Below, piece by piece: positions 1 through 64,000 of a DNA stretch of 64,000 nt (within the stretch, counting starts at the first letter, position 1; every line of letters begins with the position of its first letter). The notes below the pieces were generated by a model. That model worked only from the letters and a program-made list of their open reading frames with translations. It did not search any database and was not told the origin of the DNA. Location: positions 1,426,001 to 1,490,000 of the forward strand of contig JBAIAA010000693.1 of the NCBI GenBank assembly GCA_037893245.1. Reading direction: 5' to 3'. Made by a program: the position numbers and the translations under genes. Source of the DNA: Crossaster papposus (Eukaryota; Echinodermata; Asteroidea; Velatida; Solasteridae).

Positions 1-3000
1 AAAGCAAAAGAGGGGAGCGGGCTCAAATGTGCAGTATGTTATGACTTCACTGTTGGCAAGAGCAAAAAGGGGTGCGAGACAGCAAAAGAGGGGTGTGGGC
101 GCAAATGTGCAGTATGTTATGACTTCACTGTTGGCAAGGGCAAAAAGGGGTGCGAGAAAGCAAAAGAGGGGTGCGGGCGCAAACTTGCAGTATGTTATAA
201 CACTTCACTGTCTGCACTCGGAAAAAAAGGGGTGCGAGAAAGCAAAAGAGCGGTGCGGGCGCAAACTTGCAGTATGTTATAACACTTCACTGTTGGCACT
301 CGGAAAAAAAGGGGTGCGAGAAAGCAAAAGAGCGGTGCGGGCGCAAACTTGCAGTATGTTATGACTTCACTGTTGGCAAGAACAAAAAAGGGGTCCGAGA
401 AAGCAAAAGAGGGGTGCGGGCGCAAATGTGCAGTATGTTATGACTTCACTGTTGACAACAGCAAAAAGGGGTGCGAGAAAGCGAAAGAGGTGTGCGGGCG
501 CAAATTTGCAGTATGTTATGACTTCACTGTTGGCAACAGCAAAAAGGGGTGCGAGAAAGCAAAAGAGGGGTGCGGGCGCAAATTTGCAGCATGTTGTGAC
601 TTTACTGTTGGCAAGAGCAAAAGGGGGTGCGAAAAAGCAAATGAGGGGTGCGGGCGCAAATTTGCAGTATATTATGACTTCACTGTTGGCGACAGCAAAA
701 TGGGATGCGAGAAAGCAAAAGAGGGGAGCGGGCTCAAATTTGCAGTATGTTATGACTTCACTGTTGGCAAGAGCAAAAAGGGGTGCGAGACAGCAAAAGA
801 GGGGTGTGGGCGCAAATGTGCAGTTTGTTATGACTTCACTGTTGGCAAGGGCAAAAAGGGGTGCGAGAAAGCAAAAGAGGGGTGCGGGCGCAAACTTGCA
901 GTATGTTATAACACTTCACTGTCTGCACTCGGAAAAAAAGGGGTGCGAGAAAGCAAAAGAGCGGTGCGGGCGCAAACTTGCAGTATGTTATAACACTTCA
1001 CTGTTGGCACTCGGAAAAAAAGGGGTGCGAGAAAGCAAAAGAGCGGTGCGGGCGCAAACTTGCAGTATGTTATGACTTCACTGTTGGCAAGAACAAAAAA
1101 GGGGTCCGAGAAAGCAAAAGAGGGGTGCGGGCGCAAATGTGCAGTATGTTATGACTTCACTGTTGGCAAGAGCAAAAAGGGGTGCGATAAAGCAAAAGAG
1201 GGGTGCGGGCGCAAATTTGCAGTATGTTATGACTTCACTGTTGGCACGAACAAAAAGGGGTGCGGAAAAGCAAAAAAAGGGTGCGGGCGCAAATTTGCAG
1301 TATGTTATGACTTCACTGTTGGCAACAGCAAAAAGGGTGCAAGAAAGCAAAAGAGGGGTGTGTGCGCAAATTTGCAGTATCTTATGACTTCACTGTTGGC
1401 AAGAGCAAAAAGGGGTGCGAGACAGCAAAAGAGGGGTGTGGGCGCAAATGTGCAGTATGTTATGACTTCACTGTTGGCAAGGGCAAAAAGGGGTGCGAGA
1501 AAGCAAAAGAGGGGTGCGGGCGCAAACTTGCAGTATGTTATAACACTTCACTGTTGGCACTCGGAAAAAAAGGGGTGCGAGAAAGCAAAAGAGCGGTGCG
1601 GGCGCAAACGTGCAGTATGTTATGACTTCACTGTTGGCAAGAACAAAAAGGGGTCCGAGAAAGCAAAAGAGGGGTGCGGGCGCAAATGTGCAGTATGTTA
1701 TGACTTCACTGTTGACAACAGCAACAAGGGGTGCGAGAAAGCAAAAGAGGTGTGCGGGCGCAAATTTGCAGTATGTTATGACTTCACTGTTGGCAACAGC
1801 AAAAAGGGGTGCGAGAAAGCAAAAGAGGGGTGCGGGCGCAAATTTGCAGCATGTTGTGACTTTACTGTTGGCAAGAGCAAAAGGGGGTGCGAAAAAGCAA
1901 ATGAGGGGTGCGGGCGCAAATTTGCAGTATATTATGACTTCACTGTTGGCGACAGCAAAATGGGATGCGAGAAAGCAAAAGAGGGGAGCGGGCTCAAATG
2001 TGCAGTATGTTATGACTTCACTGTTGGCAAGAGCAAAAAGGGGTGCGAGACAGCAAAAGAGGGGTGTGGGCGCAAATGTGCAGTATGTTATGACTTCACT
2101 GTTGGCAAGGGCAAAAAGGGGTGCGAGAAAGCAAAAGAGGGGTGCGGGCGCAAACTTGCAGTATGTTATAACACTTCACTGTCTGCACTCGGAAAAAAAG
2201 GGGTGCGAGAAAGCAAAAGAGCGGTGCGGGCGCAAACTTGCAGTATGTTATGACTTCACTGTTGGCAAGAACAAAAAAGGGGTCCGAGAAAGCAAAAGAG
2301 GGGTGCGGGCGCAAATGTGCAGTATGTTATGACTTCACTGTTGACAACAGCAAAAAGGGGTGCGAGAAAGCGAAAGAGGTGTGCGGGCGCAAATTTGCAG
2401 TATGTTATGACTTCACTGTTGGCAACAGCAAAAAGGGGTGCGAGAAAGCAAAAGAGGGGTGCGGGCGCAAATTTGCAGCATGTTGTGACTTTACTGTTGG
2501 CAAGAGCAAAAGGGGGTGCGAAAAAGCAAATGAGGGGTGCGGGCGCAAATTTGCAGTATATTATGACTTCACTGTTGGCGACAGCAAAATGGGATGCGAG
2601 AAAGCAAAAGAGGGGAGCGGGCTCAAATTTGCAGTATGTTATGACTTCACTGTTGGCAAGAGCAAAAAGGGGTGCGAGACAGCAAAAGAGGGGTGTGGGC
2701 GCAAATGTGCAGTATGTTATGACTTCACTGTTGGCAAGGGCAAAAAGGGGTGCGAGAAAGCAAAAGAGGGGTGCGGGCGCAAACTTGCAGTATGTTATAA
2801 CACTTCACTGTCTGCACTCGGAAAAAAAGGGGTGCGAGAAAGCAAAAGAGCGGTGCGGGCGCAAACTTGCAGTATGTTATAACACTTCACTGTTGGCACT
2901 CGGAAAAAAAGGGGTGCGAGAAAGCAAAAGAGCGGTGCGGGCGCAAACTTGCAGTATGTTATGACTTCACTGTTGGCAAGAACAAAAAAGGGGTCCGAGA

Positions 3001-3289
3001 AAGCAAAAGAGGGGTGCGGGCGCAAATGTGCAGTATGTTATGACTTCACTGTTGACAACAGCAAAAAGGGGTGCCAGAAAGCAAAAGAGGGGCGCGGGCG
3101 CAAATTTGCAGTATGTTATGACTTCACTGTTGGCAAGAGCAAAAAGAGGTGCGATAAAGCAAAAGAGGGGTGCGGGCGCAAATTTGCAGTATGTTATGAC
3201 TTTACTGTTGGCAAGAGCAAAAAGGGGTGCGATAAAGCAAAAGAGGGGTGCGGGCGCAAATTTGCAGTATATTATGACTTCACTGTTGG

Positions 3290-6200
3290 CAACAGCAAAA
3301 AGGGGTGCAAGAAAGCAAAAGAGGGGTGGGGGCGCAAATTTGCAGTATGTTATGACTTCACTGTTGGCAAGAGCAAAAAGGGGTGCGAGACAGCAAAAGA
3401 GGGGTGTGTGCGCAAATGTGCAGTATGTTATGACTTCACGGTTGGCAAGAACAAAAAAGGGGTGCGAGAAAGCAAAAGAGGGGTGCGGGCGCAAACTTGC
3501 AGTATGTTATAACACTTCACTGTTGGCACTCGGACAAAAAGGGGTGCGAGAAAGCAAAAGAGCGGTGCGGGCGCAAACTTGCAGTATGTTATGACTTCAC
3601 TGTTGGCAAGAACAAAAAGGGGTCCGAGAAAGCAAAAGAGGGGTGCGGGCGCAAATGTGCAGTATGTTATGACTTCACTGTTGACAACAGCAAAAAGGGG
3701 TGCGAGAAAGCAAAAGAGGTGTGCGGGCGCAAATTTGCAGTATGTTATGACTTCACTGTTGGCAACAGCAAAAAGGGGTGCGAGAAAGCAAAAGAGGGGT
3801 GCGGGCGCAAATTTGCAGCATGTTGTGACTTTACTGTTGGCAAGAGCAAAAGGGGGTGCGAAAAAGCAAATGAGGGGTGCGGGCGCAAATTTGCAGTATA
3901 TTATGACTTCACTGTTGGCGACAGCAAAATGGGATGCGAGAAAGCAAAAGAGGGGAGCGGGCTCAAATTTGCAGTATGTTATGACTTCACTGTTGGCAAG
4001 AGCAAAAAGGGGTGCGAGACAGCAAAAGAGGGGTGTGGGCGCAAATGTGCAGTATGTTATGACTTCACTGTTGGCAAGGGCAAAAAGGGGTGCGAGAAAG
4101 CAAAAGAGGGGTGCGGGCGCAAACTTGCAGTATGTTATAACACTTCACTGTCTGCACTCGGAAAAAAAGGGGTGCGAGAAAGCAAAAGAGCGGTGCGGGC
4201 GCAAACTTGCAGTATGTTATAACACTTCACTGTTGGCACTCGGAAAAAAAGGGGTGCGAGAAAGCAAAAGAGCGGTGCGGGCGCAAACTTGCAGTATGTT
4301 ATGACTTCACTGTTGGCAAGAACAAAAAAGGGGTCCGAGAAAGCAAAAGAGGGGTGCGGGCGCAAATGTGCAGTATGTTATGACTTCACTGTTGACAACA
4401 GCAAAAAGGGGTGCCAGAAAGCAAAAGAGGGGCGCGGGCGCAAATTTGCAGTATGTTATGACTTCACTGTTGGCAAGAGCAAAAAGGGGTGCGATAAAGC
4501 AAAAGAGGGGTGCGGGCGCAAATTTGCAGTATGTTATGACTTTACTGTTGGCAAGAGCAAAAAGGGGTGCGATAAAGCAAAAGAGGGGTGCGGGCGCAAA
4601 TTTGCAGTATATTATGACTTCACTGTTGGCAACAGCAAAAAGGGGTGCAAGAAAGCAAAAGAGGAGTGGGGGCTCAAATTTGCAGTATGTTATGACTTCA
4701 CTGTTGGCAAGAGCAAAAAGGGGTGCGAGACAGCAAAAGAGGGGTGTGTGCGCAAATGTGCAGTATGTTATGACTTCACGGTTGGCAAGAACAAAAAAGG
4801 GGTGCGAGAAAGCAAAAGAGGGGTGCGGGCGCAAACTTGCAGTATGTTATAACACTTCACTGTTGGCACTCGGACAAAAAGGGGTGCGAGAAAGCAAAAG
4901 AGCGGTGCGGGCGCAAATTTGCAGCATGTTGTGACTTTACTGTTGGCAAGAGCAAAAGGGGGTGCGAAAAAGCAAATGAGGGGTGCGGGCGCAAATTTCC
5001 AGTATATTATGACTTCACTGTTGGCGACAGCAAAATGGGATGCGAGAAAGCAAAAGAGGGGAGCGGGCTCAAATTTGCAGTATGTTATGACTTCACTGTT
5101 GGCAAGAGCAAAAAGGGGTGCGAGACAGCAAAAGAGGGGTGTGGGCGCAAATGTGCAGTATGTTATGACTTCACTGTTGGCAAGGGCAAAAAGGGGTGCG
5201 AGAAAGCAAAAGAGGGGTGCGGGCGCAAACTTGCAGTATGTTATAACACTTCACTGTCTGCACTCGGAAAAAAAGGGGTGCGAGAAAGCAAAAGAGCGGT
5301 GCGGGCGCAAACTTGCAGTATGTTATAACACTTCACTGTTGGCACTCGGAAAAAAAGGGGTGCGAGAAAGCAAAAGAGCGGTGCGGGCGCAAACTTGCAG
5401 TATGTTATGACTTCACTGTTGGCAAGAACAAAAAAGGGGTCCGAGAAAGCAAAAGAGGGGTGCGGGCGCAAATGTGCAGTATGTTATGACTTCACTGTTG
5501 ACAACAGCAAAAAGGGGTGCGAGAAAGCAAAAGAGGTGTGCGGGCGCAAATTTGCAGTATGTTATGACTTCACTGTTGGCAACAGCAAAAAGGGGTGCGA
5601 GAAAGCAAAAGAGGGGTGCGGGCGCAAATGTGCAGTATGTTATGACTTCACTGTTGACAACAGCAAAAAGGGGTGCAAGAAAGCAAAAGAGGGGTGGGGG
5701 CGCAAATTTGCAGTATGTTATGACTTCACTGTTGGCAAGAGCAAAAAGGGGTGCGAGACAGCAAAAGAGGGGTGTGTGCGCAAATGTGCAGTATGTTATG
5801 ACTTCACGGTTGGCAAGAACAAAAAAGGGGTGCGAGAAAGCAAAAGAGGGGTGCGGGCGCAAACTTGCAGTATGTTATAACACTTCACTGTTGGCACTCG
5901 GACAAAAAGGGGTGCGAGAAAGCAAAAGAGCGGTGCGGGCGCAAACTTGCAGTATGTTATGACTTCACTGTTGGCAAGAACAAAAAGGGGTCCGAGAAAG
6001 CAAAAGAGGGGTGCGGGCGCAAATGTGCAGTATGTTATGACTTCACTGTTGACAACAGCAAAAAGGGGTGCGAGAAAGCAAAAGAGGTGTGCGGGCGCAA
6101 ATTTGCAGTATGTTATGACTTCACTGTTGGCAACAGCAAAAAGGGGTGCGAGAAAGCAAAAGAGGGGTGCGGGCGCAAATTTGCAGCATGTTGTGACTTT

Positions 6201-7993
6201 ACTGTTGGCAAGAGCAAAAGGGGGTGCGAAAAAGCAAATGAGGGGTGCGGGCGCAAATTTGCAGTATATTATGACTTCACTGTTGGCGACAGCAAAATGG
6301 GATGCGAGAAAGCAAAAGAGGGGAGCGGGCTCAAATTTGCAGTATGTTATGACTTCACTGTTGGCAAGAGCAAAAAGGGGTGCGAGACAGCAAAAGAGGG
6401 GTGTGGGCGCAAATGTGCAGTATGTTATGACTTCACTGTTGGCAAGGGCAAAAAGGGGTGCGAGAAAGCAAAAGAGGGGTGCGGGCGCAAACTTGCAGTA
6501 TGTTATAACACTTCACTGTCTGCACTCGGAAAAAAAGGGGTGCGAGAAAGCAAAAGAGCGGTGCGGGCGCAAACTTGCAGTATGTTATAACACTTCACTG
6601 TTGGCACTCGGAAAAAAAGGGGTGCGAGAAAGCAAAAGAGCGGTGCGGGCGCAAACTTGCAGTATGTTATGACTTCACTGTTGGCAAGAACAAAAAAGGG
6701 GTCCGAGAAAGCAAAAGAGGGGTGCGGGCGCAAATGTGCAGTATGTTATGACTTCACTGTTGACAACAGCAAAAAGGGGTGCCAGAAAGCAAAAGAGGGG
6801 CGCGGGCGCAAATTTGCAGTATGTTATGACTTCACTGTTGGCAAGAGCAAAAAGGGGTGCGATAAAGCAAAAGAGGGGTGCGGGCGCAAATTTGCAGTAT
6901 GTTATGACTTTACTGTTGGCAAGAGCAAAAAGGGGTGCGATAAAGCAAAAGAGGGGTGCGGGCGCAAATTTGCAGTATATTATGACTTCACTGTTGGCAA
7001 CAGCAAAAAGGGGTGCAAGAAAGCAAAAGAGGAGTGGGGGCTCAAATTTGCAGTATGTTATGACTTCACTGTTGGCAAGAGCAAAAAGGGGTGCGAGACA
7101 GCAAAAGAGGGGTGTGTGCGCAAATGTGCAGTATGTTATGACTTCACGGTTGGCAAGAACAAAAAAGGGGTGCGAGAAAGCAAAAGAGGGGTGCGGGCGC
7201 AAACTTGCAGTATGTTATAACACTTCACTGTTGGCACTCGGACAAAAAGGGGTGCGAGAAAGCAAAAGAGCGGTGCGGGCGCAAATTTGCAGCATGTTGT
7301 GACTTTACTGTTGGCAAGAGCAAAAGGGGGTGCGAAAAAGCAAATGAGGGGTGCGGGCGCAAATTTCCAGTATATTATGACTTCACTGTTGGCGACAGCA
7401 AAATGGGATGCGAGAAAGCAAAAGAGGGGAGCGGGCTCAAATTTGCAGTATGTTATGACTTCACTGTTGGCAAGAGCAAAAAGGGGTGCGAGACAGCAAA
7501 AGAGGGGTGTGGGCGCAAATGTGCAGTATGTTATGACTTCACTGTTGGCAAGGGCAAAAAGGGGTGCGAGAAAGCAAAAGAGGGGTGCGGGCGCAAACTT
7601 GCAGTATGTTATAACACTTCACTGTCTGCACTCGGAAAAAAAGGGGTGCGAGAAAGCAAAAGAGCGGTGCGGGCGCAAACTTGCAGTATGTTATAACACT
7701 TCACTGTTGGCACTCGGAAAAAAAGGGGTGCGAGAAAGCAAAAGAGCGGTGCGGGCGCAAACTTGCAGTATGTTATGACTTCACTGTTGGCAAGAACAAA
7801 AAAGGGGTCCGAGAAAGCAAAAGAGGGGTGCGGGCGCAAATGTGCAGTATGTTATGACTTCACTGTTGACAACAGCAAAAAGGGGTGCGAGAAAGCAAAA
7901 GAGGTGTGCGGGCGCAAATTTGCAGTATGTTATGACTTCACTGTTGGCAACAGCAAAAAGGGGTGCGAGAAAGCAAAAGAGGGGTGCGGGCGC
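3290..7993. repeat. 2,368-bp near-tandem duplication within the satellite
   Basis: Order and private variants of units around 3,290-5,625 recur at 5,658-7,993, a shift of 2,368 bp. Examples are the rare AGGAGTGGGGGCTC variant (about 4,662 and 7,030) and AATTTCCAGTATATT (about 4,996 and 7,364). Part of the same unit order returns at about 9,344-10,617 (shift 6,395 from 2,949), so this block has been copied more than once. Boundaries are read from unit order and are good to about one unit. Confidence 0.8.
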
Positions 7994-8551
7994 AAATTTG
8001 CAGTATATTATGACTTCACTGTTGGCGACAGCAAAATGGGATGCGAGAAAGCAAAAGAGGGGAGCGGGCTCAAATTTGCAGTATGTTATGACTTCACTGT
8101 TGGCAAGAGCAAAAAGGGGTGCGAGACAGCAAAAGAGGGGTGTGGGCGCAAATGTGCAGTATGTTATGACTTCACTGTTGGCAAGGGCAAAAAGGGGTGC
8201 GAGAAAGCAAAAGAGGGGTGCGGGCGCAAACTTGCAGTATGTTATAACACTTCATTGTCTGCACTCGGAAAAAAAGGGGTGCGAGAAAGCAAAAGAGCGG
8301 TGCGGGCGCAAACTTGCAGTATGTTATAACACTTCACTGTTGGCAAGAACAAAAAAGGGGTCCGAGAAAGCAAAAGAGGGGTGCGGGCGCAAATGTGCAG
8401 TATGTTATGACTTCACTGTTGACAACAGCAAAAATGGGTGCGAGAAAGCAAAAGAAGGGTGCGGGCGCAAATGTGCAGTATGTTATGACTTCACGGTTGG
8501 CAAGAACAAAAAAGGGGTGCGAGAAAGCAAAAGAGGGGTGCGGGCGCAAAC

Positions 8552-11250
8552 TTGCAGTATGTTATAACACTTCACTGTTGGCACTCGGACAAAAAGGGGT
8601 GCGAGAAAGCAAAAGAGCGGTGCGGGCGCAAACTTGCAGTATGTTATGACTTCACTGTTGGCAAGAACAAAAAGGGGTCCGAGAAAGCAAAAGAGGGGTG
8701 CGGGCGCAAATGTGCAGTATGTTATGACTTCACTGTTGACAACAGCAAAAAGGGGTGCGAGAAAGCAAAAGAGGTGTGCGGGCGCAAATTTGCAGTATGT
8801 TATGACTTCACTGTTGGCAACAGCAAAAAGGGGTGCGAGAAAGCAAAAGAGGGGTGCGGGCGCAAATTTGCAGCATGTTGTGACTTTACTGTTGGCAAGA
8901 GCAAAAGGGGGTGCGAAAAAGCAAATGAGGGGTGCGGGCGCAAATTTGCAGTATATTATGACTTCACTGTTGGCGACAGCAAAATGGGATGCGAGAAAGC
9001 AAAAGAGGGGAGCGGGCTCAAATTTGCAGTATGTTATGACTTCACTGTTGGCAAGAGCAAAAAGGGGTGCGAGACAGCAAAAGAGGGGTGTGGGCGCAAA
9101 TGTGCAGTATGTTATGACTTCACTGTTGGCAAGGGCAAAAAGGGGTGCGAGAAAGCAAAAGAGGGGTGCGGGCGCAAACTTGCAGTATGTTATAACACTT
9201 CACTGTCTGCACTCGGAAAAAAAGGGGTGCGAGAAAGCAAAAGAGCGGTGCGGGCGCAAACTTGCAGTATGTTATAACACTTCACTGTTGGCACTCGGAA
9301 AAAAAGGGGTGCGAGAAAGCAAAAGAGCGGTGCGGGCGCAAACTTGCAGTATGTTATGACTTCACTGTTGGCAAGAACAAAAAAGGGGTCCGAGAAAGCA
9401 AAAGAGGGGTGCGGGCGCAAATGTGCAGTATGTTATGACTTCACTGTTGACAACAGCAAAAAGGGGTGCCAGAAAGCAAAAGAGGGGCGCGGGCGCAAAT
9501 TTGCAGTATGTTATGACTTCACTGTTGGCAAGAGCAAAAAGGGGTGCGATAAAGCAAAAGAGGGGTGCGGGCGCAAATTTGCAGTATGTTATGACTTTAC
9601 TGTTGGCAAGAGCAAAAAGGGGTGCGATAAAGCAAAAGAGGGGTGCGGGCGCAAATTTGCAGTATATTATGACTTCACTGTTGGCAACAGCAAAAAGGGG
9701 TGCAAGAAAGCAAAAGAGGGGTGGGGGCGCAAATTTGCAGTATGTTATGACTTCACTGTTGGCAAGAGCAAAAAGGGGTGCGAGACAGCAAAAGAGGGGT
9801 GTGTGCGCAAATGTGCAGTATGTTATGACTTCACGGTTGGCAAGAACAAAAAAGGGGTGCGAGAAAGCAAAAGAGGGGTGCGGGCGCAAACTTGCAGTAT
9901 GTTATAACACTTCACTGTTGGCACTCGGACAAAAAGGGGTGCGAGAAAGCAAAAGAGCGGTGCGGGCGCAAACTTGCAGTATGTTATGACTTCACTGTTG
10001 GCAAGAACAAAAAGGGGTCCGAGAAAGCAAAAGAGGGGTGCGGGCGCAAATGTGCAGTATGTTATGACTTCACTGTTGACAACAGCAAAAAGGGGTGCGA
10101 GAAAGCAAAAGAGGTGTGCGGGCGCAAATTTGCAGTATGTTATGACTTCACTGTTGGCAACAGCAAAAAGGGGTGCGAGAAAGCAAAAGAGGGGTGCGGG
10201 CGCAAATTTGCAGCATGTTGTGACTTTACTGTTGGCAAGAGCAAAAGGGGGTGCGAAAAAGCAAATGAGGGGTGCGGGCGCAAATTTGCAGTATATTATG
10301 ACTTCACTGTTGGCGACAGCAAAATGGGATGCGAGAAAGCAAAAGAGGGGAGCGGGCTCAAATTTGCAGTATGTTATGACTTCACTGTTGGCAAGAGCAA
10401 AAAGGGGTGCGAGACAGCAAAAGAGGGGTGTGGGCGCAAATGTGCAGTATGTTATGACTTCACTGTTGGCAAGGGCAAAAAGGGGTGCGAGAAAGCAAAA
10501 GAGGGGTGCGGGCGCAAACTTGCAGTATGTTATAACACTTCACTGTCTGCACTCGGAAAAAAAGGGGTGCGAGAAAGCAAAAGAGCGGTGCGGGCGCAAA
10601 CTTGCAGTATGTTATAACACTTCACTGTTGGCACTCGGAAAAAAAGGGGTGCGAGAAAGCAAAAGAGCGGTGCGGGCGCAAACTTGCAGTATGTTATGAC
10701 TTCACTGTTGGCAAGAACAAAAAAGGGGTCCGAGAAAGCAAAAGAGGGGTGCGGGCGCAAATGTGCAGTATGTTATGACTTCACTGTTGACAACAGCAAA
10801 AAGGGGTGCGAGAAAGCAAAAGAGGTGTGCGGGCGCAAATTTGCAGTATGTTATGACTTCACTGTTGGCAACAGCAAAAAGGGGTGCGAGAAAGCAAAAG
10901 AGGGGTGCGGGCGCAAATTTGCAGTATATTATGACTTCACTGTTGGCGACAGCAAAATGGGATGCGAGAAAGCAAAAGAGGGGAGCGGGCTCAAATTTGC
11001 AGTATGTTATGACTTCACTGTTGGCAAGAGCAAAAAGGGGTGCGAGACAGCAAAAGAGGGGTGTGGGCGCAAATGTGCAGTATGTTATGACTTCACTGTT
11101 GGCAAGGGCAAAAAGGGGTGCGAGAAAGCAAAAGAGGGGTGCGGGCGCAAACTTGCAGTATGTTATAACACTTCACTGTCTGCACTCGGAAAAAAAGGGG
11201 TGCGAGAAAGCAAAAGAGCGGTGCGGGCGCAAACTTGCAGTATGTTATAA
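8552..11250. repeat. 1,340-bp repeated block within the satellite
   Basis: The unit order beginning at 8,552 repeats at 9,892 (shift 1,340). The same spacing separates the landmark pairs of 82-bp units at 2,795/4,135 and 9,190/10,530. The block is a run of 78-bp units closed by two or three 82/79-bp units, a recurring grammar in the left third of the array. Confidence 0.7.
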
Positions 11251-14179
11251 CACTTCACTGTTGGCACTCGGAAAAAAAGGGGTGCGAGAAAGCAAAAGAG
11301 CGGTGCGGGCGCAAACTTGCAGTATGTTATGACTTCACTGTTGGCAAGAACAAAAAGGGGTCCGAGAAAGCAAAAGAGGGGTGCGGGCGCAAATGTGCAG
11401 TATGTTATGACTTCACTGTTGACAACAGCAAAAAGGGGTGCGAGAAAGCAAAAGAGGTGTGCGGGCGCAAATTTGCAGTATGTTATGACTTCACTGTTGG
11501 CAAGAGCAAAAAGGGGTGCGATAAAGCAAAAGAGGGGTGCGGGCGCAAATTTGCAGTATGTTATGACTTTACTGTTGGCAAGAGCAAAAAGGGGTGCGAT
11601 AAAGCAAAAGAGGGGTGCGGGCGCAAATTTGCAGTATATTATGACTTCACTGTTGGCAACAGCAAAAGGGGGTGCAAGAAAGCAAAAGAGGGGTGAGGGC
11701 GCAAATTTGCAGTATGTTATGACTTCACTGTTGGCAAGACCAAAAAGGGGTGCGAGACAGCAAAAGAGGGGTGTGTGCGCAAATGTGCAGTATGTTATGA
11801 CTTCACCGTTGGCAAGGGCAAAAAGGGGTGCGAGAAAGCAAAAGAGCGGTGCGGGCGCAAACTTGCAGTATGTTATAACACTTCACTGTTGGCACTCGGA
11901 AAAAAAGGGGTGCGAGAAAGCAAAAGAGCGGTGCGGGCGCAAACTTGCAGTATGTTATGACTTAACGGTTGGCAAGAACAAAAAAGGGGTCCGAGAAAGC
12001 AAAAGAGGGGTGCGGGCGCAAATGTGCAGTATGTTATGACTTCACTGTTGACAACAGCAAAAAGGGGTGCCAGAAAGCAAAAGAGGGGCGCGGGCGCAAA
12101 TTTGCAGTATGTTATGACTTCACTGTTGGCAAGAGCAAAAAGGGGTGCGATAAAGCAAAAGAGGGGTGCGGGCGCAAATTTGCAGTATGTTATGACTTTA
12201 CTGTTGGCAAGAACAAAAAAGGGGTCCGAGAAAGCAAAAGAGGGGTGCGGGCGCAAATGTGCAGTATGTTATGACTTCACTGTTGACAACAGCAAAAAGG
12301 GGTGCCAGAAAGCAAAAGAGGGGCGCGGGCGCAAATTTGCAGTATGTTATGACTTCACTGTTGGCAAGAGCAAAAAGGGGTGCGATAAAGCAAAAGAGGG
12401 GTGCGGGCGCAAATTTGCAGTATGTTATGACTTTACTGTTGGCAAGAGCAAAAAGGGGTGCGATAAAGCAAAAGAGGGGTGCGGGCGCAAATTTGCAGTA
12501 TATTATGACTTCACTGTTGGCAACAGCAAAAAGGGGTGCAAGAAAGCAAAAGAGGGGTGGGGGCGCAAATTTGCAGTATGTTATGACTTCACTGTTGGCA
12601 AGAGCAAAAAGGGGTGCGAGACAGCAAAAGAGGGGTGTGTGCGCAAATGTGCAGTATGTTATGACTTCACTGTTGGCAAGGGCAAAAAGGGGTGCGAGAA
12701 AGCAAAAGAGGGGTGCGGGCGCAAACTTGCAGTATGTTATAACACTTCACTGTTGGCACTCGTAGAAAAAGGAGTGCTAGAAAGCAAAAAAGCGGTGCGG
12801 GCGCAAACGTGCAGTATGTTATGACTTCACTGTTGACAATAGCAAAAAGGGGTGCGAGAAAGCAAAAGAGGGGCGCGGGCGCAAATTTGCAGAATGTTAT
12901 GACTTCACTGTTGGCAAGAGCAAAAAGGGGTGCGATAAAGCAAAAGAGGGGTGCGGGCGCAAATTTGCAGTATGTTATGACTTCACTGTTGGCAACAGCA
13001 AAAAGGGGTGCGAGACAGCAAAAGAGGGGTGTGTGCGCAAATGTGCAGTATGTTATGACTTCACTGTTGGCAAGGGCAAAAGGGGTGCGAGAAAGCAAAA
13101 TAGGGGTGCGGGCGCAAACTTGCAGTATGTTATAACACTTCACTGTTGGCACTCGGAGAAAAAGGGGTGAGAGAAAGCAAAAGAGCGGTGCGGGCGCAAA
13201 ATTGCAGTATGTTATGACTTCACTGTTGGCAAGAACAAAAAGGGGTGCGGAAAAGCAAAAGAGGTGTGCGGGCGCAAATTTGCAGTATGTTATGACTTCA
13301 CTGTTGGCAACAGCAAAAAGGGGTGCGAGAAAGCAAAAGAGGGGTGCGGGCGCAAATTTGCAGCATGTTGTGACTTTACTGTTGGCAAGAGCAAAAGGGG
13401 GTGCGAAAAAGCAAATGAGGGGTACGAGCGCAAATTTGCAGTATATTATGACTTCACTGTTGGCGACAGCAAAAAGGGATGCGAGAAAGCAAAAGAGGGG
13501 AGCGGGCGCAAATTTGCAGTATGTAATGACTTTACTGTTGGCAAGAACAAAAAGGGGTCCGAGAAAGCCAAAGAGGGGTGCGGGCGCAAATGTGCAGTAT
13601 GTTATGACTTCACTGTTGACAACAGCAAAAAGGGGTGCGAGAAAGCAAAAGAGGTGTGCGGGCGCAAATTTGCAGTATGTTATGAGTTCACTGTTGGCAA
13701 CAGCAAAAAGGGGTGCGAGAAAGCAAACGAGGGGTGCGGGCGCAAATTTGCAGCATGTTGTGAATTTACTGTTGGCAAGAGCAAAAGGGGGTGCGAAAAA
13801 GCAAATGAGGGGTGCGAGCGCAAATTTGCAGTATGTTATGACTTCACTGTTGGCGACAGCAAAATGGGATGCGAGAAAGCAAAAGAGGGGAGCGAGCGCA
13901 AATTTGCAGTATGTTATGACTTCACTGTTGGCAAGGGCAAAAAGGGGTGCGAGAAAGCAAAATAGGGGTGCCGGCGCCAACTTGCAGTATGTTATAACAC
14001 TTCACTGTTGGCACTCGTAGAAAAAGGAGTGCTAGAAAGCAAAAAAGCGGTGCGGGCGCAAATTTGCAGCATGTTATGACTTTACTGTTGGCAAGAGCAA
14101 AAGGGGGTGCGAAAAAGCAAATGAGGGGTGCGAGCGCAAATTTGCAGTATGTTATGACTTCACTGTTGGCGACAGCAAA

Positions 14180-17100
14180 ATGGGATGCGAGAAAGCAAAA
14201 GAGGGGAGCGGGCGTAAATTTGCAGTATGTTATGACTTAACTGTTGACAAGAGCAAAAAAGGGTGCGAGACAGCAAAAGAGGGGTGTGGGCGCAAATGTG
14301 CAGTATGTTATGACTTCACTGTTGACAACAGCAAAAAGGGGTGCGAGAAAGCAAAAGAGGGGGGCCGGCGCAAATTTGCAGTATGTTATGACTTCACTGT
14401 TGGCAAGAGCAAAAAGGGGTGCGATAAAGCAAAAGAGGGGTGCGGGCGCAAATTTGCAGTATGTTATGACTTCACTGTTGGCAACAGCAAAAAGGGGTGC
14501 GAGACAGCAAAAGAGGGGTGTGTGCGCAAATGTGCAGTATGTTATGACTTCACTGTTAGCAAGGGCAAAAAGGGGTGCGAAAAAGCAAAAGAGGGGTGCG
14601 GGCGCAAACTTGCAGTATGTTATAACACTTCACTGTTGGCACTCGGAGAAAAAGGGGTGAGAGAAAGCAAAAGAGCGGTGCGGGCGCAAATTTGCAGTAT
14701 ATTATGACTTCACTGTTGGCGACAGCAAAATGGGATGCGAGAAAGCAAAAGAGGGGAGCGGGCTCAAATTTGCAGTATGTTATGACTTCACTGTTGGCAA
14801 GAGCAAAAAGGGGTGCGAGGCACCAAAAGAGGGGTGTGGGCGCAAATGTGCAGTATGTTATGACTTCACTGTTGGCAAGGGCAAAAAGGGGTGCGAGAAA
14901 GCAAAAGAGGGGTGCGGGCGCAAACTTTCAGTATGTTATAACACTTCACTGTCTGCACTCGGAAAAAAAGGGGTGCGAGAAAGCAAAAGAGCTGTGCGGG
15001 CGCAAACTTGCAGTATGTTATAACACTTCACTGTTGGCACTCGGAAAAAAGAGGTGCGAGAAAGCAAAAGAGCGGTGCGGGCGCAAACTTGCAGTATGTT
15101 ATGACTTCACTGTTGGCAAGAACAAAAAAGGGGTCCGAGAAAGCAAAAGAGGGGTGCGGGCGCAAATGTGCAGTATGTTATGACTTCACTGTTGACAACA
15201 GCAAAAAGGGGTGCCAGAAAGCAAAAGAGGGGCGCGGGCGCAAATTTGCAGTATGTTATGACTTCACTGTTGGCAAGAGCAAAAAGGGGTGCGATAAAGC
15301 AAAAGAGGGGTGCGGGCGCAAATTTGCAGTATGTTATGACTTTACTGTTGGCAAGGGCAAAAAGGGGTGCGAGAAAGCAAAAGAGGGGTGCGGGCGCAAA
15401 CTTGCAGTATGTTATAACACTTCACTGTTGGCACTCGGAGAAAAAGGGGTGAGAGAAAGCAAAAGAGCGGTGCGGGCGCAAATTTGCAGTATATTATGAC
15501 TTCACTGATGGCGACAGCAAAATGGGATGCGAGAAAGCAAAAGAGGGGAGCGGGCTCAAATTTGCAGTATGTTATGACTTCACTGTTGGCAAGAGCAAAA
15601 AGGGGTGCGAGACAGCAAAAGAGGGGTGTGGGCGCAAATGTGCAGTATGTTATGACTTCACTGTTGGCAAGGGCAAAAAGGGGTGCGAGAAAGCAAAAGA
15701 GGGGTGCGGGCGCAAACTTGCAGTATGTTATAACACTTCACTGTCTGCACTCGGAAAAAAAGGGGTGCGAGAAAGCAAAAGAGCGGTGCGGGCGCAAACT
15801 TGCAGTATGTTATAACACTTCACTGTTGGCACTCGGAAAAAAGGGGTGCGAGAAAGCAAAAGAGCGGTGCGGGCGCAAACTTGCAGTATGTTATGACTTC
15901 ACTGTTGGCAAGAACAAAAAAGGGGTCCGAGAAAGCAAAAGAGGGGTGCGGGCGCAAATGTGCAGTATGTTATGACTTCACTGTTGACAACAGCAAAAAG
16001 GGGTGCCAGAAAGCAAAAGAGGGGCGCGGGCGCAAATTTGCAGTATGTTATGACTTCACTGTTGGCAAGAGCAAAAAGGGGTGCGATGAAGCAAAAGAGG
16101 GGTGCGGGCGCAAATTTGCAGTATGTTATGACTTTACTGTTGGCAAGAGCAAAAAGGGGTGCGATAAAGCAAAAGAGGGGTGCGGGCGCAAATTTGCAGT
16201 ATATTATGCCTTCACTGTTGGCAACAGCAAAAAGGGGTGCAAGAAAGCAAAAGAGGGGTGGGGGCGCAAATTTGCAGTATGTTATGACTTCACTGTTGGC
16301 AAGAGCAAAAAGGGGTGCGAGACAGCAAAAGAGGGGTGTGTGCGCAAATGTGCAGTATGTTATGACTTCACCGTTGGCAAGGGCAAAAAGGGGTGCGAGA
16401 AAGCAAAAGAGGGGTGCGGGCGCAAACTTGCAGTATGTTATAACACTTCACTGTCTGCACTCGGAAAAAAAGGGGTGCGAGAAAGCAAAAGAGCGGTGCG
16501 GGCGCAAACTTGCAGTATGTTATAACACTTCACTGTTGGCACTCGGAAAAAAAGGGGTGCGAGAAAGCAAAAGAGCGGTGCGGGCGCAAACTTGCAGTAT
16601 GTTATGACTTCACTGTTGGCAAGAACAAAAAAGGGGTCCGAGAAAGCAAAAGAGGGGTGCGGGCGCATGTGTGCAGTATGTTATGACTTCACTGTTGATA
16701 ACAGCAAAAAGGGGTGCCAGAAAGCAAAAGAGGGGCGCGGGCGCAAATTTGCAGTATGTTATGACTTCACTGTTGGCAAGAGCAAAAAGGGGTGCGATAA
16801 AGCAAAAGAGGGGTGCGGGCGCAAATTTGCAGTATGTTATGACTTTACTGTTGGCAAGAGCAAAAAGGGGTGCGATAAAGCAAAAGAGGGGTGCGGGCGC
16901 AAATTTGCAGTATATTATGACTTCACTGTTGGCAACAGCAAAAGGGGGTGCAAGAAAGCAAAAGAGGGGTGGGGGCGCAAATTTGCAGTATGTTATGACT
17001 TCACTGTTGGCAAGAGCAAAAAGGGGTGCGAGACAGCAAAAGAGGGGTGTGTGCGCAAATGTGCAGTATATTATGACTTCACTGTTGGCAACAGCAAAAA

Positions 17101-18280
17101 GGGGTGCAAGAAAGCAAAAGAGGGGTGGGGGCGCAAATTTGCAGTATGTTATGACTTCACTGTTGGCAAGAGCAAAAAGGGGTGCGAGACAGCAAAAGAG
17201 GGGTGTGTGCGCAAATGTGCAGTATGTTATGACTTCACTGTTGGCAAGGGCAAAAAGGGGTGCGAGAAAGCAAAAGAGGGGTGCCGGCGCCAACTTGCAG
17301 TATGTTATAACACTTCACTGTTGGCACTCGGAGAAAAAGGAGTGCTAGAAAGCAAAAGAGCGGTGCGGGCGCAAACTTGCAGTATGTTATAACACTTCAC
17401 TGTTGGCACTCGGAAAAAAAGGGGTGCGAGAAAGCAAAAGAGCGGTGCGGGCGCAAACTTGCAGTATGTTATGACTTCACTGTTGGCAAGAACAAAAAGG
17501 GGTCCGAGAAAGCAAAAGAGGGGTGCGGGCGCAAATGTGCAGTATGTTATGACTTCACTGTTGGCAAGAGCAAAAAGGGGTGCGATAAAGCAAAAGAGGG
17601 GTGCGGGCGCAAATTTGCAGTATGTTATGACTTTACTGTTGGCAAGAGCAAAAAGGGGTGCGATAAAGCAAAAGAGGGGTGCGGGCGCAAATTTGCAGTA
17701 TATTATGACTTCACTGTTGGCAACAGCAAAAGGGGGTGCAAGAAAGCAAAAGAGGGGTGGGGGCGCAAATTTGCAGTATGTTATGACTTCACTGTTGGCA
17801 AGAGCAAAAAGGGGTGCGAGACAGCAAAAGAGGGGTGTGTGCGCAAATGTGCAGTATATTATGACTTCACTGTTGGCAACAGCAAAAAGGGGTGCAAGAA
17901 AGCAAAAGAGGGGTGGGGGCGCAAATTTGCAGTATGTTATGACTTCACTGTTGGCAAGAGCAAAAAGGGGTGCGAGACAGCAAAAGAGGGGTGTGTGCGC
18001 AAATGTGCAGTATGTTATGACTTCACTGTTGGCAAGGGCAAAAAGGGGTGCGAGAAAGCAAAAGAGGGGTGCCGGCGCCAACTTGCAGTATGTTATAACA
18101 CTTCACTGTTGGCACTCGTAGAAAAAGGAGTGCTAGAAAGCAAAAAAGCGGTGCGGGCGCAAATTTGCAGCATGTTATGACTTTACTGTTGGCAAGAGCA
18201 AAAGGGGGTGCGAAAAAGCAAATGAGGGGTGCGAGCGCAAATTTGCAGTATGTTATGACTTCACTGTTGGCGACAGCAAA
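14180..18280. repeat. Higher-order repeat, copy 1 (4,101 bp)
   Basis: The copy starts at a private landmark: an ATGGGATGCG unit followed by GAGCGGGCGTAAATTTG and a GACTTAACTGTTGACAAGAGC unit. The same landmark recurs at 18,281, 22,861, 27,597 and 32,728. Copy 1 is 479 bp shorter than copy 2 because it has only one copy of the six-unit block that copies 2-4 carry twice. Confidence 0.9.
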
Positions 18281-21200
18281 ATGGGATGCGAGAAAGCAAA
18301 AGAGGGGAGCGGGCGTAAATTTGCAGTATGTTATGACTTAACTGTTGACAAGAGCAAAAAAGGGTGCGAGACAGCAAAAGAGGGGTGTGGGCGCAAATGT
18401 GCAGTATGTTATGACTTCACTGTTGACAACAGCAAAAAGGGGTGCGAGAAAGCAAAAGAGGGGGGCCGGCGCAAATTTGCAGTATGTTATGACTTCACTG
18501 TTGGCAAGAGCAAAAAGGGGTGCGATAAAGCAAAAGAGGGGTGCGGGCGCAAATTTGCAGTATGTTATGACTTCACTGTTGGCAACAGCAAAAAGGGGTG
18601 CGAGACAGCAAAAGAGGGGTGTGTGCGCAAATGTGCAGTATGTTATGACTTCACTGTTAGCAAGGGCAAAAAGGGGTGCGAGAAAGCAAAAGAGGGGTGC
18701 GGGCGCAAACTTGCAGTATGTTATAACACTTCACTGTTGGCACTCGGAGAAAAAGGGGTGAGAGAAAGCAAAAGAGCGGTGCGGGCGCAAATTTGCAGTA
18801 TATTATGACTTCACTGTTGGCGACAGCAAAATGGGATGCGAGAAAGCAAAAGAGGGGAGCGGGCTCAAATTTGCAGTATGTTATGACTTCACTGTTGGCA
18901 AGAGCAAAAAGGGGTGCGAGGCAGCAAAAGAGGGGTGTGGGCGCAAATGTGCAGTATGTTATGACTTCACTGTTGGCAAGGGCAAAAAGGGGTGCGAGAA
19001 AGCAAAAGAGGGGTGCGGGCGCAAACTTGCAGTATGTTATAACACTTCACTGTCTGCACTCGGAAAAAAAGGGGTGCGAGAAAGCAAAAGAGCTGTGCGG
19101 GCGCAAACTTGCAGTATGTTATAACACTTCACTGTTGGCACTCGGAAAAAAGGGGTGCGAGAAAGCAAAAGAGCGGTGCGGGCGCAAACTTGCAGTATGT
19201 TATAACACTTCACTGTTGGCACTCGGAGAAAAAGGGGTGAGAGAAAGCAAAAGAGCGGTGCGGGCGCAAATTTGCAGTATATTATGACTTCACTGTTGGC
19301 GACAGCAAAATGGGATGCGAGAAAGCAAAAGAGGGGAGCGGGCTCAAATTTGCAGTATGTTATGACTTCACTGTTGGCAAGAGCAAAAAGGGGTGCGAGG
19401 CAGCAAAAGAGGGGTGTGGGCGCAAATGTGCAGTATGTTATGACTTCACTGTTGGCAAGGGCAAAAAGGGGTGCGAGAAAGCAAAAGAGGGGTGCGGGCG
19501 CAAACTTGCAGTATGTTATAACACTTCACTGTCTGCACTCGGAAAAAAAGGGGTGCGAGAAAGCAAAAGAGCTGTGCGGGCGCAAACTTGCAGTATGTTA
19601 TAACACTTCACTGTTGGCACTCGGAAAAAAGGGGTGCGAGAAAGCAAAAGAGCGGTGCGGGCGCAAACTTGCAGTATGTTATGACTTCACTGTTGGCAAG
19701 AACAAAAAAGGGGTCCGAGAAAGCAAAAGAGGGGTGCGGGCGCAAATGTGCAGTATGTTATGACTTCACTGTTGACAACAGCAAAAAGGGGTGCCAGAAA
19801 GCAAAAGAGGGGCGCGGGCGCAAATTTGCAGTATGTTATGACTTCACTGTTGGCAAGAGCAAAAAGGGGTGCGATAAAGCAAAAGAGGGGTGCGGGCGCA
19901 AATTTGCAGTATGTTATGACTTTACTGTTGGCAAGGGCAAAAAGGGGTGCGAGAAAGCAAAAGAGGGGTGCGGGCGCAAACTTGCAGTATGTTATAACAC
20001 TTCACTGTTGGCACTCGGAGAAAAAGGGGTGAGAGAAAGCAAAAGAGCGGTGCGGGCGCAAATTTGCAGTATATTATGACTTCACTGATGGCGACAGCAA
20101 AATGGGATGCGAGAAAGCAAAAGAGGGGAGCGGGCTCAAATTTGCAGTATGTTATGACTTCACTGTTGGCAAGAGCAAAAAGGGGTGCGAGACAGCAAAA
20201 GAGGGGTGTGGGCGCAAATGTGCAGTATGTTATGACTTCACTGTTGGCAAGGGCAAAAAGGGGTGCGAGAAAGCAAAAGAGGGGTGCGGGCGCAAACTTG
20301 CAGTATGTTATAACACTTCACTGTCTGCACTCGGAAAAAAAGGGGTGCGAGAAAGCAAAAGAGCGGTGCGGGCGCAAACTTGCAGTATGTTATAACACTT
20401 CACTGTTGGCACTCGGAAAAAAGGGGTGCGAGAAAGCAAAAGAGCGGTGCGGGCGCAAACTTGCAGTATGTTATGACTTCACTGTTGGCAAGAACAAAAA
20501 AGGGGTCCGAGAAAGCAAAAGAGGGGTGCGGGCGCAAATGTGCAGTATGTTATGACTTCACTGTTGACAACAGCAAAAAGGGGTGCCAGAAAGCAAAAGA
20601 GGGGCGCGGGCGCAAATTTGCAGTATGTTATGACTTCACTGTTGGCAAGAGCAAAAAGGGGTGCGATGAAGCAAAAGAGGGGTGCGGGCGCAAATTTGCA
20701 GTATGTTATGACTTTACTGTTGGCAAGAGCAAAAAGGGGTGCGATAAAGCAAAAGAGGGGTGCGGGCGCAAATTTGCAGTATATTATGCCTTCACTGTTG
20801 GCAACAGCAAAAAGGGGTGCAAGAAAGCAAAAGAGGGGTGGGGGCGCAAATTTGCAGTATGTTATGACTTCACTGTTGGCAAGAGCAAAAAGGGGTGCGA
20901 GACAGCAAAAGAGGGGTGTGTGCGCAAATGTGCAGTATGTTATGACTTCACCGTTGGCAAGGGCAAAAAGGGGTGCGAGAAAGCAAAAGAGGGGTGCGGG
21001 CGCAAACTTGCAGTATGTTATAACACTTCACTGTCTGCACTCGGAAAAAAAGGGGTGCGAGAAAGCAAAAGAGCGGTGCGGGCGCAAACTTGCAGTATGT
21101 TATAACACTTCACTGTTGGCACTCGGAAAAAAAGGGGTGCGAGAAAGCAAAAGAGCGGTGCGGGCGCAAACTTGCAGTATGTTATGACTTCACTGTTGGC

Positions 21201-22860
21201 AAGAACAAAAAAGGGGTCCGAGAAAGCAAAAGAGGGGTGCGGGCGCAAATGTGCAGTATGTTATGACTTCACTGTTGATAACAGCAAAAAGGGGTGCCAG
21301 AAAGCAAAAGAGGGGCGCGGGCGCAAATTTGCAGTATGTTATGACTTCACTGTTGGCAAGAGCAAAAAGGGGTGCGATAAAGCAAAAGAGGGGTGCGGGC
21401 GCAAATTTGCAGTATGTTATGACTTTACTGTTGGCAAGAGCAAAAAGGGGTGCGATAAAGCAAAAGAGGGGTGCGGGCGCAAATTTGCAGTATATTATGA
21501 CTTCACTGTTGGCAACAGCAAAAGGGGGTGCAAGAAAGCAAAAGAGGGGTGGGGGCGCAAATTTGCAGTATGTTATGACTTCACTGTTGGCAAGAGCAAA
21601 AAGGGGTGCGAGACAGCAAAAGAGGGGTGTGTGCGCAAATGTGCAGTATATTATGACTTCACTGTTGGCAACAGCAAAAAGGGGTGCAAGAAAGCAAAAG
21701 AGGGGTGGGGGCGCAAATTTGCAGTATGTTATGACTTCACTGTTGGCAAGAGCAAAAAGGGGTGCGAGACAGCAAAAGAGGGGTGTGTGCGCAAATGTGC
21801 AGTATGTTATGACTTCACTGTTGGCAAGGGCAAAAAGGGGTGCGAGAAAGCAAAAGAGGGGTGCCGGCGCCAACTTGCAGTATGTTATAACACTTCACTG
21901 TTGGCACTCGGAGAAAAAGGAGTGCTAGAAAGCAAAAGAGCGGTGCGGGCGCAAACTTGCAGTATGTTATAACACTTCACTGTTGGCACTCGGAAAAAAA
22001 GGGGTGCGAGAAAGCAAAAGAGCGGTGCGGGCGCAAACTTGCAGTATGTTATGACTTCACTGTTGGCAAGAACAAAAAGGGGTCCGAGAAAGCAAAAGAG
22101 GGGTGCGGGCGCAAATGTGCAGTATGTTATGACTTCACTGTTGGCAAGAGCAAAAAGGGGTGCGATAAAGCAAAAGAGGGGTGCGGGCGCAAATTTGCAG
22201 TATGTTATGACTTTACTGTTGGCAAGAGCAAAAAGGGGTGCGATAAAGCAAAAGAGGGGTGCGGGCGCAAATTTGCAGTATATTATGACTTCACTGTTGG
22301 CAACAGCAAAAGGGGGTGCAAGAAAGCAAAAGAGGGGTGGGGGCGCAAATTTGCAGTATGTTATGACTTCACTGTTGGCAAGAGCAAAAAGGGGTGCGAG
22401 ACAGCAAAAGAGGGGTGTGTGCGCAAATGTGCAGTATATTATGACTTCACTGTTGGCAACAGCAAAAAGGGGTGCAAGAAAGCAAAAGAGGGGTGGGGGC
22501 GCAAATTTGCAGTATGTTATGACTTCACTGTTGGCAAGAGCAAAAAGGGGTGCGAGACAGCAAAAGAGGGGTGTGTGCGCAAATGTGCAGTATGTTATGA
22601 CTTCACTGTTGGCAAGGGCAAAAAGGGGTGCGAGAAAGCAAAAGAGGGGTGCCGGCGCCAACTTGCAGTATGTTATAACACTTCACTGTTGGCACTCGTA
22701 GAAAAAGGAGTGCTAGAAAGCAAAAAAGCGGTGCGGGCGCAAATTTGCAGCATGTTATGACTTTACTGTTGGCAAGAGCAAAAGGGGGTGCGAAAAAGCA
22801 AATGAGGGGTGCGAGCGCAAATTTGCAGTATGTTATGACTTCACTGTTGGCGACAGCAAA
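18281..22860. repeat. Higher-order repeat, copy 2 (4,580 bp)
   Basis: Many landmarks (20,102, 20,380, 20,540, 21,172, 21,957) recur exactly 4,580 bp later in copy 3 or, outside the extra block, 4,580 bp earlier in copy 1. Copy-to-copy identity looks far higher than unit-to-unit identity, as expected for recent amplification of a multi-unit block. Confidence 0.92.
18793..19750. repeat. 479-bp six-unit tandem duplication inside the higher-order repeat
   Basis: The unit run starting near 18,793 is repeated 479 bp on (landmarks 18,831 and 19,310). The length fits three 78-bp, two 82-bp and one 81-bp unit. The same doublet is in copy 3 (23,411/23,890) and copy 4 (28,147/28,626), while copy 1 has a single copy (14,730). 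The duplication therefore arose before copies 2-4 were spread. Confidence 0.88.
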
Positions 22861-25800
22861 ATGGGATGCGAGAAAGCAAAAGAGGGGAGCGGGCGTAAAT
22901 TTGCAGTATGTTATGACTTAACTGTTGACAAGAGCAAAAAAGGGTGCGAGACAGCAAAAGAGGGGTGTGGGCGCAAATGTGCAGTATGTTATGACTTCAC
23001 TGTTGACAACAGCAAAAAGGGGTGCGAGAAAGCAAAAGAGGGGGGCCGGCGCAAATTTGCAGTATGTTATGACTTCACTGTTGGCAAGAGCAAAAAGGGG
23101 TGCGATAAAGCAAAAGAGGGGTGCGGGCGCAAATTTGCAGTATGTTATGACTTCACTGTTGGCAACAGCAAAAAGGGGTGCGAGACAGCAAAAGAGGGGT
23201 GTGTGCGCAAATGTGCAGTATGTTATGACTTCACTGTTAGCAAGGGCAAAAAGGGGTGCGAGAAAGCAAAAGAGGGGTGCGGGCGCAAACTTGCAGTATG
23301 TTATAACACTTCACTGTTGGCACTCGGAGAAAAAGGGGTGAGAGAAAGCAAAAGAGCGGTGCGGGCGCAAATTTGCAGTATATTATGACTTCACTGTTGG
23401 CGACAGCAAAATGGGATGCGAGAAAGCAAAAGAGGGGAGCGGGCTCAAATTTGCAGTATGTTATGACTTCACTGTTGGCAAGAGCAAAAAGGGGTGCGAG
23501 GCAGCAAAAGAGGGGTGTGGGCGCAAATGTGCAGTATGTTATGACTTCACTGTTGGCAAGGGCAAAAAGGGGTGCGAGAAAGCAAAAGAGGGGTGCGGGC
23601 GCAAACTTGCAGTATGTTATAACACTTCACTGTCTGCACTCGGAAAAAAAGGGGTGCGAGAAAGCAAAAGAGCTGTGCGGGCGCAAACTTGCAGTATGTT
23701 ATAACACTTCACTGTTGGCACTCGGAAAAAAGGGGTGCGAGAAAGCAAAAGAGCGGTGCGGGCGCAAACTTGCAGTATGTTATAACACTTCACTGTTGGC
23801 ACTCGGAGAAAAAGGGGTGAGAGAAAGCAAAAGAGCGGTGCGGGCGCAAATTTGCAGTATATTATGACTTCACTGTTGGCGACAGCAAAATGGGATGCGA
23901 GAAAGCAAAAGAGGGGAGCGGGCTCAAATTTGCAGTATGTTATGACTTCACTGTTGGCAAGAGCAAAAAGGGGTGCGAGGCAGCAAAAGAGGGGTGTGGG
24001 CGCAAATGTGCAGTATGTTATGACTTCACTGTTGGCAAGGGCAAAAAGGGGTGCGAGAAAGCAAAAGAGGGGTGCGGGCGCAAACTTGCAGTATGTTATA
24101 ACACTTCACTGTCTGCACTCGGAAAAAAAGGGGTGCGAGAAAGCAAAAGAGCTGTGCGGGCGCAAACTTGCAGTATGTTATAACACTTCACTGTTGGCAC
24201 TCGGAAAAAAGGGGTGCGAGAAAGCAAAAGAGCGGTGCGGGCGCAAACTTGCAGTATGTTATGACTTCACTGTTGGCAAGAACAAAAAAGGGGTCCGAGA
24301 AAGCAAAAGAGGGGTGCGGGCGCAAATGTGCAGTATGTTATGACTTCACTGTTGACAACAGCAAAAAGGGGTGCCAGAAAGCAAAAGAGGGGCGCGGGCG
24401 CAAATTTGCAGTATGTTATGACTTCACTGTTGGCAAGAGCAAAAAGGGGTGCGATAAAGCAAAAGAGGGGTGCGGGCGCAAATTTGCAGTATGTTATGAC
24501 TTTACTGTTGGCAAGGGCAAAAAGGGGTGCGAGAAAGCAAAAGAGGGGTGCGGGCGCAAACTTGCAGTATGTTATAACACTTCACTGTTGGCACTCGGAG
24601 AAAAAGGGGTGAGAGAAAGCAAAAGAGCGGTGCGGGCGCAAATTTGCAGTATATTATGACTTCACTGATGGCGACAGCAAAATGGGATGCGAGAAAGCAA
24701 AAGAGGGGAGCGGGCTCAAATTTGCAGTATGTTATGACTTCACTGTTGGCAAGAGCAAAAAGGGGTGCGAGACAGCAAAAGAGGGGTGTGGGCGCAAATG
24801 TGCAGTATGTTATGACTTCACTGTTGGCAAGGGCAAAAAGGGGTGCGAGAAAGCAAAAGAGGGGTGCGGGCGCAAACTTGCAGTATGTTATAACACTTCA
24901 CTGTCTGCACTCGGAAAAAAAGGGGTGCGAGAAAGCAAAAGAGCGGTGCGGGCGCAAACTTGCAGTATGTTATAACACTTCACTGTTGGCACTCGGAAAA
25001 AAGGGGTGCGAGAAAGCAAAAGAGCGGTGCGGGCGCAAACTTGCAGTATGTTATGACTTCACTGTTGGCAAGAACAAAAAAGGGGTCCGAGAAAGCAAAA
25101 GAGGGGTGCGGGCGCAAATGTGCAGTATGTTATGACTTCACTGTTGACAACAGCAAAAAGGGGTGCCAGAAAGCAAAAGAGGGGCGCGGGCGCAAATTTG
25201 CAGTATGTTATGACTTCACTGTTGGCAAGAGCAAAAAGGGGTGCGATGAAGCAAAAGAGGGGTGCGGGCGCAAATTTGCAGTATGTTATGACTTTACTGT
25301 TGGCAAGAGCAAAAAGGGGTGCGATAAAGCAAAAGAGGGGTGCGGGCGCAAATTTGCAGTATATTATGCCTTCACTGTTGGCAACAGCAAAAAGGGGTGC
25401 AAGAAAGCAAAAGAGGGGTGGGGGCGCAAATTTGCAGTATGTTATGACTTCACTGTTGGCAAGAGCAAAAAGGGGTGCGAGACAGCAAAAGAGGGGTGTG
25501 TGCGCAAATCTGCAGTATGTTATGACTTCACCGTTGGCAAGGGCAAAAAGGGGTGCGAGAAAGCAAAAGAGGGGTGCGGGCGCAAACTTGCAGTATGTTA
25601 TAACACTTCACTGTCTGCACTCGGAAAAAAAGGGGTGCGAGAAAGCAAAAGAGCGGTGCGGGCGCAAACTTGCAGTATGTTATAACACTTCACTGTTGGC
25701 ACTCGGAAAAAAAGGGGTGCGAGAAAGCAAAAGAGCGGTGCGGGCGCAAACTTGCAGTATGTTATGACTTCACTGTTGGCAAGAACAAAAAAGGGGTCCG

Positions 25801-27596
25801 AGAAAGCAAAAGAGGGGTGCGGGCGCAAATGTGCAGTATGTTATGACTTCACTGTTGATAACAGCAAAAAGGGGTGACAGAAAGCAAAAGAGGGGCGCGG
25901 GCGCAAATTTGCAGTATGTTATGACTTCACTGTTGGCAAGAGCAAAAAGGGGTGCGATAAAGCAAAAGAGGGGTGCGGGCGCAAATTTGCAGTATGTTAT
26001 GACTTTACTGTTGGCAAGAGCAAAAAGGGGTGCGATAAAGCAAAAGAGGGGTGCGGGCGCAAATTTGCAGTATATTATGACTTCACTGTTGGCAACAGCA
26101 AAAAGGGGTGCAAGAAAGCAAAAGAGGGGTGGGGGCGCAAATTTGCAGTATGTTATGACTTCACTGTTGGCAAGAGCAAAAAGGGGTGCGAGACAGCAAA
26201 AGAGGGGTGTGTGCGCAAATGTGCAGTATGTTATGACTTCACTGTTGGCAAGGGCAAAAAGGGGTGCGAGAAAGCAAAAGAGGGGTGCCGGCGCCAACTT
26301 GCAGTATGTTATAACACTTCACTGTTGGCACTCGGAGAAAAAGGAGTGCTAGAAAGCAAAAAAGCGGTGCGGGCGCAAACGTGCAGTATGTTATGACTTC
26401 ACTGTTGACAACAGCAAAAAGGGGTGCGAGAAAGCAAAAGAGGGGCGCGGGCGCAAATTTGCAGAATGTTATTACTTCACTGTTGGCAAGAGCAAAAAGG
26501 GGTGCGATAAAGCAAAGGAGGGGTGCGGGCGCAAATTTGCAGTATGTTATGACTTCACTGTTGGCAACAGCAAAAAGGGGTGCGAGACAGCAAAAGAGGG
26601 GTGTGTGCGCAAATGTGCAGTATGTTATGACTTCACTGTTGGCAAGGGCAAAAAGGGGTGCGAGAAAGCAAAAGAGGGGTGCGGGCGCCAACTTGCAGTA
26701 TGTTATAACACTTCACTGTTGGCACTCGGAAAAAAAGGGGTGCGAGAAAGCAAAAGAGCGGTGCGGGCGCAAACTTGCAGTATGTTATGACTTCACTGTT
26801 GGCAAGAACAAAAAGGGGTCCGAGAAAGCAAAAGAGGGGTGCGGGCGCAAATGTGCAGTATGTTATGACTTCACTGTTGGCAAGAGCAAAAAGGGGTGCG
26901 ATAAAGCAAAAGAGGGGTGCGGGCGCAAATTTGCAGTATGTTATGACTTTACTGTTGGCAAGAGCAAAAAGGGGTGCGATAAAGCAAAAGAGGGGTGCGG
27001 GCGCAAATTTGCAGTATATTATGACTTCACTGTTGGCAACAGCAAAAGGGGGTGCAAGAAAGCAAAAGAGGGGTGGGGGCGCAAATTTGCAGTATGTTAT
27101 GACTTCACTGTTGGCAAGAGCAAAAAGGGGTGCGAGACAGCAAAAGAGGGGTGTGTGCGCAAATGTGCAGTATATTATGACTTCACTGTTGGCAACAGCA
27201 AAAAGGGGTGCAAGAAAGCAAAAGAGGGGTGGGGGCGCAAATTTGCAGTATGTTATGACTTCACTGTTGGCAAGAGCAAAAAGGGGTGCGAGACAGCAAA
27301 AGAGGGGTGTGTGCGCAAATGTGCAGTATGTTATGACTTCACTGTTGGCAAGGGCAAAAAGGGGTGCGAGAAAGCAAAAGAGGGGTGCCGGCGCCAACTT
27401 GCAGTATGTTATAACACTTCACTGTTGGCACTCGTAGAAAAAGGAGTGCTAGAAAGCAAAAAAGCGGTGCGGGCGCAAATTTGCAGCATGTTATGACTTT
27501 ACTGTTGGCAAGAGCAAAAGGGGGTGCGAAAAAGCAAATGAGGGGTGCGAGCGCAAATTTGCAGTATGTTATGACTTCACTGTTGGCGACAGCAAA
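22861..27596. repeat. Higher-order repeat, copy 3 (4,736 bp)
   Basis: Copy 3 is 156 bp (two 78-bp units) longer than copy 2. The difference lies around 25.8-26.7 kb, where a run with AGAATGTTATTACTTC and GCAAAGGAGGGG replaces part of the copy 2 order. A TGCGCAAATCTGCAG variant (about 25,500) is shared with copy 4 (about 30,237) but not with copies 1-2, so copies 3 and 4 are sisters. Confidence 0.9.
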
Positions 27597-30500
27597 ATGG
27601 GATGCGAGAAAGCAAAAGAGGGGAGCGGGCGTAAATTTGCAGTATGTTATGACTTAACTGTTGACAAGAGCAAAAAAGGGTGCGAGACAGCAAAAGAGGG
27701 GTGTGGGCGCAAATGTGCAGTATGTTATGACTTCACTGTTGACAACAGCAAAAAGGGGTGCGAGAAAGCAAAAGAGGGGGGCCGGCGCAAATTTGCAGTA
27801 TGTTATGACTTCACTGTTGGCAAGAGCAAAAAGGGGTGCGATAAAGCAAAAGAGGGGTGCGGGCGCAAATTTGCAGTATGTTATGACTTCACTGTTGGCA
27901 ACAGCAAAAAGGGGTGCGAGACAGCAAAAGAGGGGTGTGTGCGCAAATGTGCAGTATGTTATGACTTCACTGTTAGCAAGGGCAAAAAGGGGTGCGAGAA
28001 AGCAAAAGAGGGGTGCGGGCGCAAACTTGCAGTATGTTATAACACTTCACTGTTGGCACTCGGAGAAAAAGGGGTGAGAGAAAGCAAAAGAGCGGTGCGG
28101 GCGCAAATTTGCAGTATATTATGACTTCACTGTTGGCGACAGCAAAATGGGATGCGAGAAAGCAAAAGAGGGGAGCGGGCTCAAATTTGCAGTATGTTAT
28201 GACTTCACTGTTGGCAAGAGCAAAAAGGGGTGCGAGGCAGCAAAAGAGGGGTGTGGGCGCAAATGTGCAGTATGTTATGACTTCACTGTTGGCAAGGGCA
28301 AAAAGGGGTGCGAGAAAGCAAAAGAGGGGTGCGGGCGCAAACTTGCAGTATGTTATAACACTTCACTGTCTGCACTCGGAAAAAAAGGGGTGCGAGAAAG
28401 CAAAAGAGCTGTGCGGGCGCAAACTTGCAGTATGTTATAACACTTCACTGTTGGCACTCGGAAAAAAGGGGTGCGAGAAAGCAAAAGAGCGGTGCGGGCG
28501 CAAACTTGCAGTATGTTATAACACTTCACTGTTGGCACTCGGAGAAAAAGGGGTGAGAGAAAGCAAAAGAGCGGTGCGGGCGCAAATTTGCAGTATATTA
28601 TGACTTCACTGTTGGCGACAGCAAAATGGGATGCGAGAAAGCAAAAGAGGGGAGCGGGCTCAAATTTGCAGTATGTTATGACTTCACTGTTGGCAAGAGC
28701 AAAAAGGGGTGCGAGGCAGCAAAAGAGGGGTGTGGGCGCAAATGTGCAGTATGTTATGACTTCACTGTTGGCAAGGGCAAAAAGGGGTGCGAGAAAGCAA
28801 AAGAGGGGTGCGGGCGCAAACTTGCAGTATGTTATAACACTTCACTGTCTGCACTCGGAAAAAAAGGGGTGCGAGAAAGCAAAAGAGCTGTGCGGGCGCA
28901 AACTTGCAGTATGTTATAACACTTCACTGTTGGCACTCGGAAAAAAGGGGTGCGAGAAAGCAAAAGAGCGGTGCGGGCGCAAACTTGCAGTATGTTATGA
29001 CTTCACTGTTGGCAAGAACAAAAAAGGGGTCCGAGAAAGCAAAAGAGGGGTGCGGGCGCAAATGTGCAGTATGTTATGACTTCACTGTTGACAACAGCAA
29101 AAAGGGGTGCCAGAAAGCAAAAGAGGGGCGCGGGCGCAAATTTGCAGTATGTTATGACTTCACTGTTGGCAAGAGCAAAAAGGGGTGCGATAAAGCAAAA
29201 GAGGGGTGCGGGCGCAAATTTGCAGTATGTTATGACTTTACTGTTGGCAAGGGCAAAAAGGGGTGCGAGAAAGCAAAAGAGGGGTGCGGGCGCAAACTTG
29301 CAGTATGTTATAACACTTCACTGTTGGCACTCGGAGAAAAAGGGGTGAGAGAAAGCAAAAGAGCGGTGCGGGCGCAAATTTGCAGTATATTATGACTTCA
29401 CTGATGGCGACAGCAAAATGGGATGCGAGAAAGCAAAAGAGGGGAGCGGGCTCAAATTTGCAGTATGTTATGACTTCACTGTTGGCAAGAGCAAAAAGGG
29501 GTGCGAGACAGCAAAAGAGGGGTGTGGGCGCAAATGTGCAGTATGTTATGACTTCACTGTTGGCAAGGGCAAAAAGGGGTGCGAGAAAGCAAAAGAGGGG
29601 TGCGGGCGCAAACTTGCAGTATGTTATAACACTTCACTGTCTGCACTCGGAAAAAAAGGGGTGCGAGAAAGCAAAAGAGCGGTGCGGGCGCAAACTTGCA
29701 GTATGTTATAACACTTCACTGTTGGCACTCGGAAAAAAGGGGTGCGAGAAAGCAAAAGAGCGGTGCGGGCGCAAACTTGCAGTATGTTATGACTTCACTG
29801 TTGGCAAGAACAAAAAAGGGGTCCGAGAAAGCAAAAGAGGGGTGCGGGCGCAAATGTGCAGTATGTTATGACTTCACTGTTGACAACAGCAAAAAGGGGT
29901 GCCAGAAAGCAAAAGAGGGGCGCGGGCGCAAATTTGCAGTATGTTATGACTTCACTGTTGGCAAGAGCAAAAAGGGGTGCGATGAAGCAAAAGAGGGGTG
30001 CGGGCGCAAATTTGCAGTATGTTATGACTTTACTGTTGGCAAGAGCAAAAAGGGGTGCGATAAAGCAAAAGAGGGGTGCGGGCGCAAATTTGCAGTATAT
30101 TATGCCTTCACTGTTGGCAACAGCAAAAAGGGGTGCAAGAAAGCAAAAGAGGGGTGGGGGCGCAAATTTGCAGTATGTTATGACTTCACTGTTGGCAAGA
30201 GCAAAAAGGGGTGCGAGACAGCAAAAGAGGGGTGTGTGCGCAAATCTGCAGTATGTTATGACTTCACCGTTGGCAAGGGCAAAAAGGGGTGCGAGAAAGC
30301 AAAAGAGGGGTGCGGGCGCAAACTTGCAGTATGTTATAACACTTCACTGTCTGCACTCGGAAAAAAAGGGGTGCGAGAAAGCAAAAGAGCGGTGCGGGCG
30401 CAAACTTGCAGTATGTTATAACACTTCACTGTTGGCACTCGGAAAAAAAGGGGTGCGAGAAAGCAAAAGAGCGGTGCGGGCGCAAACTTGCAGTATGTTA

Positions 30501-32727
30501 TGACTTCACTGTTGGCAAGAACAAAAAAGGGGTCCGAGAAAGCAAAAGAGGGGTGCGGGCGCAAATGTGCAGTATGTTATGACTTCACTGTTGATAACAG
30601 CAAAAAGGGGTGACAGAAAGCAAAAGAGGGGCGCGGGCGCAAATTTGCAGTATGTTATGACTTCACTGTTGGCAAGAGCAAAAAGGGGTGCGATAAAGCA
30701 AAAGAGGGGTGCGGGCGCAAATTTGCAGTATGTTATGACTTTACTGTTGGCAAGAGCAAAAAGGGGTGCGATAAAGCAAAAGAGGGGTGCGGGCGCAAAT
30801 TTGCAGTATATTATGACTTCACTGTTGGCAACAGCAAAAAGGGGTGCAAGAAAGCAAAAGAGGGGTGGGGGCGCAAATTTGCAGTATGTTATGACTTCAC
30901 TGTTGGCAAGAGCAAAAAGGGGTGCGAGACAGCAAAAGAGGGGTGTGTGCGCAAATGTGCAGTATGTTATGACTTCACTGTTGGCAAGGGCAAAAAGGGG
31001 TGCGAGAAAGCAAAAGAGGGGTGCCGGCGCCAACTTGCAGTATGTTATAACACTTCACTGTTGGCACTCGGAGAAAAAGGAGTGCTAGAAAGCAAAAAAG
31101 CGGTGCGGGCGCAAACGTGCAGTATGTTATGACTTCACTGTTGACAACAGCAAAAAGGGGTGCGAGAAAGCAAAAGAGGGGCGCGGGCGCAAATTTGCAG
31201 AATGTTATTACTTCACTGTTGGCAAGAGCAAAAAGGGGTGCGATAAAGCAAAGGAGGGGTGCGGGCGCAAATTTGCAGTATGTTATGACTTCACTGTTGG
31301 CAACAGCAAAAAGGGGTGCGAGACAGCAAAAGAGGGGTGTGTGCGCAAATGTGCAGTATGTTATGACTTCACTGTTGGCAAGGGCAAAAAGGGGTGCGAG
31401 AAAGCAAAAGAGGGGTGCGGGCGCAAACTTGCAGTATGTTATAACACTTCACTGTCTGCACTCGGAAAAAAAGGGGTGCGAGAAAGCAAAAGAGCGGTGC
31501 GGGCGCAAACTTGCAGTATGTTATAACACTTCACTGTTGGCACTCGGAAAAAAAGGGGTGCGAGAAAGCAAAAGAGCGGTGCGGGCGCAAACTTGCAGTA
31601 TGTTATGACTTCACTGTTGGCAAGAACAAAAAAGGTGTCCGAGAAAGCAAAAGAGGGGTGCGGGCGCAAATGTGCAGTATGTTATGACTTCACTGTTGAT
31701 AACAGCAAAAAGAGGTGCCAGAAAGCAAAAGAGGGGCGCGGGCGCAAATTTGCAGTATGTTATGACTTCACTGTTGGCAAGAGCAAAAAGGGGTGCGATA
31801 AAGCAAAAGAGGGGTGCGGGCGCAAATTTGCAGTATGTTATGACTTTACTGTTGGCAAGAGCAAAAAGGGGTGCGATAAAGCAAAAGAGGGGTGCGGGCG
31901 CAAATTTGCAGTATATTATGACTTCACTGTTGGCAACAGCAAAAAGGGGTGCGAGACAGCAAAAGAGGGGTGTGTGCGCAAATGTGCAGTATGTTATGAC
32001 TTCACTGTTGGCAAGGGCAAAAAGGGGTGCGAGAAAGCAAAAGAGGGGTGCGGGCGCAAACTTGCAGTATGTTATAACACTTCACTGTTGGCACTCGGAG
32101 AAAAAGGGGTGAGAGAAAGCAAAAGAGCGGTGCGGGCGCAAAATTGCAGTATGTTATGACTTCACTGTTGGCAAGAACACAAAGGGGTGCGGAAAAGCAA
32201 AAGAGGTGTGCGGGCGCAAATTTGCAGCATGTTGTGACTTTACTGTTGGCAAGAGCAAAAGGGGGTGCGAAAAAGCAAATGAGGGGTACGAGCGCAAATT
32301 TGCAGTATATTATGACTTCACTGTTGGCGACAGCAAAAAGGGATGCGAGAAAGCAAAAGAGGGGAGCGGGCGCAAATTTGCAGTATGTAATGACTTTACT
32401 GTTGGCAAGAACAAAAAGGGGTCCGAGAAAGCCAAAGAGGGGTGCGGGCGCAAATGTGCAGTATGTTATGACTTCACTGTTGACAACAGCAAAAAGGGGT
32501 GCGAGAAAGCAAAAGAGGTGTGCGGGCGCAAATTTGCAGTATGTTATGAGTTCACTGTTGGCAACAGCAAAAAGGGGTGCGAGAAAGCAAACGAGGGGTG
32601 CGGGCGCAAATTTGCAGCATGTTGTGAATTTACTGTTGGCAAGAGCAAAAGGGGGTGCGAAAAAGCAAATGAGGGGTGCGAGCGCAAATTTGCAGTATGT
32701 TATGACTTCACTGTTGGCGACAGCAAA
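27597..32727. repeat. Higher-order repeat, copy 4, with divergent right end
   Basis: Copy 4 follows copy 3 at a shift of 4,736 bp to about 31.4 kb and then departs into other unit orders. The interval to the next landmark is 5,131 bp. It shares the AAATCTGCAG and AGAATGTTATTACTTC variants with copy 3. The right end leads into a block (32.2-32.8 kb) that matches the left flank of copy 1. Confidence 0.85.
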
Positions 32728-33255
32728 ATGGGATGCGAGAAAGCAAAAGAGGGGAGCGGGCGTAAATTTGCAGTATGTTATGACTTAACTGTTGACAAGA
32801 GCAAAAAAGGGTGCGAGACAGCAAAAGAGGGGTGTGGGCGCAAATGTTCAGTATGTTATGACTTCACTGTTGACAACAGCAACAAGGGGTGCGAGAAAGC
32901 AAAAGAGGGGGGCGGGCGCAAATTTGCAGTATGTTATGACTTCACTGTTGGCAAGAGCAAAAAGGGGTGCGATAAAGCAAAAGAGGGGTGCGGGCGCAAA
33001 TTTGCAGTATGTTATGACTTCACTGTTGGCAACAGCAAAAAGGGGTGCGAGACAGCAAAAGAGGGGTGTGTGCGCAAATGTGCAGTATGTTATGACTTCA
33101 CTTTTGGCAAGGGCAAAAAGGGGTGCGAGAAAGCAAAAGAGGGGTGCGGGCGCAAACTTGCAGTATGTTATAACACTTCACGGTTGGCACTCGGAGAAAA
33201 AGGGGTGAGAGAAAGCAAAAGAGCGGTGCGGGCGCAAATTTGCAGTATATTATGA
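32206..33255. repeat. Satellite block matching the left flank of the higher-order repeat
   Basis: The rare variants GTATGTAATGACTTTACT, GAGAAAGCCAAAGAGG, GCAAACGAGG and TGTTGTGAATTTACTG occur here in the same order as at 13,264-13,900 (shift 18,864 bp). Here the block runs directly into the GAGCGGGCGTAAATTTG landmark. At 13.9-14.2 kb extra units separate them. Confidence 0.8.
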
Positions 33256-34299
33256 CTTCACTGTTGGCGACAGCAAAATGGGATGCGAGAAAGCAAAAGA
33301 GGGGAGCGGGCTCAAATTTGCAGTATGTTATGACTTAACTGTTGGCAAGAGCAAAAAGGGGTGCGAGACAGCAAAAGAGGGGTGTGGGCGCAAATGTGCA
33401 GTATGTTATGACTTCACTGTTGGCAAGGGCAAAAAGGGGTGCGAGAAAGCAAAAGAGGGGTGCGGGCGCAAACTTGCAGTATGTTATAACACTTCACTGT
33501 CTGCACTCGGAAAAAAGGGGTGCGAGAAAGCAAAAGAGCGGTGCGGGCGCAAACTTGCAGTATGTTATAACACTTCACTGTTGGCACTCGGAAAAAAAGG
33601 GGTGCGAGAAAGCAAAAGAGCGGTGCGGGCGCAAACTTGCAGTATGTTATGACTTCACTGTTGGCAAGAACAAAAAAGGGGTCCGAGAAAGCAAAAGAGG
33701 GGTGCGGGCGCAAATGTGCAGTATGTTATGACTTCACTGTTGACAACAGCAAAAAGGGGTGCCAGAAAGCAAAAGAGGGGCGCGGGCGCAAATTTGCAGT
33801 ATGTTATGACTTCACTGTTGGCAAGAGCAAAAAAGGGTGCGATAAAGCAAAAGAGGGGTGCGGGCGCAAATTTGCAGTATGTTATGACTTTACTGTTGGC
33901 AAGAGCAAAAAGGGGTGCGATAAAGCAAAAGAGGGGTGCGGGCGCAAATTTGCAGTATATTATGACTTCACTGTTGGCAACAGCAAAAAGGGGTGCAAGA
34001 AAGCAAAAGAGGGGTGGGGGCGCAAATTTGCAGTATGTTATGACTTCACTGTTGGCAAGAGCAAAAAGAGGTGCGAGACAGCAAAAGAGGGGTGTGTGCG
34101 CAAATGTGCAGTATGTTATGACTTCACCGTTGGCAAGGGCAAAAAGGGGTGCGAGAAAGCAAAATAGGGGTGCGGGCGCAAACTTGCAGTATGTTATAAC
34201 ACTTCACTGTTGGCACTCGGAAAAAAAGGGGTGCGAGAAAGCAAAAGAGCGGTGCGGGCGCAAACTTGCAGTATGTTATAACACTTCACTTTTGGCACT

Positions 34300-37200
34300 C
34301 GGAGAAAAAGGGGTGAGAGAAAGCAAAAGAGCGGTGCGGGCGCAAAATTGCAGTATGTTATGACTTCACTGTTGGCAAGAACAAAAAGGGGTGCGGAAAA
34401 GCAAAAGAGGTGTGCGGGCGCAAATTTGCAGTATGTTATGACTTCACTGTTGGCAACAGCAAAAAGGGGTGCGAGAAAGCAAAAGAGGGGTGCGGGCGCA
34501 AATTTGCAGCATGTTGTGACTTTACTGTTGGCAAGAGCAAAAGGGGGTGCGAAAAAGCAAATGAGGGGTACGAGCGCAAATTTGCAGTATATTATGACTT
34601 CACTGTTGGCAACAGCAAAAAGGGATGCGAGAAAGCAAAAGAGGGGAGCGGGCGCAAATTTGCAGTATGTAATGACTTTACTGTTGGCAAGAACAAAAAG
34701 GGGTCCGAGAAAGTTGGCAAGAGCAAAAGGAGGTGCGAAAAAGCAAATAAGGGATGCGAGCGCAAATTTGCAGTATATTATGACTTCACTGTTGGCGACA
34801 GCAAAATGGGATGCGAGAAAGCAAAAGAGGGGTGTGGGCGCAAATGTGCAGTTTGTTATGACTTCACTGTTGGCAAGGGCAAAAAGGGGTGCGAGAAAGC
34901 AAAAGAGGGGTGCGGGCGCAAACTTGCAGTATGTTATAACACTTCACTGTTGGCACTCGGAAAAAAAGGGGTGCGAGAAAGCAAAAGAGCGGTGCGGGCG
35001 CAAACTTGCAGTATGTTATGACTTCACTGTTGGCAAGAGCAAAAAGGGGTGCGGAAAAGCAAAAGAGGGGTGCGGGCGCAAACGTGCAGTATGTTATAAC
35101 TTCACTGTTGACAACAGCAAAAAGGGGTGCGAGAAAGCAACAGAGGTGTGCGGGCGCAAATTTGCAGTATGTTATGACTTCACTGTTGGCAACAGCAAAA
35201 AGGGATGCGAGAAAGCAAAAGAGGGGTGCGGGCGCAAATTTGCAGCATGTTGTGACTTTACTGTTGGCAAGAGCAAAAGGGGGTGCGAAAAAGCAAATGA
35301 GGGGTGCGGGCGCAAATTTGCAGTATATTATGACTTCACTGTTGGCAAGAACAAAAAGGGGTGCGAGAAAGCAAAAGAGGGGTGCGGGCGCAAATGTGCA
35401 GTATGTTATGACTTTACTGTTGACAACTGCAAAAAGTCGTGCGAGAAAGCAAAAGAGGGGCGCTGGCGCAAATTTGCAGTATATTATGACTTTACTGTTG
35501 GCGACAGCAAAATGGGATGCGAGAAAGCAAAAGAGGGGAGCGGGCGCAAATTTGAAGTATGTTATGACTTAACTGTTGGCAAGAGCAAAAAAGAGTGCGA
35601 GACAGCAAAAGAGGGGTGTGGGCGCAAATGTGCAGTATGTTATGACTTCACTGTTGGCAAGGGCAAAAAAGGGTGCGAGAAAGCAAAAGAGGGGTGCGGG
35701 CGCAAACTTGCAGTATGTTATAACACTTCACTGTTGGCACTCGGAAAAAAAGGGGTGCGAGAAAGCAAAAGAGCGGTGCGGGCGCAAACTTGCAGTATGT
35801 TATAACACTTCACTGTTGGCACTCGGAAAAAAAGGGGAGCGAGAAAGCAAAAGAGCGGTTCGGGCGCAAATGTGCAGTATGTTATGACTTCACTGTTGGC
35901 AAGAACAAAAAGGGGTGCGAGAAAGCAAATGAGGGGTGCGGGCGCAAATGTGCAGTATGTTATGACTTCACTGTTGGCAAGAACAAAAAGGGGTGCGAGA
36001 AAGCAAAAGAGGGGTGCGGGCGCAAATGTGCAGTATGTTATGACTTCACTGTTGACAACAGCAAAAAGGGGTGCGAGAAAGCAAAAGAGGGGCGCTGGCG
36101 CAAATTTGCAGTATATTATGACTTCACTGTTGGCGACAGCAAAATGGGATGCGAGAAAGCAAAAGAGGGGAGCGGGCGCAAATTTGCAGTATGTTATGAC
36201 TTAACTGTTGGCAAGAGCAAAAAAGAGTGCGAGACAGCAAAAGAGGGGTGTGGGCGCAAATGTGCAGTATGTTATGACTTCACTGTTGGCAAGGGCAAAA
36301 AGGGGTGCGAGAAAGCAAAAGAGGGGTGCGGGCGCAAAATTGCAGTATGTTATAACACTTCACTGTTGGCACTCGAAAAAAAAGGGGTGCGAGAAAGCAA
36401 AAGAGCGGTGCGGGCGCAAACTTGCAGTATGTTATAACACTTCACTGTTGGCACTCGGAAAAAAAGGGGTGCGAGAAAGCAAAAGAGCGGTGCGGGCGCA
36501 AAGTTGCAGTATGTTATGACTTCACTGTTGGCAAGAACACAAAGGGGTCCGAGAAAGCAAAAGAGGGGTGCGGGCGCAAATGTGCAGTATGTTATGACTT
36601 CACTGTTGGCAAGAACAAAAAGGGGTGCGAGAAAGCAAATGAGGGGTGCGGGCGCAAATGTGCAGTATGTTATGACTTCACTGTTGGCAAGAACAAAAAG
36701 GGGTGCGAGAAAGCAAAAGAGGGGTGCGGGCGCAAATGTGTAGTATGTTATGACTTCACTGTTGACAACAGCAAAAAGGGGTGCGAGAAAGCAAAAGAGG
36801 GGTGCGGGCGCAAACTTGCAGTATGTTATAACACTTCACTGTTGGCACTCGGAGAAAAAGGGGTGAGAGAAAGCAAAAGAGCGGTGCGGGCGCAAAATTG
36901 CAGTATGTTATGACTTCACTGTTGGCAAGAACAAAAAGGGGTGCGGAAAAGCAAAAGAGGTGTGCGGGCGCAAATTTGCAGTATGTTATGACTTCACTGT
37001 TGGCAACAGCAAAAAGGGGTGCGAGAAAGCAAAAGAGGGGTGCGGGCGCAAATTTGCAGCATGTTGTGACTTTACTGTTGGCAAGAGCAAAAGGGGGTGC
37101 GAAAAAGCAAATGAGGGGTACGAGCGCAAATTTGCAGTATATTATGACTTCACTGTTGGCGACCCCAAAAAGGGATGCGAGAAAGCAAAAGAGGGGAGCG

Positions 37201-38400
37201 GGCGCAAATTTGCAGTATGTAATGACTTTACTGTTGGCAAGAACAAAAAGGGGTCCGAGAAAGTTGGCAAGAGCAAAAGGAGGTGCGAAAAAGCAAATGA
37301 GGGGTGCGAGCGCAAATTTGCAGTATATTATGACTTCACTGTTGGCGACAGCAAAATGGGATGCGAGAAAGCAAAAGAGGGGTGTGGGCGCAAATGTGCA
37401 GTATGTTATGACTTAACTGTTGGCAAGGGCAAAAAGGGGTGCGAGAAAGCAAAAGAGGGGTGCGGGCGCAAACTTGCAGTATGTTATAACACTTCACTGT
37501 TGGCACTCGGAAAAAAAGGGGTGCGGGAAAGCAAAAGAGCGGTGCGGGCGCAAACTTGCAGTATGTTATGACTTCACTGTTGGCAAGAGCAAAAAGGGGT
37601 GCGGAAAAGCAAAAGAGGGGTGCGGGCGCAAACGTGCAGTATGTTATGACTTCACTGTTGACAACAGCAAAAAGGGGTGCGAGAAAGCAACAGAGGTGTG
37701 CGGGCGCAAATTTGCAGTATGTTATGACTTCACTGTTGGCAACAGCAAAAAGGGGTGCGAGAAAGCAAAACAGGGGTGCGGGCGCAAATTTGCAGCATGT
37801 TGTGACTTTACTGTTGGCAAGAGCAAAAGGGGGTGCGAAAAAGCAAATGAGGGGTGCGGGCGCAAATTTGCAGTATATTATGACTTCACTGTTGGCAAGA
37901 ACAAAAAGGGGTGCGAGAAAGCAAAAGAGGGGTGCGGGCGCAAATGTGCAGTATGTTATGACTTCACTGTTGACAACTGCAAAAAGGGGTGCGAGAAAGC
38001 AAAAGAGGGGCGCTGGCGCAAATTTGCAGTATATTATGACTTCACTGTTGGCGACAGCAAAATGGGATGCGAGAAAGCAAAAGAGGGGAGCGGGCGCAAA
38101 TTTGAAGTATGTTATGACTTAACTGTTGGCAAGAGCAAAAAAGAGTGCGAGACAGCAAAAGAGGGGTGTGGGCGCAAATGTGCAGTATGTTATGACTTCA
38201 CTGTTGGCAAGGGCAAAAAAGGGTGCGAGAAAGCAAAAGAGGGGTGCGGGCGCAAACTTGCAGTATGTTATAACACTTCACTGTTGGCACTCGGAAAAAA
38301 AGGGGTGCGAGAAAGCAAAAGAGCGGTGCGGGCGCAAACTTGCAGTATGTTATAACACTTCACTGTTGGCACTCGGAAAAAAAGGGGAGCGAGAAAGCAA
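34300..38400. repeat. 2,550-bp repeated block within the satellite
   Basis: The unit order at 34,348, 34,410 and 35,006 recurs at 36,898, 36,960 and 37,556 (shift 2,550). Both copies carry an unusual short unit in which GTCCGAGAAAG joins directly to TTGGCAAGAGCAAAAGG (about 34,704-34,730 and 37,254-37,280). A shared deletion junction confirms common origin. Confidence 0.82.
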
Positions 38401-40320
38401 AAGAGGGGTGTGGGCGCAAATGTGCAGTATGTTATGACTTAACTGGTGGCAAGGGCAAAAAGGGGTGCGAGAAAGCAAAAGAGGGGTGCGGGCGCAAACT
38501 TGCAGTATGTTATAACACTTCACTGTTGGCACTCGGAAAAAAAGGGGTGCGGGAAAGCAAAAGAGCGGTGCGGGCGCAAACTTGCAGTATGTTATGACTT
38601 CACTGTTGGCAAGAGCAAAAAGGGGTGCGGAAAAGCAAAAGAGGGGTGCGGGCGCAAACGTGCAGTATGTTATGACTTCACTGTTGACAACAGCAAAAAG
38701 GGGTGCGAGAAAGCAACAGAGGTGTGCGGGCGCAAATTTGCAGTATGTTATGACTTCACTGTTGGCAACAGCAAAAAGGGGTGCGAGAAAGCAAAACAGG
38801 GGTGCGGGCGCAAATTTGCAGCATGTTGTGACTTTACTGTTGGCAAGAGCAAAAGGGGGTGCGAAAAAGCAAATGAGGGGTGCGGGCGCAAATTTGCAGT
38901 ATATTATGACTTCACTGTTGGCAAGAACAAAAAGGGGTGCGAGAAAGCAAAAGAGGGGTGCGGGCGCAAATGTGCAGTATGTTATGACTTCACTGTTGAC
39001 AACTGCAAAAAGGGGTGCGAGAAAGCAAAAGAGGGGCGCTGGCGCAAATTTGCAGTATATTATGACTTCACTGTTGGCGACAGCAAAATGGGATGCGAGA
39101 AAGCAAAAGAGGGGAGCGGGCGCAAATTTGAAGTATGTTATGACTTAACTGTTGGCAAGAGCAAAAAAGAGTGCGAGACAGCAAAAGAGGGGTGTGGGCG
39201 CAAATGTGCAGTATGTTATGACTTCACTGTTGGCAAGGGCAAAAAAGGGTGCGAGAAAGCAAAAGAGGGGTGCGGGCGCAAACTTGCAGTATGTTATAAC
39301 ACTTCACTGTTGGCACTCGGAAAAAAAGGGGTGCGAGAAAGCAAAAGAGCGGTGCGGGCGCAAACTTGCAGTATGTTATAACACTTCACTGTTGGCACTC
39401 GGAAAAAAAGGGGAGCGAGAAAGCAAAAGAGTGGTTCGGGCGCAAATGTGCAGTATGTTATGACTTCACTGTTGGCAAGAACAAAAAGGGGTGCGAGAAA
39501 GCAAATGAGGGGTGCGGGCGCAAATGTGCAGTATGTTATGACTTCACTGTTGGCAAGAACAAAAAGGGGTGCGAGAAAGCAAAAGAGGGGTGCGGGCGCA
39601 AATGTGCAGTATGTTATGACTTCACTGTTGACAACAGCAAAAAGGGGTGCGAGAAAGCAAAAGAGGGGCGCTGGCGCAAATTTGCAGTATATTATGACTT
39701 CACTGTTGGCGACAGCAAAATGGGATGCGAGAAAGCAAAAGAGGGGAGCGGGCGCAAATTTGCAGTATGTTATGACTTAACTGTTGGCAAGAGCAAAAAA
39801 GAGTGCGAGACAGCAAAAGAGGGGTGTGGGCGCAAATGTGCAGTATGTTATGACTTCACTGTTGGCAAGGGCAAAAAGGGGTGCGAGAAAGCAAAAGAGG
39901 GGTGCGGGCGCAAAATTGCAGTATGTTATAACACTTCACTGTTGGCACTCGAAAAAAAAGGGGTGCGAGAAAGCAAAAGAGCGGTGCGGGCGCAAACTTG
40001 CAGTATGTTATAACACTTCACTGTTGGCACTCGGAAAAAAAGGGGTGCGAGAAAGCAAAAGAGCGGTGCGGGCGCAAAGTTGCAGTATGTTATGACTTCA
40101 CTGTTGGCAAGAACACAAAGGGGTCCGAGAAAGCAAAAGAGGGGTGCGGGCGCAAATGTGCAGTATGTTATGACTTCACTGTTGGCAAGAACAAAAAGGG
40201 GTGCGAGAAAGCAAATGAGGGGTGCGGGCGCAAATGTGCAGTATGTTATGACTTCACTGTTGGCAAGAACAAAAAGGGGTGCGAGAAAGCAAAAGAGGGG
40301 TGCGGGCGCAAATGTGTAGT
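35790..40320. repeat. 3,576-bp spaced repeated block within the satellite
   Basis: The segment 35,790-36,743 recurs at 39,366-40,319, including the rare AAGTTGCAGTATG with AAGAACACAAAGGGG unit and the TGTGTAGTATG variant. The shift equals 2,550 plus 1,026, so it is explained by the two other duplications in this region acting in series. Confidence 0.82.
37381..39432. repeat. 1,026-bp tandem duplication (13 units per copy)
   Basis: Bases 37,381-38,406 and 38,407-39,432 carry the same unit order. The length equals ten 78-bp plus three 82-bp units. Shared rare variants include GAAAGCAAAACAGGGG (about 37,764 and 38,790), ACAACTGCAAAAAGG and TTTGAAGTATG. Few differences are visible, for example ACTGTTGGC versus ACTGGTGGC near the start, so it is young. 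Confidence 0.88.
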
Positions 40321-41114
40321 ATGTTATGACTTCACTGTTGACAACAGCAAAAAGGGGTGCGAGAAAGCAAAAGAGGGGCGCTGGCGCAAATTTGCAGTAT
40401 ATTATGACTTCACTGTTGGCGACAGCAAAATGGGATGCGAGAAAGCAAAAGAGGGGAGCGGGCGCAAATTTGCAGTATGTTATGACTTAACTGTTGGCAA
40501 GAGCAAAAAAGAGTGCGAGACAGCAAAAGAAGGGTGTGGGCGCAAATGTGCAGTATGTTATGACTTCACTGTTGGCAAGGGCAAAAAGGGGTGCGAGAAA
40601 GCAAAAGAGGGATGCGGGCGCAAACTTGCAGTATGTTATAACACTTCACTGTTGGCACTCGGAAAAAAAGGGTGCGAGAAAGCAAAAGAGCGGTGCGGGC
40701 GCAAACTTGCAGTATGTTATAACACTTCACTGTTGGCACTCGGGAAAAAAGGGGTGCGAGAAAGCAAAAGAGCCGTGCGGGCGCAAACTTGCAGTATGTT
40801 ATGACTTCACTGTTGGCAACAGCAAACAAGGGGTGCGAGAAAGCAAAAGAGGGGTGCGGGCGCAAATTTGCAGCATGTTGTGACTTTACTGTTGGCAAGA
40901 GCAAAAGGGGGTTCGAAAAAGCAAATGAGGGGGGCGAGCGCAAATTTGCAGTATGTTATGACTTCAATGTTGGCAAGAGCAAAAAGGGGTGCGATAAAGC
41001 AAAAGAGGGGTGCGGGCGCAAATTTGCAGTATGTTATGACTTCACTGTTGGCAAGAACAAAAAGGGGTCCGAGAAAGCAAAAGAGGGGTGCGGGCGCAAA
41101 TGTGCAGTATGTTA

Positions 41115-43610
41115 TGACTTCACTGTTGGCAAGAACAAAAAGGGGAGCGAGAAAGCACAAGAGGTGTGCGGGCGCAAATGTGCAGTATGTTATGACTTCA
41201 CTGTTGACAACAGCAAAAAGGGGTGCGAGAAAGCAAAAGAGGGGCGCGGGGGCAAATTTGCAGTATCTTATGACTTCACTGTTGGCAAGAGCAAAAAGGG
41301 GTGCGATAAAGCAAAAGAGGGGTGCGGGCGCAAACTTGCAGTATGTTATAACACTTCAATGTTGGCACTCGGAAAAAAAGGGGTGTGAGAAAGCAAAAGA
41401 GCGGTGCGGGCGCAAACTTGCAGTATGTTATGACTTCACTGTTGGCAAGAACAAAAAGGGGTGCGATAAAGCAAAAGAGGGGTGCGGGCGCAAACTTGCA
41501 GTATGTTATAACACTTCACTGTTGGCACTCGGAAAAAAAGGGGTGCGAGAAAGCAAAAGAGCGGTGCGGGCGCAAACTTGCAGTATGTTATGACTTCACT
41601 GTTGGCAAGAACAAAAAGGGGTCCGAGAAAGCAAATGAGGGGTGCGGGCGCAAATGTGCAGTATGTTATGACTTCACTGTTGACAACAGCAAAAAGGGGT
41701 GCGAGAAAGCAAAAGAGGTGTGCGGGCGCAAATTTGCAGTATGTTATGAGTTCACTGTTGGCAACAGCAAAAAGGGGAGCGAGAAAGCAAAAGAGGGGTG
41801 CGGGCGCAAATTTGCAGCATGTTGTGACTTTACTGTTGGCAAGAGCAAAAGGGGGTGCGAAAAAGCAAATGAGGGGTGCGAACGCAAATTTGCAGTATAT
41901 TATGACTTCACTGTTGGCGACAGCAAAATGGGATGCGAGAAAGCAAAAGAGGGGAGCGGGCGCAAATTTGCAGTATGTTATGACTTAACTGTTGGCAACA
42001 GCAAAAAGGGGTGCGAGAAAGCAAAAGAGGGGTGCGGGCGCAAATTTGCAGCATGTTGTGACTTTACTGTTGGCAAGAGCAAAAGGGGGTGCGAAAAAGC
42101 AAATGAGGGGGGCGAGCGCAAATTTGCAGTATGTTATGACTTCACTGTTGGCAAGAGCAAAAAGGGGTGCGATAAAGCAAAAGAGGGGTGCGGGCGCAAA
42201 TTTGCAGTATGTTATGACTTCACTGTTGGCAGGAACAAAAAGGGGTCCGAGAAAGCAAAAGAGGGGTGCGGGCGCAAATGTGCAGTATGTTATGACTTCA
42301 CTGTTGGCAAGAACAAAAAGGGGAGCGTGAAAGCAAAAGAGGGGTGCGGGCGCAAATGTGCAGTATGTTATGACTTCACTGTTGGCAAGAGCAAAAAGGG
42401 GTGCGAGACAGCAAAAGAGGGGTGTGCGCGCAAATTTGCAGTATGTTATGACTTCACTGTTGGCAAGAGCAAAAAGGGGTGCGAGAAAGCAAAAGAGGGG
42501 CGCGGGCGCAAATTTGCAGTATGTTATGACTTCACTGTTGGCAAGAGCAAAAAGGGGTGCGATAAAGCAAAAGAGGGGTGCGGGCGCAAATTTGCAGTAT
42601 GTTATGACTTCACTGTTGGCAACAGCAAAAAGGGGTGCGAGACAGCAAAAGAGGGGTGTGTGCGCAAATGTGCAGTATGTTATGACTTCACTGTTGGCAA
42701 GGGCAAAAAGGGGTGCGAGAAAGCAAAAGAGGGGTGCGGGCGCAAACTTGCAGTATGTTATAACACTTCACTGTTGGCACTCGGAGAAAAAGGGGTGAAA
42801 GAAAGCAAAAGAGCGGTGCGGGCGCAAAATTGCAGTATGTTATGACTTCACTGTTGGCAAGAACAAAAAGGGGTGCGGAAAAGCAACAGAGGTGTGCGGG
42901 CGCAAATTTGCAGTATGTTATGACTTCACTGTTGGCAACAGCAAAAAGGGGTGCGAGAAAGCAAAAGAGGGGTGCGGGCGCAAATTTGCAGCATGTTGTG
43001 ACTTTACTGTTGGCAAGAGCAAAAGGGGGTGCGAAAAAGCAAATGAGGGGTACGAGCGCAAATTTGCAGTATATTATGACTTCACTGTTGGCGACAGCAA
43101 AAGGAGATGCGAGAAAGCAAAAGAGGGGTGTGGGCGCAAATGTGCAGTATGTTATGACTTCACTGTTGGCAAGGGCAAAAAGGGGTGCGAGAAAGCAACA
43201 GAGGGGTGCGGGCGAAAACTTGCAGTATGTTATAACACTTCACTGTTGGCACTCTGAAAAAAAGGGGTGCGAGAAAGCAAAAGAGCGGTGCGGGCGCAAA
43301 CTTGCAGTATGTTATGACTTCACTGTTGGCAAGAGCAAAAAGGGGTGCGGAAAAGCAAAAGAGGGGTGCGGGCGCAAACGTGCAGTATGTTATGACTTCA
43401 CTGTTGACAACAACAAAAAGGGGTGCGAGAAAGCAACAGAGGTGTGCGGGCGCAAATTTGCAGTATGTTATGACTTCACTGTTGGCAACAGCAAAAAGGG
43501 GTGCGAGAAAGCAAAAGAGGGGTGCGGGCGCAAATTTGCAGCATGTTGTGACTTTACTGTTGGCAAGAGCAAAAGGGGGTGCGAAAAAGCAAATGAGGGG
43601 TGCGGGCGCA
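41115..43610. repeat. 5,513-bp spaced duplication, left copy
   Basis: Landmarks 41,578, 41,992, 42,358, 42,830 and 43,302 each recur 5,513 bp later at 47,091, 47,505, 47,871, 48,343 and 48,815. Rare shared variants include GTTGGCAGGAACAAAAAGG, GGGGAGCGTGAAAGC and TGTGCGCGCAAATTTG. The left copy has TGTGAG at about 41,385 where the right copy has TGCGAG. Confidence 0.88.
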
Positions 43611-46230
43611 AATTTGCAGTATGTTATGACTTCACTGTTGGCAAGGGCAAAAAGGGGTGCGAGAAAGCAAAAGAGGGGTGCGGGCGCAAAATTGCAGTAT
43701 GTTATAACACTTCACTGTTGGCACTCGAAAAAAAAGGGGTGCGAGAAAGCAAAAGAGCGGTGCGGGCCCAAACTTGCAGTATGTTATAACACTTCACTGT
43801 TGGCACTCGGAAAAAAAGGGGTGCGAGAAAGCAAAAGAGCGGTGCGGGCGCAAAGTTGCAGTATGTTATGACTTCACTGTTGGCAAGAACACAAAGGGGT
43901 CCGAGAAAGCAAAAGAGGGGTGCGGGCGCAAATGTGCAGTATGTTATGACTTCACTGTTGGCAAGAACAAAAAGGGGTGCGAGAAAGCAAATGAGGGGTG
44001 CGGGCGCAAATGTGCAGTATGTTATGACTTCACTGTTGGCAAGAACAAAAAGGGGTGCGAGAAAGCAAAAGAGGGGTGCGGGCGCAAATGTGTAGTATGT
44101 TATGACTTCACTGTTGACAACAGCAAAAAGGGGTGCGAGAAAGCAAAAGAGGGGCGCTGGCGCAAATTTGCAGTATATTATGACTTCACTGTTGGCGACA
44201 GCAAAATGGGATGCGAGAAAGCAAAAGAGGGGAGCGGGCGCAAATTTGCAGTATGTTATGACTTAACTGTTGGCAAGAGCAAAAAAGAGTGCGAGACAGC
44301 AAAAGAGGGGTGTGGGCGCAAATGTGCAGTATGTTATGACTTCACTGTTGGCAAGGGCAAAAAGGGGTGCGAGAAAGCAAAAGAGGGGTGCGGGCGCAAA
44401 CTTGCAGTATGTTATAACACTTCACTGTTGGCACTCGAAAAAAAAGGGGTGCGAGAAAGCAAAAGAGCGGTGCGGGCGCAAACTTGCAGTATGTTATAAC
44501 ACTTCACTGTTGGCACTCGGAAAAAAAGGGGTGCGAGAAAGCAAAAGAGCGGTGCGGGCGCAAAGTTGCAGTATGTTATGACTTCACTGTTGGCAAGAAC
44601 AAAAAGGGGTCCGAGAAAGCAAAAGAGGGGTGCGGGCGCAAATGTGCAGTATGTTATGACTTCACTGTTGGCAAGAACAAAAAGGGGTGCGAGAAAGCAA
44701 ATGAGGGGTGCGGGCGCAAATGTGCAGTATGTTATGACTTCACTGTTGGCAAGAACAAAAAGGGGTGCGAGAAAGCAAAAGAGGGGTGCGGGCGCAAATG
44801 TGCAGTATGTTATGACTTCACTGTTGACAACAACAAAAAGGGGTGCGAGAAAGCAACAGAGGGGTGCGGGCGCAAACTTGCAGTATGTTATAACACTTCA
44901 CTGTTGGCACTCTGAAAAAAAGGGGTGCGAGAAAGCAAAAGAGCGGTGCGGGCGCAAACTTGCAGTATGTTATGACTTCACTGTTGGCAAGAGCAAAAAG
45001 GGGTGCGGAAAAGCAAAAGAGGGGTGCGGGCGCAAACGTGCAGTATGTTATGACTTCACTGTTGACAACAACAAAAAGGGGTGCGAGAAAGCAACAGAGG
45101 TGTGCGGGCGCAAATTTGCAGTATGTTATGACTTCACTGTTGGCAACAGCAAAAAGGGGTGCGAGAAAGCAAAAGAGGGGTGCGGGCGCAAATTTGCAGC
45201 ATGTTGTGACTTTACTGTTGGCAAGAGCAAAAGGGGGTGCGAAAAAGCAAATGAGGGGTGCGGGCGCAAATTTGCAGTATGTTATGACTTCACTGTTGGC
45301 AAGGGCAAAAAGGGGTGCGAGAAAGCAAAAGAGGGGTGCGGGCGCAAAATTGCAGTATGTTATAACACTTCACTGTTGGCACTCGAAAAAAAAGGGGTGC
45401 GAGAAAGCAAAAGAGCGGTGCGGGCCCAAACTTGCAGTATGTTATAACACTTCACTGTTGGCACTCGGAAAAAAAGGGGTGCGAGAAAGCAAAAGAGCGG
45501 TGCGGGCGCAAAGTTGCAGTATGTTATGACTTCACTGTTGGCAAGAACACAAAGGGGTCCGAGAAAGCAAAAGAGGGGTGCGGGCGCAAATGTGCAGTAT
45601 GTTATGACTTCACTGTTGGCAAGAACAAAAAGGGGTGCGAGAAAGCAAATGAGGGGTGCGGGCGCAAATGTGCAGTATGTTATGACTTCACTGTTGGCAA
45701 GAACAAAAAGGGGTGCGAGAAAGCAAAAGAGGGGTGCGGGCGCAAATGTGTAGTATGTTATGACTTCACTGTTGACAACAGCAAAAAGGGGTGCGAGAAA
45801 GCAAAAGAGGGGCGCTGGCGCAAATTTGCAGTATATTATGACTTCACTGTTGGCGACAGCAAAATGGGATGCGAGAAAGCAAAAGAGGGGAGCGGGCGCA
45901 AATTTGCAGTATGTTATGACTTAACTGTTGGCAAGAGCAAAAAAGAGTGCGAGACAGCAAAAGAGGGGTGTGGGCGCAAATGTGCAGTATGTTATGACTT
46001 CACTGTTGGCAAGGGCAAAAAGGGGTGCGAGAAAGCAAAAGAGGGGTGCGGGCGCAAACTTGCAGTATGTTATAACACTTCACTGTTGGCACTCGAAAAA
46101 AAAGGGGTGCGAGAAAGCAAAAGAGCGGTGCGGGCGCAAACTTGCAGTATGTTATAACACTTCACTGTTGGCACTCGGAAAAAAAAGGGGTGCGAGAAAG
46201 CAAAAGAGCGGTGCGGGCGCAAAGTTGCAG
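43257..46230. repeat. 1,658-bp tandem duplication within the satellite
   Basis: The unit order from 43,257 recurs at 44,915 (shift 1,658). Both copies carry the private GCGGGCCCAAACTTG variant (about 43,764 and 45,422) where almost all other units have GCGGGCGCAAA. Both are preceded by an ACTCTGAAAAAAAGG unit. Confidence 0.87.
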
Positions 46231-46627
46231 TATGTTATGACTTCACTGTTGGCAAGAACAAAAAGGGGTCCGAGAAAGCAAAAGAGGGGTGCGGGCGCAA
46301 ATGTGCAGTATGTTATGACTTCACTGTTGGCAAGAACAAAACGGGGTGCGAGAAAGCAAATGAGGGGTGCGGGCGCAAATGTGCAGTATGTTATGACTTC
46401 ACTGTTGGCAAGAACAAAAAGGGGTGCGAGAAAGCAAAAGAGGGGTGCGGGCGCAAATGTGCAGTATGTTATGACTTCACTGTTGACAACAACAAAAAGG
46501 GGTGCGAGAAAGCAAAAGAGGGGCGTTGGCGCAAATTTGCAGTATGTTATGAATTCACTGTTGGCAAGAGCAAAAAGGGGTGCGATAAAGCAAAAGAGGG
46601 GTGCGGGCGCAAATGTGCAGTATGTTA

Positions 46628-49123
46628 TGACTTCACTGTTGGCAAGAACAAAAAGGGGAGCGAGAAAGCACAAGAGGTGTGCGGGCGCAAATGTGCAGTA
46701 TGTTATGACTTCACTGTTGACAACAGCAAAAAGGGGTGCGAGAAAGCAAAAGAGGGGCGCGGGGGCAAATTTGCAGTATCTTATGACTTCACTGTTGGCA
46801 AGAGCAAAAAGGGGTGCGATAAAGCAAAAGAGGGGTGCGGGCGCAAACTTGCAGTATGTTATAACACTTCAATGTTGGCACTCGGAAAAAAAGGGGTGCG
46901 AGAAAGCAAAAGAGCGGTGCGGGCGCAAACTTGCAGTATGTTATGACTTCACTGTTGGCAAGAACAAAAAGGGGTGCGATAAAGCAAAAGAGGGGTGCGG
47001 GCGCAAACTTGCAGTATGTTATAACACTTCACTGTTGGCACTCGGAAAAAAAGGGGTGCGAGAAAGCAAAAGAGCGGTGCGGGCGCAAACTTGCAGTATG
47101 TTATGACTTCACTGTTGGCAAGAACAAAAAGGGGTCCGAGAAAGCAAATGAGGGGTGCGGGCGCAAATGTGCAGTATGTTATGACTTCACTGTTGACAAC
47201 AGCAAAAAGGGGTGCGAGAAAGCAAAAGAGGTGTGCGGGCGCAAATTTGCAGTATGTTATGAGTTCACTGTTGGCAACAGCAAAAAGGGGAGCGAGAAAG
47301 CAAAAGAGGGGTGCGGGCGCAAATTTGCAGCATGTTGTGACTTTACTGTTGGCAAGAGCAAAAGGGGGTGCGAAAAAGCAAATGAGGGGTGCGAACGCAA
47401 ATTTGCAGTATATTATGACTTCACTGTTGGCGACAGCAAAATGGGATGCGAGAAAGCAAAAGAGGGGAGCGGGCGCAAATTTGCAGTATGTTATGACTTA
47501 ACTGTTGGCAACAGCAAAAAGGGGTGCGAGAAAGCAAAAGAGGGGTGCGGGCGCAAATTTGCAGCATGTTGTGACTTTACTGTTGGCAAGAGCAAAAGGG
47601 GGTGCGAAAAAGCAAATGAGGGGGGCGAGCGCAAATTTGCAGTATGTTATGACTTCACTGTTGGCAAGAGCAAAAAGGGGTGCGATAAAGCAAAAGAGGG
47701 GTGCGGGCGCAAATTTGCAGTATGTTATGACTTCACTGTTGGCAGGAACAAAAAGGGGTCCGAGAAAGCAAAAGAGGGGTGCGGGCGCAAATGTGCAGTA
47801 TGTTATGACTTCACTGTTGGCAAGAACAAAAAGGGGAGCGTGAAAGCAAAAGAGGGGTGCGGGCGCAAATGTGCAGTATGTTATGACTTCACTGTTGGCA
47901 AGAGCAAAAAGGGGTGCGAGACAGCAAAAGAGGGGTGTGCGCGCAAATTTGCAGTATGTTATGACTTCACTGTTGGCAAGAGCAAAAAGGGGTGCGAGAA
48001 AGCAAAAGAGGGGCGCGGGCGCAAATTTGCAGTATGTTATGACTTCACTGTTGGCAAGAGCAAAAAGGGGTGCGATAAAGCAAAAGAGGGGTGCGGGCGC
48101 AAATTTGCAGTATGTTATGACTTCACTGTTGGCAACAGCAAAAAGGGGTGCGAGACAGCAAAAGAGGGGTGTGTGCGCAAATGTGCAGTATGTTATGACT
48201 TCACTGTTGGCAAGGGCAAAAAGGGGTGCGAGAAAGCAAAAGAGGGGTGCGGGCGCAAACTTGCAGTATGTTATAACACTTCACTGTTGGCACTCGGAGA
48301 AAAAGGGGTGAAAGAAAGCAAAAGAGCGGTGCGGGCGCAAAATTGCAGTATGTTATGACTTCACTGTTGGCAAGAACAAAAAGGGGTGCGGAAAAGCAAC
48401 AGAGGTGTGCGGGCGCAAATTTGCAGTATGTTATGACTTCACTGTTGGCAACAGCAAAAAGGGGTGCGAGAAAGCAAAAGAGGGGTGCGGGCGCAAATTT
48501 GCAGCATGTTGTGACTTTACTGTTGGCAAGAGCAAAAGGGGGTGCGAAAAAGCAAATGAGGGGTACGAGCGCAAATTTGCAGTATATTATGACTTCACTG
48601 TTGGCGACAGCAAAAGGAGATGCGAGAAAGCAAAAGAGGGGTGGGGGCGCAAATGTGCAGTATGTTATGACTTCACTGTTGGCAAGGGCAAAAAGGGGTG
48701 CGAGAAAGCAACAGAGGGGTGCGGGCGCAAACTTGCAGTATGTTATAACACTTCACTGTTGGCACTCTGAAAAAAAGGGGTGCGAGAAAGCAAAAGAGCG
48801 GTGCGGGCGCAAACTTGCAGTATGTTATGACTTCACTGTTGGCAAGAGCAAAAAGGGGTGCGGAAAAGCAAAAGAGGGGTGCGGGCGCAAACGTGCAGTA
48901 TGTTATGACTTCACTGTTGACAACAACAAAAAGGGGTGCGAGAAAGCAACAGAGGTGTGCGGGCGCAAATTTGCAGTATGTTATGACTTCACTGTTGGCA
49001 ACAGCAAAAAGGGGTGCGAGAAAGCAAAAGAGGGGTGCGGGCGCAAATTTGCAGCATGTTGTGACTTTACTGTTGGCAAGAGCAAAAGGGGGTGCGAAAA
49101 AGCAAATGAGGGGTGCGGGCGCC
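46628..49123. repeat. 5,513-bp spaced duplication, right copy
   Basis: Partner of 41,115-43,610, with the same unit order and rare variants. Identity breaks at about 49,123, where this copy has a CGCCAATTTGCAGTATATT unit leading to a 99-bp unit and the left copy continues with a standard unit. A third partial copy of the GGCAGGAACAAAAAGG to GGGGAGCGTGAAAGC run is at about 61,270-61,385, next to the array edge. Confidence 0.87.
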
Positions 49124-50520
49124 AATTTGCAGTATATTATGACTTCACTGTTGGCAAGAACAAAAAGGGGTGCGAGAAAGCAAAAGAGGGGTGCGAGAAA
49201 GCAAATGAGGGGTGCAGGCGGAAATGTGCAGTATGTTATGACTTCACTGTTGGCAAGGGCAAAAAGGGGTGCGAGAAAGCAAAAGAGGGGTGCGGGCGCA
49301 AAATTGCAGTATGTTATAACACTTCACTGTTGGCACTCGAAAAAAAAGGGGTGCGAGAAAGCAAAAGAGCGGTGCGGGCGCAAACTTGCAGTATGTTATA
49401 ACACTTCACTGTTGGCACTCGGAAAAAAAGGGGTGCGAGAAAGCAAAAGAGCGGTGCGGGCGCAAAGTTGCAGTATGTTATGACTTCACTGTTGGCAAGA
49501 ACACAAAGGGGTCCGAGAAAGCAAAAGAGGGGTGCGGGCGCAAATGTGCAGTATGTTATGACTTCACTGTTGGCAAGAACAAAAAGGGGTGCGAGAAAGC
49601 AAATGAGGGGTGCGGGCGCAAATGTGCAGTATGTTATGACTTCACTGTTGGCAAGAACAAAAAGGGGTGCGAGAAAGCAAAAGAGGGGTGCGGGCGCAAA
49701 CGTGCAGTATGTTATGACTTCACTGTTGACAACAACAAAAAGGGGTGCGAGAAAGCAACAGAGGTGTGCGGGCGCAAATTTGCAGTATGTTATGACTTCA
49801 CTGTTGGCAACAGCAAAAAGGGGTGCGAGAAAGCAAAAGAGGGGTGCGGGCGCAAATTTGCAGCATGTTGTGACTTTACTGTTGGCAAGAGCAAAAGGGG
49901 GTGCGAAAAAGCAAATGAGGGGTGCGGGCGCCAATTTGCAGTATATTATGACTTCACTGTTGGCAAGAACAAAAAGGGGTGCGAGAAAGCAAAAGAGGGG
50001 TGCGAGAAAGCAAATGAGGGGTGCGGGCGGAAATGTGCAGTATGTTATGACTTCACTGTTGGCAAGGGCAAAAAGGGGTGCGAGAAAGCAAAAGAGGGGT
50101 GCGGGCGCAAAATTGCAGTATGTTATAACACTTCACTGTTGGCACTCGAAAAAAAAGGGGTGCGAGAAAGCAAAAGAGCGGTGCGGGCGCAAACTTGCAG
50201 TATGTTATAACACTTCACTGTTGGCACTCGGAAAAAAAGGGGTGCGAGAAAGCAAAAGAGCGGTGCGGGCGCAAAGTTGCAGTATGTTATGACTTCACTG
50301 TTGGCAAGAACACAAAGGGGTCCGAGAAAGCAAAAGAGGGGTGCGGGCGCAAATGTGCAGTATGTTATGACTTCACTGTTGGCAAGAACAAAAAGGGGTG
50401 CGAGAAAGCAAATGAGGGGTGCGGGCGCAAATGTGCAGTATGTTATGACTTCACTGTTGGCAAGAACAAAAAGGGGTGCGAGAAAGCAAAAGAGGGGTGC
50501 GGGCGCAAATGTGTAGTATG
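48900..50520. repeat. 809-bp tandem duplication within the satellite
   Basis: The run starting near 48,900 recurs about 809 bp on (landmarks 49,386 and 50,195; 49,125 and 49,934). The length equals seven 78-bp, two 82-bp and one 99-bp unit. Both copies contain the CGCCAATTTG variant and the 99-bp unit. Confidence 0.8.
49165..49217. repeat. 99-bp satellite unit with 21-bp internal duplication, first case
   Basis: Within one unit the segment GGGGTGCGAGAAAGCAAA is present twice in direct succession, giving three GGGGTGC boxes instead of two and a unit of 99 bp. The GGGGTGCG box, present twice in every unit, is the obvious homology for slippage. The same structure is at about 49,974-50,030 and 55,274-55,330. 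Confidence 0.85.
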
Positions 50521-53500
50521 TTATGACTTCACTGTTGACAACAGCAAAAAGGGGTGCGAGAAAGCAAAAGAGGGGCGCTGGCGCAAATTTGCAGTATATT
50601 ATGACTTCACTGTTGGCGACAGCAAAATGGGATGCGAGAAAGCAAAAGAGGGGAGCGGGCGCAAATTTGCAGTATGTTATGACTTAACTGTTGGCAAGAG
50701 CAAAAAAGAGTGCGAGACAGCAAAAGAGGGGTGTGGGCGCAAATGTGCAGTATGTTATGACTTCACTGTTGGCAAGGGCAAAAAGGGGTGCGAGAAAGCA
50801 AAAGAGGGGTGCGGGCGCAAACTTGCAGTATGTTATAACACTTCAGTGTTGGCACTCGAAAAAAAAGGGGTGCGAGAAAGCAAAAGAGCGGTGCGGGCGC
50901 AAACTTGCAGTATGTTATAACACTTCACTGTTGGCACTCGGAAAAAAAGGGGTGCGAGAAAGCAAAAGAGCGGTGCGGGCGCAAAGTTGCAGTATGTTAT
51001 GACTTCACTGTTGGCAAGAACAAAAAGGGGTCCGAGAAAGCAAAAGAGGGGTGCGGGCGCAAATGTGCAGTATGTTATGACTTCACTGTTGGCAAGAACA
51101 AAAAGGGGTGCGAGAAAGCAAATGAGGGGTGCGGGCGCAAATGTGCAGTATGTTATGACTTCACTGTTGGCAAGAACAAAAAGGGGTGCGAGAAAGCAAA
51201 AGAGGGGTGCGGGCGCAAATGTGCAGTATGTTATGACTTCACTGTTGACAACAACAAAAAGGGGTGCGAGAAAGCAAAAGAGGGGCGTTGGCGCAAATTT
51301 GCAGTATGTTATGAATTCACTGTTGGCAAGAGCAAAAAGAGGTGCGATAAAGCAAAAGAGGGGTGCGGGCGCAAATTTGCAGTATGTTATGACTTCACTG
51401 TTGGCAAGAGCAAAAAGGGGTGCGAGAAAGCAAAAGAGGGGCGCTGGCGCAAATTTGCAGTATGTTATGACTTAACTGTTGGCAAGAGCAAAAAAGAGTG
51501 CGAGACAGCAAAAGAGGGGTGTGGGCGCAAATGTGCAGTATGTTATGACTTCACTGTTGGCAAGGGCAAAAAGGGGTGCGAGAAAGCAAAAGAGGGGTGC
51601 GGGCGCAAAATTGCAGTATGTTATAACACTTCACTGTTGGCACTCGAAAAAAAAAAGGTGCGAGAAAGCAAAAGAGCGGTGCGGGCGCAAACTTGCAGTA
51701 TGTTATAACACTTCACTGTTGGCACTCGGAAAAAAAAGGGTGCGAGAAAGCAAAAGAGATTGGTGCGGGCGCAAAGTTGCAGTATGTTATGACTTCACTG
51801 TTGGCAAGAACACAAAGGGGTCCGAGAAAGCAAAAGAGGGGTGCGGGCGCAAATGTGCAGTATGTTATGACTTCACTGTTGGCAAGAACAAAAAGGGGTG
51901 CGAGAAAGCAAATGAGGGGTGCGGGCGCAAATGTGCAGTATGTTATGACTTCACTGTTGACAACAGCAAAAAGGGGTGCGAGAAAGCAAAAGAGGGGCGC
52001 TGGCGCAAATTTGCAGTATATTATGACTTCACTGTTGGCGACAGCAAAATGGGATGCGAGAAAGCAAAAGAGGGGAGCGGGCGCAAATTTGCAGTATGTT
52101 ATGACTTAACTGTTGGCAAGAGCAAAAAAGAGTGCGAGACAGCAAAAGAGGGGTGTGGGCGCAAATGTGCAGTATGTTATGACTTCACTGTTGGCAAGGG
52201 CAAAAGGGGTGCGAGAAAGCAAAAGAGGGGTTCGGGCGCAAAATTGCAGTATGTTATAACACTTCACTGTTGGCACTCGAAAAAAAAGGGGTGCGAGAAA
52301 GCAAAAGAGCGGTGCGGGCGCAAACTTGCAGTATGTTATAACACTTCACTGTTGGCACTCGGAAAAAAAGGGGTGCGAGAAAGCAAAAGAGCGGTGCGGG
52401 CGCAAAGTTGCAGTATGTTATGACTTCACTGTTGGCCAGAACACAAAGGGGTCCGAGAAAGCAAAAGAGGGGTGCGGGCGCAAATGTGCAGTATGTTATG
52501 ACTTCACTGTTGGCAAGAACAAAAAGGGGTGCGAGAAAGCAAATGAGGGGTGCGGGCGCAAATGTGCAGTATGTTATGACTTCACTGTTGGCAAGAACAA
52601 AAAGGGGTGCGAGAAAGCAAAAGAGGGGTGCGGGCGCAAATGTGTAGTATGTTATGACTTCACTGTTGACAACAGCAAAAAGGGGTGCGAGAAAGCAAAA
52701 GAGGGGCGCTGGCGCAAATTTGCAGTATATTATGACTTCACTGTTGGCGACAGCAAAATGGGATGCGAGAAAGCAAAAGAGGGGAGCGGGCGCAAATTTG
52801 CAGTATGTTATGACTTAAGTGTTGGCAAGAGCAAAAAAGAGTGCGAGACAGCAAAAGAGGGGTGTGGGCGCAAATGTGCAGTATGTTATGACTTCACTGT
52901 TGGCAAGGGCAAAAAGGGGTGCGAGAAAGCAAAAGAGGGGTGCGGGCGCAAACTTGCAGTATGTTATAACACTTCACTGTTGGCACTCGGAAAAAAAGGG
53001 TGCGAGAAAGCAAAAGAGCGGTGCGGGCGCAAACTTGCAGTATGTTATAACACTTCACTGTTGGCACTCGGGAAAAAAGGGGTGCGAGAAAGCAAAAGAG
53101 CGGTGCGGGCGCAAACTTGCAGTATGTTATGACTTCACTGTTGGCAACAGCAAAAAAGGGGTGCGAGAAAGCAAAAGAGGGGTGCGGGCGCAAATTTGCA
53201 GCATGTTGTGACTTTACTGTTGGCAAGAGCAAAAGGGGGTTCGAAAAAGCAAATGAGGGGGGCGAGCGCAAATTTGCAGTATGTTATGACTTCAATGTTG
53301 GCAAGAGCAAAAAGGGGTGCGATAAAGCAAAAGAGGGGTGCGGGCGCAAATTTGCAGTATGTTATGACTTCACTGTTGGCAAGAACAAAAAGGGGTCCGA
53401 GAAAGCAAAAGAGGGGTGCGGGCGCAAATGTGCAGTATGTTATGACTTCACTGTTGGCAAGAACAAAAAGGGGAGCGAGAAAGCACAAGAGGTGTGCGGG

Positions 53501-53820
53501 CGCAAATGTGCAGTATGTTATGACTTCACTGTTGACAACAGCAAAAAGGGGTGCGAGAAAGCAAAAGATGGGCGCGGGAGCAAATTTGCAGTATCTTATG
53601 ACTTCACTGTTGGCAAGAGCAAAAAGGGGTGCGATAAAGCAAAAGAGGGGTGCGGGCGCAAACTTGCAGTATGTTATAACACTTCACTGTTGGCACTCGG
53701 AAAAAAAGGGGTGCGAGAAAGCAAAAGAGCGGTGCGGGCGCAAACTTGCAGTATGTTATGACTTCACTGTTGGCAAGAACAAAAAGGGGTGCGATAAAGC
53801 AAAAGAGGGGTGCGGGCGCA
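49690..53820. repeat. 5,304-bp spaced duplication, left copy (holds the empty LINE site)
   Basis: Landmarks 50,195, 50,905 and 51,611 correspond to 55,499, 56,209 and 56,915 (shift 5,304). Beyond the LINE the shift is 5,691 (52,326/58,017; 53,117/58,808; 53,746/59,437). Shared rare variants include AAGAGATTGGTGCGGG (about 51,754 and 57,445) and a long A run in ACTCGAAAAAAAAAAGGTG. At 51,611-51,640 this copy has an uninterrupted unit where the right copy has the LINE. Confidence 0.92.
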
Positions 53821-56800
53821 AATGTGCAGTATGTTATGACTTCACTGTTGACAACAGCAAAAAGGGGTGCGAGAAAGCAAAAGAGGTGTGCGGGCGCAAA
53901 TTTGCAGTATGTTATGAGTTCACTGTTGGCAACAGCAAAAAGGGGAGCGAGAAAGCAAAAGAGGGGTGCGGGCGCAAATTTGCAGCATGATGTGACTTTA
54001 CTGTTGGCGACAGCAAAATGGGATGCGAGAAAGCAAAAGAGGGGAGCGGGTGCAAATTTGCAGTATGTTATGACTTAACTGTTGGCAAGAGCAAAAAAGA
54101 GTGCGAGACAGCAAAAGAGGGGTGTGGGCGCAAATGTGCAGTATGTTATGACTTCACTGTTGGCAAGGGCAAAAAGGGGTGCGAGAAAGCAAAAGAGGGG
54201 TGCGGGCGCAAAATTGCAGTATGTTATAACACTTCACTGTTGGCACTCGAAAAAAAAGGGGTGCGAGAAAGCAAAAGAGCGGTGCGGGCGCAAACTTGCA
54301 GTATGTTATAACACTTCACTGTTGGCACTCGGAAAAAAAGGGGTGCGAGAAAGCAAAAGAGCGGTGCGGGCGCAAAGTTGCAGTATGTTATGACTTCACT
54401 GTTGGCCAGAACACAAAGGGGTCCGAGAAAGCAAAAGAGGGGTGCGGGCGCAAATGTGCAGTATGTTATGACTTCACTGTTGGCAAGAACAAAAAGGGGT
54501 GCGGAAAAGCAACAGAGGTGTGCGGGCGCAAATTTGCAGTATGTTATGACTTCACTGTTGGCAACAGCAAAAAGGGGTGCGAGAAAGCAAAAGAGGGGTG
54601 CGGGCGCAAATTTGCAGCATGTTGTGACTTTACTGTTGGCAAGAGCAAAAGGGGGTGCGAAAAAGCAAATGAGGGGTACGAGCGCAAATTTGCAGTATAT
54701 TATGACTTCACTGTTGGCGACAGCAAAAGGAGATGCGAGAAAGCAAAAGAGGGGTGTGGGCGCAAATGTGCAGTATGTTATGACTTCACTGTTGGCAAGG
54801 GCAAAAAGGGGTGCGAGAAAGCAACAGAGGGGTGCGGGCGCAAACTTGCAGTATGTTATAACACTTCACTGTTGGCACTCTGAAAAAAAGGGGTGCGAGA
54901 AAGCAAAAGAGCGGTGCGGGCGCAAACTTGCAGTATGTTATGACTTCACTGTTGGCAAGAGCAAAAAGGGGTGCGGAAAAGCAAAAGAGGGGTGCGGGCG
55001 CAAACGTGCAGTATGTTATGACTTCACTGTTGACAACAACAAAAAGGGGTGCGAGAAAGCAACAGAGGTGTGCGGGCGCAAATTTGCAGTATGTTATGAC
55101 TTCACTGTTGGCAACAGCAAAAAGGGGTGCGAGAAAGCAAAAGAGGGGTGCGGGCGCAAATTTGCAGCATGTTGTGACTTTACTGTTGGCAAGAGCAAAA
55201 GGGGGTGCGAAAAAGCAAATGAGGGGTGCGGGCGCAAATTTGCAGTATATTATGACTTCACTGTTGGCAAGAACAAAAAGGGGTGCGAGAAAGCAAAAGA
55301 GGGGTGCGAGAAAGCAAATGAGGGGTGCGGGCGGAAATGTGCAGTATGTTATGACTTCACTGTTGGCAAGGGCAAAAAGGGGTGCGAGAAAGCAAAAGAG
55401 GGGTGCGGGCGCAAAATTGCAGTATGTTATAACACTTCACTGTTGGCACTCGAAAAAAAAGGGGTGCGAGAAAGCAAAAGAGCGGTGCGGGCGCAAACTT
55501 GCAGTATGTTATAACACTTCACTGTTGGCACTCGGAAAAAAAGGGGTGCGAGAAAGCAAAAGAGCGGTGCGGGCGCAAAGTTGCAGTATGTTATGACTTC
55601 ACTGTTGGCAAGAACACAAAGGGGTCCGAGAAAGCAAAAGAGGGGTGCGGGCGCAAATGTGCAGTATGTTATGACTTCACTGTTGGCAAGAACAAAAAGG
55701 GGTGCGAGAAAGCAAATGAGGGGTGCGGGCGCAAATGTGCAGTATGTTATGACTTCACTGTTGGCAAGAACAAAAAGGGGTGCGAGAAAGCAAAAGAGGG
55801 GTGCGGGCGCAAATGTGTAGTATGTTATGACTTCACTGTTGACAACAGCAAAAAGGGGTGCGAGAAAGCAAAAGAGGGGCGCTGGCGCAAATTTGCAGTA
55901 TATTATGACTTCACTGTTGGCGACAGCAAAATGGGATGCGAGAAAGCAAAAGAGGGGAGCGGGCGCAAATTTGCAGTATGTTATGACTTAACTGTTGGCA
56001 AGAGCAAAAAAGAGTGCGAGACAGCAAAAGAGGGGTGTGGGCGCAAATGTGCAGTATGTTATGACTTCACTGTTGGCAAGGGCAAAAAGGGGTGCGAGAA
56101 AGCAAAAGAGGGGTGCGGGCGCAAACTTGCAGTATGTTATAACACTTCACTGTTGGCACTCGAAAAAAAAGGTGTGCGAGAAAGCAAAAGAGCGGTGCGG
56201 GCGCAAACTTGCAGTATGTTATAACACTTCACTGTTGGCACTCGGAAAAAAAGGGGTGCGAGAAAGCAAAAGAGCGGTGCGGGCGCAAAGTTGCAGTATG
56301 TTATGACTTCACTGTTGGCAAGAACAAAAAGGGGTCCGAGAAAGCAAAAGAGGGGTGCGGGCGCAAATGTGCAGTATGTTATGACTTCACTGTTGGCAAG
56401 AACAAAAAGGGGTGCGAGAAAGCAAATGAGGGGTGCGGGCGCAAATGTGCAGTATGTTATGACTTCACTGTTGGCAAGAACAAAAAGGGGTGCGAGAAAG
56501 CAAAAGAGGGGTGCGGGCGCAAATGTGCAGTATGTTATGACTTCACTGTTGACAACAACAAAAAGGGGTGCGAGAAAGCAAAAGAGGGGCGTTGGCGCAA
56601 ATTTGCAGTATGTTATGAATTCACTGTTGGCAAGAGCAAAAAGGGGTGCGATAAAGCAAAAGAGGGGTGCGGGCGCAAATTTGCAGTATGTTATGACTTC
56701 ACTGTTGGCAAGAGCAAAAAGGGGTGCGAGAAAGCAAAAGAGGGGCGCTGGCGCAAATTTGCAGTATGTTATGACTTAACTGTTGGCAAGAGCAAAAAAG

Positions 56801-56924
56801 AGTGCGAGACAGCAAAAGAGGGGTGTGGGCGCAAATGTGCAGTATGTTATGACTTCACTGTTGGCAAGGGCAAAAAGGGGTGCGAGAAAGCAAAAGAGGG
56901 GTGCGGGCGCAAAATTGCAGTATG

Positions 56925-57071
56925 CTAGTTACACTTGGTGCAAGGGCTTTTTCCACAGCAGCACCGACACTGTGGAATTCACTTCCCAGTCATTTAAGAG
57001 AAGAACGTAGTCTCGTAGTTTTTAAACGTAAGTTAAAGACATTTCTTTTTACTGACGCTTTTGCAAAGTAA
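56925..57071 (+). pseudogene. C-terminal remnant of LINE reverse-transcriptase protein
   Basis: This is an open stretch of 48 codons ending in TAA at 57,069-57,071. The peptide starts LVTLGARAFS and contains RAFSTAAPTLWNSLP, then SHLREERSLVVF, then a basic FKRKLKTFLF segment and a short AFAK tail. The RAF...AAP.LWNSLP...F...LK..LF pattern is the very common extreme C-terminus of CR1/L2-type ORF2 proteins, downstream of the endonuclease and reverse-transcriptase domains, which are absent here. In the full element it would belong to the enzyme that copies the RNA at a nicked genomic site. The upstream in-frame ATG at 56,880 and codons up to 56,924 are satellite sequence, so there is no native start. 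The fragment cannot be functional alone. It is the only protein-family match I trust in the window. Confidence 0.9.
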
Positions 57072-57296
57072 CTATTTTTATTCTGTATTTTTATACTGGT
57101 ACTGGTATGAATCTTAAATTTGTAGCTGTTTTTAAGGAGATCATTAATTGTGCTAAATAAATGTTACATGTATTATACTTAGATTGTAGTATTTTTAGTA
57201 GGTTTAATTTAATTGTAAAGTATATTTTTTAAAGATTATACCTGTTATGCGCTATTGATCATTTTTTATAATGGAAATAGCGCAATATAAATGTCA
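57072..57296 (+). other. LINE 3' UTR with terminal hairpin
   Basis: AT-rich non-coding tail after the stop codon. An AATAAA hexamer lies at 57,156-57,161. Near the end, TGCGCTATT (57,248-57,256) pairs perfectly with AATAGCGCA (57,276-57,284), and an inner CATT/AATG pair can extend the stem. 3'-terminal hairpins of this kind are known in CR1/L2-related LINEs, where the reverse transcriptase is thought to recognise them. Confidence 0.8.
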
Positions 57297-57318
57297 AATT
57301 ATTATTATTATTATTATT
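57297..57318 (+). repeat. (ATT)n microsatellite tail of the LINE
   Basis: About seven ATT/TTA repeats join the LINE 3' end to satellite at ACTTCACTG. Such a short 3' microsatellite in place of poly(A) is typical of CR1, L2 and related LINEs. The last two or three bases could belong to either side. Confidence 0.9.
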
Positions 57319-60300
57319 ACTTCACTGTTGGCACTCGAAAAAAAAAAGGTGCGAGAAAGCAAAAGAGCGGTGCGGGCGCAAACTTGCAGTATGTTATAAC
57401 ACTTCACTGTTGGCACTCGGAAAAAAAGGGGTGCGAGAAAGCAAAAGAGATTGGTGCGGGCGCAAAGTTGCAGTATGTTATGACTTCACTGTTGGCAAGA
57501 ACACAAAGGGGTCCGAGAAAGCAAAAGAGGGGTGCGGGCGCAAATGTGCAGTATGTTATGACTTCACTGTTGGCAAGAACAAAAAGGGGTGCGAGAAAGC
57601 AAATGAGGGGTGCGGGCGCAAATGTGCAGTATGTTATGACTTCACTGTTGACAACAGCAAAAAGGGGTGCGAGAAAGCAAAAGAGGGGCGCTGGCGCAAA
57701 TTTGCAGTATATTATGACTTCACTGTTGGCGACAGCAAAATGGGATGCGAGAAAGCAAAAGAGGGGAGCGGGCGCAAATTTGCAGTATGTTATGACTTAA
57801 CTGTTGGCAAGAGCAAAAAAGAGTGCGAGACAGCAAAAGAGGGGTGTGGGCGCAAATGTGCAGTATGTCATGACTTCACTGTTGGCAAGGGCAAAAGGGG
57901 TGCGAGAAAGCAAAAGAGGGGTTCGGGCGCAAAATTGCAGTATGTTATAACACTTCACTGTTGGCACTCGAAAAAAAAGGGGTGCGAGAAAGCAAAAGAG
58001 CGGTGCGGGCGCAAACTTGCAGTATGTTATAACACTTCACTGTTGGCACTCGGAAAAAAAGGGGTGCGAGAAAGCAAAAGAGCGGTGCGGGCGCAAAGTT
58101 GCAGTATGTTATGACTTCACTGTTGGCCAGAACACAAAGGGGTCCGAGAAAGCAAAAGAGGGGTGCGGGCGCAAATGTGCAGTATGTTATGACTTCACTG
58201 TTGGCAAGAACAAAAAGGGGTGCGAGAAAGCAAATGAGGGGTGCGGGCGCAAATGTGCAGTATGTTATGACTTCACTGTTGGCAAGAACAAAAAGGGGTG
58301 CGAGAAAGCAAAAGAGGGGTGCGGGCGCAAATGTGTAGTATGTTATGACTTCACTGTTGACAACAGCAAAAAGGGGTGCGAGAAAGCAAAAGAGGGGCGC
58401 TGGCGCAAATTTGCAGTATATTATGACTTCACTGTTGGCGACAGCAAAATGGGATGCGAGAAAGCAAAAGAGGGGAGCGGGCGCAAATTTGCAGTATGTT
58501 ATGACTTAAGTGTTGGCAAGAGCAAAAAAGAGTGCGAGACAGCAAAAGAGGGGTGTGGGCGCAAATGTGCAGTATGTTATGACTTCACTGTTGGCAAGGG
58601 CAAAAAGGGGTGCGAGAAAGCAAAAGAGGGGTGCGGGCGCAAACTTGCAGTATGTTATAACACTTCACTGTTGGCACTCGGAAAAAAAGGGTGCGAGAAA
58701 GCAAAAGAGCGGTGCGGGCGCAAACTTGCAGTATGTTATAACACTTCACTGTTGGCACTCGGGAAAAAAGGGGTGCGAGAAAGCAAAAGAGCGGTGCGGG
58801 CGCAAACTTGCAGTATGTTATGACTTCACTGTTGGCAACAGCAAAAAAGGGGTGCGAGAAAGCAAAAGAGGGGTGCGGGCGCAAATTTGCAGCATGTTGT
58901 GACTTTACTGTTGGCAAGAGCAAAAGGGGGTTCGAAAAAGCAAATGAGGGGGGCGAGCGCAAATTTGCAGTATGTTATGACTTCAATGTTGGCAAGAGCA
59001 AAAAGGGGTGCGATAAAGCAAAAGAGGGGTGCGGGCGCAAATTTGCAGTATGTTATGACTTCACTGTTGGCAAGAACAAAAAGGGGTCCGAGAAAGCAAA
59101 AGAGGGGTGCGGGCGCAAATGTGCAGTATGTTATGACTTCACTGTTGGCAAGAACAAAAAGGGGAGCGAGAAAGCACAAGAGGTGTGCGGGCGCAAATGT
59201 GCAGTATGTTATGACTTCACTGTTGACAACAGCAAAAAGGGGTGCGAGAAAGCAAAAGATGGGCGCGGGAGCAAATTTGCAGTATCTTATGACTTCACTG
59301 TTGGCAAGAGCAAAAAGGGGTGCGATAAAGCAAAAGAGGGGTGCGGGCGCAAACTTGCAGTATGTTATAACACTTCACTGTTGGCACTCGGAAAAAAAGG
59401 GGTGCGAGAAAGCAAAAGAGCGGTGCGGGCGCAAACTTGCAGTATGTTATGACTTCACTGTTGGCAAGAACAAAAAGGGGTGCGATAAAGCAAAAGAGGG
59501 GTGCGGGCGCAAACTTGCAGTATGTTATAACACTTCACTGTTGGCACTCGGAAAAAAAGGGGTGCGAGAAAGCAAAAGAGCGGTGCGGGCGCAAACTTGC
59601 AGTATGTTATGACTTCACTGTTGGCAAGAACAAAAAGGGGTCCGAGAAAGCAAATGAGGGGTGCGGGCGCAAATGTGCAGTATGTTATGACTTCACTGTT
59701 GACAACAGCAAAAAGGGGTGCGAGAAAGCAAAAGAGGTGTGCGGGCGCAAATTTGCAGTATGTTATGAGTTCACTGTTGGCAACAGCAAAAAGGGGAGCG
59801 AGAAAGCAAAAGAGGGGTGCGGGCGCAAATTTGCAGCATGTTGTGACTTTACTGTTGGCGACAGCAAAATGGGATGCGAGAAAGCAAAAGAGGGGAGCGG
59901 GCGCAAATTTGCAGTATGTTATGACTTAACTGTTGGCAAGAGCAAAAAAGAGTGCGAGACAGCAAAAGAGGGGTGTGGGCGCAAATGTGCAGTATGTTAT
60001 GACTTCACTGTTGGCAAGGGCAAAAAGGGGTGCGAGAAAGCAAAAGAGGGGTGCGGGCGCAAAATTGCAGTATGTTATAACACTTCACTGTTGGCACTCG
60101 AAAAAAAAGGGGTGCGAGAAAGCAAAAGAGCGGTGCGGGCGCAAACTTGCAGTATGTTATAACACTTCACTGTTGGCACTCGGGAAAAAAGGGGTGCGAG
60201 AAAGCAAAAGAGCGGTGCGGGCGCAAACTTGCAGTATGTTATGACTTCACTGTTGGCCAGAACACAAAGGGGTGCGAGAAAGCAAAAGAGGGGTGCGGGC

Positions 60301-61562
60301 GCAAATTTGCAGCATGTTGTGACTTTACTGTTGGCAAGAGCAAAAGGGGGTTCGAAAAAGCAAATGAGGGGGGCGAGCGCAAATTTGCAGTATGTTATGA
60401 CTTCAATGTTGGCAAGAGCAAAAAGGGGTGCGATAAAGCAAAAGAGGGGTGCGGGCGCAAATTTGCAGTATGTTATGACTTCACTGTTGGCAAGAACAAA
60501 AAGGGGTCCGAGAAAGCAAAAGAGGGGTGCGGGCGCAAATGTGCAGTATGTTATGACTTCACTGTTGGCAAGAACAAAAAGGGGAGCGAGAAAGCACAAG
60601 AGGTGTGCGGGCGCAAATGTGCAGTATGTTATGACTTCACTGTTGACAACAGCAAAAAGGGGTGCGAGAAAGCAAAAGATGGGCGCGGGAGCAAATTTGC
60701 AGTATCTTATGACTTCACTGTTGGCAAGAGCAAAAAGGGGTGCGATAAAGCAAAAGAGGGGTGCGGGCGCAAACTTGCAGTATGTTATAACACTTCACTG
60801 TTGGCACTCGGAAAAAAAGGGGTGCGAGAAAGCAAAAGAGCGGTGCGGGCGCAAACTTGCAGTATGTTATGACTTCACTGTTGGCAAGAACAAAAAGGGG
60901 TGCGATAAAGCAAAAGAGGGGTGCGGGCGCAAACTTGCAGTATGTTATAACACTTCACTGTTGGCACTCGGAAAAAAAGGGGTGCGAGAAAGCAAAAGAG
61001 CGGTGCGGGCGCAAACTTGCAGTATGTTATGACTTCACTGTTGGCAAGAACAAAAAGGGGTCCGAGAAAGCAAATGAGGGGTGCGGGCGCAAATTTGCAG
61101 CATGTTGTGACTTTACTGTTGGCAAGAGCAAAAGGGGGTGCGAAAAAGCAAATGAGGGGGGCGAGCGCAAATTTGCAGTATGTTATGACTTCACTGTTGG
61201 CAAGAGCAAAAAGGGGTGCGATAAAGCAAAAGAGGGGTGCGGGCGCAAATTTGCAGTATGTTATGACTTCACTGTTGGCAGGAACAAAAAGGGGTCCGAG
61301 AAAGCAAAAGAGGGGTGCGGGCGCAAATGTGCAGTATGTTATGACTTCACTGTTGGCAAGAACAAAAAGGGGAGCGTGAAAGCAAAAGAGGGGTGCGGGC
61401 GCAAATGTGCAGTATGTTATGACTTCACTGTTGGCAAGAGCAAAAAGGGGTGCGAGACAGCAAAAGAGGGGTGTGCGCGCACATTTGCAGTATGTTATGA
61501 CTTCACTGTTGGCAAGAGCAAAAAGGGGTGCGAGACAGCAAAAGAGGGGTGTGGGCGCAAAA
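57319..61562. repeat. Satellite array, right block to the array edge
   Basis: The same satellite in the same orientation resumes directly after the LINE tail and runs to the array edge, about 54 more units. The last unit ends at its GTGTGGGCGCAAA segment and passes through an A run into the foldback element. The exact edge within bases 61,557-61,565 is uncertain because both sides contribute A residues. Confidence 0.96.
58860..61080. repeat. 1,420-bp tandem duplication near the array edge
   Basis: Units at 58,887 and 59,437 recur at 60,307 and 60,857 (shift 1,420). Both copies carry GGGGGTTCGAAAAAGC, GACTTCAATGTTGGC, GAAAGCACAAGAGG and GATGGGCGCGGGAGC variants. It lies within 500 bp of the satellite edge. 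Confidence 0.85.
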
Positions 61563-61999
61563 AAAGAGGCATAAATCCGACCAACCTTGTTGACGTACGT
61601 GTACATGTACACAATCTAGTTGAGCCAATCATACGTTAGATGCATATTCACAATGCATATTCACAATGTATACATTTTACTGCACGTACAACAGTACTAC
61701 AGTACAATGTATACACTGCACCACGTGCGTAGTCTTCGTATACCATAACACATGTACATGTACATGTACGTAAACATACGGATTACGTGCTTGTGTTGCA
61801 AGGAAGTAGAAAGAAATCGCATGTCCGGTTCTCTCTTTACGAACTTGCCGTACCGCCTTATCTACTACTACTAGTACTTGGGTAAGTTACCACATGATGA
61901 TACATGTAGGCCTAGATAGTAAATGAAAGTGCCATCTTATTGATATTAGTATTACTATCATGAAGTTAACAAAATCATCCTGCCTGACATTACAGCCAA
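61563..61999 (+). repeat. Left arm of the foldback element
   Basis: A 437-bp arm that pairs with 62,063-62,497. Matching landmarks include GTTGACGTACGTGTACATGT, ACGGATTACGTGCTTGTGT, TTTACGAACTTGCCGTACCG, GTTACCACATGATGATACAT and ACAAAATCATCCTGCCTGAC. Differences are scattered substitutions and small indels; by eye the arms are around nine-tenths identical. An (ACATGT)-like palindromic run lies near 61,750. Confidence 0.9.
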
Positions 62000-62062
62000 G
62001 CCTAATTAGCATGCATGTGTCCTCCATTTAGATCAGGTAGACAAGTTTGGGAAAACAACTAA
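62000..62062. other. Loop between the foldback arms
   Basis: 63 bp of unpaired AT-rich sequence with a short self-complementary GCATGC inside. No recognisable coding or regulatory content. Confidence 0.8.
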
Positions 62063-62497
62063 TTGGCTGTAATGTCAGGCAGGATGATTTTGTTAACTTC
62101 ATGATAGTAATACTAATATCAATCAAAATACTCGAAAAAATAAGATGACACTTTCATCTACTATTTAGGCCTACATGTATCATCATGTGGTAACTTACCC
62201 AAGTACTAGTAGACAAGGCGGTACGGCAAGTTCGTAAAGAGAGAAATGTAACCGGACATTTTCTTTCTACTTCCTTGCGACACAAGCACGTAATCCGTAT
62301 GTTTACGTACTGTACATGTACATGTACATGTGTTATGGTATACGAAGACTACGCACGTGGTGCAGTGTATACCACGTGCAGTACAATGTAACATTTTGAA
62401 TATGCATTGTGAATATGCATCTAACGTATGATTGGCTCAACTAGATTGTGTACATGTACACGTACGTCAACAAGGTTGGTCGGATTTATGCCTCTTT
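62063..62497 (-). repeat. Right arm of the foldback element
   Basis: A 435-bp arm complementary to the left arm. It has an extra segment of about 18 bp (around 62,123-62,142, containing ACTCGAAAAAATAAG) not seen in the left arm. It lacks part of the duplicated CATATTCACAATG stretch present on the left. These differences show the arms have diverged since the palindrome formed. Confidence 0.9.
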
Positions 62498-62508
62498 GGC
62501 GCGGTGTA

Positions 62509-62604
62509 CTTTTCATCGGTCTTTTTTCATCGGTCTTTTTTCATCGGTCTTTTTTCATCGGTCTTTTTTCATCGGTCTTTTTTCATCGGTCTTTTTTCAT
62601 CGAT
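62509..62604. repeat. Seven-copy 14-bp tandem array (CTTTTTTCATCGGT)
   Basis: Copies start at about 62,509 (short first copy), 62,521, 62,535, 62,549, 62,563, 62,577 and 62,591. The last ends CATCGAT and leads into the next array. It begins 11 bp beyond the right end of the foldback element. Open frames here, rich in HRSFFIGLFSSV-like peptides, are repeat translation only. Confidence 0.95.
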
Positions 62605-62834
62605 CGGTCGATGGCCGGCAACGACCGATCGGTCGATGTAAACGACCGATCGGTAGAAAGAAAGACCGATCGCTCGATGTAAAAGACCGATCGGTCGATG
62701 TAAAAGACCGATCGGTAGAAAGACCGATCGGTCGATGTAAAAGACCGATCGGTAGAAAGACCGATCGGTCGATGTAAAAAAACGATCGATCGACGTAAAA
62801 GACCGATCGGTCGATGCAAAAGACCGATCGATGC
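62605..62834. repeat. Tandem array of ~17-21-bp units with GACCGATCGGTC core
   Basis: About eleven copies of a unit built on the 12-bp perfect palindrome GACCGATCGGTC. Spacers alternate between a GATGTAAAA type and a TAGAAA type. Variants include GATCGCTCGATG and AACGATCGATCGACG. Read on the other strand the unit is a TTTTACATCGACCGATCGGT type, related to the 14-bp unit to the left. The two arrays are therefore in opposite orientation. Confidence 0.93.
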
Positions 62835-63122
62835 GTTGAACGGGGTTTATGCCTATACTAGGTCTGTGATTAACAACATAAAACACATTGACCTACGTAA
62901 AGAAGAGATTTAACCAATTACACGGGAAAATGTCATTAACAACTGATTTTAAAACGGAAAGTGCAACAATAACATTTAAAAATCAATAAACCGTACACAG
63001 AATAAAAACTACAGGGGATAATAATAATAAGTTGCGAGTCAAGCGCGGAATGCGAACGTATGCTTTCTGGAGTTTGCTTTGTCACACGAGGGCGTTCTTC
63101 TGCCAAGGGCAGAGCTATCTAT
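62835..63122. other. Non-coding stretch, no gene seen
   Basis: AT-rich sequence with no credible open frame. It has a third copy of the TTTATGCCT motif (62,846-62,854) seen at the foldback ends, a short (AAT)n run near 63,020, and a TCTGCC-AAG-GGCAGA inverted repeat near 63,099-63,113. I assign no function. Confidence 0.6.
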
Positions 63123-63362
63123 GGGCCTTTTCGAAACCGTTGCTTCGTCTTTGGCTTCGGCTTTGCCTCCGAATTCCGAAATACTGAGAAGCAAATAGAA
63201 ATTGAAGAAAATTGAAATAGTCTAACTTTTGGGTTCACATCAATCGAGTGAATGTTTCTGAAGTACAACAGGCGTCAGAATGTGGCTGGAGATCTTGCAG
63301 TTGGGAGTCAAAAATCGCCTTAAGCCAAAGACGAAGACGAAGCCAGGGATTCGAAAAGGCCC
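63123..63362. mobile_element. MITE-like element, 240 bp, with ~40-bp terminal inverted repeats
   Basis: The left end reads GGGCCTTTTCGAAACC and continues with TTGCTTCGTCTTTGGCTT. The right end, on the opposite strand, reads GGGCCTTTTCGAATCC and continues with GGCTTCGTC, an extra TTCGTC, then TTTGGCTT. TAT sits directly outside both ends as a possible 3-bp target-site duplication, although TATCT near both ends is an alternative. No transposase is encoded, so it would be a non-autonomous DNA transposon. The superfamily is not assigned. Confidence 0.75.
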
Positions 63363-63451
63363 TATCTGTACGTTCGATCATGGTTTTCAAACGTTTGAAT
63401 TCTAGACTAAACAACACAAAAGATTTATCTTGACAATAGGAAAGAGGATTT

Positions 63452-63469
63452 GTGCGGCAAAACCCGCAC
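63452..63469. other. Short hairpin GTGCGG/CCGCAC
   Basis: A six-base perfect stem with a six-base loop (CAAAAC) in otherwise plain AT-rich DNA. It does not match the histone 3' stem-loop or another family I know. Confidence 0.5.
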
Positions 63470-63536
63470 TGCGCGTAATATCACATTATTGTGTTCTTCT
63501 CTTATATTCAATTACACTATCGGCGCGGTTAGAAAA

Positions 63537-63552
63537 CGGCCCTGCAAGGCCG
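63537..63552. other. Short hairpin CGGCC/GGCCG
   Basis: A five-base GC stem around CTGCAA, flanked by AAAA on the left and a GTTT run on the right that could add imperfect pairing. It may be part of the end of another repeat, but no partner end is visible. Confidence 0.45.
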
Positions 63553-63585
63553 CGTTTAAACAAGCGTATCCCCAGCTAACAATCG

Positions 63586-63757
63586 GACGTTTTCTGAACG
63601 TTTTGTTAACGTTTTAAATTGGTTTTTTAAACGTTCAAAAAAAACGTTTTGTAAACGTTTTTTTTGTGGTAGGTTTTGGACGTTTAAAAAAACGTTTTTA
63701 TTGAACGTTTAAAAAACCAATTTAAAACGTTTAAAAAACCAATTTAAAACCTTGTCT
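63586..63757. repeat. AACGTTT-rich palindromic repeat with 43-bp inverted arms
   Basis: Bases 63,608-63,650 pair with 63,689-63,731 over 43 bp with one mismatch, around a 38-bp loop. The arms contain AAATTGGTTTTTTAAACGTT and its complement. A 22-bp direct repeat (AAAAAACCAATTTAAAAC core) follows at about 63,706-63,749. It is probably part of a small MITE or foldback element, and I see no clear target-site duplication. Confidence 0.8.
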
Positions 63758-63784
63758 CGTATTCGTTTTCCAGACCAGCTCTCC

Positions 63785-63891
63785 AGAAAACATTTAGACG
63801 TTTAGAAAACCTTTTAAGAACGTTTAGAAAACCTTTAAAAACGTCTAGAAAACCTTTTAAGAACGTTTAGAAAACCCTTTAAGAACGTCTA
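63785..63891. repeat. ~22-bp tandem array (CGTTTAGAAAACCTTTTAAG)
   Basis: Copies are registered by CGTYTA at 63,799, 63,821, 63,842, 63,864 and 63,886, spaced 21-22 bp. The motif resembles the arms of the neighbouring palindrome (AACGTTT plus AAAACC), so both may belong to one element. Confidence 0.85.
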
Positions 63892-64000
63892 CACTGCAAA
63901 AAAATTGGGTGTTGAATAATACCAGTTTGAGGATCATACCGTTTTAACACTATAATTGTGTACATATTAACTGCATGGACAAATTACGTAATGAAATATT
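63892..64000. other. Window edge, possible end of another repeat element
   Basis: The sequence starts CACTGCAAAAAAATTGGGTG, which looks like a terminal repeat of a DNA transposon (CACTG-starting ends are common in CACTA-type elements), but the partner end lies outside the window. No coding sequence is seen. Confidence 0.3.

Follow-up and report, generated by a model that had tools for sequence, protein, structure and literature searches.

The giant array of a 78-bp unit on contig C693 of the Crossaster papposus assembly is, in our judgment, quite probably a satellite whose source was a minisatellite within the arms of a foldback-type element, one that is dispersed in the genome and probably non-autonomous. 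The birth of a satellite is usually hidden, the source being gone; here, the origin appears traceable, and one genome seems to hold a series (from a two-unit arm to a 675-kb array) that is anchored by flanks. The route is already known, and what makes this array notable is its size and the visible series of sizes. The stretch of DNA analyzed here, which we call the window, comprises 64,000 nucleotides (C693:1426001-1490000) of an assembly of 1.02 Gb and 1841 contigs; the larger interval C693:1230001-1490000 was taken in full and contains no N.

Positions 1 to 61562 of the window are one head-to-tail array of related 78-bp units (48% G+C), for which a unit scan gives 775 units, all on the forward strand and none on the reverse; these 61.6 kb are the right-hand end of an array that measures about 675 kb in all and stops at 61562. 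Tandem Repeats Finder (TRF) reports a period of 78 bp across 1-34713, more 78-bp rows to the right of that, and 234-bp multiples across 1-61561, and identity at a lag of 78 is 0.721 (0.274 in one letter-shuffled copy). Among the 771 window units that were analyzed, mean identity to the consensus is 93.1% and 189 sequences are distinct; 571 units are 78 bp long, 138 are 82 bp, 35 are 79 bp, 17 are 81 bp, and a few have other lengths. The only gap of more than 120 bp in the 249-kb forward block to which these units belong is a 394-bp insert on the forward strand (56925 to 57318), which ends in (ATT)n. Its first ~47 codons look like the last part of a reverse transcriptase from a non-LTR retrotransposon (the C-terminal end), and a Pfam search of the insert's peptide returned no match.

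How far does the array extend beyond the window? The forward block runs from 1238233 to about 1487562 and holds 3168 unit anchors, with one anchor beyond it that we take as chance. To its left, the units lie on the reverse strand (105 anchors, down to 1230006), and the switch from reverse to forward at ~1238.2 kb is head to head and direct, with a spacer of no more than a few bases. Farther left, unit matches on the reverse strand occupy 898552-902162 and 917144-1109927, and matches on the forward strand return from 812074 to 897747, so a second switch of orientation must lie within 897747-898552, where forward matches end and reverse matches begin. If the array is unbroken across 1109927-1230001 and between the listed matches, as we infer, it spans about 675 kb of C693, or roughly 8,600 units as estimated from assembled length. 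An earlier note, made from the window, had described a single 78-bp array that fills more than 61 kb and continues leftward, and this is confirmed as far as ~812 kb of C693. Its description of a very large satellite with a layered long-period structure is likewise supported. The uniform orientation that it noted holds only inside the window, because the whole array runs forward, reverse, and forward again, with two switches.

Marker sequences point to one giant locus. A 40-mer from a variant of the giant array has all 100 of its 100 forward sites on C693 (forward matches listed; 65 further sites are on the reverse strand). A 35-mer of the 82-bp variant has 424 forward sites: 327 lie in the forward block, and the listed matches put another 85 at 812-891 kb of C693 and 7 on contigs other than C693, which leaves 5 outside the listing, so that at least 412 of the 424 are on C693; it has 443 reverse sites, 8 of them on C90 and C152 among the matches listed, and a reverse block of 340 kb with the density of the forward block would be expected to supply ~446. 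A plain consensus 65-mer is more widely spread, with 134 forward and 130 reverse sites on at least 12 contigs besides C693 among the matches listed. Since the forward sites of the two variant markers are (almost) all on C693, the markers reveal no other giant array built of these variants; giant arrays composed of other unit variants could be missed by the markers that we used.

Within the forward block, 3157 units comprise 607 distinct sequences, of which 296 occur once, and unit types that occur at least 10 times account for 1917 units. The commonest spacing of exact 60-mers shifts between 10-kb bins, from 315 to 7551 bp, with dominant spacings that include 711, 1178, 1882, 2119, 3845, 4324, and 5632 bp. 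The long-period structure is, in other words, a patchwork of local block duplications with no single higher-order repeat. These same data bear on the thought that the assembly has inflated a much smaller number of units to the present size: long tandem arrays are prone to assembly error, but a loop over a few units is unlike a population in which 607 of 3157 units are distinct and 296 are seen only once, and the local block patterns change along the array, so we regard an artifact of this kind as highly improbable. Repetitiveness is low in the first bins (0.28 and 0.68), and two of the final three bins are low as well (0.64 and 0.67), which may hint at older array edges, with the understanding that nothing precedes the first bins and that the last bin includes 2.4 kb of non-array DNA. 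Column by column, the variability of the giant array correlates weakly with that of the small arrays described below (Spearman 0.37; 607 distinct units vs. 94 units), and the low variability in columns 1-23 is biased because the anchor used to find units covers those columns.

A unit of 78 bp is a multiple of 3 and its consensus is open in one frame, which raises the idea of a giant gene whose protein is built of a 26-residue repeat (KAKEGCGRKFAVCYDFTVGKSKKGCE). Some open frames do run to several hundred codons, and there is a sub-threshold Pfam match to zf-C2HC_2 (E 9e-6; 25.7 bits vs. a cut-off of 27). Against this stand the 82- and 79-bp units, which break the frame (of 200 length variants in the window, only 22 keep to a multiple of 3), the 367-381 stops in each forward frame of the window array, the lack of any PDB match for the translated unit, and the finding that, in each of seven unit sets (the window, the enclosing forward block, and five small arrays), codon position 2 varies more than the other two. 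We give the coding repeat next to no credence and rejected it on the codon-position pattern and the frame breaks. A search of the window at Rfam gathering thresholds gave 0 matches and no RNA genes. With its stops, frame breaks, and codon-position variability on one side and its long head-to-tail run of related units on the other, the array has the non-coding and tandem character of satellite DNA.

Where else does the unit occur? A translated-unit search of the genome finds short 78-bp arrays on many other contigs, and we looked at six such loci (C414, C762, C890, C279, C268, and C162), which hold from 2 to 34 units. In five of the six, the same outer flank follows directly after the array; at C890, the flank is of the inner side, and the outer flank appears inverted ~0.6 kb past the array (by eye). 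Shortly past the 78-bp array at this last locus (L045), there is also a palindrome, GTACACGAACCATCGGTACCGATGGTTCGTGTAC. In a complete scan, a 42-mer from the inner flank, allowed up to 3 mismatches, matches 56 sites spread over 34 contigs and none on C693; a 33-mer from the outer flank matches 162, and the 100 of these that are listed lie on 60 contigs. The earlier note could not place the unit in any family; that much is partly answered, in that a dispersed inverted-arm family of the same genome, which we call the parent family, has the unit in its arms.

The arrangement of the two flanks tells us what sort of family this is. Where outer sites on opposite strands are neighbors within 20 kb, the order is reverse then forward in 14 cases and forward then reverse in 0 (100 of 162 outer sites listed); for inner sites, the counts are 4 and 0. 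Outer and inner pairs together make up 16 separate loci, and all 16 run reverse then forward, which is to say that the inverted arms keep the fixed order of a foldback element. Of the 56 inner sites, 31 have an outer site on their own strand no more than 12 kb away, and in 29 of these the outer flank is on the 3' side of the inner (the other 25 have no such partner among the outer matches listed). The fixed strand order and the outer flank 3' of the inner together give the layout outer-array-inner ... inner-array-outer, as in a foldback element. Tandem repeats do sit inside the arms, with the array between outer and inner flanks at L046, L050, and C414, and array matches on both strands of a single locus are found at C152 and at C90. 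The 78-bp array is seen at 5 of the 16 inverted loci (C152, C170, C263, C474, and C686); at the other 11, the arms are 2-6 kb apart and no array is among the matches listed, so many family members may be array-free.

Same-strand neighbors are also present (10 reverse-reverse and 3 forward-forward for the outer matches listed; 12 and 2 for the inner sites), and 18 of these 27 pairs sit on C795 as tandem copies. Between 150 and 290 kb of that contig, arms of the parent family form a tandem series that all points the same way, often at intervals of ~6 kb, in contrast to the inverted pairs at other loci.

Peptides from the flanks had no Pfam match at E≤1, and 301 bases from the interior of the copy on C686 show no gene and have the look of a further tandem repeat. 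From its dispersal, we infer that the parent family is mobile, and it is probably a non-autonomous element of the foldback type. In the interior or inner flank of two parent copies (L051 and L047), we noticed a second tandem repeat, very roughly 190 bp by eye.

The same loci speak to the order of events, that is, to whether an ordinary satellite was there before the element and an unrelated inverted-repeat family then took pieces of it into its arms. The giant and small arrays have exact 65-mers and the 82-bp variant in common, and no parent flank is seen at the array on C693 (the inner is absent from the contig in the complete scan; the outer has no site there among the 100 of 162 listed), as one might expect if the satellite were the older of the two. 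Yet the small arrays occupy one position beside the same flanks in many copies, for which reason repeated capture is unlikely, and one copy (C162) has two units only, its end running into outer flank sequence. Capture of a preexisting satellite thus strikes us as unlikely, and we return to growth from within the arms as the preferred reading. We had at one time considered the 82-bp variant private to C693 and dropped the idea, as the variant is present on four other contigs: among the matches listed on contigs before C693, 15 exact 35-mers fall at C152, C474, C238, and C90. It is absent from all 127 units of the six small arrays. None of these 127 units is full-length identical to any unit in the 257 kb of C693 compared, so none of them matches as an exact donor of the giant array. 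In the left arm at C152, flank markers stand 9.1 kb apart with seven 82-bp-variant sites between them, and the right arm holds another such site, on the forward strand. An arm of ~9 kb is about 110 units if filled. Across the family, then, array size goes from 2 to 34 units at the loci examined, through one ~9-kb arm, to ~675 kb at C693.

How might so large an array have come about? Growth would have begun within the arm of a foldback-like element. At C693, an array-bearing arm would have lost its flanks, and repeated unequal exchange or replication-based duplication, in blocks of about 0.3-7.6 kb, could have supplied the amplification. The junction between reverse and forward units at 1238.2 kb may be where two element arms were joined after the middle was lost, or it may be a later inversion; the polarity of the switch matches two arms minus their middle, and an ordinary inversion within the array would look alike. 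Most likely, the array is maintained as selfish DNA that is non-coding and probably heterochromatic, and no cellular function need be invoked to account for it.

Foldback elements of sea urchins go by the name TU, and Helitrons have a layout that differs from the inverted-arm layout found here. Foldback elements generally, which include sea urchin ones (PMC4079207), share with the parent family their inverted arms with internal tandem repeats and, as far as the parent-family sequence examined goes, the lack of apparent coding capacity. The closest precedent is Tetris (with its TIR-220 repeats) of Drosophila virilis, described as an apparently non-autonomous foldback element with an AT-rich unit of about 220 bp, in which the long inverted arms contain tandem repeats with an outer flanking domain on one side and an inner domain on the other, and copy number differs between copies; the repeats also form longer satellite-like arrays (PMC4079207). 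Architecture and fate are similar in the two cases, a likeness by description and not by sequence, and there are differences, too: about 220 bp and AT-rich vs. 78 bp and 48% G+C here, arrays of up to 66 copies in the assembly vs. about 675 kb at one locus here, and target-site duplications seen in Tetris (PMC4079207), whereas the parent family is known from flanks, arrays, and dispersal. Growth of arrays internal to transposons is a recognized route to satellites, according to a 2025 review, and satellites of the Helitron type resemble this family in that element-borne and free-standing arrays coexist (PMC12628747). A search of open-access literature (titles and the openings of abstracts) found no title on such a satellite in echinoderms or sea cucumbers. 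If our reading is right, the Tetris model of foldback arms as satellite nurseries is extended to an echinoderm, with an array of much greater size, and the order of events becomes testable through unit phylogeny in sister species.

Might the array be the centromeric satellite of its chromosome, with a kinetochore function? Its size of about 675 kb, its layered block duplications, and the single gap of more than 120 bp across the 249-kb forward block all invite the suggestion. Alpha satellite is a very long, homogenized centromeric array with higher-order blocks. The giant array is like it in being very long and homogenized and in having higher-order blocks, and unlike it in that one giant locus is seen, with many local block sizes and no dominant higher-order repeat. 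That one locus (with the markers used, 100 of 100 and at least 412 of 424 forward sites on C693) counts mildly against a centromere satellite that every chromosome has in common, and positions 1-61562 of the window hold no motif like the CENP-B box, either strict or with one mismatch, which also sets the array apart from centromeric satellites such as alpha satellite. Some centromeres are chromosome-specific, and other centromeres of this genome may use other DNA or be unassembled. We consider a centromeric satellite quite unlikely, and a centromere role for the array is weakly disfavored. A more particular version, in which one foldback-element arm seeded the array and the array is now a young centromere specific to its chromosome, seems to us very unlikely. 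If it were true, opposite arm pairs would supply a seed repeat plus a recurrent source of inversion and duplication, and the series of 2 units, tens, a ~9-kb arm, and roughly 8,600 units would be a living series of centromere birth.

At its right edge, the array abuts a member of a second dispersed family, a foldback-like element with inverted repeats (61563 to 62497, defined by arm complementarity), the arms of which (61563-61669 and 62391-62497) are 107 nt long and 99% complementary, with nested arms besides. Tandem repeats of 14 bp and of 21/37 bp, on the forward strand at 62498 to 62830, make up the outer part of this family, as found by TRF and by comparison of copies. The family has 138 match pieces in the genome, and in three copies whose left side is visible (L030, L031, and L033), the sequence before the left arm mirrors the repeats after the element. 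In the window copy, the left outer part is missing and the 78-bp array stands in its place; array and element share a short GCGC..AAA stretch at the join, which suggests that they were joined by short homology. The notion that the array was built from this adjacent element was rejected: the sequence is different, and the element's own left outer part is cut at the array edge.

Some smaller observations may be recorded. In the window at 63124-63366, stretches at ~63124 and ~63318 look mutually inverted by eye, possibly a small inverted-repeat element, and at 63704-63891, there are short tandem repeats of 22 bp and 43 bp with ACGTTTA-like motifs. The 16,330-base contig C1841 carries a mitochondrial COX1 gene with 13 TGA codons under the bacterial code; translated with table 9 (AAA=N), its protein has asparagines in GFGNW and RMNNMSFW, the usual residue at those places, for which table 5 gives lysine, and such a code fits an echinoderm or a flatworm. 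Elsewhere in the assembly, contig C8, which is longer than 5.2 Mb, carries COX1 genes (2872001-2873343 and 5208663-5210009) that are open under the bacterial code, and for that reason, C8 is probably the genome of a bacterial companion.
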